Below are positions 1 to 64,000 of a stretch of 64,000 nucleotides of DNA, piece after piece. Position numbers and translations under genes: made by a program. The stretch's first letter is position 1. Each line of letters starts with the position of its first letter. The notes beneath the pieces were generated by a model. That model was not told the origin of the DNA. It made no database searches and saw only the letters and a program-made list of their open reading frames with translations. The DNA is from Halichondria panicea (taxonomy: Eukaryota > Porifera > Demospongiae > Suberitida > Halichondriidae): the NCBI RefSeq assembly GCF_963675165.1, contig NC_087378.1, positions 2,341,525-2,405,524 of the forward strand, in the 5' to 3' direction.

Positions 1-3000
1 CTGACACTGGACCTGGTTCCCAGGGACGAGAGTGGGGCACCCATCAACCCAAAGACAGCTGGTGTCATGCAACTCTACAGTGTGGTGCGTACATTTGCAC
101 AATATGGCAAGCCAAACTTTTAAATGGATGTAACGTTTCCCTCTCATTATATTATCCTTCAGTACATGGCCTGTTAAGTGTACATTGAAGCTCTTATAGT
201 TTGGAACCATTTACTAGGTCTGCTGTCTTGAAAATACATACTCTAGCACTTCAATCTGGTGTGTGTAAATCCGGCAGCTATATAAACTCACTCGTTTTTA
301 CCATAGCGACAGGCTCCGTTATGTGACTTGTCTTTTATAACACGATTGCACAAATTAGCCAAGCAACACCCATTGTATCCATTTCTAGAGGCTATGTTAC
401 CCCTCATTACTCCTCATACATGTATAAAAGCTCAGGGGTACCCTTAGGCCTATGCTTGACTTTCTATATAAAGGCCTGGGGTTTGATATAGAGGTCAGTG
501 TTGTTGCTGCTTAGATATCGGGTGTTTATGACTTAATAGCATATGTGTTTACTTTTGGTCTACGGAAAGGTTAATCATTGTACAGCGTTCATTGTGTATG
601 AAGTAATGCTACTAGTACTTGGCACAACAGTGTTCTAATCCCACACCCCAGTATTTATGGGTGTGTATATAATTATATTCATACATGTACTAATTATTTG
701 CATTCGTTACAGATCAAGCAGGTTTCTCAGCAGCAAAGCAGTTCAGACTCTGTGGCTAATGTAAGCGTTATACATTCATCGATGGCATGTAGACATGAAA
801 TTCTACTTGTACAACAATGTATCTTAGCAGTGTATTTAGTAATTGTTAATGCACTGAATGTGTTTTAGAGTCATAATTAAACTTTAACGTTCGTATTTAT
901 CCAACATGTTTCATGTATAACAGCTAGCACTCCCTACTGTAGTTTATGTGTGACTGTACATGTATGTACGAGGCCCAGGTTGCAGCTTTGTTATCTTTTC
1001 ACCCATCTCCAGAAACGCAAGAGCTACATGCAGATTACCACGCAACCCAACTCGACACAAAAGGATGAGCATCATATCTTCCTCAAGTTCTCAGCTCTAG
1101 CCCTTCAAGTCAACGAGCCGTGCGAGCTCTATTTCTTCCTCTACGATGCCAGGCAGTCCAAGACTCTCAGGTGCGTTGGCGTGTGCGTGTTGACATAAAA
1201 ATTGGTGTGCCTGGTACAGCTCTGTTTTATGTGTGTATAAGCTAACTTTGTAACCTTTCAATCACTCCCTAATTGTATGTATTATATGTACGTGTTTTTG
1301 TGTCCATGTGCCAAACCTCTTCTGTAGTGTACTGTACACTACTCATGTACATAATCATTTTAACCTGTCCTCTTCCTCACAGTGAGCGCTATGTCATATC
1401 CCTGTCCCAACACTGTCTTCCTAGAGATGCAGAGAAGATCAACCAGTGCTTTGCTGTCTTTACTGTGAGTACCAATCTAGTTGTTATTGCACTCGACTCT
1501 AAGTGTGTGTGGTGTTGAACACCCCTCTTCATATGAACACACCAACGCACCCCCCCCCCCACACACACACCACACACACACCAACGCACTCCCCCTCCAC
1601 ACACAAACACACACATGCCACACACACACACACACGCACACACACAGGACATTGATAGCACTGATCTCACCAACAAGAACCTCTACCTGGCATGTCAAAT
1701 CATCCGATTCGGTTCGTAAACACAAAATAATGTGTTTTAGTACGTATGTAGAGAATAGAGCCCGTTTTATTCTATTGACCATCGTCTGACAGACCCCGTT
1801 TTAAGTTTACATCACTGTTGCCTTTGTCCAGGTAACCACCTAGAGAATAAGGCCACCACAAACCCACTGCGTAAGGCTCATGGAGCGGCAGTGTGGCCGC
1901 TACACGAGTTGCTTGAAGCCAGCCAAAATGGAGACCTGGATGAGAAGGACCTTCAGATGGATGTCTATACGTGAGTGCAATGCCATCGTGCCTTGTACAT
2001 GCATGTACATACATCTAGCAGCATGGTTAAGACTGGTGAATAAACTGTTAAAAATGTGCCTGTCTGGAATACATGTACATGTACTTATATGATCCTCTCT
2101 GAATCTAAGCTTAACATTCAGAAAGTGGCAGTTAAGCTAGGTACCGATTATATAAGTAATTAACTACTGCTGCGACTGACTGTCTTGTGTGTGTGCAGAT
2201 GCCCTCCTGTTGAGTATCACAAGCTGCTCGACTCTATCATCAAGAAGCAAGGAATCTTCAATCCCACTGACAAGGGAAATGGTAAGCATTGCATGTGTAT
2301 GTATTACTACATCATGGATCTACCTACAGTCAGTGCCCCTGAGCTAAGCATACACTAGGTATAGAGACCCAAAATGTTGGATAGTGGGCCCTAGCAAATG
2401 TATTAAGAAGTGCACTAGCACAGATTGCACAATACGCTTATGTAATAATATTATAGAGAGACTTGTTGGAATGTTGAGCCAATCTCTACCATGTTTATGG
2501 TTGTGCTGTGTGTTTATCTCCCCCAAACCCACACACACACACACATACCACACACACACACCACACACGCACACCACATACCACACACACCACATACCAC
2601 ACACACGCACCACACGTGTACAGGTGTGTTCATCTCCCTCAAGCCACTGAAGGGCACCATGGCTAAAGTAAAGGAGGAGAATCCACTGCTTTTCAGGAAG
2701 TTCACTGCGGAGTGTCACAAGCTCTATTTCCCAGAGATCATCAGACCCTGTGAGGCTTGGGGGCAACAGGCAGGGTTTCATTTTGATCGAGATGGGCCTA
2801 ATCCAAGCTGTATTACTGTTAGCTAATTTTGACTTACATGTACAACAGCCCTAAGAAAACCACTCCTACTCTTAGAGAGCTCTACTATTTATGTAACAAG
2901 GTTTCACCATACTCTCCTGGTTTCTTCCATTAAATGGGGAGATTTTTGTGAATTCTTACCCTTATGCTCACTGTATGCCTACAGATGATGTCCGACACGA

Positions 3001-6000
3001 TGTGTACCTGACGATGGTGAGTGGTGTGTTCACCAAGGGAACCAAGAGAGCGGATAAGAACGTAGAGATTAATGTGGAGATTCTCGACGACAGGGACATT
3101 GTCATACCAGTATGTGCTGTGTGTTGTATAGTTTGTGTGTGCTCATTGTACGCTCCCTGTGTGACAGGCTACCTGTTTAAGTGTGTACTTAGTTGTCAAT
3201 TAAGTATTCTGATAACCAAGTTTGCTTCTCGTGTCGCCCGAATTTAAGGGTGTTGTATATAGCGCTTGTACATTGTGCCTTGTATGTTTGAGTGGGTGGT
3301 GTATACATGTACACTAAGATCATGCATGTAAAAATGTAAGGTGGAATTGTAAGCTGTCCATAACACCCCCAGAACTGCATAGCTGCTGGTATTGGTGAGC
3401 CTTGTACCAGTTCCTACACCTCCCTGGTCCAGTACCACTGTGCCACCCCAGTCTTCAATGAGACTATGAAGGTGAGCCGGCCGTCTCCTGCACTGAGTGT
3501 GTTTGTAACCAACTGTGTGTGTGTGGGTACCTCCTCTGTGTTTGACTCTGTTGTGTTCCCCTCAGCTCCACATCCCTCCTGAGCTGATGCCCAAGGCCAG
3601 AGTCAGGTTCTCCATGTATCACAAGTCCACCATCATCTGTACGTGCCATTAATTATACACGTAGTAGCGTAATTGCAGGAATTGCTCCTTAATTACTCTG
3701 CTCATGCAGCTTGGGGTAGGAATATAAGCTCAGAGTATGTACTGTAACTCCACCCCTCGTCCAAAAAATAGTTACGATGTTGCAGTGTGCAGTGTACTCG
3801 AATGTTTTCTCTTTGTTGCCCCTGCAGCTAGCCGACTCAACAAGAATGAGCCGTACGCCATTGCTCATCTCAAACTGATGAAGGACGATGACACCACCAT
3901 TGAAGATGGACAGCATGAGCTATACGTCTACAAGGTTAGTCGGGCCCCTAAAACCAACTACTTGTTGTAGCACTTCATACAAACACATACATGTATCTAC
4001 ATGTCAGTTTAAAGGATCCACTGGAGGCTACTGTAAAGACCGTTCCTATGATCTCCCTGACAATCCCATAGCACTATTTGTACACTAGTCCTACATGTAA
4101 ATTGCTGCCTCAATGTGTTGGTAGGCCCCACTCTGTACATGGTAGACTAGTAGTACATGTACATGTATAAGTTTATATACGTACATGTATACCGTATAGC
4201 GTGTAATTTCGTGGGGCAAAATATTCGTGGTTTTTGTGGTTGGAGGTCTGACCACGAATATTTTACCCACGAATGAAGCGACCTTGCCTACCTCTTTACC
4301 GGCAGTACAAGCTCCAAACCACCGAAAATATTATCCACGAAATGTCTCAATATTGCTGAACCACGAATATTTTGTCCCCCGAAAATTACCCGCTATACGG
4401 TAGTTTCCTATGTGTGGGTGTAAGTTATCTGTTGTGTACTACACTGTAAGTACCTCCACCTCCCTATACAGTACAAGGAGACTGCACGAGGGGCTTACAA
4501 GTACACGTCCCTGCCGTGCATCAATGAGGCGGGCACTCCACAGATAGTCAACAACGACTTACTCTCTCCCAGAGACAGCTTCCTCCTTAGAACAAAGATC
4601 TGCTCTACCAAACTCACACAACACGGTAAGAGCCTAGTAGCAGACGTTCTACGTGTACATGTACAGTGTATTTGTACATGTACCACGCTGGGAACTTAAT
4701 AGTAATGATTAATGCAGATAGTTTTATAACAGTGTACCTATTGAGGAACCTTCTTAGGTGTCAATTTGCTTTTATTATCAATTAATTGCCTGTTTTCCTC
4801 TGCTCTACACACACCAGGTGACCTTCACCGACTGCTCCACTGGAGACAGAATGTGGAGCGACTTCCCTCGATACTCACAGCCATGTCAAAAGTCCCTGGC
4901 GACGAAATTGTTAAGGTGGGTTTAGGATTTCTTGCTGATTTATCAAATTTTATTTCTCTGGGTAATATGTACCAAATTAATTTTCTGTTGTATAATTATG
5001 CAGTTCCTGTCTGACACATTCAATGCTTTGTTCTCAATCATGGAGGAGATGGCAGAGGAAGTGGGAGAACTGGTCTTTGAGGCTCTGGTACGTTGGCTTG
5101 TCTGAATGTGTCGCTCCCATCACAATGCCGTATTACTAGAATATTTTGCTGGTGAAAAACCTTTGCGAATGAGCCAAATCAACAGAAAAATTGTCCCTTT
5201 GCGATCTAACTGTTGTCGTGTGTATTTACCAATACTAATTTATTGTTGCGAATTGATCAACCTTCGCAAAGTTCGCATATGTTTGATGCTCGCAAAACAG
5301 TCTAGTAGTACAGTAATCGCTCTAGAGGAGCCTAGTTACATGTACATGGTTATGTTCTAGGTTCAAAGCTTGAAGTTGTTATAATTATTCATATCTACTG
5401 CTCTGATATAGTGTTTGCTGTAACTTTTCTATTGTTGAGATTGCTTTGTTTGTCAACCCCTTCCACTACAGGTGTTTATCATTGGTCTGTTGGCAGTGGA
5501 GAAGTACGAGAACTTTAGACCAGTGTTGGACAGCTATTGTGACAAAAACTTCCAGGCTGCCACTGTGCACAGGTACGTACATCGGCAACAACCTGTCTCG
5601 CATAGCCTACAAATGTTAGGTGACTAGCATGCTATGCCTTTTGCATTCCATTCTGTATAATTTATGCACATGAGCAAGTCACTGTCTGTATAGTACAGCC
5701 CGGTTAATAGCTCCTATGTCTCTACGTTTCAGTGTGTACATACACGAAGCTGTATACTTTTGTATTAAAAAGCGTCTGTTTGTTCACTGAGGGTGAACAC
5801 TTCAGCCAGGTACTGTATTGTGAATACACTAGTCATTCTATTGTGAAGAAATAATGGTTGGGTTGATTGTGTGAATATCCTCTGTATGCAGTCACCTGGT
5901 GGCCAAGATGAAGTGGGTGTTTGACCAAGTGATGATCTTGGATGGTGGCAGAAGATTGAGGGGAGACATCATTCAGAAAACTCTCAAGGTGTGTACATCG

Positions 6001-9000
6001 TAAAAACAACTGCCACACCCATCTTCATACGTACAGCTTAGTGCCTATTTTATTGTGATATTTCTTTGCCTTGTGTGTGGTTGCTCTCCAGGCTGCCGAG
6101 TTTCTGGTGAAGTTCATCATGAAATCAAGAGCTCTCTTTGAGCAGTAAGTTAATACTATTGTACGAGAATTGAACCTAACCCACTCCCTTTTTGTAGACC
6201 ATAATTACATTGTATGTCAGGGTTTTATCTAGTGGGGGGCAGGGCCCCCCAAAATGCTCAGCTTCCCCTCCAAAAATGTTGTGATGATGTGCAGTATGTA
6301 CATGTAACTAGGTCTACTGTGATGCACTAGCATGTAATAGGGGGTGTGGTCACCAACTGTGGGAGTGGCCAAACATTTTGCAGCGTGCGTAACAAGCCTT
6401 CCCCTCAAACTTTTAATCCAAGCTCATAACACCTCAACAATTTTTTTGCTGAGTGAAGGGGAATACCCTATCACAAGCTCACTGCTATTTAATAGATACC
6501 TGGTCTTGAGAGAATTACATGTACAATGTTTCACTGATAATCCTAACCCCTGAATTTTATACTTTAAATGATAATATTATTGTAGGGGCACTCGAGGCAA
6601 GGGAAGTGAGACGTTCAGACAGAGTGTCCACAGTTTGCTGACCACCATCTGTGAACTGATGGGCCTGGAATGCGGGGAGAATGAGTTGATAGCACCCAGA
6701 GCACAGGCACAGGCCCTCCAGTTCCTACCAGCCACCTTTGACCTCTTCCTCTCCGTACTCAGTGTCGACTCACTAGGGTATGTGGTGATGTGGTGATGTG
6801 GTAAATGTGACAAACAGTGGATATGTCATCACTACTGTTACACAGTAATGTAGCAGCGTGCATATGTATGTTTGCAACGAATGATACAGTTGGTATAGTT
6901 ATACATGTACCTGCTGTAATTATCTATGTACGTGTAATGTGAAGTGATAGTTTCATGTTGTACGCTTGTCCACCCTAATACTGTAACTCTATAGGGCGAT
7001 TGTGGCTAAGCTTCTTAACAACCTCCGAGAGACTAAGCTGAAGATCTACAAGTCTGTGTTTGTGTCAGCAGTGGTCTCCAGCAAGCTCTTCCAGGAGAAA
7101 GGTATGTGTATACCCTATCTGTATTTATGGTGCATGCATTCTGCTGGTGAATTGTCAGTGCCCAACACATATGCATTGATATTAGCAAGTTATTATGACC
7201 ACCCTAACCAGAATCACTCTGACTGTGTATGATCACGTTGGAGTAACACCTCTTCCCTTGTCCTTCCTCAGAATCTCGTGTGCTGGTGTTGCCAGCCATC
7301 CTGAGACACCTGCGTTACCACATCAGCAACAGGGATGACCTCCTCGACAAGTGCCTCACTGTCCTGGGAGCCATTATGAAGCAGCTGCACGACCAGGACC
7401 CCGTGAGTGTGTGTGTGGGGGGGGGGGGTTGGCTGTAGCTCTTGCAGTATACACACGTACATATATACATACATAAAATAGTATTGGGTAAACTGTTATA
7501 TATAGCTTGAGTATGAATTACATGACAAATGCATTCGCTTTTTGGAGAGGGTGTTGAAGCTTACACCCACACTAGTTTAGACGTATGTGCTTGTCTATAC
7601 CTGTACGTTGTCAAGAGTCCATTGCTGTCACCTTATACCCGTGTGTTGTGTGTGTGCAGGCGTTAGTGGATGAGGAGGTGAATGTGGTGGTACAGAGCAT
7701 GCTCCACACTCTCCTAGAGTGCTTCACCTCACTCACAGAGAGAATGGACAAGGTACCACCTACAGTGGTGAGTTGCTCTGCTTGCTGTCTACACTGTTAG
7801 TTGCTTGGTGTATAAATGTCACGAAATATGTTGCTATAATTATAAGCACTGTACAATAGTGGATTGTTTTGCATGTAGTTTCGTTATTAGTTGTGTCAGG
7901 AGTTCATGCACTCCTGGTTGTGTGTTATAAAGATAAACATACAGTGTACGTACATATAGATAACACCGTACACTTTTAGTGTCTTTGATCATTCAACAAA
8001 AGGTATAACTGGTAGATATACGTTATTGTACATCTGTATTTGTTTGTGATAGACGTAGAGTTAACTATAATAATACACATATGCTTTTCCTTGTTTGTAA
8101 GTCGGTGTGTTCTATTGACCTGGTGCAGGGCCACTGTGTGGTTGTGCTGATGGCTGTGTTGGAACAGATGACCCCTCGACACTACCAGCAACTGAGGCTC
8201 TCTCTCATGGACACCTCTAACACAGAGTCTGTCGACCTCGGGGTGAGGGCAGGACTACTGTGTGTTTGTTAAAGAGAGGCACAGTCCCTTTTATAAATTT
8301 TTGAGGGCTCGTTTCCTTATAATTATACGTATACACTTTTTACAGGAGTTCATTTTGTGCACATTCAATGCGTTTTGTGAGCTGGCGGCCCTCAACCTCT
8401 ATGCCAATGTCTGGACTGTTCTCAAGCTACAGCTCAACTAGTATGTGCCAATGTTCAACTTTTGAGGGTACTCGTATCTTCTGCTTCTTTGATAATTGTA
8501 CAAGTATAGTGAGTCCTGTAAAGGAGAAAAACTACAGTATGGATGTGTTATCAGCTAAGAAAAGTTGTTTTGAAAATGGTAGCAAGAAGCTGTTTCATGT
8601 GTTCTCCCTTTGTAGTGTTATACTTCGTACGACCAATGCACTGTCACGAATCCTGGTGGAGGACTTTCTGGGCAGCGGTGAGAACGACGCTGTCGCAGTC
8701 ACGTTCAACCCCTCAGTGAGTTTAGCTAAGGCAGTGAGCTTACTAGTATTGCAGTAAAGTATGGATGTGATACATGCACTGTACACCTGAGGAGTTTTAA
8801 TGGCAGCGTACATGTATGATTTCTGTTATTATGTATGGTGTACTTGCCTGCAGCTATGGCAAAACTTCTTCCAGCTGGCAGTGGCCTTCACATGTCAGTA
8901 CCCTCTCCAACTAGAGGTCATGAGCGAGGTCAAGATGAACAGGGTGCTCACCAGGTAGGCTCTATATATATATGTATGTTACAGTACCAGTGTTGCTTTC

Positions 9001-12000
9001 GTTCCCTCGGATGAGGGGGTAGTTCAACCTAGTTTGTAAGTTATTAGTAAAGGGTGTCTATGTTGTTGATTTATTGCTTGAAAAAGCATTTAATGAGCAC
9101 AAACAGCAGTAAGTCAGCAAGTTATCCACATGTAACGTGGACTTATGATTGATTCCCACGTGTTTCTATCCTCATGCAGCTATGGTGACATGCGTATAGC
9201 CATGAACTCGCTAATGGTGAGCAAGTGGCAGGCTCTGGGCAACTACCAGGGTCGCTACGTACCTGGTATGATTGGCCCCTTCCTCAAGGTCTCCCTCATT
9301 CCCCACAACTGTGAGTATAATCCACTATCACTCACACTTCCCCCCTTCTTCCCCACTATGTAATGTATTCGTGTACACACACCTTCCCCTTCCACTAATG
9401 CACGTTTTATACCTTGCCTGAAATATTCTTGCGTATCGAAACTTTTAACTGAACTCCTCAGTCAGTGTATCTTACAGTACACTAGCCTAGAGTTGTCATC
9501 CCTCCCTCGATTCTATTGTTGACGTACTTGCTTTCTCCTCCAGCCATTCGTCGGACCACCATACCCATCTTCTTTGACATGATGGAGAATGAGTTCAAGT
9601 ACAGAAAGAATTTCCACATGGTATGTTACTAGAGTGGAGTCTTTAGATTGCTTGTACTGAGCAATTTCAGGACAAGCACTGATTGTTCTGTCGAAAATGT
9701 TCAGCTTACAGAGATTTACTTGTATCGCATATTAGCAGTGCCTGTTTTTCTAACGGTAAAACTGCTCTAGATCGTGATTCATTTACGTTACATGTTTGTC
9801 ATGTCACACATGTAATTCTAGTGGCAGGGTACACGTACAGTAGTCAGTATGGAGTTATGATATTATATTGTTGCTGTTTAGATGGAGACTGAGATGATTG
9901 ACAAGCTTGACTTGTACATCAGTGGAGGAAATGGGGACTCAAAATATCGCCAGCTACTGTACCACATGTGAGCAGTTCGCTTCAGATTTTGTGTTTTTTC
10001 TCTCTGAAATTGTCAGCAATCCTTTTAAACTTACCACCCCTACCTTGCTTATTGTATTGGCCCTTAGTATTGATATCACATGACTGTCATGTGCCCAGGT
10101 TGTCGGAGAGGTGCAAGACCCACCCCCACATGGACAGGGAGGCTGGGATGCAGTTCATCGAGAGTTTGGCTGAGCTATTGCGCAGACTGTTGGACTACCG
10201 TACTGTACAGCAGGGAGATCGCGACCTCCACATGCACGTCATGTTCAATCTGCTGGTGAGGGAGACTACATGTAGATGGTATTTATCTGTACAGTGACAC
10301 TTCTGGTCTTGTGTAGTACTCATCACTCAGTTCATTGTATACCTGTTTGTATGTTTTCCACAGAACTTCTACAAAGAAATGGGAAGAGAAGAAATCTACA
10401 TCAGGTAGGAAGCACTTCAAGAGTACAGTATAGTAACCACCTACTAGTGCTCATAGGGACAGTTAACAATCCAGAATGTAGTTTAACGAACGTAATGGTG
10501 GCAGTATCTTTGTGCCAACTGCAATAGACCGTTGATTTATGTGTCCTTCTTCCCTGCACAGGTACATCTACCACCTTGCTGAGCTTCACAAGTCCATCGG
10601 GAGCTGGGTGGAGGCTGGCTTCACTCTGTTGCTGCATGCACAGCTGCTTCAAGTGAGTGCTCTCGTCTAACTCCTTATGTAGTGTTCTATCAAATGCTTG
10701 ATTTTCATTGCCGTCTTCTTTCTGTTTTGCAGTGGTCTCAGCAGATGCAGAAACAGGAGGGACAGTACCCCAAGCAGAGTAGTGCTGATCGGAAAGAGTG
10801 CCTCTATCATGACATCATTGACTATTTTGACAAGGGAAAGGTTAGAAAACTGTTCGTCTTTATGATACATGTACGTGATAGTCTGTACATGTACGTGCTA
10901 AGATCGTTGTAATCCCACCCTGAGCTGCAATATATGTAGCTTGAGGTGTGTATAATCATGTGATTTCCGTGACAGCTGTGGGAGTGTGGTATTGAGCAGT
11001 GCAAGGAGATCGCCTCTCAACTGGAGACAGTCACCTTCAACTTTGAGAAACTCAGCGAAACACATGTAAGATTCATATATCTCAAACGATGAGTTGCCAT
11101 CACCCTATTCTCTCCCTCAGAATACGATAGCTCGGTTCTACTCAAACATAGTGCGAGAGATTCGTGCAGAGTCAGAGTACTTCCGTGTTGGTTTCTATGG
11201 CGGATTCCCTCCCTTCCTCAAGAGCAAGGTGTTCATCTTCAGAGGTCATGAGTACGAGAAACTTGCAGACTTCAACTCCAGAATGTCCAACCTCTTCCCT
11301 AATGCTAAGGTACATGTATGTCCTTCATGTACAAGCACTCAGTAGCCTTTTTTTTTTGCTATATTAGCCACGTTTTTTTCATTTTCGTATCTTATATAGA
11401 TTCAGTATGTGCAGTAGTTAGTTTGATACTGTACAGGTACATTGTGTGCTTTTAAGTTGCACCATTGGGAATTGAGATCATGTGACACTGTTGATCTCTG
11501 TTACTATGTTACTAATGTGTTGTTGCTACAGTTTATGAAGTCCCTGGAGCCACCTGGTCTAGACATCATTGAGTCTACTGAACAGCGTATCCTTTGAATG
11601 ATAATTAAGATACTCTGTGTGTGTATACAAAGGTTCTTGATAGACCATTTAGAATGATCACTGTACATGTACATGTATGAGCTTGCCAATGTCTTACAAT
11701 GTATACATGTAATAGTTATTATGCGCAAAACGAGGTATACGGTAGCGTGTTTGTGTGTCTGTGTGTGTGTGTGTGTGTGTAGACTGCTACAGCTGCTCAA
11801 GGATCAATGAAGTGCAAGTAAGAGTTTCTATAGGCTTCTAGTCATGTTTTGATTTTAATTCGTGGATTTGCAAAATAATGCTTCGTTCTCGAGTTATGCC
11901 TAGTTTTGCTTACTTGGAATGCCATTGCAGCCTTTTCGGAAGAGCATGTAGCCAAACTTGTTTACCGAGTGTTGCTACTCTACTTAGTAGTTAGCTCTGC

Positions 12001-13675
12001 ACTAGAACGCTAGCTATCGGTAGCTGCAAAAGTAAGAAGAGAGCTGCAAGGCTCTGCTGATGGCAGCCATTAATTTTAGACTTGAACTTTGGCATCGATC
12101 GTTTTTAACAACAATCATGGTCGATCATTACCCACTCTTTGAGTTTGCATGCAGCATGCAAATTAAAAAATAATGTTCATTATGTGTATAAAATTAAGCT
12201 AGCTTTATGTTATGTAGCTTTGGCACCTCCACCGAGGCATCAGCACCCGCGGTGCTTTCATTATTACATGGCAATGGTAGTAGATGTACATATACATCAT
12301 GTATGTGTGAAATCCCTACAAGTGGTGAGCATTTGCTACTCTGTACATGTGCATGGTCAGAGGAGGTACGACAGGCGCTGTTCAGCTCTAGCAATTAGTC
12401 TCTGATTGAACACTAATTATCCACCCACGTACAACATTATTGCTGTGTCCAATCAGAGGACGTTGTTGAACTGCCGACACAGCAATAACATTGTTGTGGG
12501 TGGATAATTAGTGTCCAATCAGAGACTAATTGCCAGAGCTAAACCGCGTCTGTTGTACCTCTAGTACATGGTATGTGAATGTTGACCTTGACAGCTGCCC
12601 GCCAGACATCCAGTCGTGTTCGGTGGAACCCATCCCAGAGAGAGAGACCATGAGCATGTTTGATGGCAAGAATGTGACTGAGTCCATTGTTAGGTGGGCT
12701 CTACTTACACCACATACTTGTACATCTGTAACTGAATGTGTGTCAGCTCTCTCTGGTATCTTTACTTCATGCAAAATTCCAGTCACAACTTTGAAGTGTG
12801 TGCCTAAAATGAATGACAATTGCTTCTCAACTGACAGGTTCTACCACACCAACTATGTGCGACGTTTCATGCTCAAGAGGCCGTTTCATCGCGGGCAGAA
12901 GGACAAGAGCAACGAGTACAAGGTTTGTAGTTACATGTGTAGTAGAGTGGCGTATTAAGTATGTTAGTACCAGTAATGTTATTACCAGTGTAATTTATAG
13001 TGTCTCTTTCGACCATATTGTATCCATCCTTGATCTGGTATGGTTATCTGTGTGTGTGTGTGTGTGTGTGTGTAAGTGTGTAAGTAGCTCATTCTTAGTA
13101 AGGCTAAGCCCTTTAGCTTGATGTCCTTTATGATTCCCCCCACCCACAGACCCTTCACACTGAGTGCACAGTGTACACAACTGCCCACCGTTTCCCGGGT
13201 ATCTTGCGCTGGTTTGAGGTCGTCGACACGGAAGTGGTGAGTCAGACTAGTACAGTGCATTGGGTTAAAACTTATTACTTTGTGTAAATGTCTCATAATA
13301 ATTATGCTGACTAAGCATATAATAACCGAGCATTGTGTCTGCTAGGGGCAATGCATTACTTGCACATGACATACATATAGTAATAGATAGCGCTGTTTCT
13401 TTTGCACTGTCAGTATGCATTAAAAGCTTTATAATAATGGCTATAACGCCAATGTGCTAGCTGAAATCCAATTGTTCCCCCTCCCCTCCCCACCCCAGAT
13501 TGTGAAGAACCCAGTTGAGAACGGTATTGAGATGGTGCTGGACAATGTACAGCAGTTGAAGACGGTCATCAATCGGATACGCTCTGACCCCTCCCAGTCT
13601 ACCAACCCCCTCACCATGAAGCTCAACGGCACTCTGGATGCTGCCGTCAATGGAGGAGTCAGCAAGTTCGATGTA

Positions 13676-13739
<64 letters not shown>

Positions 13740-13742
13740 GGG

Positions 13743-13780
<38 letters not shown>

Positions 13781-16343
13781 GTGTGTAGACTACTGTCCTG
13801 TGATGCATGTTGGCTTACTGTTAATGCTCCCATATTTAGCTACATACAAATTTCATGCGTGTTATAACTGACTTCAAATAGTTACATTTTGTAGCTCTGT
13901 ATAATGTAATATCCACCTATCCAAAAGCTTTCGTGGATTGTGTGCTATGAGCTAGGTTATGTTATTCCTTTCCTTGTCAGGTGTTTTTCACTCAAGAATT
14001 TCTGGAGAGCAATCCTCGCTGCAAGCCACTGCTGGCCAAGCTCAAGAAATACAAGGAAGACTTGGTGAGAACAGCTAGTAGTAGTTTTGTGAGCCAACAG
14101 TAATGATGTCACTAAGACATAGTCCCTCGTATGTGCTCTGTTAACATTCATACCTCACAGTGCAAGGCATGTGAGGAAGGTGTTGCCCTTCACGCTCAAG
14201 TGGGGCCAGAAAGTATGAAGGAGCTGCATCGCAGAATGGAAGAGCTTCTGGAGGACTACAGGTAAATATCTCTAACTAAGAATTAAACGCTGTACATGTA
14301 CATTCTAATTGAGACGTGTGAAATGCTCCTGTTTTGTGTGGTGTCAACCTATTGTGAGCCCACCTTTTCTTTGCTCTTACCTATCTCTGCTTGCAATGTT
14401 TTTAGGCAACTGTTAAAGCATTGCCTTGACTATAATGTTCATACAGGGCTCGCTATGGTGGTGGGTTCTCAGCCCAGGAAGATCCGTACGACCCAGTCAC
14501 ATTCAGTGAGCCAGAGTTCAAAAGAGATAGGCTTCTCTCTTCCGCTGGACCAAGAAGAGACAAGTTCCGAAAAAGTGAGTCCACTCAATTACACTTGAGT
14601 GTCTGTCAACCTAATTTAATTTGATTTTAGGTGATCGGTCTACAACAATATCTAGTGGAAGACCCCCATCCTTCCATGAAAAGTCACTAGAAAGGTATGT
14701 ACTACGCACTAAGGCTACCTCTTGCATACCATACGGCATACATGTAGCACTCACAGTAGATTATAATTATGTGCTTGGGATACTTTTATAGAAGTTCAGC
14801 AACTGCATGTAGCTTGGAGTATGTATTATTGTATCTTGCTGTAGTTCTGGGTCACCCGTTCTTCGAAGAGATCGGTCAGCTACATCAGCCAATGACCTTG
14901 GATCAGTGAGTTAACCAGCTCACTGTGTTTGTTGACTATATAATTGTGCTCACACAGGATTATGACATTGCTGGTTCTTTCCAGAAGCACCGTCAGTTCG
15001 GTTCAGGCTCCAGGTTAGAACCTCCTGCCCCTCCAGTGCCCACACATAAAGGTATGTAGTCTCTATAATTATTCACTCGATATCATTGCTGTACTATTTT
15101 CGTTTTTGCAGCCGAAACTCCACCCGCTCCACCAATGAGAAGAAATATTATTCGTAAGTGAACTGTATGCAGACAATTATGCCTTACATGTATGTACTGT
15201 AGACGCAATAACCATTAATACCAGAGCTTTCCCTGAAGCTCAGTAGAAACTCAAATGCATTGTTTTCTCCTGGTGTAGCTCAAGGCAGTGTGATCAGTAT
15301 GAGCAGTGTTGTATTGGTAGACGAGTCTCCACCCCCCGCCCCACCTCGCTCCACTTCTGTCAGAATGAGCATGAGTCGGAAGGACTCTTCACGAGAGGAC
15401 TCCCCAGCATCCACACCAGTTGTGAGTTGGGCTCCTCCATTGTGTGTGCATGGGCATGCATTTATTTGTAGCTTTAATTGTGATGCATGTGCTGGGACTT
15501 ATACCTGTTGATGAATTCTTGACACAAGCTCTTTCAGAATACCGTATAGCTAGAAATTTCTGCGGCCCAAAAATTCTGCGAATAGCTGTAAAAAGACCTT
15601 TAGCGGATAATATTTCTGCGAATTACACTTTCAACTGTTAAATTAGGTGTGGATAATATTTCTGCGTTTACTCGGAATTCGCAGAATTTTTGGGCCGCAG
15701 AAATTTCTAGCTATACGGTATTGGCTTGATCAATGCAAACAGGGTCTAGACCCCACCCCCACCCTATAAGTTTGCTCTTTTAATATGTGTACAATGTGTG
15801 AATCACTTTCTTCCTTTCTTCAGGATGGTAACACGCCGGTGAGCTCTCTCCGTGACCTGTCTGAACCGCAAGTGCCCAACAATCAGGAAGCAGGTGCTGA
15901 GAACCCCACCTCTACCAGCCCAGATGTTCCTCCAGCCCTGCCCGCCAAGAAAGCACGGAGAGGAAATGTTAGTCATGCTAATGTAGTGTTCATAAACTAC
16001 CTTAAGGTGATATATTTTCACAGGTAGACTAGCTTTTCTTGCAATTTCACTGTTTAGCACATTTTGCTGGTATTAAAGTTGTTAATTCATAGCGCTTGTG
16101 TGGTTTTAATGACCATTTTCTAAATATCCGTGACTACAACCATGAGTACCCTTTTTTGCGATTTTACTCACATTCGCAGAAATAGCAGAAATTAATACTC
16201 GCGAAAATGTCTCGTTGCCTGTAATAATTATTATGGTATATATGTATGGTAGTTGGAAATGTGTTTACTGTAATATCACGTCCCCTTTGCAGTCGGTTCA
16301 AGTATTGCAAGGAGGTCCGCCCACTGATGAGTCCACCTCCTAA
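1..16343 (+). CDS. DOCK: DOCK-family Rac/Rho GEF (DOCK1/2/5-like), 5'-truncated by window edge
   Basis: Fifty exons can be joined with fully consistent phases into about 1,697 residues ending at TAA 16341-16343. The N-terminal SH3 and early helical region lie upstream of base 1. Early exons: 1-84, 713-760, 1013-1170, 1383-1464, 1648-1711, 1832-1970, 2199-2281, 2624-2749. Middle exons after DHR-1: 4818-4915, 5004-5087, 5472-5572, 5892-5988, 6092-6144, 6586-6777, 6995-7101, 7272-7402, 7660-7767, 8129-8242, 8346-8440, 8616-8715, 8854-8954, 9180-9310, 9544-9620, 9882-9967. DOCK proteins bind ELMO and membrane lipid and load GTP on Rac or Cdc42, driving actin remodelling, phagocytosis and migration. 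Family signatures seen include FNALFSIMEE, FIIGLLAVEKY, QLAVAFTCQYPLQLE, YGDMRIA and RRTTIPIFFDMM. The end of exon 7660-7767 could instead be 7752. Subfamily A (DOCK1/2/5) fits better than C or D; A versus B is less certain. Confidence 0.96.
2985..4625 (+). other. DHR-1 (C2-like) domain exons of the DOCK gene
   Basis: Exons 2985-3109, 3373-3471, 3566-3638, 3828-3934 and 4472-4625 encode roughly residues 262-447 of the visible protein. The segment opens with DVRHDVYLTM and ends near ICSTKLTQHG, matching the start and end of DHR-1 in animal DOCK1/2/5. In that family DHR-1 is a C2-type beta sandwich that binds phosphatidylinositol 3,4,5-trisphosphate and localises the GEF at the membrane. NEPYAIAHLKLMKDDDTT is a typical late beta-strand stretch of the domain. 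The intron between the last two exons holds a palindromic transposon. Confidence 0.9.
4190..4402. mobile_element. Palindromic MITE, TACCGTATAGCG family, in DOCK intron
   Basis: A 213-bp element opens with TACCGTATAGCGTG and closes with CGCTATACGGTA. Long inverted arms contain repeated CACGAATATTTTG-type blocks. There is no coding capacity. Relatives in the window are near 23.6, 24.5, 39.4, 48.2 and 61.7 kb, with more divergent ones at 15.5, 23.9 and 27.2 kb, so it is a dispersed non-autonomous DNA transposon family. Confidence 0.85.
5126..5318. mobile_element. MITE with CCGTATTACT/AGTACAGTAAT ends in DOCK intron
   Basis: The left end CGTATTACTAGAATATTTTG and the right end around CTAGTAGTACAGTAAT form imperfect inverted repeats. 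Inside are repeated TTCGCAAA/TTTGCGAA blocks. A truncated copy of the left half occurs at about 37346-37430, in an intron of the Death-domain gene. Confidence 0.65.
11717..12265 (+). mobile_element. Family-2 MITE (about 550 bp) inside the DOCK U12-type intron
   Basis: This runs from a degraded ATGCGCAAAACGAGGTATACGG left end to a right end with CACCGAGGCATCAGCACC and GGTGCTTTCATTA. Near full-length relatives are at 43179-43738, 62470-63041 and 63041-63587. It has no intact ORF. A (GT)n tract sits next to the left end, as in the other copies. Confidence 0.85.
12358..12565. mobile_element. MITE with about 100-bp inverted repeats, DOCK U12-type intron
   Basis: Two arms face each other: the left contains AATTAGTCTCTGATTG and TAATTATCCACCCAC, and the right carries their reverse complements. 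The arms extend outward to an inverted GGTACGACAG/CTGTTGTACC pair. Almost the whole element can fold back on itself. Its right edge abuts the 3' splice region. Confidence 0.8.
13680..13790. repeat. (CA)n then (TG)n self-complementary microsatellite in DOCK intron
   Basis: A run of CA dinucleotides of nearly 60 bases is followed, after a short GGGGGCTG spacer, by a run of about 45 bases of TG. The two halves are complementary, so RNA or single-stranded DNA could form a long hairpin. It begins seven bases after the exon end at 13672, overlapping the donor region. Simpler CA/TG tracts are near 1560-1650, 2530-2620 and 13050-13075. Confidence 0.95.
14447..16343 (+). other. Proline/serine-rich C-terminal tail of the DOCK protein
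   Basis: Exons 14447-14574, 14631-14694, 14845-14905, 14958-15051, 15112-15153, 15279-15421, 15824-15967 and 16293-16343 encode a low-complexity tail after DHR-2. It contains clustered proline motifs (EPPAPPVPTHK, ETPPAPPMRR, ESPPPAPPRS, PPALPAKKARRG) that look like SH3-binding sites, as in DOCK1 and DOCK5 tails, which recruit Crk/Nck-type adaptors. The intervening serine-rich stretches may be phosphorylated. The protein ends TDESTS. Small exons of 42-64 bp all keep frame. Confidence 0.85.
15540..15720. mobile_element. Palindromic MITE (TACCGTATAGC ends) in DOCK intron
   Basis: A 181-bp element whose terminal arms of about 40 bases are close to perfect inverted repeats: TACCGTATAGCTAGAAATTT on the left, and its complement ending CTATACGGTA on the right. 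The interior differs from the 4190-4402 element, so it is a subfamily sharing only the terminal motif. Confidence 0.85.
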
Positions 16344-17269
16344 CAACACCATATTTGTACCACCATGAGTCTATAATAATTATATCAGATCTAATTTTCT
16401 ATGCAAACTATTATTATACTCCATTTGTTCAGTATTATTAGTATAATGCTAGCGATTTTTCGAGTGCTAGTTTTTCTAACTTTTAGTAGGTGTGCCAGCT
16501 GTATTGATTGAGTTCATATAATATAGGATTCAATTCCAGTGTTAATTTGGGTGTTTTGTGTGTTACCTGACAATAATACATCTCGGCATGCAGTGCCATT
16601 TGAAGTGTCTTCTGAAGAACTGTCTTCGATCTGAAAACTGCATGTATAGCGGGAAATTTCTGCGGAATGGCTTGAGAACCCCTATATATATAATTATAAG
16701 GAGAAATGTTTGTGGTTATGTGTTGCCAATAATATATAAACCACACCCACTGTTAACAATTAAGCTTTTGCATTCGTAGAAAACAACATCAGAGAATCCG
16801 TATATTGTTAACTGTATCATTACATAATTGCTGACATGCAGTACATAGACACATAATATAGTAGTTCAATATAATAATTATTTATATTCAGTAACATTTT
16901 TAATTTCAAATTGTAATAAAATCTCGAGGACACTCGCAGTGATCATCAAATTTAACAATAATAATAATAATAATAATTTTGACACAATAATTATGCAGTT
17001 AAAATGTGAGATATAATAGTACAGAAAATATAGTCTCTCTCTTTCTATATAATGCAAGACTGACATGTTACTAAGACTGTATATCACTTTGTACAAATAT
17101 CAGAAATGACCTGCTTACTGATGATCAAAACTGTTCATGGTAGACGTTGCTATGGGGATCACGACGAACTAACAAGACGTAGAAACAATACAAGCATACA
17201 TGTGCACTAATACAAAACCCACTACATGAAGACATGGTACACACAGTTGACACCAACCACCACCCCCCG
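16344..17269. other. Intergenic region between convergent DOCK and MXD genes
   Basis: AT-rich sequence between two convergent stop codons. It must hold both 3' UTRs and polyadenylation sites. It includes a short (AAT)n tract at about 16950-16975. I see no coding exon or structured RNA gene here. Confidence 0.7.
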
Positions 17270-20200
17270 TCACGCCGCTAGTTGGGCGTATTTGTGACTG
17301 GTTGAGGTGCATCCTCCATCGCTTCCTGACGTGGTCGAACTGTTGTCGTCAGATTCGTTGGAGAGAACATCAATCACAACATTGTCCTCCTCTTCTGCAT
17401 TTGAAACACCTACACAATGGAGGGAGGGTGATGTTGAAGAGGATGAGAATTGTCAAGGGAGAGAGTTGAGTATGACTATTAATATGCTATTACTTTCACC
17501 AATGGTCCACAAAACAATGTTAGGTACATGATCTACTTTCGATCATCATACAATTCTACAAAGTACATTCTAGTCTCACCTGTCTTGTTCGGCTCGTCTA
17601 CCACAATGTCGCTGACTTCGAGGAGTGAGTTCCTAAGATCTGTGGCAGGTGATGACGGGGCAACAGCTGGGTCCTCTGTGGTACCCTCCCCAGATAGAGC
17701 CTGGACATAATCTCCAGCACCCAGCTCTGCCAACCGAGAGAGCAGTGCGCTTTGGTCGTTTTGAAGCTTTGTTTTCAACTCTTTCTCTTTTCGTTCTTTC
17801 TTTTTTAAGCTCTGAGAGGAGAGAACCACAAGTATGTACAGTATCAGTTTCTATGCACACACTACAATAGAAAACACTGTATATAACAGTGTGGCTCATG
17901 AAGTGAATACGTATACTAATCATAACAGAAATACAGCTTTACAAACAAAATCGAATTATATGAATAATAGGAACAGAGTAAGGTTTTCCCTGCATTACAG
18001 TGTATACACAATCTAATACTTACCTCGATATATTTCTTGGCGCTCTGCAGTAAAGCCAGAGTGGTGAGCTTGTCTGGTAAGGGGACATGTTGTCGCAGCA
18101 CCTCGAGACAATCCCTCAACTGAGCACGTCTGTGACAAACAAGACCAACAAGTCGTTAAATAAGCTGTACTCCCAGTACAATACATGGAAACCACATGGT
18201 ATAATCTGACTACATGTAGTGACTACATGCTGTATGTTGTTAGCTAAATGTATATAAAGTGCACCAATCTCAAAACAAAACAAAACAAAACACTACTAAA
18301 GTAAAGTACAATAGACTAAAATGGGGGGAGGGGGGAGGTACATTTAGTAGCTACATGCACCTCACCTGTTTTTCTCCAAGAGATTATGGGTCGTTCGACT
18401 GTAAATGTGTGTGGGTAAGAGAGATACGTGCAAGTGTGTTTGCATTTCTAAGACATTCTTTAGAAACCACAACTGGTTAAATAAACCCTACCATTGGTTT
18501 CTGGTCAAAACACAAAAACCTCAGTTTAGGCATGCATGATCAGGATAGCGTGTACATTGTAGGTGTTATAAACTAAGGTTTCCCATTCCCAGGATTGCTT
18601 ACCAACAAGTGTTAGATCACAAAAACCACAATCACATCAACTTCTTATGTACACACACACAAACTAGTACGTGTACACCAAGAGCACAAGGAAGTAAAGG
18701 ACCCTACGTTAATTTTACGTTGTGTATGACAAGGCACAATCATCACAAGGCTGTTTACCATTCTATGCATCTATACTGAATATACGTTATCTTTAGGGAC
18801 TTACCCTGGGACTACCCCTCAATAAAAGTATGATTCCGTCCACGTGTGTTTTTCTAAGACTGCCAGCAAAGCAAAGCTTAGCCACAAAGCACTTATATGT
18901 CAGGGGTGTGGGCTAGATCATACAACCGCATTAGTAACATCCATAAAAAGATGATGGCTTAATTGGCAATGGGTTGTTGTTATTCACATACCTTCTTGCC
19001 ATGGCACTACTTGAGTGGATCCACATGTGGTGTGTGTGTGTGTGTGAGGGAGTAACAGTGTGAATAAATGTTGGGCTATAAGTATTGTGGTAACAATGAC
19101 ACAAATTAAGCAAGGAAATTATCGCAATTATCTATTGGAAGCTAGATACCCAATGCCAACATCCTAAGATACTATAAATTATATGCAATCACACCAACTT
19201 ATGTACACACACAAGTCGCACACACGTACAAGTAAGCCCCCGAACTAGTCCTATCACTGTACATACCTGTAAGAAGCCGGTCGTTTCTGCCTGTTGGGTC
19301 TTGATCTCTTCTTGGGAGATTCTTCCAAATCCTCATCTCCACCTGCAGTGACAATCATAATACTAATCATGTGTGGGTGTTATGTCACACGCTAAAGTGT
19401 ATTTACATTGCACATGTCATATGATAGCACACAATAGAAACAGCACAAAGCAACTTGGCAACACACAGACTATTTTCCAAGAAATCCCAAACACACAAAC
19501 CATAAGCAAGTATTAACACGTGCTCAATTTGATACCTGCATGCTGCTTTGGGTGGTCCCACAGTTTACAAGATGTCACACAATCACCCCAGTGCCCTCCA
19601 GTGCAAGCAATGAGCTCAGCTACCCTCTAGGGCTTCTGTGTATACTAATACAAGTGCTTCTATTGATGAAGGGATGTGGCTTACAAGTGACTCAAGGGTC
19701 TGCTGACAGTGGCTCTTACACATCTATTTGAAACAGCCACTTGAAATTACACCACCAAACTACACAACTAGTAATGCTTCACATACATACCTGTACAAGC
19801 TCACTGTGTATATGTACAAGCCATCTACATATCAAAGCAGGAGTGCGTCATCAAAGCTATCATTACTATAAGTAGAGTACAAAAATATACACTTGCTCTT
19901 TCATGAGAAGACAAACATTGACAATGAGAACCTAACAGTGCAGAAAACATTCTGCCAGGCGTCTATACGCAGCCTATGCTGGGCCAAAAACAGCTGATAG
20001 GGCATGTTCTATACATGGTCATAGTCATGCCAAGCCTTGTCGTGCCCGGGCAAGCCTCACAATGTTTACTCACTTCCAAGCATCAAATTAGTAGACTATT
20101 GTCAATTAGTACAATGACAGAGATAAGTATAACAATGATGTATCTACGAACAGCCTATCTGATCTCCAAGTTTATGCTTCCGATAGCCACTAAAGGGCTG

Positions 20201-20926
20201 GTGTATTCATGTGATAGACAAGAAACTGGTTAACACATGTGAATAAAGTGTTCCTCAAAGACTATCTCAAATATGAAATTATAACTACAATCATTGAGAC
20301 CCCACAGGTGCAGCTGTGGGAGATGCTAGTCACATTGTAGGCCATCCAACACTGCATTCAAGCTTTCAGAATAAGGAAGCTGATTACCACATTTTCACAT
20401 TGCACTCTGACATTAAAAGTCATTTGACATTAAAAGTCCCTTTTGAATCGATAGAAACACTGTTAAGGTACACATAGGTTAAAAACAACAAGCTCAGTAC
20501 AAGGTACTTAATTGTGTAGTTTACACAGAAGAAAGAATACACTTAGATGTTAAAAGGGTTCGCAGAATGCTATAAGTAGCCATGCACCATATTAGATACC
20601 CCCACATACGACATATGCATGCCACAGAATCGAGGAAGTCGTGAATACAGTATCAGCTAAGATATAACAGTATACACAAACCGAGTGGGGTATTCACAGC
20701 ACCTAATACGATAGAGAAATAGCCAACATAACAAACACACCCCTCACATGGCCCATTGGTCACACGGTACTGATTAGTCACCAAAACACATAATATGACT
20801 GGGAACTATAGTTCAAAGTTTGAAGGTTGAAACTGGCTATGTAAGAATGGTGCACTTACTACGTCCATTCTGTTCCAGAAATTGTGCAGCTTGAATCAAG
20901 TCTTCTAATGACATTCTCTCTTCTTC
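17270..20926 (-). CDS. MXD: MXD-type MAX dimerization protein (bHLH-Zip transcriptional repressor)
   Basis: Exons on the minus strand: 20926-20860, 19342-19267, 18398-18366, 18129-18024, 17811-17580 and 17409-17270. Phases agree throughout, giving 213 residues from ATG 20914 to a TGA at 17270-17272, close to the size of animal MXD1. Residues 1-16 (MSLEDLIQAAQFLEQ) match the amphipathic Sin3-interaction domain. The basic region THNLLEKNRRAQLR carries the H-E-R residues that read CACGTG E-boxes. It is followed by helix-loop-helix LPDKLTTLALLQSAKKYIE and a zipper-like coiled coil beginning SLKKKERKEKELKTKL. The tail is acidic and serine-rich. MXD proteins pair with MAX, recruit Sin3-HDAC and oppose MYC. 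The acceptor at 20927 implies an upstream, probably 5' UTR, exon that I did not locate. Confidence 0.92.
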
Positions 20927-22380
20927 CTGAAGGCAGACACAAAGTGAATAAAAAGTAAATATCCTTTATGGCAAAACAGCACACACAAAACACACAGGAT
21001 TGTTTAACGCATTCCATTAGTTTCAGTATCACAACTGATCTCTACACTGCCCTGTGGGAGTACTACCACGTCCAAGTAGGGAGAGCCACGTGGGAACTAA
21101 TCATTGTCTGTGCATACAGTGAGAACCCACTAACAAGGAAACTTATACCAGCGGGGCTTAAGAGTATCTAATGACGTGAATTGGCTTTAAGAAATTCAAA
21201 CAGGATTGAGCACGTCAAAAAAGGGAGTATTACATTCTTTAACATACTTATAAACAAATTCACAGGGCCCAGATGTGTACAGCAAATGCCACTATGTGGA
21301 CAAAGTCAATTGTTACCACTTAAAACTACTACTGAATGGACCACAAGTCAGCTGTTTGATTGTGTAAATAGTGAAGTTTTCTTCTACTGTAGTGTGCTAA
21401 AGAAATCCCCAGAGAACAATCGTTCCCTGCACCAACACTAACAGACGTTGAAACACCACGTGTGATCATAGCAAGCCATAACACTATGCCGAGATAAGAC
21501 GAAGACAAGGAACCGTGTCACAGATAACATTACGTAGGGTGTAAATGACAAAGGGATGCGGTAAACCGTATCCTTCAAGAACGGAATACACCTTCTTTTC
21601 AAAAATACTTAAATACTAGACAGTGTGTGAATCATGGCTGTCAAGTAGCCAATGTCTATTGTGTGAGAGGCCAGTTCCTAAAGCAGTTAAAAGCTTTGAC
21701 TGCGTGTAACAAAATGGTTGGCAAGGCACCCCCTAGGAATTTTGTGACGATTAGCACATACATACTCCGTGAAACTGATAAACAATTAAGTGCCATTAAA
21801 ATTGTGTGAACACACCTTGTGCCGATAAGTTACCTACTGTAGTAACAAGACAGAACCAACCACTGTTGACAAAAAAATCATAGCCCTACTATAATAATTA
21901 TTTATAGTGGCAATTTCATGATCATTTCCAGAGCTCAAGTCATTCACCTAAGGGCTGTATTCATCTAAGGGCTGAGGCATTCCAGTAAAAAGGATACAGA
22001 ATAGATAAAAGGGAGCACTCCAGCTAGCTACTACCGGGGGTACTCAACTGGAACGGCAGTAAGCTAGCTAGGTACACGTGGTGTAAGTAAACAAACCCAA
22101 CCACACCTTAGCTAGGCTATTCTGAGCAGCTCTCTTTACTCAACTGCACCTTTGAGCACTGAAGAATGCTTGGAACAGCAACAATGTGGTCCTATACACT
22201 CTTGCTTTCACTTTTGCTTCCACCAGCTGCCTACTAGTACAGTACTTTGTCTCAGCTGTCTGCTTTACTGCAAAACGATTCCAAACTGCACGTCAACTAA
22301 GATGGCAAGTCCTGCTATGACCAGAAATTATTCTAAGCTGCGCTACCTAGTAAGAGGCTAACTAGCTAGCTCGCTAAACA

Positions 22381-22604
22381 GTCTTTTTTTGTTGTGTATA
22401 CGCCCCAGAAGCGAACCACGTGGCTCTTTGAAACGTCACCGCACAACGAAAGAGCACGTGACCTTATTGCGTGGGTAGATTTCCGGGGGAGTGCACAGTG
22501 GTTGCTGCGCAAACATTTGCACTTTTTGTAAACAAGTGTATAGCTACATGCAGCTATAGCTCTTACAGATCTATATCTAAACGCGCCTACTCCCATTTTT
22601 TGCG
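22381..22604. promoter_or_regulatory. Probable bidirectional promoter with CACGTG E-boxes
   Basis: This is the divergent interval between the MXD gene (-) and the first exon of ankyrin-like gene A (+) at 22605. It is locally CpG-richer than its surroundings. CACGTG E-boxes lie at 22417-22422 and 22455-22460, with another upstream at 22075-22080. An ATTTCCGGGG stretch near 22480 resembles an ETS-type site. CACGTG is the recognition site of MAX heterodimers, so autoregulation of MXD is plausible. No TATA box is evident. Confidence 0.5.
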
Positions 22605-25600
22605 ATGTCTGATGTGAAGGTAAGTTTTATATTTGTAAGGTGCTTATTATGAGGCGCAAAATATGAGTCTAAGTGACCTATGGTCTCCACATAAAGTTTT
22701 CTAGGACCTCCTTTATGTATAGGAACTTCTATCAAATATAATGATGAGATGAGCAAAAAACGTTTATAGCAGCCTCTTGTTACTGCATACTACAGGTTAC
22801 CTTAATTATGCCTCGGTGCACATGCGCAAGCGAGGTATACGGTAGTGTGTTTGTGTGTGTGTGTAGACTGTTACAGCTGCTCAAGGATCAATGAAGTGCA
22901 AGTACGAGTTTCTATAGGCTTATACCGCAAGCGTTCTAATTATAGAACCAGCCTCGGTGAGGACGCCCTCTTTTATAACGCCCATAATTATACTACCATA
23001 TAAAATAATGGTACATTATTTCTAGAAAAATGAAAGCACCGCAGGTGCTGATGCCTCGGTGAAGATGCCAAAGCTACATAACATAAAGCTACTGATAATT
23101 ATTTTGCTGCATGCAAAAACTCACAGAGTGGGTAATGATCGACCATTATTATTGTTAAAAACGATCTATGCCAAAAGTTAAAGTCTAAAATTAATGGCTG
23201 CATTAGCAGAGCCTTGCAGCTCTCTTCTCACTCTTGCAGCTACCAATAGCTAGCGTTTTAGTGCAGAGCTAACTACTAAGTAGAGTAGCAACACTAGGTA
23301 AACAAGTTTGGCTACGTGCTCTTCTGAAAAGGCTGCAATGGCATCCAAGTAAGCAAAACTAGGTATAACTCGAGAACAAAGCATTATTTTGCAAATCCAC
23401 AAATTAAAATCCAAGTAAACATGACTAGAAGCCTATAGAAACTCTTACTTGCACTTGATTCATCCTTGAGCAGTTGTAGCAGTCTACACACACACACAGA
23501 CACACAAACACACTACCGTATACCTCGCTTGCACACTGAGGCATAAAATTAACCTCTGATAGTGGTGAGTATAATTATTTGGTGAGCCATTTGTCAATGT
23601 TTGGTGTCTCAGGCCTGGCTACCGTAGAGTAGGTAATTTTCGGGGGGCAAAATATTTGTGGTTGCTGCTTTCACTGCAGGTAAAAGTAGGCAAGGTCGCT
23701 TTCATTTGTGGGTAAACATTCGTGGTCAGACCTTCAACCACGAAAACCACGAATATTTTGCCCCACGAAAATTACCCTCTATACGGTATTTGCGTCCACC
23801 GCTATAAACTTTAATTTTGCTGTTTAGATTATAATGGCTGCATCAGTAGAGCCTTGCAGCTAGCTCTCTTCTCACTGTTGCAGCTACCAATGCAAATTTT
23901 CCAGTATAGCGCGAAATTTTCGAGGGGCTTAATTTTCACTGATTTCGTGGGTTAGCAATCCAAATTATGTCCACGAAAATTGTAGAAGTATCTGCTATAA
24001 CGGAAGATTTTAAGGCGTGGCTTCCGGTAAGCAGTCATTCCGCGAACTGTGCAACAAAATGCTTTTAGAGGCCATTCTACGAAATTAAAGTGCCTCTAAA
24101 ATTTCGCGCTATACGGTATTCGATAATTATACGGTAAAGGAACTCCTATATTTACCTTAAGGTGACATATTTTCGTGAGTATTAATTTCTGTTGCAGATA
24201 GTTGGAAAATGCAATAACTCATTAAAACCATGCATGCACTTGCATTATAGGTGCATGACCTCCCATTTATAGTGGAACCTCCATAAAACGGGGAACTGCC
24301 ATTATATAGAGAGGTTTAGAGGTTTCGATAGTCATCCACATTTATGAGTCAATAGTTAGTCTTGAGCTTTCCTAACCTTTGAGGTCCTTGAAGAAGCTGC
24401 AGGGACGAGCTGTGGTTAGGTTTTCATGACTGGCTTGTCTCAGCAATACAACAAGTTTCTGTATTAAATACAGGAGGCTCTTATGACTATCATATAATAA
24501 TGGGGAAGAGTGGGGGAGAGTGGGGAAGAATGGAGGTAGAGTTAGGTATATAGCAAGTAATTTTCGGGGGGCAAAATATTCGTCGTTGAGCAATTTTAGT
24601 CAGTTCGTGGATCTTATTTTCGTAGTTGCTGCGCACTGCAGGTCAAGGTCGAGTTCTTTGTTCGTGGGTTCGTGGTCTAGTGTTCAACCACGAATATTTT
24701 GACCCCGGGATGACAAAATTGCATCCAGAATCTCAGTATGCATGCTCTTTACACTACATGTACGTACCTGCAACAGATATTGAGATTTTTATCCTACAGC
24801 ATGCATGGGTGTTTTTAGCTGAACTCAATGTCATATATACATAGTATCAAGAGTTCATTAGGAATAGTACGCAACTCCAATAGACTGTACACAAAAAGTA
24901 TTCCTCCAGACTATACGTCACAGATAGCTGATACTAGCTGTTGTAGCCGCAACTAGCAGGAAAGGCAATGAATAAAATTAGTAACTATAATTCATATCAT
25001 AGCTGCACGTATTTATTAAGTTGGCTTGGCTTGATTAATTAAAAACTACTTGGATTACGGTAGTACTATGTGTACTAAACTGTTCTGATAGTGTCAATAG
25101 AAATATACCTCCAATACGAGGCTTTTGATACCATAGAATGACACGTGTGACTGGTAAAGGGTGATACAATCTAAATGATCTAAATGATACATAACATGAA
25201 TCAACAGGTATAACAAAGGAATAATAATAGTGATTGTTCTAATAGTTTCATATCACTATGCATAAATCATCGTTCACCAAAATAATGTGTAGCAAATTGT
25301 TGAAAAAAGAGGGATTACAAATGCAACTGATAAATGACATAAATCTGCTATAGTCTGATTACAATGATAAATTTGTCATTCCATACAGATTGAATGCTGG
25401 ACAAAATGGCTGGATACACACAGTGCAGCTATAGTGGAAACAGACGACCTTGAAGCAGTGTTTGGAACTGAGATAAACTTGCGTGATTCCTATGGATGGA
25501 CTGCGTCTCATGGTATTGCTGGAACTTCAGCCACTCTTAGAATTGAAACAATCACAAAATTCTTCAGCTTTCTGAAGAAAAAAGGATTAACCAAGCAGTT

Positions 25601-27142
25601 GTGCACACAAGATAATGATGGAGACATCCCTTTGCAGAGTGCAATTCGCAGCGGATCCTCATCCGATGTGATTAAACTGATTCTAATGGTGGATCCTAAT
25701 CAAACAAAAAATACTCTTTGCTCTGAGAATCGAAAGGGCAAGCAGCCACTTCTAACTGCTTTTGAACAGAAACACAAGGATACTATTGCGGTTATTCTTA
25801 ATTTTTGCATCGAAAACAAAGTACTGGGGCGTCTTACAGGATTACAAGTTTCTGAAGGCAACACACTTCTTCACCGTGCTTTCAAACGTGGCTACATTGA
25901 ATATTTTGACGTTCTTTTGAAAGTATGTAAATCACAGAATATTTCTCCACAACAAGTGATTAAAAGTCATGATAAAAAAGGTGAAACTCCATGGTATCAC
26001 TTGGTTTTGCTAAAGGTCAAAAAGTTTAAGAAAGTGATAGCATTGCTTGTGGCCAACAACATTGACGTGAATGAATTGTACACTGATCCAAGCAAAAAGT
26101 CGACAATGTTGCATGAAGCGGTTCGTCGTAACAAGAGTGACTTTGTGACGATACTGGAAAGTGGTGGTGCTAAAAAACAAAAGGATTGTCATGGCTCATA
26201 TCCGAGTGACAGAAATCGCTGCATAGATTCTCCTGAAACGCCTCGACGAAAGCCGAGTCTTCATCCCACTATTGTTCATAATGAACACCTAATTGGGCTA
26301 ATGATTCGTAACTCGTCATCTAGCAGTCTTGCATCGATCACTGAGAAAAGATCCTCTTCCCCATTTCCTGATGCTGTTAACGAGACCACCAACACCGTAG
26401 ATCAACACCAACCAACCAGTTCCCCATCATCTACTAGCCTTGCATCCACGAGCTTCGAAATCGAATTCGATTATCCTGTACAGGTGTCTGAAACTAATTC
26501 ATGTGTAAGTTGATACTTTACTCAAATTATATCCAATATTTCCGACAAGGCCATAATTTTAAATTGTATTGATTAGTTTACACAACAATTCAGCACACTG
26601 ATAGATGAGATTGTTTCCCATTTCAGCCTGCTACCCAAGAGAGGGTACACACAGAAAACAACGAAGTAATCCAAAACACTGAAGAGCAAATACGACTCAC
26701 ACATGATTCAGATGAGAATGTTCCTCTTCAAGATCCCAGTCTCTATGAGAGCAACCAGCTACATGATGATGCCATGTCATCTGAATACAAACAGCAGGGG
26801 GGCCATACTCGAGTCAATCAGGAAGAAAGCCAATTCCAAGAAAATTATGAGCCTGATCAAGAATGTTCAGCTCAAGACATCCACAAGGATTTTCGGCCAA
26901 CACAAAGCACTCACGAGAACGACCAGCCTGTTCAAGACAAGCATGAGACCAACCAACTGACACAAGGTGACCCTGAGGACAGTCACACCCAGTCAGCACG
27001 AAGAACACGTGAGAACGTTCAACCTGCTCAGGACAATTTCCACAAGAACGACCCGCTGGAACAAGACAAGCACAGAAACAACCAATTAAAAAATGAAGAG
27101 CATCAAGCATATGTCAATCAATCAGGAGAACCACCAACTTGA
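22605..27142 (+). CDS. Ankyrin-like gene A (CWTxWL family), acidic repetitive tail
   Basis: Three exons join in phase 0: 22605-22619 (MSDVK), 25389-26504 and 26627-27142, giving 548 residues. The large exon opens with IECWTKWL, a motif shared with the other family members. Degenerate ankyrin-type repeats follow to about residue 290, with marks DNDGDIPLQSAIRS, NTLLHRAFKRG, GETPWYHL and STMLHEAVRR. The last exon encodes a Gln/Asp/His-rich tail of loose repeats of the type HENDQPVQDKHE. There are no membrane segments or signal peptide. Function is unknown; ankyrin folds usually bind proteins. Assigning the tiny exon 22605-22619 is an inference from phase and from five-codon first exons in sister genes; an alternative start is ATG 25434. 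The 2.8-kb first intron is mostly MITEs. Confidence 0.75.
22808..23545. mobile_element. Composite of family-2 MITE pieces in gene A intron
   Basis: A forward left-end fragment (22808-22920, opening TTATGCCTCGGTGCACATGC) is followed by a near-complete copy in the opposite orientation (about 23030-23545) that ends in TACCTCGCTTGC and a GAGGCATAA. A short unrelated stretch separates the two. The arrangement looks like one copy inserted beside, or rearranged with, another. Confidence 0.75.
23620..23788. mobile_element. TACCGTATAGCG-family MITE in gene A intron
   Basis: The left end TACCGTAGAGTAGGTAATTT is slightly decayed; the right end is CTCTATACGGTA. Arms contain CAAAATATTTGTGG and CACGAATATTTTG. 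It is shorter than the 4190-4402 copy, with one internal block missing. Confidence 0.8.
23901..24118. mobile_element. MITE with GTATAGCGCGAAATTTT ends in gene A intron
   Basis: The left end CCAGTATAGCGCGAAATTTT mirrors the right end AAAATTTCGCGCTATACGG. The interior differs from the main TACCGTATAGCG subfamily. About 218 bp, no ORF. Confidence 0.75.
24548..24713. mobile_element. Truncated TACCGTATAGCG-family MITE in gene A intron
   Basis: AGTAATTTTCGGGGGGCAAA and later CCACGAATATTTTGACCCC match family arms, but both extreme ends are decayed. The element is probably old. Confidence 0.6.
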
Positions 27143-27242
27143 AACCAGCATCCTTACCACCCCAATTTTATGATAAAGCCGCTAATAATTATACCAATAT
27201 ACATGTGTTTGTGTCATAGTAAATATTAACATGCAGAGATAA

Positions 27243-27498
27243 TACCGTATAGCGGGTATATTTCGAGGGTATAAATGTTCGCGGTTTTCGCGGATTGAGC
27301 CTGTACCGCGAAAATTTATACCCACGAAAATTTATGAATAGTAGGCGTGTTCAGTATTATGGATTCGAGGCTAACGGTGTGGAGGTACAGCTGCATGTTG
27401 ATGTGCCAAAAGGCTGGAACTCAGACCACGAAAATAAAATCAGCGATATCCTTTATCCGCGAAAATTTATACCCTAGAAATATACCCGCTATACGGTA
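27243..27498. mobile_element. Palindromic MITE between genes A and B
   Basis: 256 bp, opening TACCGTATAGCGGGTATATT and closing with its complement ending CTATACGGTA. Arms carry CGCGAAAATTTATACCC blocks. It lies between the stop of gene A and the start of gene B and may contribute 3' UTR or promoter sequence. A divergent partial copy lies near 33377-33575, upstream of the decayed ankyrin copy. Confidence 0.85.
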
Positions 27499-27607
27499 AA
27501 TAATTATTAATGACTAATTTATTTGCGCATGCGCAGCACAGCGTAGAAATAGTAAGTGAGTAAAACCACCTAGCCTCAAACAAATTAATTTGTAAACTGC
27601 TGGAGCA

Positions 27608-30600
27608 ATGAGTTCAAGTGTAAGCAGCTCTCAAGAAGGAAATCTGGAGGAAATTTCTTCCAGTGGAGAATCTGGTTTTCAATCTACTCTTCCTTCCTTG
27701 TCTCCCAAAGATACCATCACTATTCCATTTTCTGATCCCGCTTCAGCAACTTCTGATCAAGAAGCAGGATCCAACACTGCAAAGGATGTTGCATCTAATA
27801 CAAGAGTTATAACTGAATCACTTGGTGAAAATGATAAAGAGATAAATGGCAGGTACATATAGATCTATAACAAATTCATGTTGTAGCATCGATTGGTGCA
27901 AAACAATAATGATAGACATAATAATTTATGTTATTTGTTCACAGAAAATGTAAAGTATACTGAAAGATAGCTAGTATATAATTATTAATAGTGCCTAATT
28001 TTGTGCAAGGGGAAAGAAGGGCTACAAGATAATATATTTTTTCCAGATCTATTCCATTACTGCATGTGCTTTAGATAGGAAGGGAGTGACTTTTGCACTT
28101 TCTCAAGTCTGTATGCTATATACTCTACTTGAGTTGGGGAGAAGGTCTGAGAGTATACTTGGTGCTGTCCAAAGTTATCAGTGACCAACTATTCACCATG
28201 AATTTAGTTCTAAATCCTTATCGTTAAAGTTGTATACAACATGTAATAATTATATAGAACAAGGAACAGCATTATAGCTTCACACTTGTTCTATATATTA
28301 CATGTTGTATACAACTTTAAACAATGCATGGGTGTGATGGTGCATGATGAACTAAATTCAGGGGTCAATACCTATAAGGAGAATATAAATGAATAAAGGT
28401 CAAATGGGGGTGTGGTGCACAATAAGGATTTAGAAACTAAATTCATGACGAATAGTTGGTCGCTGATAACTTTGGGGAGGGTCTAATGAATAAAGGTACT
28501 GGCAGACAGTAGTACTTCAATAATTGATAATTATACATCTTTTATAGTGATCAACACCATATTTCTTCATCGGTCCCCAAGACGGTTGCATCCAGTAGAC
28601 ATGCATATGATATTCAGCAACGGGAAACAAGCAAGAGGAGCATTGAAGAGGTCCAATTACAATTTTTTTGGAATTTAGTTCTAAATCCTTATCGTTAAAG
28701 TTGTATACAACATGTAATATATAGAACAAGGAACAGCATTATAGCTTCACACTCGTTCTATATATTACATGTTGTATACAACTTTAAACAATGCATGGGT
28801 GTGATGGTGCATGATGAACTAAATTCAGGGGTCAATACCTATAAGGAGAATATAAATGAATAAAGGTCAAATGGGGGTGTGGTGCACGATAAGGATTTAG
28901 AACTAAATTCATGACGAATAGTTGGTCGCTGATAACTTTGGGGAGGGTCTAATGAATAAAGGTACTGGCAGACAGTACTACGTACTTCAATAATTGAAAG
29001 TTGTTATAATTATACATCTTTTATAGTGATCAACACCATAATTATTTCTTCATCGGTCCCCAAGATGGTTGCATCCAGTAGACATGCATATGATATTCAG
29101 CAATGGGAAACAAGCAAGAGGAGCATTGCAATTTTTTTTAGATACTGCATGATGCCATGTTGGATCGGATCTTGCAGATCTACAAATGCATGCATATAAT
29201 AGCAAGCCTATACCTAGCCTCGTTCCCAGGCCGATCCGTAGACTCCAATTGAACGCTAGGTCGACTCCTAGGCCTGGTATTGATTGTATCTGGGCGTGGT
29301 TGGAATTCGCTCAAACGAGCGAATTCTTAGATTTCGATGGAGCAATAGCTTATGCCCTGTCTTGCACGAAGCAAGAAGGCCTTACTCTCTTGAAGGAACA
29401 GGCCCAGGCCCTCAAGCTCCTGTCTGAGGGAAGGGATGTGTTTGTTTGGTTCCCAACAGGGTATGGTAAGTCTCTCTGCTACCATTTTTGATGGACTACA
29501 AGCTTGGTAGGACCAGCGCTCCCCTTGTCCTTGTCCATCCAAATCCAGAACTAAAGTCTCCATAGTCGAGTCACAGGTAGCTAGCTAGCTAAACACCTTG
29601 ATGTGGTTGCTTAGGAATTCGCTCGTTTAAGCGAATTCCAACCACACGCAGATATAATCAATACCAGGCCTAGGAGTCGATCTATAGCGTTCAATTGGAG
29701 ACGGATCGGCCTGGGAACGAGGCTAGCCTATACCCAAAGCATGTAGGCTCTTTATGCATGTATCATTTCCCCTGCAGAATCTACGCTGGACATCTTGGCT
29801 AAAATGTCATGGAAAACGCTTATATGAAAATCCTCGCAAAGTGTATGGGTCATATATTGATATGTGTGATGGACAGTTCAAAGGCACTGCTATGCATGGA
29901 CTTGCCAGAAGTAGTACATCCTTTAGTGTTGAAGAAATGAGGAAAATTGTTGCTCAGATGCCGAAGGAACAATTAATCGATGGAGATGCCGATGATGATC
30001 TGCCAGTTCACAGCGCTATTAAGAGTCTAGCTGATCAAGACATGATAGCTTTATTTGTTGAAGGAGATTCCAAGCAAAAAGAAACCATCCTATGCTGGAA
30101 AAATAATAAAGATAAAACTCCTGTCGAATTAGCTTTTGAAAAACGCCATAAAAAAGCTATTGCGATGCTTTTTGAGCTATGTGTTAAGCACGGTGTCCTC
30201 TTGAATCTGACGGGGATCAGAAGTTACGTACAAAGCAGTACTCTTCTTCACACTGCTTTTAAAGAGGATAAGCCATGGTTTTTGAAGATTGTGGTTAAGA
30301 TTTGTCAGAAATTAGGTGAAGACTTACTTTCTACCGTACAAGTTTTCGATGAAAATAATAACACTCCCTTTCAATATCTCATGAACTGTATCCAGCCTAA
30401 AGATCAAGAGTTGAAAGAGTTTGAGAATGTTATTGGCATTCTAGTAGACGAAGGAATTAACATTAATAATATATGTATAGATTCTAATAGCAGAACAATG
30501 CTTCATGAGGCTAAGCGCAAACATCACAAAAAATGTTGTGAAATATTGTTAAAGTATCATCATGAACAACATGGAGATAAAAAAGGGATAACACCATCTC

Positions 30601-32245
30601 AAAGAGACCATCACGTTGAATTTGATTCGAAATCTCTTCCTATGCCTGAGGTAACAGTGTAATTTATGCATGTTATAATTATGTTAATATTGAAAATACT
30701 CTACTATTCTATAGGTGGAAAGTTTAAATGAATGGCAATCCACTCAATCAAGCAATGATACATTTTGCTCTGATGTAACATTTCAAAACCCCATTGAAAC
30801 AAGTACTGTGGTGAGTGTTCTGTCTATTCCAAACAAACATAACCTCATTTAACATGTGTTTTATGGAACACTATTTCAGGAACCCATAATTTGGGAAAAA
30901 TGGCTAGAAGATAATGCGTATAAAATGTGTAAAGGCAATCTTTCCGCTGAGAAAGTGTATGGAGAATTTCTTTATAAGCGTGACACACTATTTAACGGCA
31001 CTGCCACTCATGGCCTTGCTAGAAGTTGTCCATCCTTTATTGATCAGTTTGAAGATATAAAGAAAATTGTTTCGAAAATGCCTAAAGAACAGTTAACTGA
31101 AAAAGATGCTGATGGTGATCTCCCAGTTCACAGTGCTGTTAATAGTATGGCTAAGCAAAAGATGATCGCCTTGTTTGTTCAGGGAGATTCCGAGAAAGAA
31201 AAGACCATCCTATCTACAAAAAATAATCAAGGAAAAACCCCAATTGAATTAGCATTTGACAAGCGGCACAATAGCGCCATTAAACTGCTTTATAATCTAT
31301 GTGTTAAACATAAGATCTTGCCAGGTTTGACTGGATTTGAACAAAGCAGAAATGCATCTACCATTCTTCACGCTGTGTTTGATAGAGACGATATGTCGTA
31401 TTGGTCGAGATTTTTGAGTGTTGTAATTAACGCGTGCAAAAGGGCTGCACGGGATATTCTTTCAACCATAACAGTTTTGGATGAACGTAACTGCACGCCT
31501 TTCTATTATCTGATGAATTGCATGCACCCCAATCATCACTATAAGCTGGCTGCATTTGAAAAAGTGCTTATGCTATTGAGTGACAATGAAATTGATGTAA
31601 ATTCTGTATTCACTGATTCTAAGAAGAGAACAATGCTTCATGAAGCCAAGCGCAAACGTCACAATAAATGTTCCGAAATGTTGTCTCGTTATGGTCACAA
31701 AGATGATATCGAAGATATAGACGGGATAAAACCATCTCAGAGAGATCATCACATTACTAAGTTTAATTCGACTTCTCTCTCCCCGACTGCAGAGTCTGAG
31801 GTAATGCATCTTGATATACTAATCCTCCAGTTGTAGTAATATAGAGTACGCATGTTTTAAGCTCCTTTGATTCTGTCTAACTCTTTATATCCATTGCTGG
31901 TTTTTATGTATACGATCACAGATACTTGGAGTAGGCCAGCACTCTGAAAGTGGATCAGATTCAAGTCTGGAAGATACTCGTGAAGAGCCTAATAATCCAG
32001 CAGTGGTGATACCATTTAGTGCTATAGCAGTAAGTATATAGTACGTTCATGCAATATAAACTTGATAGTAAATAAAAAGACCTTCTCTTTCTATAATTTA
32101 TGCATGCTGTTGAACTGAGCATAACCCTGATGACCTAACAATGCTATAGGAATCTTGTCAACAATATGTCTACCAGTCTGTGGACGAACTTAATGAAGAT
32201 GTTTCGGCCAAAGCCTGCACAGAGATGTCTAGTACAACTATATAA
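27608..32245 (+). CDS. Ankyrin-like gene B, two tandem CW/WxxWL-ankyrin domains
   Basis: Seven exons with agreeing phases: 27608-27852, 28548-28650, 29778-30650, 30715-30810, 30880-31800, 31922-32029 and 32150-32245. They encode about 813 residues. The N-terminal 116 residues are Ser-rich and low complexity. Exons 3 and 5 each encode one copy of the family domain, beginning NLRWTSWL and EPIIWEKWL. Both contain GTAxHGLARS, LPVHSA, FDxRH or FEKRH blocks and TMLHEAKRKxH, and both end in TPSQRDHH or KPSQRDHH. The gene thus doubled its domain through an intragenic duplication of exon plus linker. Linkers and tail are acidic and Ser-rich. Function is unknown, with a scaffold or sensor role likely. 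Exon 2 sits inside a tandem duplication. Confidence 0.82.
28169..29134. repeat. Tandem 471-bp duplication containing a MITE and gene B exon 2
   Basis: The unit starting at 28200 repeats at 28671. A palindromic MITE (28169-28475) has arms of about 50 bases (CCAAAGTTATCAGTGACCAA, and its complement ending at 28475) and encloses a smaller hairpin (GTTGTATACAACATGTAAT). Unit 1 also holds gene B exon 2 (28548-28650). The second exon copy, near 29030-29130, has an insertion after CAACACCAT that shifts frame and has lost the GT donor, so only the first copy should be usable. Confidence 0.88.
29215..29725. mobile_element. TAGCCTCG-family TIR element carrying a RecQ-like helicase fragment
   Basis: Terminal inverted repeats of about 110 bases: TAGCCTCGTTCCCAGGCC on the left, and its complement ending GGAACGAGGCTA on the right. 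Between them, on the plus strand (29334-29491), is an open stretch encoding EQAQALKLLSEGRDVF and WFPTGYGKSLCYHF, which matches the Q-motif/Walker A (GYGKS) region of RecQ-type helicases. It stops after that motif, so it is a captured or relic fragment, not a helicase gene. It lies within intron 2 of gene B. Confidence 0.85.
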
Positions 32246-33630
32246 TTTTATGTATCTTCACCCCTAAAACAATTTATAAATCTAATATAGTGATTAATTA
32301 TGTTGTGGTACAAACTTTGATGCTGTAATCTTGATTATTACATCCGCAGATGTGGTGTCCAAAACCCGAGTGTGTGTATAATTATACACTATTATTATAT
32401 ATTGTATATCATCAATTTAATATGCATTCAGTTATATCGCTACATAATTATAGTAAATACCATCACATGTCACTATACACATGCATCATTATTTCCACAC
32501 ATACATACATTAATGATATCCATCTTTTCTAGGTTACCTTGAAAATAAAATCAGCGACAGACTTCGACTGATTGTGTATTCCCTGCCGTATAATGTTTTA
32601 GGCATGTAAATATATAATATTTATGTGATTTTACTACGAACTTTTTGGCTATACAAGATTCTTGATAATTATAGTGTTGGAAGTGTCACTTCTTGTCAAG
32701 AAGAAACACTTCCAACACTATAATTATTTAGCAATAAAGATCATCAAACTCATTGTGATATGCAGCTTCGAGGGCTCATCCCAAGTCCATCATCCTACTA
32801 TAGTTCATCAAGAATAGATCCTACCAGGCCCTTGTTTGTCCACACTTGGAGTTTTGTGTGGCACCCCACCAACTAAAAGATACAACAGCATTCATTTGGA
32901 GAAAATAGAAAATGGCAGCAAGATGACGCAGTGTGGAACCCCATCACGTTTTCGGAACAAATCCTACAAAGCGTACTGCAATTTTACAGCAACGCTATAG
33001 GACCTACCCACATTGTACCAAACGACATACAATATATATATATATAGTGAATCATTTTGGACTGCATAGACCCTGCTATATATATACACACTATATATAC
33101 TCGCACAAAACGTCATCAACAAAAGCACATAATGTATCCTTACCCTAAAGTATATATTACTGACCCCATGCAAAACACATGCATACACTCCATATAAAAC
33201 TATAGCTCACAATTTCTTTTATATAGCTATATAGCTTTAATACTTCCCAAGAGTAAGTCCTAAGTACAATTAACCCCTTCCTTTTTTGGCTAAAAATTTT
33301 CAAATTCAAATATAGCTATACGTTTGTCAAAGCTCATGCATGGCAACACACTTGTATAATCTAAATGCATGCACTGTTCTATATAGTGGATATATAATAT
33401 TTTTAGGGTGTAAATGTTTGCAGTTTTCGCTGATTCAGCATGTACCGCGAACATTTTATAACCACGAATTTAATATCGCATGTATGCATCACGGAATAGT
33501 GAGAGCTACTAAACTTATTAGGTCAAGCTGTACTCTTGGCATGGTACATGGCAGTGAAGAACCACGTAAATGATGCATGCATGCGATTCTTCTGTTTGCG
33601 CATGCGCGTAGTAATAGGGGATTGTCTTTG
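32246..33630. other. AT-rich intergenic stretch after gene B
   Basis: No supported exon. It holds a hairpin at about 32667-32727 whose arm, AAACACTTCCAACACTATAA, recurs downstream of other family members. It also holds short AT-rich TATATA tracts and a decayed MITE (about 33377-33575). A GCGCATGCGC palindrome lies at about 33598-33607. Confidence 0.6.
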
Positions 33631-33719
33631 TTCACTCAATGACAGGAACGAAAGTTAAATTTAACCACAACACACCCCTTACTAATACACGATTAATCAC
33701 TGTACCAATCACAGTGAAT

Positions 33720-34545
33720 AATAAGCAGCTTTTGCAGCAAGTTCAGAACGTGGGCCCTTCAGAACACTGGGGTGTCGCAGTGATGAAATTGTTCTTTAAT
33801 CGAACCCTAATTCTCCGTCACCCGTTGCAACCATAGTAGGTCACTACCGTACCATCGAAAGTTGATAGGGCAAAAATTTGAATGAAACACCGTCAGTGCA
33901 AGGGCCATATACGGTTCGAGCAGTAAATTCTTGTAAAGTATGGAACAGCAAAATCAAATTTTACTCGAAGATAAAGATGGAGATATCCTGTACAGAGTGC
34001 AATTCGTAGCAAGGCTCCAAAGGAAATTATTGAGCTATTCCTAACCATAGCAAAGGAACTAAAAGTGCATGATAAATGGTATCAAGTTCCGTTGTTGTCT
34101 GCATTTGATTACTCACACTGGGTTGCTGTAGATGTTCTACTCGAGGAATGTGTCAAGTGCAACAAACTGCCTGAACTCACGCACAAGCTGGTCTGAAATT
34201 CAACACACTTCTTCACCAGGAATTTAAGCGTGAAAAAATGAAGTACTGGAAATCTTTCTCGGAGTATGCAATGCAAACGGCATAGAGGGTAACCATCTTA
34301 CAGCAGCAGTTTCAATTCCTAACAAACAATGAGACTCCATGGTATTATGCAATTCATTATTTGAGCAGTGACGAATAACGTTTGTAAAGATGACAAAAAT
34401 GGTATGATTCTAAACCTATCATCATGTTACATGAAGCACATAAAATTGGAAGCGATCAACGTTGCCGATTACTTATATTATGGTACAAACTGAAGATACA
34501 GCTGATAGTAACGAGCTACTCCCTATTCATATTGTGCTGAAAGCC
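33720..34545 (+). pseudogene. Decayed ankyrin-like gene related to gene D
   Basis: Sequence clearly parallels gene D exon 2: GATAAAGATGGAGATAT, AAGGCTCCAAAGGAAAT, CACTGGGTTGCTGTAGATG, GAGGAATGTGTCAAGTGC and ACATGAAGCACATAAAATTG appear in the same order. Relative to gene D there are several internal deletions, frameshifts and in-frame stops, and no open frame survives. The 5' part near 33720-33800 still aligns loosely (GTGATGAAATTGTTC). It ends around GCTGATAGTAACGAGCTACT. Confidence 0.88.
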
Positions 34546-34923
34546 TAACATTTCAACACCAATTAATGTATACATGCATATACGTATGCATGTAGATCTA
34601 TACTATATAGTCTAGATCTAGTCGTAGCTCTATAGTCTATATAGTTGCAATGTTTTCAGTTTCAGGCATGCAACAGGCAAGTTCTGTTGCACAACATAAC
34701 ATTGCATGGATAGTCCCTCTACATTGTATAGCTAGATTCTGATATACCACAATACCGCAAGCTGAAGTAGCCTCGATTCCAGGCTGGAATCGAGACTAAA
34801 GCTGAAGCTTCTTTAATTTGTCCAATCGAAATTCAAGAAGAAACACTTCCATATTTGGTGAACAACAAGTTCTTGAGATTTGTCATTGTCTTTTAATAGT
34901 GACAAGGGAATTCAATGCACACG

Positions 34924-37900
34924 ATGTCAACAGAACAGGTAGATACTAATCATAATTATTATAGTCTTTAGATCTGTATAAATCTAGGCTATAGATTCAT
35001 TTACATCTATATATAATTATATACACTATAGTATATAGTCTATAGTATAGTATAGTGTATATAGCACTGTATAGTCTATAGTGTGTAGCACTGTATATAG
35101 TCTATAGTGTATATAGCACTGTATAGTCTATAGTGTGTATATAGCACTGTATAGACTATACAGTGCTATACACTATAGTATATAGTATAGTGTATAGCAC
35201 TGTATAGTCTATAGTGTGTAGCACTGTATAGTCTATACAGTGCTTGCAGCCTAGAGAGTAAAATACCACAATAGGTGAGTAGTTTAATAGTTTAAGTATT
35301 ATTTAGAACACACCTAGCCAAGATTAAGTGTTTTAATCTGCGTGCCGAGGATGGCCTCGAGGTTAACGTGGTGCTCGAGGCGCAGCCGAGAGCATTACGT
35401 AACCGAGAGGCCATCCGAGTGCACCAGATTAAAACATGTGACTTGGCTAGGTGTGTTCTAAAGGATTTAGTGCTGTCACGTGAGCTCTAGCCTCGTGGCA
35501 GCTAGATCTAGCTACATTTTAAATCAGTTGCTGGTGGCTAGCTAGCTAGCTAGACGTAATAGCAAGTTTTAGTAGGTTTGTAGATCCAGTAACTGATGCA
35601 AAGGAGGCATATTTTACTAAAAATTGAAGACGGGATGAGGCTTTTTTTTGGTGGGGCAAAACTTTCGGCCACACCTCCTTAAATGCCAGGTAAAAGTATA
35701 CAAAAAACTATCTTTAAGAACAGTACACATGCATAAAATACTGTACATATATACTTTTAATCAAGCAGAAGGCCATCAGGATGAGATGATACTCCTTTAA
35801 TTTTAAACATGGCAATCATTACCATATATTTAAGGTACTTACGGGGGGGGGGGGGGGGCAACCCCACTAAATGAAACCCTGTTGATCGGTACTTTTGTAC
35901 AGGCTTTGACAATTAACGACCTACAACATGTTTACGAGAAACTACATGAAAATGCAAGCCCTCACTGGTTCAACCTGGGATTGGCTCTAGGTCTAACTTA
36001 TCCTGTTCTCACCAACATCGATAGCGAGCATCGGGGAAATAATGTGATATGCTTGCGTGAAATGTTGGCTGAGCTCCTGACTGCACAACATGCAACATGG
36101 AGTCTTCTGTCAGACGCTCTCAAAAATCCCACAGTGAAGCTCACCAATTTGGCTGATAGCATCACAGGTTTGTGTATTTTGTAATTTTGCCAGTGTTGGA
36201 AAAGTAATAACATATAGTATAAACAGGCCTGTTTTCATAGGAAGTTTGGGACAACAGAGGAATAGGGTTATTAAGCTGTGTGAGATATACAGACTACATG
36301 TGGAAAAAATGATGTGTGGTTTTCACGCAGAGTGCATGGCTATTGTGGCAAACGTGCATTTTTCCTGCATTTTTTCCTGATAGTTGCCACAATAGTCACG
36401 CGCTTGCGTTAAAAACACACATCATTTTTTTACAGTGTATATATAGATATTAATGGAGGATATCAGTCAAATGTTCACTAACAAAGTACTCAAGTAGAGC
36501 AGCTATATAGCCTCCCGCAGATCCTCCTCAAGACGAGACATGGACAGCACTCACGGCTTGCCAATTTACTGAGAGGTCATCTGCCTTGTGGAAGCAATCG
36601 CAAATTTGAAGAAGTGCTTCGTAATCCAGGTTATATAGTCGTTTGGAAACACTGCATGTGCAGAACGTCCTAGAGATGTCTGTATACTTGGAGAAAATGC
36701 TGGCCGCAAAAAACTTGCTTACTTATAGTCTCATGAATCAGTCGACCTTGGAGAGTCCGGCTGATTCATGAGACTACTTTACTTACTAGTCAGTCAGACA
36801 AAGTGCAGTGAAAACATACAAACAGAGAAAAGGCTAAACTATATGTCCAGCCAGTTTCTTGATGTGACCTTTCCCTGCAGAGGTAGAACAGTTTGAACAT
36901 GAATCATGTTAAATATTGCTAAACACAGGCAAACCCATGCACTGCCAATCCTTTACGTAATTCAATGTACAACATAACAAAGTAAACTATAATTAAATGA
37001 AAGTAAAACATGGCGAGTGGCATTAGCACAATGCAGCAGCTTGCATGCAGCATTTGTTAGACACAGGTGCTATGTATAAATATATAATATAATTATTAGG
37101 CCAACATCACTGATAAGTATGCTACCACACTATATATGTACATTTTTTCCCTCCACTAGTTCAAGAAGTTGACGAGAGGCTGAGGCTACTAGCAGACAAA
37201 GGAAGTCTGTCAAGGGAGCTCAGGTGTGACGTATCTGCAGGATCACATAACAAACTCCAGCCCCTTCTAAACCAAGCTAAGAGTGAGCAACTAGCTATAT
37301 ATATAGTGTATATGGCCCTGTTTTTATTATACTATGCATGCATGTACCGTATTACTAAAGTATTTTGCTGGTGAAGCGAATGAGCCAAATCAGCAGAAAA
37401 GTTGACCCTTTTTGCGATCTAACTATTGCATTCTGGCAAGATCGTCATTCATGTTTTTATCTTCTTTCTCCTCACATTCAGATTCAACAACTTCACCAGG
37501 GCCCAGCTTTACCTGTCCATATTGTCAACAATGCACGCTTGAGCAGTATTTGTCAGAAAAAGGGTGTCCTGAGGCAACTGGAAAAACCCTCTTTCCATAT
37601 CTTAACACACCCGCACTCTCTGATGAAGATCGATTAGTACTAGAGGCCACTCTCACATCTGATACTGAGAAGATGATCAGGCTCTTTGCTTTAACTGACT
37701 CTACTATTCTTCAAAATCTCAAGGCGGATGTAACAGAGGTCAAAAATTTGGTTTTGACTTTGGTTTCCTCTTCCAAAGAGGAGAAATATATTGCAAAACT
37801 AGAAAAAGCTGATACGATTCCGCATATTTTTGTTGCCCTTAGGCCGTACAAGTCTTTCCTTAACTACGAGATTGTTAATATAATTGTTGCAAAATTTGGC

Positions 37901-38308
37901 TCCGATGAAGACAAGAAGATCATGGAGGATTATCAAATTGAATTTAGCAAATTTTGTAGAAGATGTGCTTTTGAGATTCCCTGCAACAAGCTTTCCAGCG
38001 CAAGGAGTGAGCAAAAAATAGTGTCAGTGAAATTAACTTCAAAAGGCTCTTCTCTTTGTGTTGCTGTTTTGACCAGAGATACCATTGCTTCTATCCTTGG
38101 CATGAAGCCATGGGAACTTTACTTATGCAGTATCGAGGAGGGATGTATGTGTCTGAGGTTCTTTCTGTCGGCAAAGGTTTTTGCTCAGTTTTTCCCACCC
38201 ACGGTTTCACAACTAGCTTCTCTCTGTGAGGCAGAAATCAGTATTCTTGAAGATGTAGCACTTACGACTACTAAGAGGTACATACTTATGTCCATATTGC
38301 CAGTATAA
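34924..38308 (+). CDS. Death-domain protein with sponge-type C-terminal module (gene F)
   Basis: Exons 34924-34938 (MSTEQ), 35903-36167, 37160-37282 and 37482-38308 join in consistent phase to about 409 residues. Residues 6-93 are a Death domain: WFNLGLALGLTYPVL, CLREMLAELL and TWSLLSDALKNP are its helices 2-5, with the conserved Trp and LG. Death domains assemble signalling complexes in apoptosis and innate immunity. A linker (SRELRCDVSAGSHNKLQPLL) precedes a C-terminal module with a Cys cluster CPYCQQC and later KADTIPHIFVALRPYKSF, RRCAFEIPCNKL and CMCLRFFLSAKVFAQFFPP. Another gene in the window shares this module with a CARD-like N-terminus. The module's function is unknown. The first exon is assigned by phase and by similarity to sister first exons. 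Confidence 0.78.
34980..35245. repeat. AT-rich imperfect satellite (TATAGTCTATAGTGTRTAGCACTG)
   Basis: Repeated TATAGTCTATAGTGTGTAG and GCACTGTATAGTCTATA units in both orientations make a strongly self-complementary tract. It lies in the first intron of the Death-domain gene. Confidence 0.85.
35305..35465. repeat. Palindromic element in Death-domain gene intron 1
   Basis: TTAGAACACACCTAGCCAAG on the left is mirrored by CTTGGCTAGGTGTGTTCTAA on the right. Inner arms GTTTTAATCTG and CAGATTAAAAC, and GATGGCCTCGAG and GAGAGGCCATC, are also mirrored. Probably a MITE. No ORF. Confidence 0.75.
36303..36433. repeat. Palindromic element in Death-domain gene intron 2
   Basis: AAAAAATGATGTGTGGTTTT and its mirror AAAAACACACATCATTTTTT flank an inner inverted pair TGGCTATTGTGGCAA and TTGCCACAATAGTCA. 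Likely a MITE. A second, shorter palindrome (AGTCTCATGAATCAG ... CTGATTCATGAGACT) is at about 36727-36776. Confidence 0.75.
36530..36960 (+). repeat. Left arm of a 4.6-kb-spaced inverted repeat
   Basis: This segment recurs in inverted orientation at 41164-41580. Shared blocks include GAGAGGTCATCTGCCT, CAGCCAGTTTCTTGATGTG, CCTTTCCCTGCAGAG and CAGTTTGAACATGA. The arms sit just outside the part of this locus that is duplicated at 56-61 kb. Confidence 0.75.
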
Positions 38309-38390
38309 TTATATAGTATCAGCTGATATGCACTTAGCTTCTTTCCCACACCCAATTCCTCTCCTTAAAGTGAGTGTGTAGGAGGCTAAT

Positions 38391-39315
38391 TAGCCTCGTT
38401 CCCAGCCCGACTTTTTTCTGTTATAACGCTAGGTTAATGAAGCACCACAGGTGCTGATGCCTCGATGGGGATGTGCCAACCTACATAACATAACCTACTA
38501 GCTATTACTAATACAAAGATGAACAATTTTGCATTAAATTGTGCTGCATGCAGGCAGAATCACAGGGAAACTCAAAGAGTGGGAAATGATCAACCTGATC
38601 GTTGCTAAAAAGGATGCCAAAAGTCTAAAATTAATGGCTGCTGCATCAATATAGAGCCTTGCAGCTCTCTTCTTACTCTAGCTTGCAGCTACCAATAGCT
38701 AGCATTCTAGTGCGTGTTAACTCCATAGACAAGTTTTGCTCCACACTCTTCTGAAAAGGCATTCCAAGTAAGCAAAACTAGGCATAACTCAAGAACCAAG
38801 CATTATTTCGCAAATCTATGAATTAAAATCCAAGAAAACATGACTAGAAGCCTATAGAAACTTTTACTTGCACTTCATTACCTTGATCAGCTGTAGCAGT
38901 CTACACACACACACAAACACACTACTGCCGTTTACCTCGCTTGCGTATATGCGCACCGAGGCATAAAAAGAGGGCCTATTGTATGTGTGATAGAGCACTT
39001 CAAATTACCCAGAATATGAGTACTGAACGTCACACTTTAGTAAGATTATGTACCTGAGGTTTACTGTAAGCTAGTCCATCTATAGGTTCCGTATCGTACT
39101 CTATGGCTGAGTTCCGTGAAGCTGTGGCTTATGCTATTGCGTTGGTCTAGAGTCTAAAGCCTCTCATCAACCCCTCTATATGCGATGGTCGTATGGTGTA
39201 TATAGTGGGGTTGTCTTCGCAAGCTGCAGTTGGAAGCATCATATAGACTTGCCATAATTATATAGCCTGTGCGGAACCAAGATAACAGAAAAAGAAGAGC
39301 CTGGGACCGAGGCTA
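38391..39315. mobile_element. TAGCCTCG-family TIR element with nested family-2 MITE
   Basis: Left end TAGCCTCGTTCCCAGCCCGA with a following TTTTTTCTGTTA; right end AACAGAAAAAG ... CTGGGACCGAGGCTA. A family-2 MITE occupies 38433-38965 within it. The remaining interior has a short frame ATGGCTGAGTTCCGTGAAGC (MAEFREAVAYAIALV) that resembles the start of the helicase-like fragment in the 29215-29725 element. In the other segmental copy (57341 onward) the right end is missing. Confidence 0.75.
38433..38965 (-). mobile_element. Family-2 MITE nested in a TAGCCTCG element
   Basis: Opens with AGCACCACAGGTGCTGATGC and closes with TTTACCTCGCTTGCG and GCGCACCGAGGCATAA. It runs opposite to the 62.5-63.6 kb copies. 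A (CA)n tract lies next to the NRF1-like end, as in the other copies. Confidence 0.85.
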
Positions 39316-39400
39316 GCATATTATAATTAGTACTGACATCAGTGTTTTACATTCAAATTGCACAGGAAGCGAGTCATCGCCAAATATTCATTATTGCACA

Positions 39401-39609
39401 CTATCGTATAGTGGGTAATTTTCAGGGGACAAAATATTCGTGGTTCAACAATATTGAGACAATTCGTGGGTAATACTTTCGTGGTTGGAGCTTGCACTGC
39501 AGGTAAAGGTAGATAAGGTCGCTTCATTCGTGGGTAAAATATTTGGGTCAGACCTTCAACCACGAAAACCACGAATATTTTGCCCGACGAAAATTACTCT
39601 CTATACAAT
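39401..39609. mobile_element. TACCGTATAGCG-family MITE in segmental copy 1
   Basis: CTATCGTATAGTGGGTAATT on the left and AAATTACTCTCTATACAA on the right are decayed ends. The arms CAAAATATTCGTGG and CCACGAATATTTTG remain. Absent from segmental copy 2. Confidence 0.8.
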
Positions 39610-41163
39610 AGAAAGTAGCCAATCTCCGTCAGATACCTATATAATCGGCGGCTGTTGCTCGAAGCACAAACCGATTTTGCACAAAACTAACTACATGGAC
39701 CTACAGATAGGTAAGAAAGTAACAGCTCCCAAAAATTTGGAAAGAATAACTCGCTTGCGGACGGAGTGGTGGTCATGAGAAGTGAGCTTCCGAATTGATC
39801 AATTGTCGTCAGTGAGACATTTATCTCTGTCTTTGCACGCTTACTAAGCACTGAAACTACCAGCACTAAACAATACTTCTTGGCACAACTTTAACTAGTG
39901 AGCACTACTTGCAGGCAAAGCAGCGTTAGCTGCAGATTGAGCCCCACCCAACTAGGCATGACGAAAATTTTATGCTGATTCAGCAATAATTGTGCACATA
40001 ATCTTCAGTGCGGCCTGAAATCGATGCTAATCCCAGTTTAATTATTGCTGACTGTACACAATTGTTGCTGAATCAGCATTATTATAGGTATCTGGCGATA
40101 ATCGGTTACTTACTATATAGGAAGTGCTTCTTATTTGGAATAAAACGTGTTCAGCAGTGAGAGAACAAGAAACAAAAATGTTCCTGTAATTGATGTAATT
40201 ACAGCGCCACCATAGTTTAGGCGCCACCTGGCTGAACAATTTGGGGTTAGACTAAAAGATGCGCCTACCGTTGTTATAATTATTTTTTGAAAGATGCGGT
40301 AGAAGTGTACTGCACCACGCTCTTGTAAGTCATTTTGACTTTAAAACAGTTCTCTTCTGCTATAGCAGTGTAGACTGTATCTTCTTTTGATACATTATAG
40401 CCTTCTGCAAGCTCTCCTAGCTAGTGTTCTAGAGTCTCATTTCTTTGTCTTTTAGTCGTTTTCTTTCTCTTAAACTCGTCTTGAACTGGAGAAGATCAAT
40501 TTTGTTGCTACGCATCCTTCTGATTGACAATGCAACCACATGTCACGCATGCGCAGAAGATTTAACCTGTACTTTGGTTTCCAAGCAATCCAGGCAATGC
40601 TGGCACAGACGAGTGATAATCTTCAGTATATCCATAGGATAATATCAGAATATTAATGGGGATAGATTCTGGAGATAAATAAGCACCTGCTCAGTGCAAT
40701 CCGTATTTTTCTCCTTCTGTTAGAATCGGCCTGGTACCTAGGCTATATATAGGCTAATACCATAAAAAGTGGGTAAGTGTTTTAATTTGGCGAATTGACA
40801 ATTTGCCAAATTTAAACTGTCAAATTAAATCCGGTGGACGCAACGTCAGTGTTGTAGTAGCTACACCTGAGACGCCAAATCAAAAAAACGTCAATTCGGC
40901 TCAAGCTCATTTACTAAATATAATTTTCCTGTTATACAGCATACACTATGAAATTGTGTAGCGTTTGTTTCAGATGTGAACACAGATAATTTGTGGCTCA
41001 GTGGGGCTGCATGCACTGGAGAGACGTATTAACATTACTTCAGTGCGAATAGTAGACATAGTAGTTTGCGCGCCGAGGGCCCATTCAATAACTAATTTGT
41101 TGTATGACAAAATTAGAACCTGATACTTGCAGTGCATTGTATTAGTAAAACCAGTAGGTTTTA

Positions 41164-41580
41164 CATAGGATTGGCAGTGGGTTTGCCCGTGTTTAGCAAT
41201 ATTTCAATTATTTTGACTCATGTTCAAACTGTTCTATCTCTGCAGGGAAAGGCCACATCAAGAAACTGGCTGAACAGATAGTTTATTTAGCCTTTTCTCT
41301 CTTTGTATCTCTCATTTCATAATCCATAAACATTTTAATGAATGAATATTTTCATTTTAAAAATTGCACTATTTCGACGTTTCACCGCTCTTTGTCTGAC
41401 TGACTAAGTAAGTGAGTAAGTAAGTAAGTAAGTTTCTTGCCCAGCATTTACTCCAAGTACAGCCATCTCCAGGACATTCTGCACAGGGTTTCCAAACGAC
41501 TACAACCTGGATTACAAAGCGCTTCTTCAGATTTGTGATTGCTTCCACGAGGCAGATGACCTCTCAGTCTCTATTTCTCT
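41164..41580 (-). repeat. Right arm of the inverted repeat around gene F 3' half
   Basis: Reverse complement of the 36530-36960 arm, with a diverged central portion containing an (AAGT)n run near 41405-41430. Together the arms enclose the last two exons of the Death-domain gene and its downstream transposons. Confidence 0.75.
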
Positions 41581-42295
41581 TACCTAGACAATTCCGCCAT
41601 CTTTAATGACTCAGCAATTGCGTTGTGGCCAATAATAATAGATAGGCGTGGCTAATAAACCGTGCGCCTAAAATCAGCTTCAGGTCATCCGGTCACATGG
41701 ACTTACATATGTGAATGCCTGAGGAGTCGTATTGTTCAGCGCAAAGATATAGCTGAGGAAATCGAAGTAGAATTCGGACCGTTTACATAACTAATGCTTC
41801 ATCAAGACAGTAAATAATACTCAGCATGTTTATTTTATACACTATACATCTTAAACAAACAAATTAATGATTCAATATAATAGCTATAGCTACTGTTAAC
41901 ATAGATAAAGAAGATGAGGTCAAGCTCATTGCAAAATTGAAAAGAGAAGTGAAAGAAGCTACGAAATACAAGTTGCTATAGAAACCACAGTCGTCTCTTT
42001 CCTTCAGTGCCAATGCCCTGGTCACAAAATGCTTCTGCATCCTATCGAAAGATGTGTATGGATTCAGTTTCAGTGTGCATAGTAGCAATCCTGCATGAGG
42101 AAAGGACAGACAGCTTGTATTGGAAAGGTGTGTGTGCAGTTGCGTACGTAGATCTATGTGCATAATGAATTAATTGTGGTCATTCTTGTAATTATTATTA
42201 GCTGCTGTTTTATACAGCTTGTCAATCTTGGTGAGAAAAGTAAACTAGAGGTGTCGAAATTGTGATGGTTTCTCCTTCCACTGGAATTCCACTGG

Positions 42296-43075
42296 AACTA
42301 GTGTTCAAGCTGGCGCTGTGCTAATGCCTCTCGCCATGTTTTTGCTTTCACTGAAAAGTATTAGAGTGTTATATTAGTTTCTATAATGAATTTTATATTA
42401 AAGTTAGCTTATCTATATAAAATCACTGAGAAGAAAAGACTTATTTACATGCATCTATTGTTGTATTATGTGGCTTACTAGGACCTCAAGAAAGAAGAAA
42501 ATTGATTCTTCCAGGATCTGTAGTTCAGTGTATATAAGAAAGACCTGTGTACATGCATATTGTTATCTATATTGTTATATGGTAGTGTTTTGTGGCTTAC
42601 CAGGCCTTCAAGACAAAGATGATTTTGCCAGGAGGATCTGGATCTGGATCTTGGATATTATTTCTCACGTGGGGAATGAGCGCGCATGCGCATTACATCC
42701 ACAGGAATAATTAAAGGGTGTGTCCAAAGAGATAAATGGCTACTGCTAGCTAGCTGTTTTAACAGATATTTCTGAGTATTGTAGCTAACAAAAAGCTAGC
42801 GCTTTAGTGCAAGGCTAACTCATATGTTGAATAGAAAGTTTGTGCGGACAGATGATGCTATGAAAGATTCTGAAGAGACTGCAACAGCCTTCAATGTGAG
42901 TCAAACTAGCCATAACTCGAGAAAGAAGCTTTAGTTTGCAAATCCACGAATCAAAATCCAAGAGAACGTGGCTAGAAGCCTATAGAAGCTGTTAGCTTTC
43001 GTTACATTGCAACCGTTGAGCAGTTACAGCTGGAACAGACACACACACACAGTCAGCTTCATATAAATTATGTCT
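42296..43075 (+). repeat. Dispersed duplication, copy 1 (with 47405-48140)
   Basis: Opens with TAGTGTTCAAGCTGGCGCTG, includes GGGAATGAGCGCGCATGCGC and a family-2-like MITE subfamily (GTGCAAGGCTAACTCATATG, CATAACTCGAGAAAGAAGC), and ends at ACACACACACAGTCAGCTT. The second copy keeps the same order with small deletions. No coding frame is supported. Confidence 0.85.
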
Positions 43076-43178
43076 TGATCCTTTAAACGTTAAACTATGC
43101 ACTGTAGACTACCACCTTAGTCAAGTAGTGGGTAGTCATCACCAATTGTCCAATCACTAGTTATCAGTAATAATTCCA

Positions 43179-43738
43179 ATGAAAGCACCGCGGGTGCTGA
43201 TGCCTCGGTGGAGGTGCCAAAGCTACATAACATAAAGCTAATAGCTAGCTTTTATACACACATTCATGATTGATTATAATTATCATGATTAATTTTGCTG
43301 CATGCATCCAGGGAAACTCAAAGAGTGGGTAATGATCGACGATGATAGTTGTTAAAACGATCGATACCAAAAGTTCCAGTCTAAAATTAATGGCAAGTAA
43401 GCAGAGCCTTGCAGCTCTCTTCTCACTCTTGCAGGTACCAATAGCTAGCGTTCTAGTGCAGAGTTAACTACTAAGTAGAGTAGCAACACTCGGTGAACAA
43501 GTTTTGCTACGGACTCTTCTGAAAAGGCAGCAATGGTAAGCAAAACTAGGCATAACTCGAGAACGAAGCTTTATTTTGCAAATCCACAAATACCAAGCCA
43601 AGAAAACATGACTAGCAGCCTATAGAAACTCTTACTTGCACTTCATTGATCCTTGAGCAGCTGAAACAGTCTACACACACACAGACACACAGACACACTA
43701 CTGTATACCTCACTTGCGCATGCGCACCGAAGCATAAT
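43179..43738 (-). mobile_element. Family-2 MITE, near full length
   Basis: Begins AATGAAAGCACCGCGGGTGC, then TGATGCCTCGGTGGAGG, and ends TACCTCACTTGCGCATGCGC followed by ACCGAAGCATAA. The TTGCGCATGCGC motif at the end is a near-perfect NRF1-type palindrome. Confidence 0.88.
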
Positions 43739-43911
43739 AATTGAACACCACGACATTTACTACAAAGTGATGTTATTGTATAAATGAGTAAATAAATGAG
43801 TATAGATCTAGATATATATCTACTAGGTGAACACAAAACGTAAGTGATAGCTCAGAAACTTGGCATATTGAGCATTTCCACTGTTCCGAGCATTTCCACT
43901 GTTCACGGATG

Positions 43912-44707
43912 TCATGCATGTTGGTCAATCCTCACGCAATTAATGTGGAACCAACGTGGACAGTAATCACATCCCACCCAATTCTCCTCGTCTCCTGCCT
44001 GCTGGCACTGCTGACAAATGTTTGTGTCGATCTTTTTGTTGATCTTTTTGTTCATGTGTCTGCGTTTCACCACAGGGGTGGTACTGTGTCTCCCCTTCAT
44101 CCGTTTGCTCTGCTTCAACACAGGAGTATTGTCTTCAGTGCAAAGTGTAAGAGCACGCTTTAGTTGTTTTGTCACGGCTTCACCACTGCTCGCTGGATCT
44201 CTGTTCGTACCACTGTCTGATGGAGGGGTCTCTACAGCTACCACAGGAGGAGTTGTACTGCTGTTTGATGGAGGGATCTCTACCACGTGAGGAGTGTCTG
44301 ATGATGGAGGGGTCTCTACCAAAGGAGGAGTTGTACTGCTGTTTGATGGAGGGGTCTCTACAACATGAGGAGTGTCTGATGATGGAGGGGTCTCTCTTTC
44401 CACACTGGTTTCCTTTGGAGGAGTCTGACTCTCCCCGCCCCAAAGGCCACTGGAGTCCTTGTCAACTTCCTCTAGCTGAACACACCTCTTCTCCATGTAT
44501 AGCTATAAAAAGGACACAAAATTGTATGATTATAATTATGTGCATGCTGCATATACTAAAGGTATGCCCTGATAAATTATAATTTTAGCATGAATATTGA
44601 TGAATGTTATAATTATTATAATTACGTACACCTGCTTCCAACTTTTCGAGAAAAGACTCGTCAAAGCTGGACTGGTAGATCTGCGAGCACTTCTTTTGCT
44701 TAGCATG
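43912..44707 (-). CDS. Truncated PHD-finger protein gene (3' exons)
   Basis: The main exon, 44502-43936 (or to the stop at 43912), encodes a low-complexity region of repeated TPPSSDTPHVVETPPSN-type units, then basic stretches (KRRHMNKKINKK). It ends in the first half of a PHD zinc finger: CQQCQQ, WVGCDYCPRWFH and NC in C4HC3 order. PHD fingers usually read histone H3 tails. The final Cys pair is missing if translation runs to the stop. A GTGAGG donor just after the last Cys (43935) could splice to another exon that I could not find. An upstream exon ending at 44632 is phase-compatible (starting MLSKRSARRS). Further upstream, VQDFQKRIANFPLNT near 44740-44860 may be coding but is cut by a minisatellite. 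It resembles a transposase-derived PHD tail or a broken host gene. Confidence 0.55.
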
Positions 44708-44867
44708 CATGGATGCTAGCTAGATGGCATCGTGGTCCTGTCAGTTGTTTTGTTTAGGAACCATTGGGGATTGACAGTGTTCAAAGGGAAGTTGGCAATT
44801 CTCTTCTGAAAGTCTTGCACAGTGATTGAGATCTGTTTGTCACTAGGTGCAGCACAGAGCTCCCGTA

Positions 44868-45372
44868 CAATTACTTCACTACTCGACTACTTCACTATAC
44901 CCAACTACTTCACTACCCAACTACTTCACTACCTCACTCACTGGCACTTCACTACCCAACTACTTCACTATACCTCACTCACTACTTCACTACTTCACTA
45001 CTTCACTACCCAACTACTTCACTACCCAACTACTTCACTACCCAACTACCTAGCTACTGCACTACCCAACTACTTCACTACTTCACTACCCAACTACCCG
45101 ACTACTTCACTACCCAACTACTTGACTACTTGACTACCCAACTACCCAACTACTTGACTACCTAACTACTTGACTAACCCGACTACTTGACTACCCAACT
45201 ACTTGACTACCCAACTACTTGACTACCCAACTACCTAGCTACTGCACTACTTCACTATACCTAACTACTCGACTACTTGACTACCCAACTACCTATAGCT
45301 ACTCCACTACCCAACTATATAGCTACTCGACTATACCAACTGAACTACCTGGCTACTGCCCAACTAAGTCTT
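44868..45372. repeat. Minisatellite (CTACTTCACTACCCAA-type units)
   Basis: About 500 bases built from ACTACTTCACTACCCAACTA-like units, with variants ACTTGACTACCC and CTACCTAGCTACTGCA. One strand is almost free of G. The open frames across it (TSLPNYFTT and similar) are repeat artefacts. Confidence 0.95.
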
Positions 45373-46041
45373 AAATGCTCAAACTACTCAGTTGGCTATA
45401 TACAATACATAGACACTCAGCATATACATATATACGTGACTGCCCATCCTAGATATATACTTTTTTTTACATGTGACCACAACTAGAGTCTACTCAGTTC
45501 TTTCCTCATTCACTGAAAATCGGCTGTCTTTGTTGACTACAACATTACTGGCTACCAATGGTAGTCAAAAGCTTGTCATTTAATTAACAATCGTGCCATA
45601 TCTAGTCAGCTTTACCGTATCCCTCGTGCGGCTACGCCTCGAGGCATAATAAAGAGCCAGATAACATCAGATCAATTAATGAACGCGGCCCAACTTCTCA
45701 CCTTCCAGAGTGTGTGAGGAGGACTTTGTCACTACCAATGGAAGGATTAAGCTGGGAAATTGATCTGTAAGCACAAAACTGTTTACAAAGAGCGGAGACA
45801 AGTGAGTTATCAGTACAGGTGCATGCTGTTCAAATGAAGAGTTACCAAATTAATGTTCACACAGATAAATCAATCAAGGAAATGATAGACAGAATGAAAC
45901 GGAGTTGTTTATTTCATATGTCAGAGGACTACAGTCTTGCTTTATAATCTCCTCAAACAAATCATTGGCATTATTTAGACCTCAAAGCCTTTAAGTGTGA
46001 GAACTATGGAACGCCGTTTACGACAAAATTCAGGTAAAATG

Positions 46042-46613
46042 TAATTGGCGTGTGCATCCTGAAGATCGATTTCTGATTTTCAATTTACACGTGAACGATC
46101 TTTGACAATCGATCTGATAATCAATTTCTGAAATTCAATTATCGATTATTAAATTTCTCTATACATAGTAGAAGGAGATTTTGGTTATCCAGTAAAATAG
46201 CCAGTGAAACTACTATAGCATAGCCTCGATTCCAGGCCGCCCTCAAAACTTGGAACAGCGCCTTTCTCCTTCTCAGTGACCTGGAATCGAGGCTATAATG
46301 AGTAATATGACCACTAGAAAACTAGCCGGTTTCTTTTGCTTAGCCAAACCTATTTTAATTATTGACTAGTTGTAGGCGGAAATACACACCAACAGACCTG
46401 CTTTAGAGTCCACGAAATGTTGCCTCCATCTTGATCGATAGGTTGCACTATAATCTCACCTGATACAGCTCAGAGTGATAGTTCTAACGGTAGCACAAAA
46501 ATCGAATTTAAAAAATCGATAATCAGTCAAAGATCGTTCACATGTAAATCGAAAATCAACTGTCAAAAATCGAAATCGATCTTCAATTTTATATTGAATG
46601 CACACGCCAATTA
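46042..46613. mobile_element. TIR element with GCGTGTGCAT ends, hosting a nested mini-element
   Basis: TAATTGGCGTGTGCATCCTG on the left mirrors AATGCACACGCCAATTA on the right. Inner arms also pair (AAGATCGATTTCTGATTTTC, TGAACGATCTTTGAC and GTCAAAGATCGTTCA). A 75-bp TAGCCTCG element (46221-46295) sits inside. No ORF. Confidence 0.78.
46221..46295. mobile_element. 75-bp miniature TAGCCTCG element
   Basis: TAGCCTCGATTCCAGG and CCTGGAATCGAGGCTA ends flank a 43-bp core. Even smaller relatives are 34768-34798, which is almost pure inverted repeat, and 61872-61925. Confidence 0.85.
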
Positions 46614-46672
46614 ATTCTGTCTGTATATATTTTACAGGACAAAGCTGGTGTGGTGACCATGATAAATAATTT

Positions 46673-46937
46673 ATGGATCCCTCTAGATCTGTGAGGAGTG
46701 GTGATGATCAAAAGGTAAGTTGTCCACAATTATGTACAAGCCGCAGACACTGTCTTTTTATGATAATATTGTCAATAAACAGTGGTAAGCCCGCTCCCCA
46801 TAATATTCTACATGCATTCTCCTAGTAGTATCTAACCTAACGACCTCTTTCCTGTATGTTGTTAAACCCAGGTGACTTAACAGGAATCTGGCCCACAAGC
46901 TGTCCACCAGTCAGTGGACGATCGCGAGCTTAATTAA
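46673..46937 (+). pseudogene. Two-exon remnant of an ankyrin-family gene (first and last exon)
   Basis: ATG 46673-46714 encodes MDPSRSVRSGDDQK and ends at a good GTAAGT donor. Exon 46884-46937, after an AACAG acceptor, continues in phase as ESGPQAVHQSVDDRELN and stops. The last exon, and the sequence after it up to about 47400, matches the final exon and 3' flank of gene B (ESCQQYVYQSVDELNED). The ankyrin body is missing, so this is probably a deletion remnant, or a 31-residue micro-gene if transcribed. Confidence 0.6.
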
Positions 46938-47404
46938 TGAAATTGTTTCAGCCATAGCCTGCACAAATGTCTATATAGCTTAATTCAATGTAACTTCCCA
47001 AATTGCATTCACAAACTCGTACGACATACTTCACCCCTATAATTATAGATCTAGATATAGCGATCATGGTAATTATATTCTGGAACATTTTGATTTGCTG
47101 CTTACTTTTTTTACTGGTAGTCTTGATTAACAATCAACACACATATGGCATGTTATGTCAACACCAGTGTATACATGTAGTCTACATAATTATGGCATTC
47201 AGTTTAATAGCGGCATGTATAGTTACTATAATAGGATAAGCGATGTTTTCAGTTTCATGCATGCAAGTTGCCACTGACATAACATAACAAGGAAGTCCCT
47301 CTAGCGTAGCTGTGCATGGTCTACTGATTTTACCACAATACTTGTTGGCCAATCAAATACAAGAAGAAACACTTCCAACACTATATAATTATGGTAACAA
47401 CAAT

Positions 47405-48140
47405 AACTAGTGTTCAAGCTGGCGCTGTGCTAATGCCTCTCGCTATGTTTTTGCTTTCGCTTAAAAGTATTAGAGTGTTATATTAGTATTAAAGTTAGCT
47501 TATCTATATAAAGTCACTGAGAAGAAAATACTTATTTACATGCATCTATTGTTGTATTATGTGGCTTACCAGGACCTCAAGAAAGAAGAAAATTGATTCT
47601 TCCAGGATCTGTAGTTCAGTGTATATAATATCTAAGAAGAAAAGACCTGTGTACATGCATATTGTTATCTATATTGTTATATGGTAGTGTTTTGTAGCTT
47701 ACCAGGCCCTCAAGACAAAGATGATTCTGCCAGGAGGATCTTACATGGGGAATGAGCGCGCATGCGCATTACATCCACAGGAATAATTAAAGGGTGTGTC
47801 CAAAGAGATCAATTTCACAAATGGCTACTGCATGCATATTTTCTGAGTATTGTAGCTAACAAAAAGCTAGCGCTTTAGTGCAAGGCTAACTCATATGTTG
47901 AATAGAAAGTTTGTGCGGACAGATGATGCTATGAAAGATTCTGAAGAGACTGCAACAGCCTTCAATGTGAGTCAAACTAGCCATAACTCGAGAAAGAAGC
48001 TTTAGTTTGCTAATCCACGAATCAAAATCCAAGAGAACGTGGTTAGAAGCCTATAGAAGCTGTTAGTTTTCGTTACATTGCAACCGTTGAGCAGTTATAG
48101 CTGGAATACACACACAGACAGACAGACAGACACACACACA
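47405..48140 (+). repeat. Dispersed duplication, copy 2 (with 42296-43075)
   Basis: Same order of blocks as copy 1, from AGTGTTCAAGCTGGCGCTGT to ACACACACAGTCAGCTTTAC. Here the right end continues into TACCGTATCCCTCGTGCGGC and TACGCCTCGAGGTATAA. That end also occurs alone at 45607-45650, so it marks the true terminus of the embedded MITE. Confidence 0.85.
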
Positions 48141-48200
48141 GTCAGCTTTACCGTATCCCTCGTGCGGCTACGCCTCGAGGTATAAAGATCACAAATGTTA

Positions 48201-48329
48201 TACCGTATAGCGGCACTGCAGGTAAAGGTAGGCAAGGTCGCTTCATTCGTGGGTAAAATATTCGTGGTCAGACCTCCAACCACGAAAACCACGAATATTT
48301 TGCCCCACGAAAATTACACGCTTACGGTA
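48201..48329. mobile_element. Internally deleted TACCGTATAGCG-family MITE
   Basis: The left end TACCGTATAGCG jumps directly to GCACTGCAGGTAAAGGTAGG, which lies mid-element in other copies. The right half is intact to TTACGGTA. Confidence 0.8.
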
Positions 48330-48334
48330 GATCA

Positions 48335-49857
48335 TAGATGATACAGTACTGACGTGGATGTGAAACGGCCTAGTATCCGGAGGGGTCCACGGGAATTGTC
48401 TGAAGCTATCATCCTAACGAGCAGATTATGTTAGAAACCTGTAACTGTCATGTTTATATAGCAACCAGAGCGTAGTAAACAGTGTTCCGTGTCTGAAAAC
48501 TGGTGAAAATGACCGGCACACATTGATACTTGCAGTGGGCTTGTAGGTAAGACTAGTTTCTCTAAGCTCATGGGAGAATATCATATTTTAGCATAAATTT
48601 TCCTGTAAAAATACTTTGTGTGAGATTTTTGGCTTGGACAGTAAATATTCAGGTTACCATTCAGTAGTAATACTTGAAGTACACTGTAAACTACAAGGAG
48701 AATCTATGTTTGACAACTGTTATGAAAGTTTAAGTGCTATAGAAAGGGCTAAAGCATGAGTTAGTTGCACTTTTTGCGTGAGATTATTTCAAAACCTGTT
48801 GAGCCTACTTTTTGCATATTTAGCTGATGAAAACCTTCGTGTATTGATGCAGCAGGAGAATCTATTAACTAAGCATACAGTAAAGTTATTGGAAAAATAT
48901 AGCCTCAAGAAAAATATGTAAAATCCATGTACATGTACTGTTAAACAAAAATTAATGCTACGTTCTTATTACAACTACAATTATGATTTCTATCAATAAG
49001 TTTACACGTACATGTACATGTCATTAACTTTCCAAATTGCAGTGTTGTCTTTCGCTGAGCTAAGATATCAATTGCCAAATGTTAGCTAATTATACTATCA
49101 AGTGAAATTTATCCCAGGACCTACTCGAGTACTACTTCTCTAGGCAACACCATCGGTGAAGACAGCATTAACGTCCAACCTCTTTTCAAGTGCCGTGTAT
49201 CTACACTTGTATAGGAATTTCGAACCGGCAAGTTGGAATGTGTCTCTCTCACAGCCACTTCGTAAACGATCAAGAAACAGTTTATCGTGTACTATAAATT
49301 AATACTCTCAAGACTATTATAATATCAGCATGTACACGTACACGTACAGATCATCAACAATTTCACCCGTTTGCTTATCTCATGCTAGTGTTATGAGTCA
49401 GCCACACTTCTTTTGATCTACATGCATGCTACCAACGTTGAGTGGCTTGCTTTTTGGATATAATTACATGGGTACAGGGGTAGATCTACTATAAAATAAT
49501 AATTATAGACTATTTACTAGACTAATTATAGAATAGTTAATATCATCTTGCACTGGACTGTACTTCCTCTACCTCCTCACAGTCACTACTACTGTCTTCG
49601 CTTAATACACTTGCAGCATCAATATATCCTTTCTGTTAATACATAGATTCTCTTTTATCTGTCTCTGGCCAGTTCTGCCAACTCACTTACACAGCTTGGT
49701 ATAACCTCGATAATTTCCTCGGCGTTTATTTGGAACAAATTTCCTAATTTACGGAAACTAGTAAATTACCTCGGATATGCCCGTTACTATGATAGCTTCA
49801 AGCAGAATACCGGAATCCGGAAACGTTTCACATCCACGTCAGTACTGTATCATCTAT
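48335..49857. mobile_element. 1.5-kb non-autonomous TIR element
   Basis: Perfect inverted ends of 34 bases (ATAGATGATACAGTACTGAC continuing TGGATGTGAAACG on the left; the complement at 49824-49857). Flanking GGTAGATC on both sides looks like an 8-base target-site duplication with one extra G, as in hAT elements. No ORF above background lies inside, so it depends on an outside transposase. Confidence 0.75.
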
Positions 49858-49960
49858 GGGTAGATCTACATAGTCTACATGTATAACATTTGTGATAATT
49901 ATAGCTAATTGTTTCTAGCCGGCCAGATTCTTCATTAATTTGTGATCAAGGCACACAACT

Positions 49961-50092
49961 ATGGCAACACAATTACAGGTAGTTTATACTATAATTATTA
50001 TAGACATAATCATAATATTATGTCATAGTTGTGTGCCTTGACAAGGCACACAACTATGACTGACAAGGCACACAACTATGACAACACAACAG
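49961..50092 (+). other. Duplicated five/six-codon first exons of gene D with hairpin
   Basis: Two candidate first exons lie in tandem: ATGGCAACACAATTACAG|gtag (49961-49978, MATQLQ) and ATGACAACACAACAG|gtag (50078-50092, MTTQQ). Both end in phase 0 and both are preceded by GGCACACAACT. Between them, 50022-50060 forms a hairpin of GTCATAGTTGTGTGCC and its complement. The same pattern occurs at 62136 and, with changes, at 34924. Confidence 0.65.
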
Positions 50093-52191
50093 GTAGATCT
50101 AGTTATAGCTATACGTGGCGGTGCATTGTCTTGACAATAATTGTCTTGCCTGTGCATAAATAGTCTTACAAATGTTAAAATGTACTGCTAAGCATAGATT
50201 GAAGAGTTAGACTCTTCAATCTATGAGCTATAAAGTAAGTCTATATTATTATAGGTAAAACCCTGTAGAGTCTATAGTACATTAATTATCACAGGCATGT
50301 AGACCTACGCTTCTTGGTACCGTACGTTTTTCCTCCATTATAGAAAATGACTTGCTGGACCCAATGGCTTAAGCAAAATATGGCAGAGGTGAAGCAAGGT
50401 AATCTATCACACTTACTACAAGATTGTCTACATCAACGGGATCAAAATTTCAATTGGACTGCAACTCATGCTTTTGCAGCAAGCTCAGAATACTTAGGTT
50501 TCAAAGTGATGAAATTGTTGCTGAACAGTTTGGGAGATGAACATCAACTTTTAATGAAGGATAAAGATGGAGATATTCCTATACAAAGTGCAATTCGCAG
50601 CAAGGCTCCAAAAGAAATAATTGAGCTATTCCTCATCATAGCAAATGAACTAAACGTGACAAATGATATGCTGTGTTCTCGTAACAAGAAAAATCAAACT
50701 CCGTTGTTATCCGCATTTGATCACTCACACTGGGTTGCTGTAGATGTTCTACTGGAGGAATGTGTCAAGTGCAACAAACTGCCTGAACTCACAGGAGTAA
50801 ACGCACCAGCTGGTCTGAAGTCCAATACCCTTCTTCACCGGGCATTTAAACGTGGAAATACAAAGTACTTTGATATCTTTCTCAGAGTATGCAATTCAAA
50901 CGGCATAGAGGGTGACCAGCTTGAAACAGCAGTTTCAATTCCCAACAAAAAAAACGAGACTCCTTGGTATTATGCAATTCATTATTTGAGCAGTGACGAA
51001 ATGTTTGAGAAAATCTTGAAGATGGCAAAACGTTATCTTTCACTGAGTTTCTTGTATGTTGCCGCAGATTCTAAATCTACCATGCTACACGAAGCACATC
51101 GAATTGGAAGCGTTCAACGTTGCCGATTACTTAAAGAAAATGGTGCTGAAGACACAGCTGACAGTAACGGTTTATTCCCTATTGATAGGAGCCGTATTAT
51201 TGTGCAGGAAGACAACGTGCTTAACATAGAACAAGAGGGTCTTGGTGAAGAAAGTGCAACAAACACAACAAGTGATAAAAAACATCCTAGTGAAGAAATT
51301 GCAATGAACATTGAGGTAAGCGTTATCATTATTAGGGCGCCACGGGTTATAGTAGTCGGCCTGTATGTCTGTTTGTTTGTCTATTTGTGACTGCTAAGCT
51401 GCCATGGATGCCAAAGTGGTATTATACGTTTACCGCATTGATAGCCTCAAGATAAGATAGTAGGTTAGCTAATAGTAAGAGATTAAAGAAAAAAGCAAGC
51501 TGTAGTGTACACACACTCATTATGCAACCTCGAAGTGTAGGAAACATGTTTCTTGTTGTCGAATAAGCAAGCAAAAGCTAACTTCAACTTGCACAATGGC
51601 TACAAGCTGATTCGAGACATCAAAACTATCTGGCTTATACCGTCGGCACTGGATGTGGAAACGCCCTAATTTTTGTTATTTTCCTTAGCTAACCCCTCCC
51701 CCTTCCAAAATTACATCCGGTGCCGTATATGCCACTTATCTAGTCCTACGCATGTGCACTGCGTGGAACCATCTATCTGCTTGTTCTCATCATGTGAATA
51801 CTGTTTTAAACATAATGGTTTAAAAATCTTTGAAGACAAGTTCTGGAAGTCCAACAGATTCTGCAGTGACATGTAGAGCACTGTTGTGAAAATGTCGTTG
51901 TACACATTGTTTTCGACTTGCATGTAATCTACTTTAAACTACTTTAATAAACAACCCCGACTAACGCCAAGGCCCATGCAAGGATTCTGCACTTTAGTGC
52001 TTTAGTTCAATTATAAAGCATGATAAAATTAATGTGTTCTGAAATTCATCATGTTACAGCTTTGTACCACTGGAGATGGACCAATGCAACGGTCAGAGAG
52101 CGCCTCCTCCAGCTTATCAAGTTTCGACGGTGAAGCTGATTTCGAAAATGGTCAGGATGTGTACCGTGGTAGTAGTGACGACCCACAGTAA
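50078..52191 (+). CDS. Ankyrin-like gene D (CWTQWL family)
   Basis: Exons 50078-50092, 50344-51315 and 52060-52191 join in phase 0 to 372 residues. N-terminus MTTQQKMTCWTQWLKQNM. The body shows degenerate ankyrin repeats: FNWTATHAFAASS, DKDGDIPIQSAIRSKAP, NQTPLLSAFDHSH, NTLLHRAFKRGNTKYFD, NETPWYYAIHYL and STMLHEAHRIG. The last exon encodes a short Ser/Asp-rich tail ending SSDDPQ. There are no membrane segments. Compared with gene A it lacks the long acidic tail. The decayed copy near 34 kb and gene E at the window end are its closest relatives. Function is unknown; an intracellular binding protein is likely from the fold. The alternative first exon 49961-49978 would add one residue. Confidence 0.82.
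51790..51905 (-). pseudogene. Stray duplicate of an RTK-relic exon
   Basis: The minus-strand stretch encoding LYMSLQNLLDFQN matches the 52.5-kb segment LYTSLQNMLDFQN almost base for base over about 42 bases (TTCTGGAAGTCCAACA and CTGCAGTGA in plus orientation). It then diverges. It is probably a duplicated acceptor plus exon start from the adjacent kinase relic. Confidence 0.5.
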
Positions 52192-53151
52192 ATGTCATTC
52201 AGCCGGCTCTCAATGTTACACTATAATCTCATATTATCTTTTGCTGTCACCCCTTTAATCATTCAAATAGTGTACAAAACTTTATCAATTATTTAGTACA
52301 ACGTTATAATGATAGGTAATTAACAACTGCAGCTGATGTATGTGTACATACAAAACGACACTGAAAGAAAAAAACTAAAAGAAAATCACCACGGTCAAGA
52401 AAATAGATGAGACAGAACAAAAAGATAAATAAAGATGGTTGTTGAGTGCCATGACAAAGTGTTAGTGCTATAGAACAGTTGAGAGAGCGACAGGTTCTTC
52501 GAATTGAGAGTAGTGCCATAGTTCTGGAAGTCCAACATATTCTGCAGTGACGTGTAGAGCACACAGGTGATCAAATATATAGAGCCATGCATGGAGACAA
52601 GCATACGTGTACATAGTATGTAGATGTAGTATAATATTATGGTAAAGGAAGCTCACACAACAACACAACAATGTAGTAGAGTAAGTGAGTTGATGAACTC
52701 ACCACTTTAAAATTGGCCAGGTCTTCGAGCTTCTCATGGATGACGGAGAAGTGTGGGGGGATCCACTGGATTCCTCCTACAACAGTCCAGCTTAAGTTCA
52801 TGGCTGTAAAGGAACTTAGATAGTGATCAAGCTATAACAGCAGGTAGGTACGTGTGGGTTGCCACAGAACAACTTTCAATAGGGTGGTGGTATGTACAAA
52901 CAGTAGGCACTTCACATTTTTTGGGCGCAGTGCTGAGTACAGGGCATTCTCATTCCGTTCATGAGTTGCGAGTAGAGGTCCTCAGTCTGAATCTCCCTAT
53001 AGGGGGTACCCCCCACAGTCCCCAGCTCCCACAATGCCACAAACTACCACCTGCAAAACATTGAGCATGGGTCACAATTGATCTAGACAATTAATTTGCT
53101 ACACTGTACAGGACATGCAAATATTAAGCAGAGACAATAACGTCAACAATG

Positions 53152-53341
53152 TAGCCTCCTTCGCAGCCTCTCCTTTTTCTGTTCTTTGTCACACAGGTCA
53201 ATAAGATAAAATACGGTAAGAATTGGAGGAACAAAGAAAGAAAGAACGTCCAAGAAGCCGGTTCGTTCTTTCTTTCTTTGTTCCTCCAATTCGTACCTTT
53301 GTGACAAAGAACAGAAAAAGGAGAGGCTGCGAAGGAGGCTA
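53152..53341. mobile_element. Near-perfect palindromic MITE in the kinase relic
   Basis: TAGCCTCCTTCGCAGCCTCT on the left mirrors AGAGGCTGCGAAGGAGGCTA on the right. The mirror continues inward through TTTTTCTGTTCTTTGTCAC and AATTGGAGGAACAAAGAAAG. About 190 bp. The low divergence of the arms suggests a recent insertion. Confidence 0.85.
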
Positions 53342-54189
53342 GTAACAATGTAGGTATGTCCTCTGTATGTAGTGGCGGTCTGATCAAAGAGGGTTTCTGG
53401 GGCTAGCTACTTCATGATGTAGTTTCTGCTCTCAAAGGTCATGTAGAAGGAGCCCACATTGTAGATCTTGATGCTCATGTTGGCGCCAATCAGGACATTC
53501 TTGGCACAGAGGGCACGATGGACCAACTGCAGCGAGGAATGTAACAAATGAACACACTGTGCCAAAACATGTGCCGTGTGGCATGATTACTCTTAACAAG
53601 CCATGGCCATAATTATGTGATCTGAAAGACCAATAATTAACCGTTACTTTAACACAAGTACAACCCACCTTTCTATCAGTGAGGTATCTCATGCCGTTAG
53701 CGATCTTGGCACATGTATATCGTCCGCTGTGACCACGGGATGTCCTCAGGAAACCCAGCAAGTCACCGTGGCACATGTACTCCATCACCATGTACATAGG
53801 CTCTGTAAGGGGAAGGGGGTAGCAGTCAGTGAGTGATCTTGTGGGTGGCTTGTAGAAGACTACTCAAGTTACAAAGTCATTCCAACACACATTTCCTCTA
53901 CAATACCAAGGAGGATACTTAATACACCGCATGAATAGAATCAAAGCTATTGGCTTCCAGCCACTCAAAGCTGAAGTAAGTGCAGTAGGGACATAATTAT
54001 GTAGAACATATTATTATAGTAACCATACATGCACACACACACATGCACAATGCTCACTTCCAACGGTATAGACTCTCAGCATTGAAACAATATTCTTGTG
54101 AGGCCCAATACTGGACAACATCTCCATCTCAGCCACTAGAGCTTTCACATCGTCCTCGGTGGCATCCACTGCACACAACACAACCACAA

Positions 54190-54369
54190 CAGGGTGTCAT
54201 ACAGGATTTTAAAGTAGAGGGGGGAAATAAGAAAAGTAACCAGAAAATGTTGCTAAAAAAAGGTCAACTGTTATTTCAATACCCAGCTATGGACACTCAG
54301 TCATCATTGAAAGGGGGAGGAAATTGGAGCTAGGGGGGGATATCCCCCTTTTCCCTGTATGACACCCTG
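54190..54369. mobile_element. MITE with CAGGGTGTCATACAGG ends in the kinase relic
   Basis: CAGGGTGTCATACAGGATTT and GGGGGGA on the left mirror TCCCCC and CCCTGTATGACACCCTG on the right. About 180 bp, no ORF. It lies in the intron between the VAIK and alpha-C exons. Confidence 0.82.
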
Positions 54370-55530
54370 CACAAGTGAAAGCTTAGTATACATGTACAAC
54401 CACAAATTAATAGGCAATTTGAATCACTATAAAGTGGAACCTAACAATTATATAGTTAAGGAGGTCATTGAAATGCCCAGCTGCACTGTGGGTTCTAGTG
54501 TGCCCACAATTCAGGGCCATGCCAAATGTGGGCATACCTCTGACTGGCTTGATGGCCACATCGACAGGTTTCTCCTTGATGCGCCTCTTGTAGAACGGTG
54601 AGCTTACCGTCACAGAGGGGGTCACACAGCTTGATGTTATCTCCCACTTGGGGTCGATATTTATCAATTCAATGTGGTTTTACAGCAGTATGAGACATGG
54701 TATAAGGGAAATTGTGTACAGACATTGATGTGCTTAAGGAAATCCTGTACACACTGATGTAATAGTAAACTAACACATAATTACAGTTTATATATACTGG
54801 TGTAATACAGTATTGCGGCACTTGTTGCAGGGACATTTGAAATGAAACGTGCAGGGATTATTGGGCAAGGAACTGGTCGGAGGTGGGGCTGCTCATACCA
54901 GGAGAGGCGGGATAGCCAGAGCTGGGACGAAGCGTGAGCGCTATGTACTCATTTTGAGGGACACCATTAGTCTTGACGTTAAATGGGGGGAGGGGGAGAG
55001 GGGTCAAAATGTTAATGTCACAATGACGCTATGGTTTCCAGAAGGTTTGGACAAGCCTCATTTAATATAGTAGTCTATTGCTTGCCATTAGTAGATCTAC
55101 ATGTAATTAGGAATGAGAGCCTTACCTGTGTGGATATGGATAGTAGCAGAGGCAGAACCATGTAGTCTAGTCTACCAAGAGTTCATTCCTAATGCAACGT
55201 ACTCTTGAGTCTACCACATGGCAATAGTCGTTTCCAGGAATATTTGGGGAAGTCCCTTGCCCCTAGATCTATCTAGATCTATATTAAAAGTGAAAGAAGA
55301 CTCAAGGCCTTTAATTAATAGCCTAAAGGACCTCATTGCGGCAAGACAGGCTAGGCTAGGTTGTTCAGGTAAATCTATAAACTGAAGGACTTTATTTAGA
55401 ACCTAATAGATCTACTTAAAACCTATTAAACTTCCCTGCATGTAAAAAAACTGAACACTGTAGATCTACTAGATCTAGTTGATTAGCTAGATCTAATTAA
55501 AGTTTTCCTATCTAGATCTACACTGCAACT

Positions 55531-57259
55531 ATGGCTACCAGTATTGACCATGACTCTGTTGTATCAAGGTCTTCAAGCCAAGTACAATCCGTTGAATATC
55601 TCACCATGCGCAAGTGTACCTCAGTGTTGATCGACCTCGTTAAATCGTCTCTCAGCACTATAGGCCCTGCTTTTTTCGCTGAAGAATATATAGGTGAGAC
55701 CACTAGAGATCTAATTGGACCATCCAGTAAAACAAGTGATGTTGAAAGAGCACAAATACTTGTGGATCTGATGACCGATCAAGTTCGAGCTGATCCTAGC
55801 ATGTACATGAAGTTTATCACCCTCTTGGAAAAGGAAGGCCCCTGGGTCGAGTTATTCTTAAAGAATATCAAGCAGACGTATAGCTCGGCTTCCCTTGAAT
55901 TTCGTCTATCGATGAGCTGTGATGAACGGAGTGATTGGCTTTCTGGCTGTGGAATCAGTGCAACCACTGTTTCACATTTTAAAGGTGTTTGCATTCTGTT
56001 AGATCTAGCTGTGGGTGCATGATGCTGCATGTTAGACACCATGACTTTCCACCAGGCCATTAATTGTTTGAAGGCATAACTGTAGCATGTACGTATAGGT
56101 ATCATACATCCATCAGGAATGCGGCATGATGTCATACATTATACGCGCACATAATTATATATCTGTCCATTTAGTTATTAGACAGGTGCTATATATGCTA
56201 ATAAGTATGCTACCACACCATGTGTAAACTTTTTCCTCCGCTAGCTCAAGAAGTTGACGGAAAGACCTTTGTGAGGCTACCAGTAGACAGAGGAAGTCTA
56301 TCAAGGGAGCTCAGGTGTGACGTATCTGCAGGATCACATAACAAACTCCAGCCCCTTCTTAACCAAACTAAGAGTGAGCAACTATAGTGTATGAAGATAA
56401 GATTCATTTTTATCTTCTTTCTGTAGAGGTGACCTCACATTCAGATTCCATAACTTCACCAGGGCCCAGCTTTTGCTGTCCATATTGTCAAAAATGCACG
56501 CTTGAGCAGTACTTGTCAGAAGGGTGTCCAGAGGCGACTGGCAAAACTCTCTTTCCATATCTCAACACACCTGCACTCTCTGATGAAGATCGATCAGTAC
56601 TAGAGGCCACTCTCACATCTGATACTCTGAAGATGATCGAGCTCTTTGCTTTAACTGACACTGCTATTCTTCAAAATCTCAAGGCGGACGTAACAGAGGT
56701 CAAAAATTATGTTTTGGGTTTGGTTTCATCTTTGGGAGAGGAGAAATATATTGCAAAACTAGAAAAAGCTGATACGATTCCACATATTTTTGTTGCCCTT
56801 TGGCCATACAAGTCTTTCCTCAACCACAAGATTGTCAATAACATTGTTACTTTCTTTGGCTCCGATGAAGACAAGAAGATCATGGAGGATTACCAAATTG
56901 AATTTAGTAGAAGATGTGCTTTTGAGATTCCCTGCAACAAGCTTCCCAGCTCAAGGAAAGATCAAAAAATATTGTCAGTGAAATTAACTTCAGAAGGCTC
57001 TTCTCTTCGTGATGCTATTTTGGCCAAAGAGACCATTGTTTCTATCTTTGGCGTGAAGCACTGGGCACTTTGCTTATGCAGTATCGAGAAGGGATGTATG
57101 TGTCTGAGGTTCTTTCTGTCGGCAAAGGTTTTTGCTCAGTTTTTCCCACCCACGGTTTCACAACTAGCTTCTCTCTGTGAGGCAGGGATCAGTATTCTTG
57201 AAGATGTAGCACTTACGAATATTAAGAGGTACATACTTATGTTCATATCGCCAGTATAA
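55531..57259 (+). CDS. CARD-like protein with the same C-terminal module as gene F (gene G)
   Basis: Exons 55531-55984, 56245-56373 and 56427-57259 join in consistent phase to 471 residues. Residues about 28-115 look like a CARD-type death fold: LIDLVKSSLSTIGPAFF, YIGETTRDLIG, VERAQILVDLMTDQV, DPSMYMKFITLLEKEG and FLKNIKQTY are its helices. From residue 152 on it is closely paralogous to the Death-domain gene: SRELRCDVSAGSHNKLQPLL, CPYCQKC, GKTLFPYLNTPALSDEDR, RRCAFEIPCNKLPSS and FFLSAKVFAQFFPP. It lacks a three-residue KFC insertion present in the paralog and keeps 12 extra bases at the last exon's start. CARDs recruit caspases or immune adaptors by like-like contacts. The CARD call rests on pattern only. 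Confidence 0.78.
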
Positions 57260-57340
57260 TTATATAGTATCAGCTGGTATGCACTAGCCTCTTTCCCACG
57301 CCCAATTCCTCTCCTTAAAGTGATTGTGAAGGAGGCTAAT

Positions 57341-58875
57341 TAGCCTCGTTCCCAGCCCGACTTTTCTCTGCTGTAATGCTAGGTTAATGAAGCACCGCAG
57401 GTGCTGATGCCTCGGTGGGGATGTGCCAAACCTACATAACATAACCTACTAGCTATTACTAATACAAAGAAAAGATGAACAATTTTGCGCATGCAGCAGA
57501 ATCACAGGGAAACTCGGAAAATGATCAACCTGATTGTTGCTGAAAAGGATGCCAAAAGTCTAAAATTAATGGCTGCTGTATCAGTAGAGCCTTGCAGCTC
57601 TCTTCTCACTCTAGCTTGCAGCTACCAATAGCTAGCGTTCTAGTGCGTGTTAACTCCATAGACAAGTTTTGCTCCACACTCTTCTGAAAAGGCTGCAATG
57701 GCATTCCAAGTACGCAAAACTAGGCATAACTCAAGAACCAAGCATTATTTCGCAAATCTACAAATTAAAATCCAAGAAAACATGACTAGAAGCCTATAGA
57801 ACTCTTACTTGCACTTCCAGTGCTCAGTATATGGCATGGTTATGGTCAACCGTTTGCTCATTAATTATTCATGAGCTAGATCTAGTGATCTTTTCCAGCT
57901 AGAATGAGCTGGAAGTCCAGCTGAAACGCAGTAGTCATTTCATGGCTCGAATAGACATTTTTACTATAAAGCTTAGGTACAGTCTACTGTAGCTTCACTA
58001 TAATTATGCAGGACGGGTATTTCGAAAAAAAGGCTACTGAAAGCTCACAAGAGGCTGTTTTCCTTGGCTCTGGCCGCCATTTTAAGTGGAGTTAGTCTAC
58101 ACATTATTATTTTGTTGGCCTGGAAAGAAAAAAATGCTTCTACATGCCCTCCAGAATGGTAAGAAGCATCATATAAGACCAAGAACACAGAGCTAGAAGT
58201 GTTTTTGGAAGTTTAAAATGACTACTAGTTTTGTGTTGTTTCTAGTAACTTGATGATCGCTCAGAGCTTCCACTGGAAAATGTTTTGAAGGCTGATACTT
58301 GTCATACAGGATGATACACCGATATATTTATCATGTGTGTGCTTCAAATTTTTATCATGGCATTTATAGTTTCACAAAAATCATTATAAGAAATCATGAA
58401 TTATTCATGAGCAAACTGTTTACCGCAACCTTAAAAGATATCTATTTGGGACTTATGCCCCAACATCCCACCCAATACTCAGTTGGTCCCTTTTATAGGC
58501 TACTACCTTTACTGGGAAGAAAACCTAAAAAATTTACTATGGAATTCAGCAAAACTAATGAATACACTAAATTCCTTCAAAACACATGTCTTTTATTACG
58601 ATTTATATGACCAGTCAGACGAGTTTAACGTCATTGGGCAACAAGTTAGTTATTGCAGGCGCCCTCGTGCAACATGCCATATATTGCACTGGATGACATA
58701 ATGCCCTCGGGGCCTGCGGCCCTCAGGCATTATATTGCTCCAGTGCAATATATGGCATGTTGCACTCTGGCTGGGCAATAACTAATACTTGATCAGCTGT
58801 AGCAGTCTACACACACACACACAAACACACATTGCCGTATACCTCGCTTGCGTATATGCGCACCAAGGCATAAAA
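57341..58875 (-). mobile_element. TAGCCTCG left end plus family-2 MITE split by an insertion
   Basis: TAGCCTCGTTCCCAGCCCGA (57341) is followed by a family-2 MITE beginning AGCACCGCAGGTGCTGATGC. The MITE breaks off at TTACTTGCACTT (about 57815) and resumes near 58788 with TGATCAGCTGTAGCAGTCTA, ending ACCAAGGCATAA. The 970-bp insert carries a palindrome at its right edge. Confidence 0.8.
58643..58785. mobile_element. Palindromic element at the right edge of the 57.8-58.8 kb insert
   Basis: GTTAGTTATTGCAGGCGCCC on the left mirrors GGCTGGGCAATAACTAA on the right. Inner arms GTGCAACATGCCATATATTG and its complement flank a GGGGCCTGCGGCCCTC loop. Part of the palindrome (CATATATGGCAT-like) also echoes the insert's left edge. 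Confidence 0.75.
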
Positions 58876-59829
58876 AGAGGGCTATATTGTATGTGTGATA
58901 TAGTCCCCATGCACTTCAAATTACCCATATGAGTAATGAACGTCACATTTTAGTAAGATTATGTGCCTGAGGTTTACTGTAAGCTACATGTAGTCCGTCT
59001 ATAGGAATAAGATTGTAAATGCTTCGTGTTCAGCAGTGAGAGAACAAGAAATAACCCGTAATTGATGTAATTACAACGCCACCATAGTTTAGGCGCCAGC
59101 TGGGCTGAACACAATTTGGGGTTCTAAAAGATGCGCCTACCGTTGTTGCAATTATTTTTTTCTGGCGCTTATAAAAAGGCTTGTGTGAGACATCAAGACA
59201 ATCATGCATCTTTGACCCTCACATTTCTAAACAGTTGTCTGATCCATAGCTACAGTCATGAATGTTGTTCACGAGTCAGTTCTCAACGGTACAGCTAGCT
59301 AGCAAGTGAAACTTACCTAGACCACCCCATTTTCTCTATACTAGCTGTACTATACTAGCTGTAGAACATAAGCGCCACCATAATTTAGGCGCCAGTTGGG
59401 CTGAATGCAATTTTTGGGGTTCTAAAAGATGCACCACTCAGAAGTGGAATTAATTTTTTCTGGTGCTGTAATTACATAAATTACGGTACACACTTATAAT
59501 CATACAATGTGTTTATCAGCCTTTTTTCATGTTTTCTGATGCTCTATGATGCTCTGTATCACTGTTTTTCGCTCTTTTGCAGTGAGGCTGAGGGTCAGGA
59601 GGTTGTCAGTGTTCAGTTTAGCAGTCATATTTAAGGGATAGTGTAGTGATAGTCAACTTGCATTTTGGTTTCCAAGCAATCCAGGCAATGCTGGCACAGA
59701 CGAGTGATATGTTCAGTATCCATAGGATAATATCAGAATATTAATGGGGATAGATTCTGGAGATAAATAAGCGCATGCGCACTATCACCAGTGCAATTTT
59801 CTCCTTCTGTTAGAATCGGCCTGGTATCT

Positions 59830-60765
59830 AGGCTATCTCTTTCCTTGGCAATCTGTTGTAGAAATTACAACAATGGGTAAGGAATCGTTATGATGAATTA
59901 GATGAAGTTGTATGTGAGCTCCTCCCTGACAAACAAACTGTAGTCTAGGTAACCGCCTTATCAGTCAAGTAGGCTAAAAATCTGTGTCCTTTGATGTAAG
60001 CTTTGATGTCTCTTTGTGCATATGTAGTTATAAAAAAAAAAAAAAAAAAAAAGAAACCTTTGACTAGCCGAAGAGTAGCAGCAGTAGTAGTAGCAGTGCA
60101 AGCAGGACTAGACTAGATTAAAAAGTTGGTGGAAAGAATAACTGACCGTTTGGACGTCACCTGGCTGCCAGACTTTCATCTGGACTCTTCCCCCTGAGTA
60201 GCTGGCCTTTCTCTAAGCCACAAAACTGAGCAAGAAGCTGAAGAAGCAGCTAGACAGAGACATGTACCTAGCCTTGAGAATTGGGAGGCGTGGCTCAACT
60301 AGTTAGCCCAGCCCAGAGGAATTGTTACCGTGGGTACTGAACAACCGTAGAAGTAGGGCTACCCCTGGCTTTACTGAATTAACTAGCTGTGTCTGCTGTC
60401 TAGTTGGACCAGATTTAGCTAGATAATGGGGTAGAGAATAGTTGAGCGGTGCTGTGTGTAGCTTGAACTGTACTGGCTGGCAAGAATCTAGTAAGCACCC
60501 TATGCACTGATAACTCGTCAGAATGGAGGGTATGTTCTAGGGATCTGGACAGCTGTACATCCAAAGGAGCCAGGGAGTGCCAATCATCTTCTCCCAGTCT
60601 CTGACACGCTAAACAAAAGGAGCTAGAACTGGGAGTCCCAGCTAGAATTGCTAGCCGGATCTAGACTAATAGAATGACATGGAGGCGTGGTGAGGCCGGA
60701 TCCACACTAATTGATCGACCTAAAGACGCTCCTGTTCCAGATTTCACGAATGGCAAGGAAAGGGC
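59830..60765. mobile_element. About 935-bp insertion unique to segmental copy 2
   Basis: Copy 1 reads straight through CTAGGCTATATATAGG. Here GGCTAT is followed by CTCTTTCCTTGGCAA, and the insert ends TGGCAAGGAAAG before GGCTATATATAG. The ends are therefore inverted repeats and GCTAT is a likely target duplication. The insert holds an A-run of about 19 (60032-60051) and a (TAG/CAG)n patch. No ORF. Confidence 0.75.
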
Positions 60766-61718
60766 TATATATAGCCGTAAAAAGTTGGCAAGTGTTTTAA
60801 TGTGGTGAATTGACGATTTACCGAAGATCGCCAAATTTAAACTGTCAAATGAAATCCGGTGAACGTAACGTCAGTGCTGTAGTAGCTACACCTGAGACGC
60901 CAAATTAAAAATGTCAATTCGGCTCAAGCTCATTTACTAAATATAATTTTCCTGTTATATATATAGCATACACTATGAAATTGTGTAGCTTCTGTTTCAG
61001 ATGTGAATATTTATTACACATGCAGCCACGGGTGCCACATGGGATATAACTATTGGCTCAGTGGGCTGCATGCACTGGAGAGACGTATTAACATTGCTTC
61101 AGTGCAAATAGTAGACATAGTAGTTTGCGCGCCGAGGGCCATTCAATAACTAATTTGTTGTATGACAAAATTAGAACCTGACTTGCAGTGTATTGTAAAT
61201 AATAATACAGCATAGACCTTGCATAGACCTTGCAAACTGATACTAAATCATTCGCTGCATTATCACAAAACCACCATACATACAATGTTGCTGTGTAAAC
61301 AAATAGTAATAGATACATGTACATAAAAAGTGAGCAGTGATGGGAACTACAGACTATGGAAACTCATAGAATGGGGGAGAATTTGAAGTGGAGAATGGTC
61401 TACCAACGCCTTATGCTGAGACTTGCATGCTGTACGAAAAATTGTTATGCCTTGCTCGCTCACTGCAGTATACCAGTTTTGACCAACAAGTCTGAACAGG
61501 CTTCTCCAAAACAATTTTTTGTGATTTGTCAGTGTTTGAGGTCCTTTGCAGTACGAACAGTTTCTTCAGCCTGAAACTTCTTTAGACTGCATTCTATAAG
61601 CTATATCTGCTGGAATGCAAGTCCCAGCCAATTCTCCACTTACTTTAAATCTCATCATAATTTGTATGTGAGTTTCCCTACCACCAAAAGTTGATAAGAG
61701 CATTTATTATTGATACCA

Positions 61719-61925
61719 CCTTGTAGCGGATAATTTTCGAGGGTCTCGCAGATAAGCCATTTTTTGTGGAAATATTAGCCCTCAAAAAGTACCGTTATAC
61801 AATAGAAGCCATCATTACTCAGGATTAAATATTGCAACATTTTATGGCATGGTGATTTTATGGTTTTGTGGTAGCCTCGATCCCAGCCGTCTTTCTCAAT
61901 TGAGAGCGGCCTGGAATCGAGGCTA
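61719..61925. mobile_element. Two miniature elements: short GTAGCGGATAATTTTCG copy and 54-bp TAGCCTCG copy
   Basis: 61719-61806 has a CTTGTAGCGGATAATTTTCG start and a TACCGTTATAC end with little between. 61872-61925 reads TAGCCTCGATCCCAGCC then GGCCTGGAATCGAGGCTA. Both are extreme deletion derivatives of families seen elsewhere in the window. Confidence 0.7.
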
Positions 61926-62135
61926 GTTTTGTGGTAATGCAGTGAGCTGATTTAGTATTTTGCAAAGTCTATGCAAACAGCTGTATTCGGTTGCTATTGT
62001 TATTATGTTCTTGTGTAAACTGGAGTAGTGCTGTAATAATTTGATCTTTGCAGTGGTCAGGCAACAACAGCTGATAGTACCCCAACTGTTGCTACATGTA
62101 AAGACACAATGAAGAGTGTAACTTGCTACACAACT

Positions 62136-62528
62136 ATGGCAACACAACAGGTAATTTATGCTAAAACAAAATGTTCATAGCCCGTGCGTTGAGCTTCTAT
62201 TGTACAGTAGCAAAACGGATACGATAACTTTTTACCGTAATGACATTAACATTATGGGGAATGATCGTGAATCGGGAATGATTGTTTATAGCAACGATTA
62301 GATCAATATTTTTTTTTCGCCTTCAAAGATCGCCTACAAGTTTCAACTATAAGCAGTTCTTTTTATCATTAGCAGTTGAAGCAGTCCATGAAAGTGTCTA
62401 GTTCGCTCAAACAGCTCATTTTGTGTCCACACACACACACATACCAACCCTGCTGTGCGCTGTGCACACACGGGGTAATTATGCCTCGGTGCGCATGCGC
62501 AAGCGAGGTATACGGTAGTGTGTGCGTG

Positions 62529-62560
<32 letters not shown>

Positions 62561-64000
62561 TGCGTGCGTGTGGGCTGCTAAAGGATCAATGAAGTGCAAG
62601 TATAAGCTTCTAGTCATGTTTTCTTGGATTTTAATTCGTGGATTTGCAAAATAATGCTTTGTTCTCGAGTTATGCCTAGTTTTGCTTACTTGGAATGCCA
62701 TTGCAGCCTTTTCAGAAGAGCACATAGCCAAACTTGTTTACCGAGTGTTGCTACTCTACTTAGTAGTTAGCTCTGCACTAGAATGCTAGCTATTGGTAGC
62801 TGGAAGAGTGAGAAGAGTGCTGCAAGGCTCTGCTGACTTGCAGCCATTACTTGAACTTTTGGCATCGATCGTTTAACAACAATCATTATCGATCATTACC
62901 ATGCACTCTTTGAGTTTCCCTGGATTTTGCATGCAGTAAAATTAATCATGACAATGTGTGTATAAAAGTTAGCTTAGTAGCTTTATGTTATGTAGCTTTG
63001 GCACCTCCACCGAGGCATCAGCACCTGTGGTGCTTTCATTATGCCTCGGTGCGCATGCGCAAGCGAGGTATACGGTAGTGTGTTTGTGTGTCTGTGTGTG
63101 TAGACTATTTCAGCTGCTCAAAGATCAATGAAATGCAAGTAAGAGTTTCTATAGGCTTCTTGTCATGTTTTTTTGGCTTGCAATGGTTGGATTTGAAAAA
63201 TAAAGCTTTGTTCTCGAGTTATGCCTAGTTTTGCTTACTTGGAATGCCATAGTCCGTAGCAAAATGTGTTCACCGAGTGTTGCTACTCTACTTAGTAGTT
63301 AGCTCTGCACTACTGAGAACGCTAGCTATTGGTACCTGCAGAGTGAGAAGAGAGCTGCAAGGCTCTGCTGACTTGTCATTAATTTTAGACTTGAACTTTT
63401 GGCACCGATCGTTTTTAACAACAATCATGGTCGATCATTACCCACTATTTGAGTTTCCCGCATGAAGAAAAATTATTCATCATGATAAATTAATGTGTGT
63501 ATAAAGCTAGCTATATGTTATGTAGATTTGGCACCTCCACCGAGGCATCAGCACCTGCAGTGCTTTCATTATATTATCTATTCATAATGCATGCACTCCT
63601 GATAATAGCATAAAAGAGAGAGAGTATCGAAACGTAGCATATAATAGCCTTGCATCAGACGTGACTTCCTGCCTGAAACGCGTGATCAATTAATGACAAT
63701 TTGGCAATAATTCTGCCTCGAGGCAAGTAGCGGCTCTGGGCACTGTTATTTATAGCAGGAGTTACATTACTACATCTGATGCAAAGCTATGCTATGTTCG
63801 ATACACTCTCTCTCTTTTAATATGGACTCTTGATAAATAAATCCGTTCTATGGCTATATATTGTATAAGACCCTAGTAAAATGTCATGCATTGCATGCTT
63901 AATTTTTGCATGATACCCATTTTTCCCATTAGGAAATGGTTTGCTGGACCCAGTGGCTTAAGCAAAATATGGCGGAGGTGAAGCAAGGTAATCTACCACA
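62136..64000 (+). CDS. Ankyrin-like gene E, 5' part only (runs off window)
   Basis: First exon 62136-62150 (ATGGCAACACAACAG, MATQQ) with donor GTAATT. The second exon starts at 63933 after a CCCATTAG acceptor and encodes EMVCWTQWLKQNMAEVKQGN up to the window edge. This matches the start of gene D nearly residue for residue. The intron between is almost wholly three transposons (62470-63587 and 63607-63823). The rest of the gene lies beyond 64000. Confidence 0.78.
62470..63587 (+). mobile_element. Tandem pair of family-2 MITEs sharing a junction
   Basis: Copy one runs from TTATGCCTCGGTGCGCATGC (about 62478) to GGTGCTTTCATTATGCC near 63045. Copy two starts within the same TTATGCCTCGGTGCGCATGC and runs to GGTGCTTTCATTA at about 63587. 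Both have a (TG)n tract near the left end, the CATCGATCGTT or CACCGATCGTT block, and the CACCGAGGCATCAGCACC right end. Both carry an intact TGCGCATGCGCA palindrome. Confidence 0.9.
63607..63823. mobile_element. MITE with AAAGAGAGAGAGTATCG ends in gene E intron
   Basis: AAAAGAGAGAGAGTATCGAA, GTAGCATA and GCATCAGACGT on the left mirror CATCTGATGC, TATGCTATG and TTCGATACACTCTCTCTCTTTT on the right. About 217 bp. It ends roughly 110 bases before the second exon. Confidence 0.78.

Follow-up and report, generated by a model that had tools for sequence, protein, structure and literature searches.

The 64,000-nucleotide window (the whole stretch of DNA analysed; C2:2341525-2405524 of a 131-Mb, 39-contig assembly) contains two + strand genes that join one and the same C-terminal module to different death-fold heads. 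In one of them, gene 1, a Death-domain exon appears to have replaced a CARD-like one, with the junction inside an intron. The encoded proteins would begin with a death-fold head, continue with a zinc-ribbon-like patch of four cysteines and a helical 'SFxNY' region, and end in a divergent TRADD-N-like domain; they most likely belong to a large, lineage-specific family of intracellular proteins that are probable immune or cell-death adaptors. It is considered probable that the pair reflects such an adaptor family together with an intronic head swap, the head serving as an address tag and the TRADD-N-like part as a bridge. At the level of sequence, the domain order, the alternative heads, their common phase, the genome-wide family and the mosaic make-up of gene 1 are demonstrated.

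Layout of the gene pair

Gene 1 and gene 2 are separated by 17 kb, and their module copies lie 18.95 kb apart. Gene 1 comprises a putative, weakly supported start exon (34924-34938; an ATG encoding MSTEQ and a GT donor), a head exon (35903-36167), a linker exon (37160-37282) and a module exon (37482-38277, or to 38308). Gene 2 comprises a head exon (55531-55984, with the CARD-like domain at 55588-55881), a linker exon (56245-56373) and a module exon (56427-57228, or to 57259). The coordinates given in a preliminary description of the window agree with the sequence, reading frames, splice sites and phases. The gene extents proposed there hold for the exons and may differ at the 3' ends, where a donor (AAGAG/GTACATAC) is conserved in the module exons of both genes, 31 bases before the end first assigned. 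A downstream exon homologous in both genes can follow the module exon; its gene 2 version has indels and a shorter reading. The possible tail exon of gene 1 (38558-38654, + strand) has an acceptor and an open frame, and the DNA of a related copy on contig C22 is nearly identical there.

The linker and module exons were correctly described as nearly the same in the two genes (112 of 123 and 715 of 784 aligned bases identical), the motifs listed for the module are found in both alike, and the shared stretch as a whole (BLAST E = 0, 1417 columns, 90%) is far above chance. The head exons are unrelated, since 98 identical bases out of 227 amount to no evident similarity. Up to the head/linker junction, gene 1 has 280 nt of coding sequence (15+265) and gene 2 has 454 nt; thus both junctions are in phase 1. 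The linker exons, of 123 nt (gene 1) and 129 nt (gene 2), are phase 1-1 and preserve the phase, and the swap is frame-neutral, as had been claimed.

Upstream of gene 1 lies an ankyrin-gene fragment (33950-34375, + strand) with 82% DNA identity to 50540-51000, within the ankyrin gene 5' of gene 2 (50335-51479, + strand; Pfam Ank_2, 3.9e-12), so that ankyrin-gene sequence is common to both upstream regions. Homology between the DNA of gene 1 and gene 2 begins at about 37110/56198, within the intron that precedes the linker, and extends past the module exon into 3' flanking sequence. Together, the ankyrin and linker/module homologies give the look of a duplicated cassette in which the middle alone is different.

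Several other features occur in the window. Two more ankyrin-type open frames at 29727-31836 (77% identity over 103 bases) look like tandem copies. An open frame on the minus strand at 43912-44499 ends in a PHD finger (Pfam, 3.2e-7), and a tyrosine-kinase-like fragment (53432-53860, minus strand; Pfam, 1.2e-6) lies between the ankyrin gene and gene 2. A dispersed repeat of about 160 bases is present between 23349 and 63250 in six direct copies plus inverted ones; copies found about 0.5 kb 3' of both modules could seed unequal exchange.

Alternative heads across the genome

Scanned as single sequences, the head of gene 1 has no match to Pfam Death, the head of gene 2 has none to Pfam CARD, and nine paralog frames or heads have neither at E<=1. 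A Death-head profile built from 10 heads (the window head and 9 relatives) gave 17 PDB matches at E<1, every one of them FADD, PIDD or RIPK1; 11 were FADD, including the best (3.8e-4). The Death exon of gene 1 is 68-88% identical to 57 relatives, of which 50 lie on C10 and C13, and an exon at C14:4989951 that is 45% identical to the gene 1 head passes Pfam Death. Judged by its family profile, the head of gene 1 is a Death domain.

The CARD-head profile gave 23 PDB matches at E<=10, of which the best was ICEBERG (E 0.037) and the other 22 were not CARDs. A head-module frame at C1:14944333 scored 21.8 bits against Pfam CARD, under the cut-off of 23.9. In a structure model of the gene 2 head, of moderate confidence, CARDs lead the structural matches; Foldseek with this model found nothing at E<=0.001. 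Profile and model point to a CARD-like head in gene 2. The earlier assignment of death folds to the two heads is supported by family profiles and the moderate-confidence model; the refuting outcome named with it, heads that fail to score as death folds, does occur in single-sequence Pfam scans and is countered by the family profiles. The closest known folds are the FADD, PIDD and RIPK1 death domains for the one head and, for the CARD-like one, the ICEBERG and Apaf-1 CARDs in the PDB; these five proteins are not known to carry a TRADD-N-like module.

The picture of two genes proved too small: a 158-aa module query gave 126 six-frame matches at E<=10 in the 131-Mb assembly. For 100 module places out of these, a head was assigned when a CARD or Death place from partial lists lay within 6 kb upstream on the same strand. 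CARD heads were found at 39 and Death heads at 24 of the 100, and no module place was in both lists; downstream of the module there were 2 CARD and 2 Death places, and on the opposite strand none. The CARD place at C14:259120 is weak (E 0.17). The lists left 37 of the 100 modules without a head, seven of which have a Death domain by other evidence, either by phmmer 2.3-5.4 kb upstream (C5:2734892, C5:2777325, C5:2943741, C6:4776580) or by Pfam Death (C2:6117243, C3:8274639, C3:8281734). The heads are not strictly exclusive, as the CARD-headed module at C6:1217719 has a Death-like exon 4.9 kb upstream that is absent from the lists. This exon (L027:7419-7796, minus strand; C6:1222637-1223014) may make a two-headed gene or be a mere neighbour.

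By open-frame lengths, a single unbroken frame spans head and module in 32 of 39 CARD cases and 1 of 24 Death cases, so guessed splicing is not the only basis for associating the two. A tree of 96 modules, 69 of them with a head (38 CARD, 31 Death), has few columns and several long branches; it calls for at least 6 head changes, at least 4 of which are forced by starred branches, and shuffled labels need about 23. These counts imply that heads are inherited within clades yet repeatedly switched. The proposed design of one module with alternative heads therefore extends genome-wide, both in the survey (39 CARD, 24 Death) and in the switches on the tree. Neither NACHT nor LRR, the mark of NLR receptors, was found in the ORFs scanned.

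Some places depart from the simple head-module plan. On the minus strand of L028 (125-3655; C7:3342200-3351964) a 1177-aa frame runs from a CARD-like head through the module to a helicase region of UvrD/SF1 type (25.3 bits against Pfam UvrD-helicase, whose cut-off is 23), possibly a nucleic-acid-sensing relative. A 684-aa frame on the minus strand of L018 (1646-3697) contains a CARD-like head, the module and a long tail that is coiled-coil by eye, with Pfam matches under the cut-off. At C2:7826158-7828948, a Death place is found about 0.2 kb from a CARD-like place on the same strand in two instances, and no module match is nearby, which suggests genes with both heads and without the module.

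The mosaic structure of gene 1

On a starred branch of the module tree, the module of gene 1 groups with those of two CARD-headed genes, gene 2 and the C22 copy. Its linker exon has four places in the genome at E<=0.1, and the other three are all in CARD-headed genes. Synonymous divergence between the modules of gene 1 and gene 2 is 0.12. Upstream, DNA matches identify a segment akin to the Death-domain exon family that includes the exon and its intron flanks (35854-36551, + strand). A Death-family copy at C22:74479 is 80% identical over 35854-36287 and 76% over 36470-36551, and two further members are 90-92% identical over 35855-36169. The putative start exon (34924-34938) falls outside the region matching this family. 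Among the 58 Death-exon places, gene 1 included, a module lies within 6 kb downstream only at gene 1 and at one place on C14.

Because Death-family homology covers the exon and both intron flanks and CARD-gene homology starts at about 37110, the swap junction is placed in the intron, within an interval of about 560 bases. An intronic junction favours DNA recombination over a spliced retrocopy. A retrocopy origin of gene 1 was rejected on account of the intron sequence shared on both sides of the junction. The likely direction of the swap is from CARD to Death. On the simplest account, the cassette (ankyrin gene, head, linker, module and 3' flank) would have been duplicated, and the CARD-exon segment of one copy would have been replaced by a Death-domain-exon segment from another family, joined within the intron that precedes the linker exon.

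The C22 copy bears the trace of another exchange. Up to 38427 (gene 1 numbering) it agrees with gene 2 at every informative site except 2; from 38447 it mostly agrees with gene 1, and 4 sites depart from this before the flanks diverge. The C22 gene is 97% identical to gene 2 until just beyond the module exon and then matches the 3' flank of gene 1 at 95-97% as far as window position 41144; beyond that, pieces have 80-93% identity or no match, in a comparison limited to those with at least 150 columns and 80% identity. In view of this mixed identity pattern, C22 was not accepted as a plain allelic copy of the window. A Death exon of gene 1's family lies 17.8 kb upstream of the CARD-headed module gene on C22, in the same orientation, and this layout could be the source arrangement from which a gene 1-like chimera arises. 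Downstream of that Death exon, short frames on the reverse strand of L029 have the look, by eye, of a broken retroelement. Elsewhere, at L031:3775-4059 (minus strand) and in L030, an extra exon downstream of Death exons of gene 1's family is 98% identical over 55 residues in two copies; it is death-domain-like by eye and has no Pfam match.

Gene 1 might instead be a dead or unexpressed juxtaposition, in which an orphan Death-domain exon sits 5' of a 5'-truncated module and the two are not spliced together. The weak start exon, of only 5 residues, fits this reading, as do the 56 of the 58 closest Death-exon places that have no module within 6 kb downstream and the dN/dS of 0.73 between the window modules (18.8/169 synonymous, 49.2/593 nonsynonymous), which is not different from neutral (p = 0.22) and thus does not demonstrate constraint on this pair. 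However, gene 1 has open frames, GT-AG sites and a matching phase 1, and 23 other modules are Death-headed by the same criterion, one of them in a single open frame. Constraint is seen at larger distance, in three comparisons with more distant copies (p = 9e-5 for gene 1 and L010, 6e-4 and 0.007). A dead gene 1 is held to be unlikely, and a recombined gene with exchanged head is preferred.

The shared module and known TRADD-N proteins

In gene 1 the module contains a four-cysteine cluster, CPYCxxC...C (37514-37567, + strand; from sequence and alignment, zinc-ribbon-like by eye), followed by a helical SF(L/F)(N/D)Y region (37805-37984, + strand) with a Ser conserved in 98 of 100 module copies, the other 2 being gapped. 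The preliminary description could not name this module; at the level of the family, its last ~80 residues (38015-38254 in gene 1 and, by alignment, 56966-57205 in gene 2, both + strand) look like a divergent TRADD-N domain. TRADD-N is defined in part by a tiny residue and Ser, occasionally Cys, in the beta2-beta3 turn, according to the available text of PMC8195603 (Kaur, Iyer, Burroughs and Aravind, 2021). A Gly-Cys turn occurs at 38141-38146 (gene 1) and 57092-57097 (gene 2), with G in 91, C in 86 and S in 11 of 100 module copies, and we infer that it corresponds to the beta2-beta3 turn. The label of divergent TRADD-N-like domain follows from this turn and from matches to Pfam TRADD-like_N (PF20694).

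A genome-wide search with PF20694 gave 8 matches (best E 0.044). Of 48 module copies scanned singly, 11 match it (best 0.0012), and 1 matches NCOA6_TRADD-N (0.085). NCOA6_TRADD-N (PF13820) had no match in the genome, and its controls were likewise silent. Single-sequence Pfam and PDB searches with heads and module gave nothing useful. An AlphaFold2 model of the module, made from the pair of window sequences, had a pLDDT of 46.6 and was too poor for a structure search; pLDDT was mostly 25-42 in the TRADD-N-like part, where a TRADD-N domain would take an RRM-like two-layer fold.

An unrelated lineage-specific domain whose weak Pfam matches reflect convergence could also give such scores: every genome match is under the curated cut-off (best 20.7 against 23.7 bits), neither window module is among the single-copy PF20694 matches listed, and PDB searches gave three chance-like matches with an 18-row module profile (best E 0.09) and none with a 48-row profile. 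This is judged very unlikely, since all 8 PF20694 matches in 131 Mb overlap module places on the same strand, PF20694 alone among 24,736 families is matched by more than 3 of the 48 copies, and a Gly-Cys/Ser turn with a Death-like neighbour fits the description in the available text of PMC8195603. Equally improbable is that the module is itself an effector with, say, toxic or enzymatic activity and that the heads are sensors or oligomerisers. The constancy of the module in the gene pair, its C-terminal place there and the paralog that runs on into a UvrD-type helicase region favour this, but the module has no convincing match to catalytic families, and TRADD-N is described in that text as an inter-domain bridge. 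The term 'effector module' used in the preliminary description is thus probably wrong. The reading preferred here is that of adaptors with a TRADD-N-like bridge.

Death folds assemble like with like. In these adaptors the head would be an address tag that, through such assembly, draws the protein into complexes of Death domains or of CARDs. The TRADD-N-like part would provide a fixed link to shared downstream partners, and the four-cysteine patch may be a zinc-binding element that stabilises this bridge. A head swap would then let a different upstream complex drive the same output, which agrees with the model that Kaur et al. (2021) give for Death-like/TRADD-N proteins.

Proteins of this kind are already known, given the Death-like/TRADD-N expansion in the sponge Amphimedon. 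The available text of PMC8195603 reports 357 NCOA6-clade TRADD-N proteins in Amphimedon, with 1-3 N-terminal Death-like domains in most architectural types, and proposes that TRADD-N bridges and holds flanking domains until a signal rearranges them. As in the family described here, Amphimedon and other marine invertebrates have an N-terminal Death-like domain followed by TRADD-N, in many copies with variable partners. Gene 1 and gene 2 may already be included in the figures and source data of that paper. The turn residue is Ser, occasionally Cys, in its available text, whereas Cys is the rule here (86 C and 11 S of 100). The four-cysteine patch and SFxNY helical region that precede the domain here are not found in that text, and where it proposes that new fusions arise in part by retrotransposition, the head exchange is here mapped to an intron in DNA. 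Vertebrate TRADD (Death domain) and DEDD2 (DED) also couple TRADD-N to a Death-like domain (PMC8195603, available text), a coupling that occurs here in one open frame in 32 CARD-headed and 1 Death-headed module copies. In vertebrate TRADD, however, the Death domain is C-terminal, whereas the head is N-terminal here; the module profile finds no PDB sequence, and nothing here points to TRAF/MATH binding. No mapped head swap in TRADD-N or death-fold genes was found in the open-access literature by titles and abstract openings. What is fresh is the predominance of Cys at the turn and the mapping of the exchange to an intron.

Domain swaps in invertebrate immune adaptors are usually inferred from finished architectures. 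Here one is readable in DNA, with a related donor exon family, recipient cassette, likely direction and junction interval, and it raises the testable question of whether a change of head alone would bring this TRADD-N-like module into another death-fold complex. A more speculative and on balance doubtful proposal is that head exchange by intronic non-allelic recombination is ongoing in this family and generates its repertoire, with haplotypes differing in the head that drives the same module. If so, the phase-1 boundary of tandem cassettes would make death-fold exons plug-compatible, and the wiring diagram of death-fold pathways carried by the population would keep changing.
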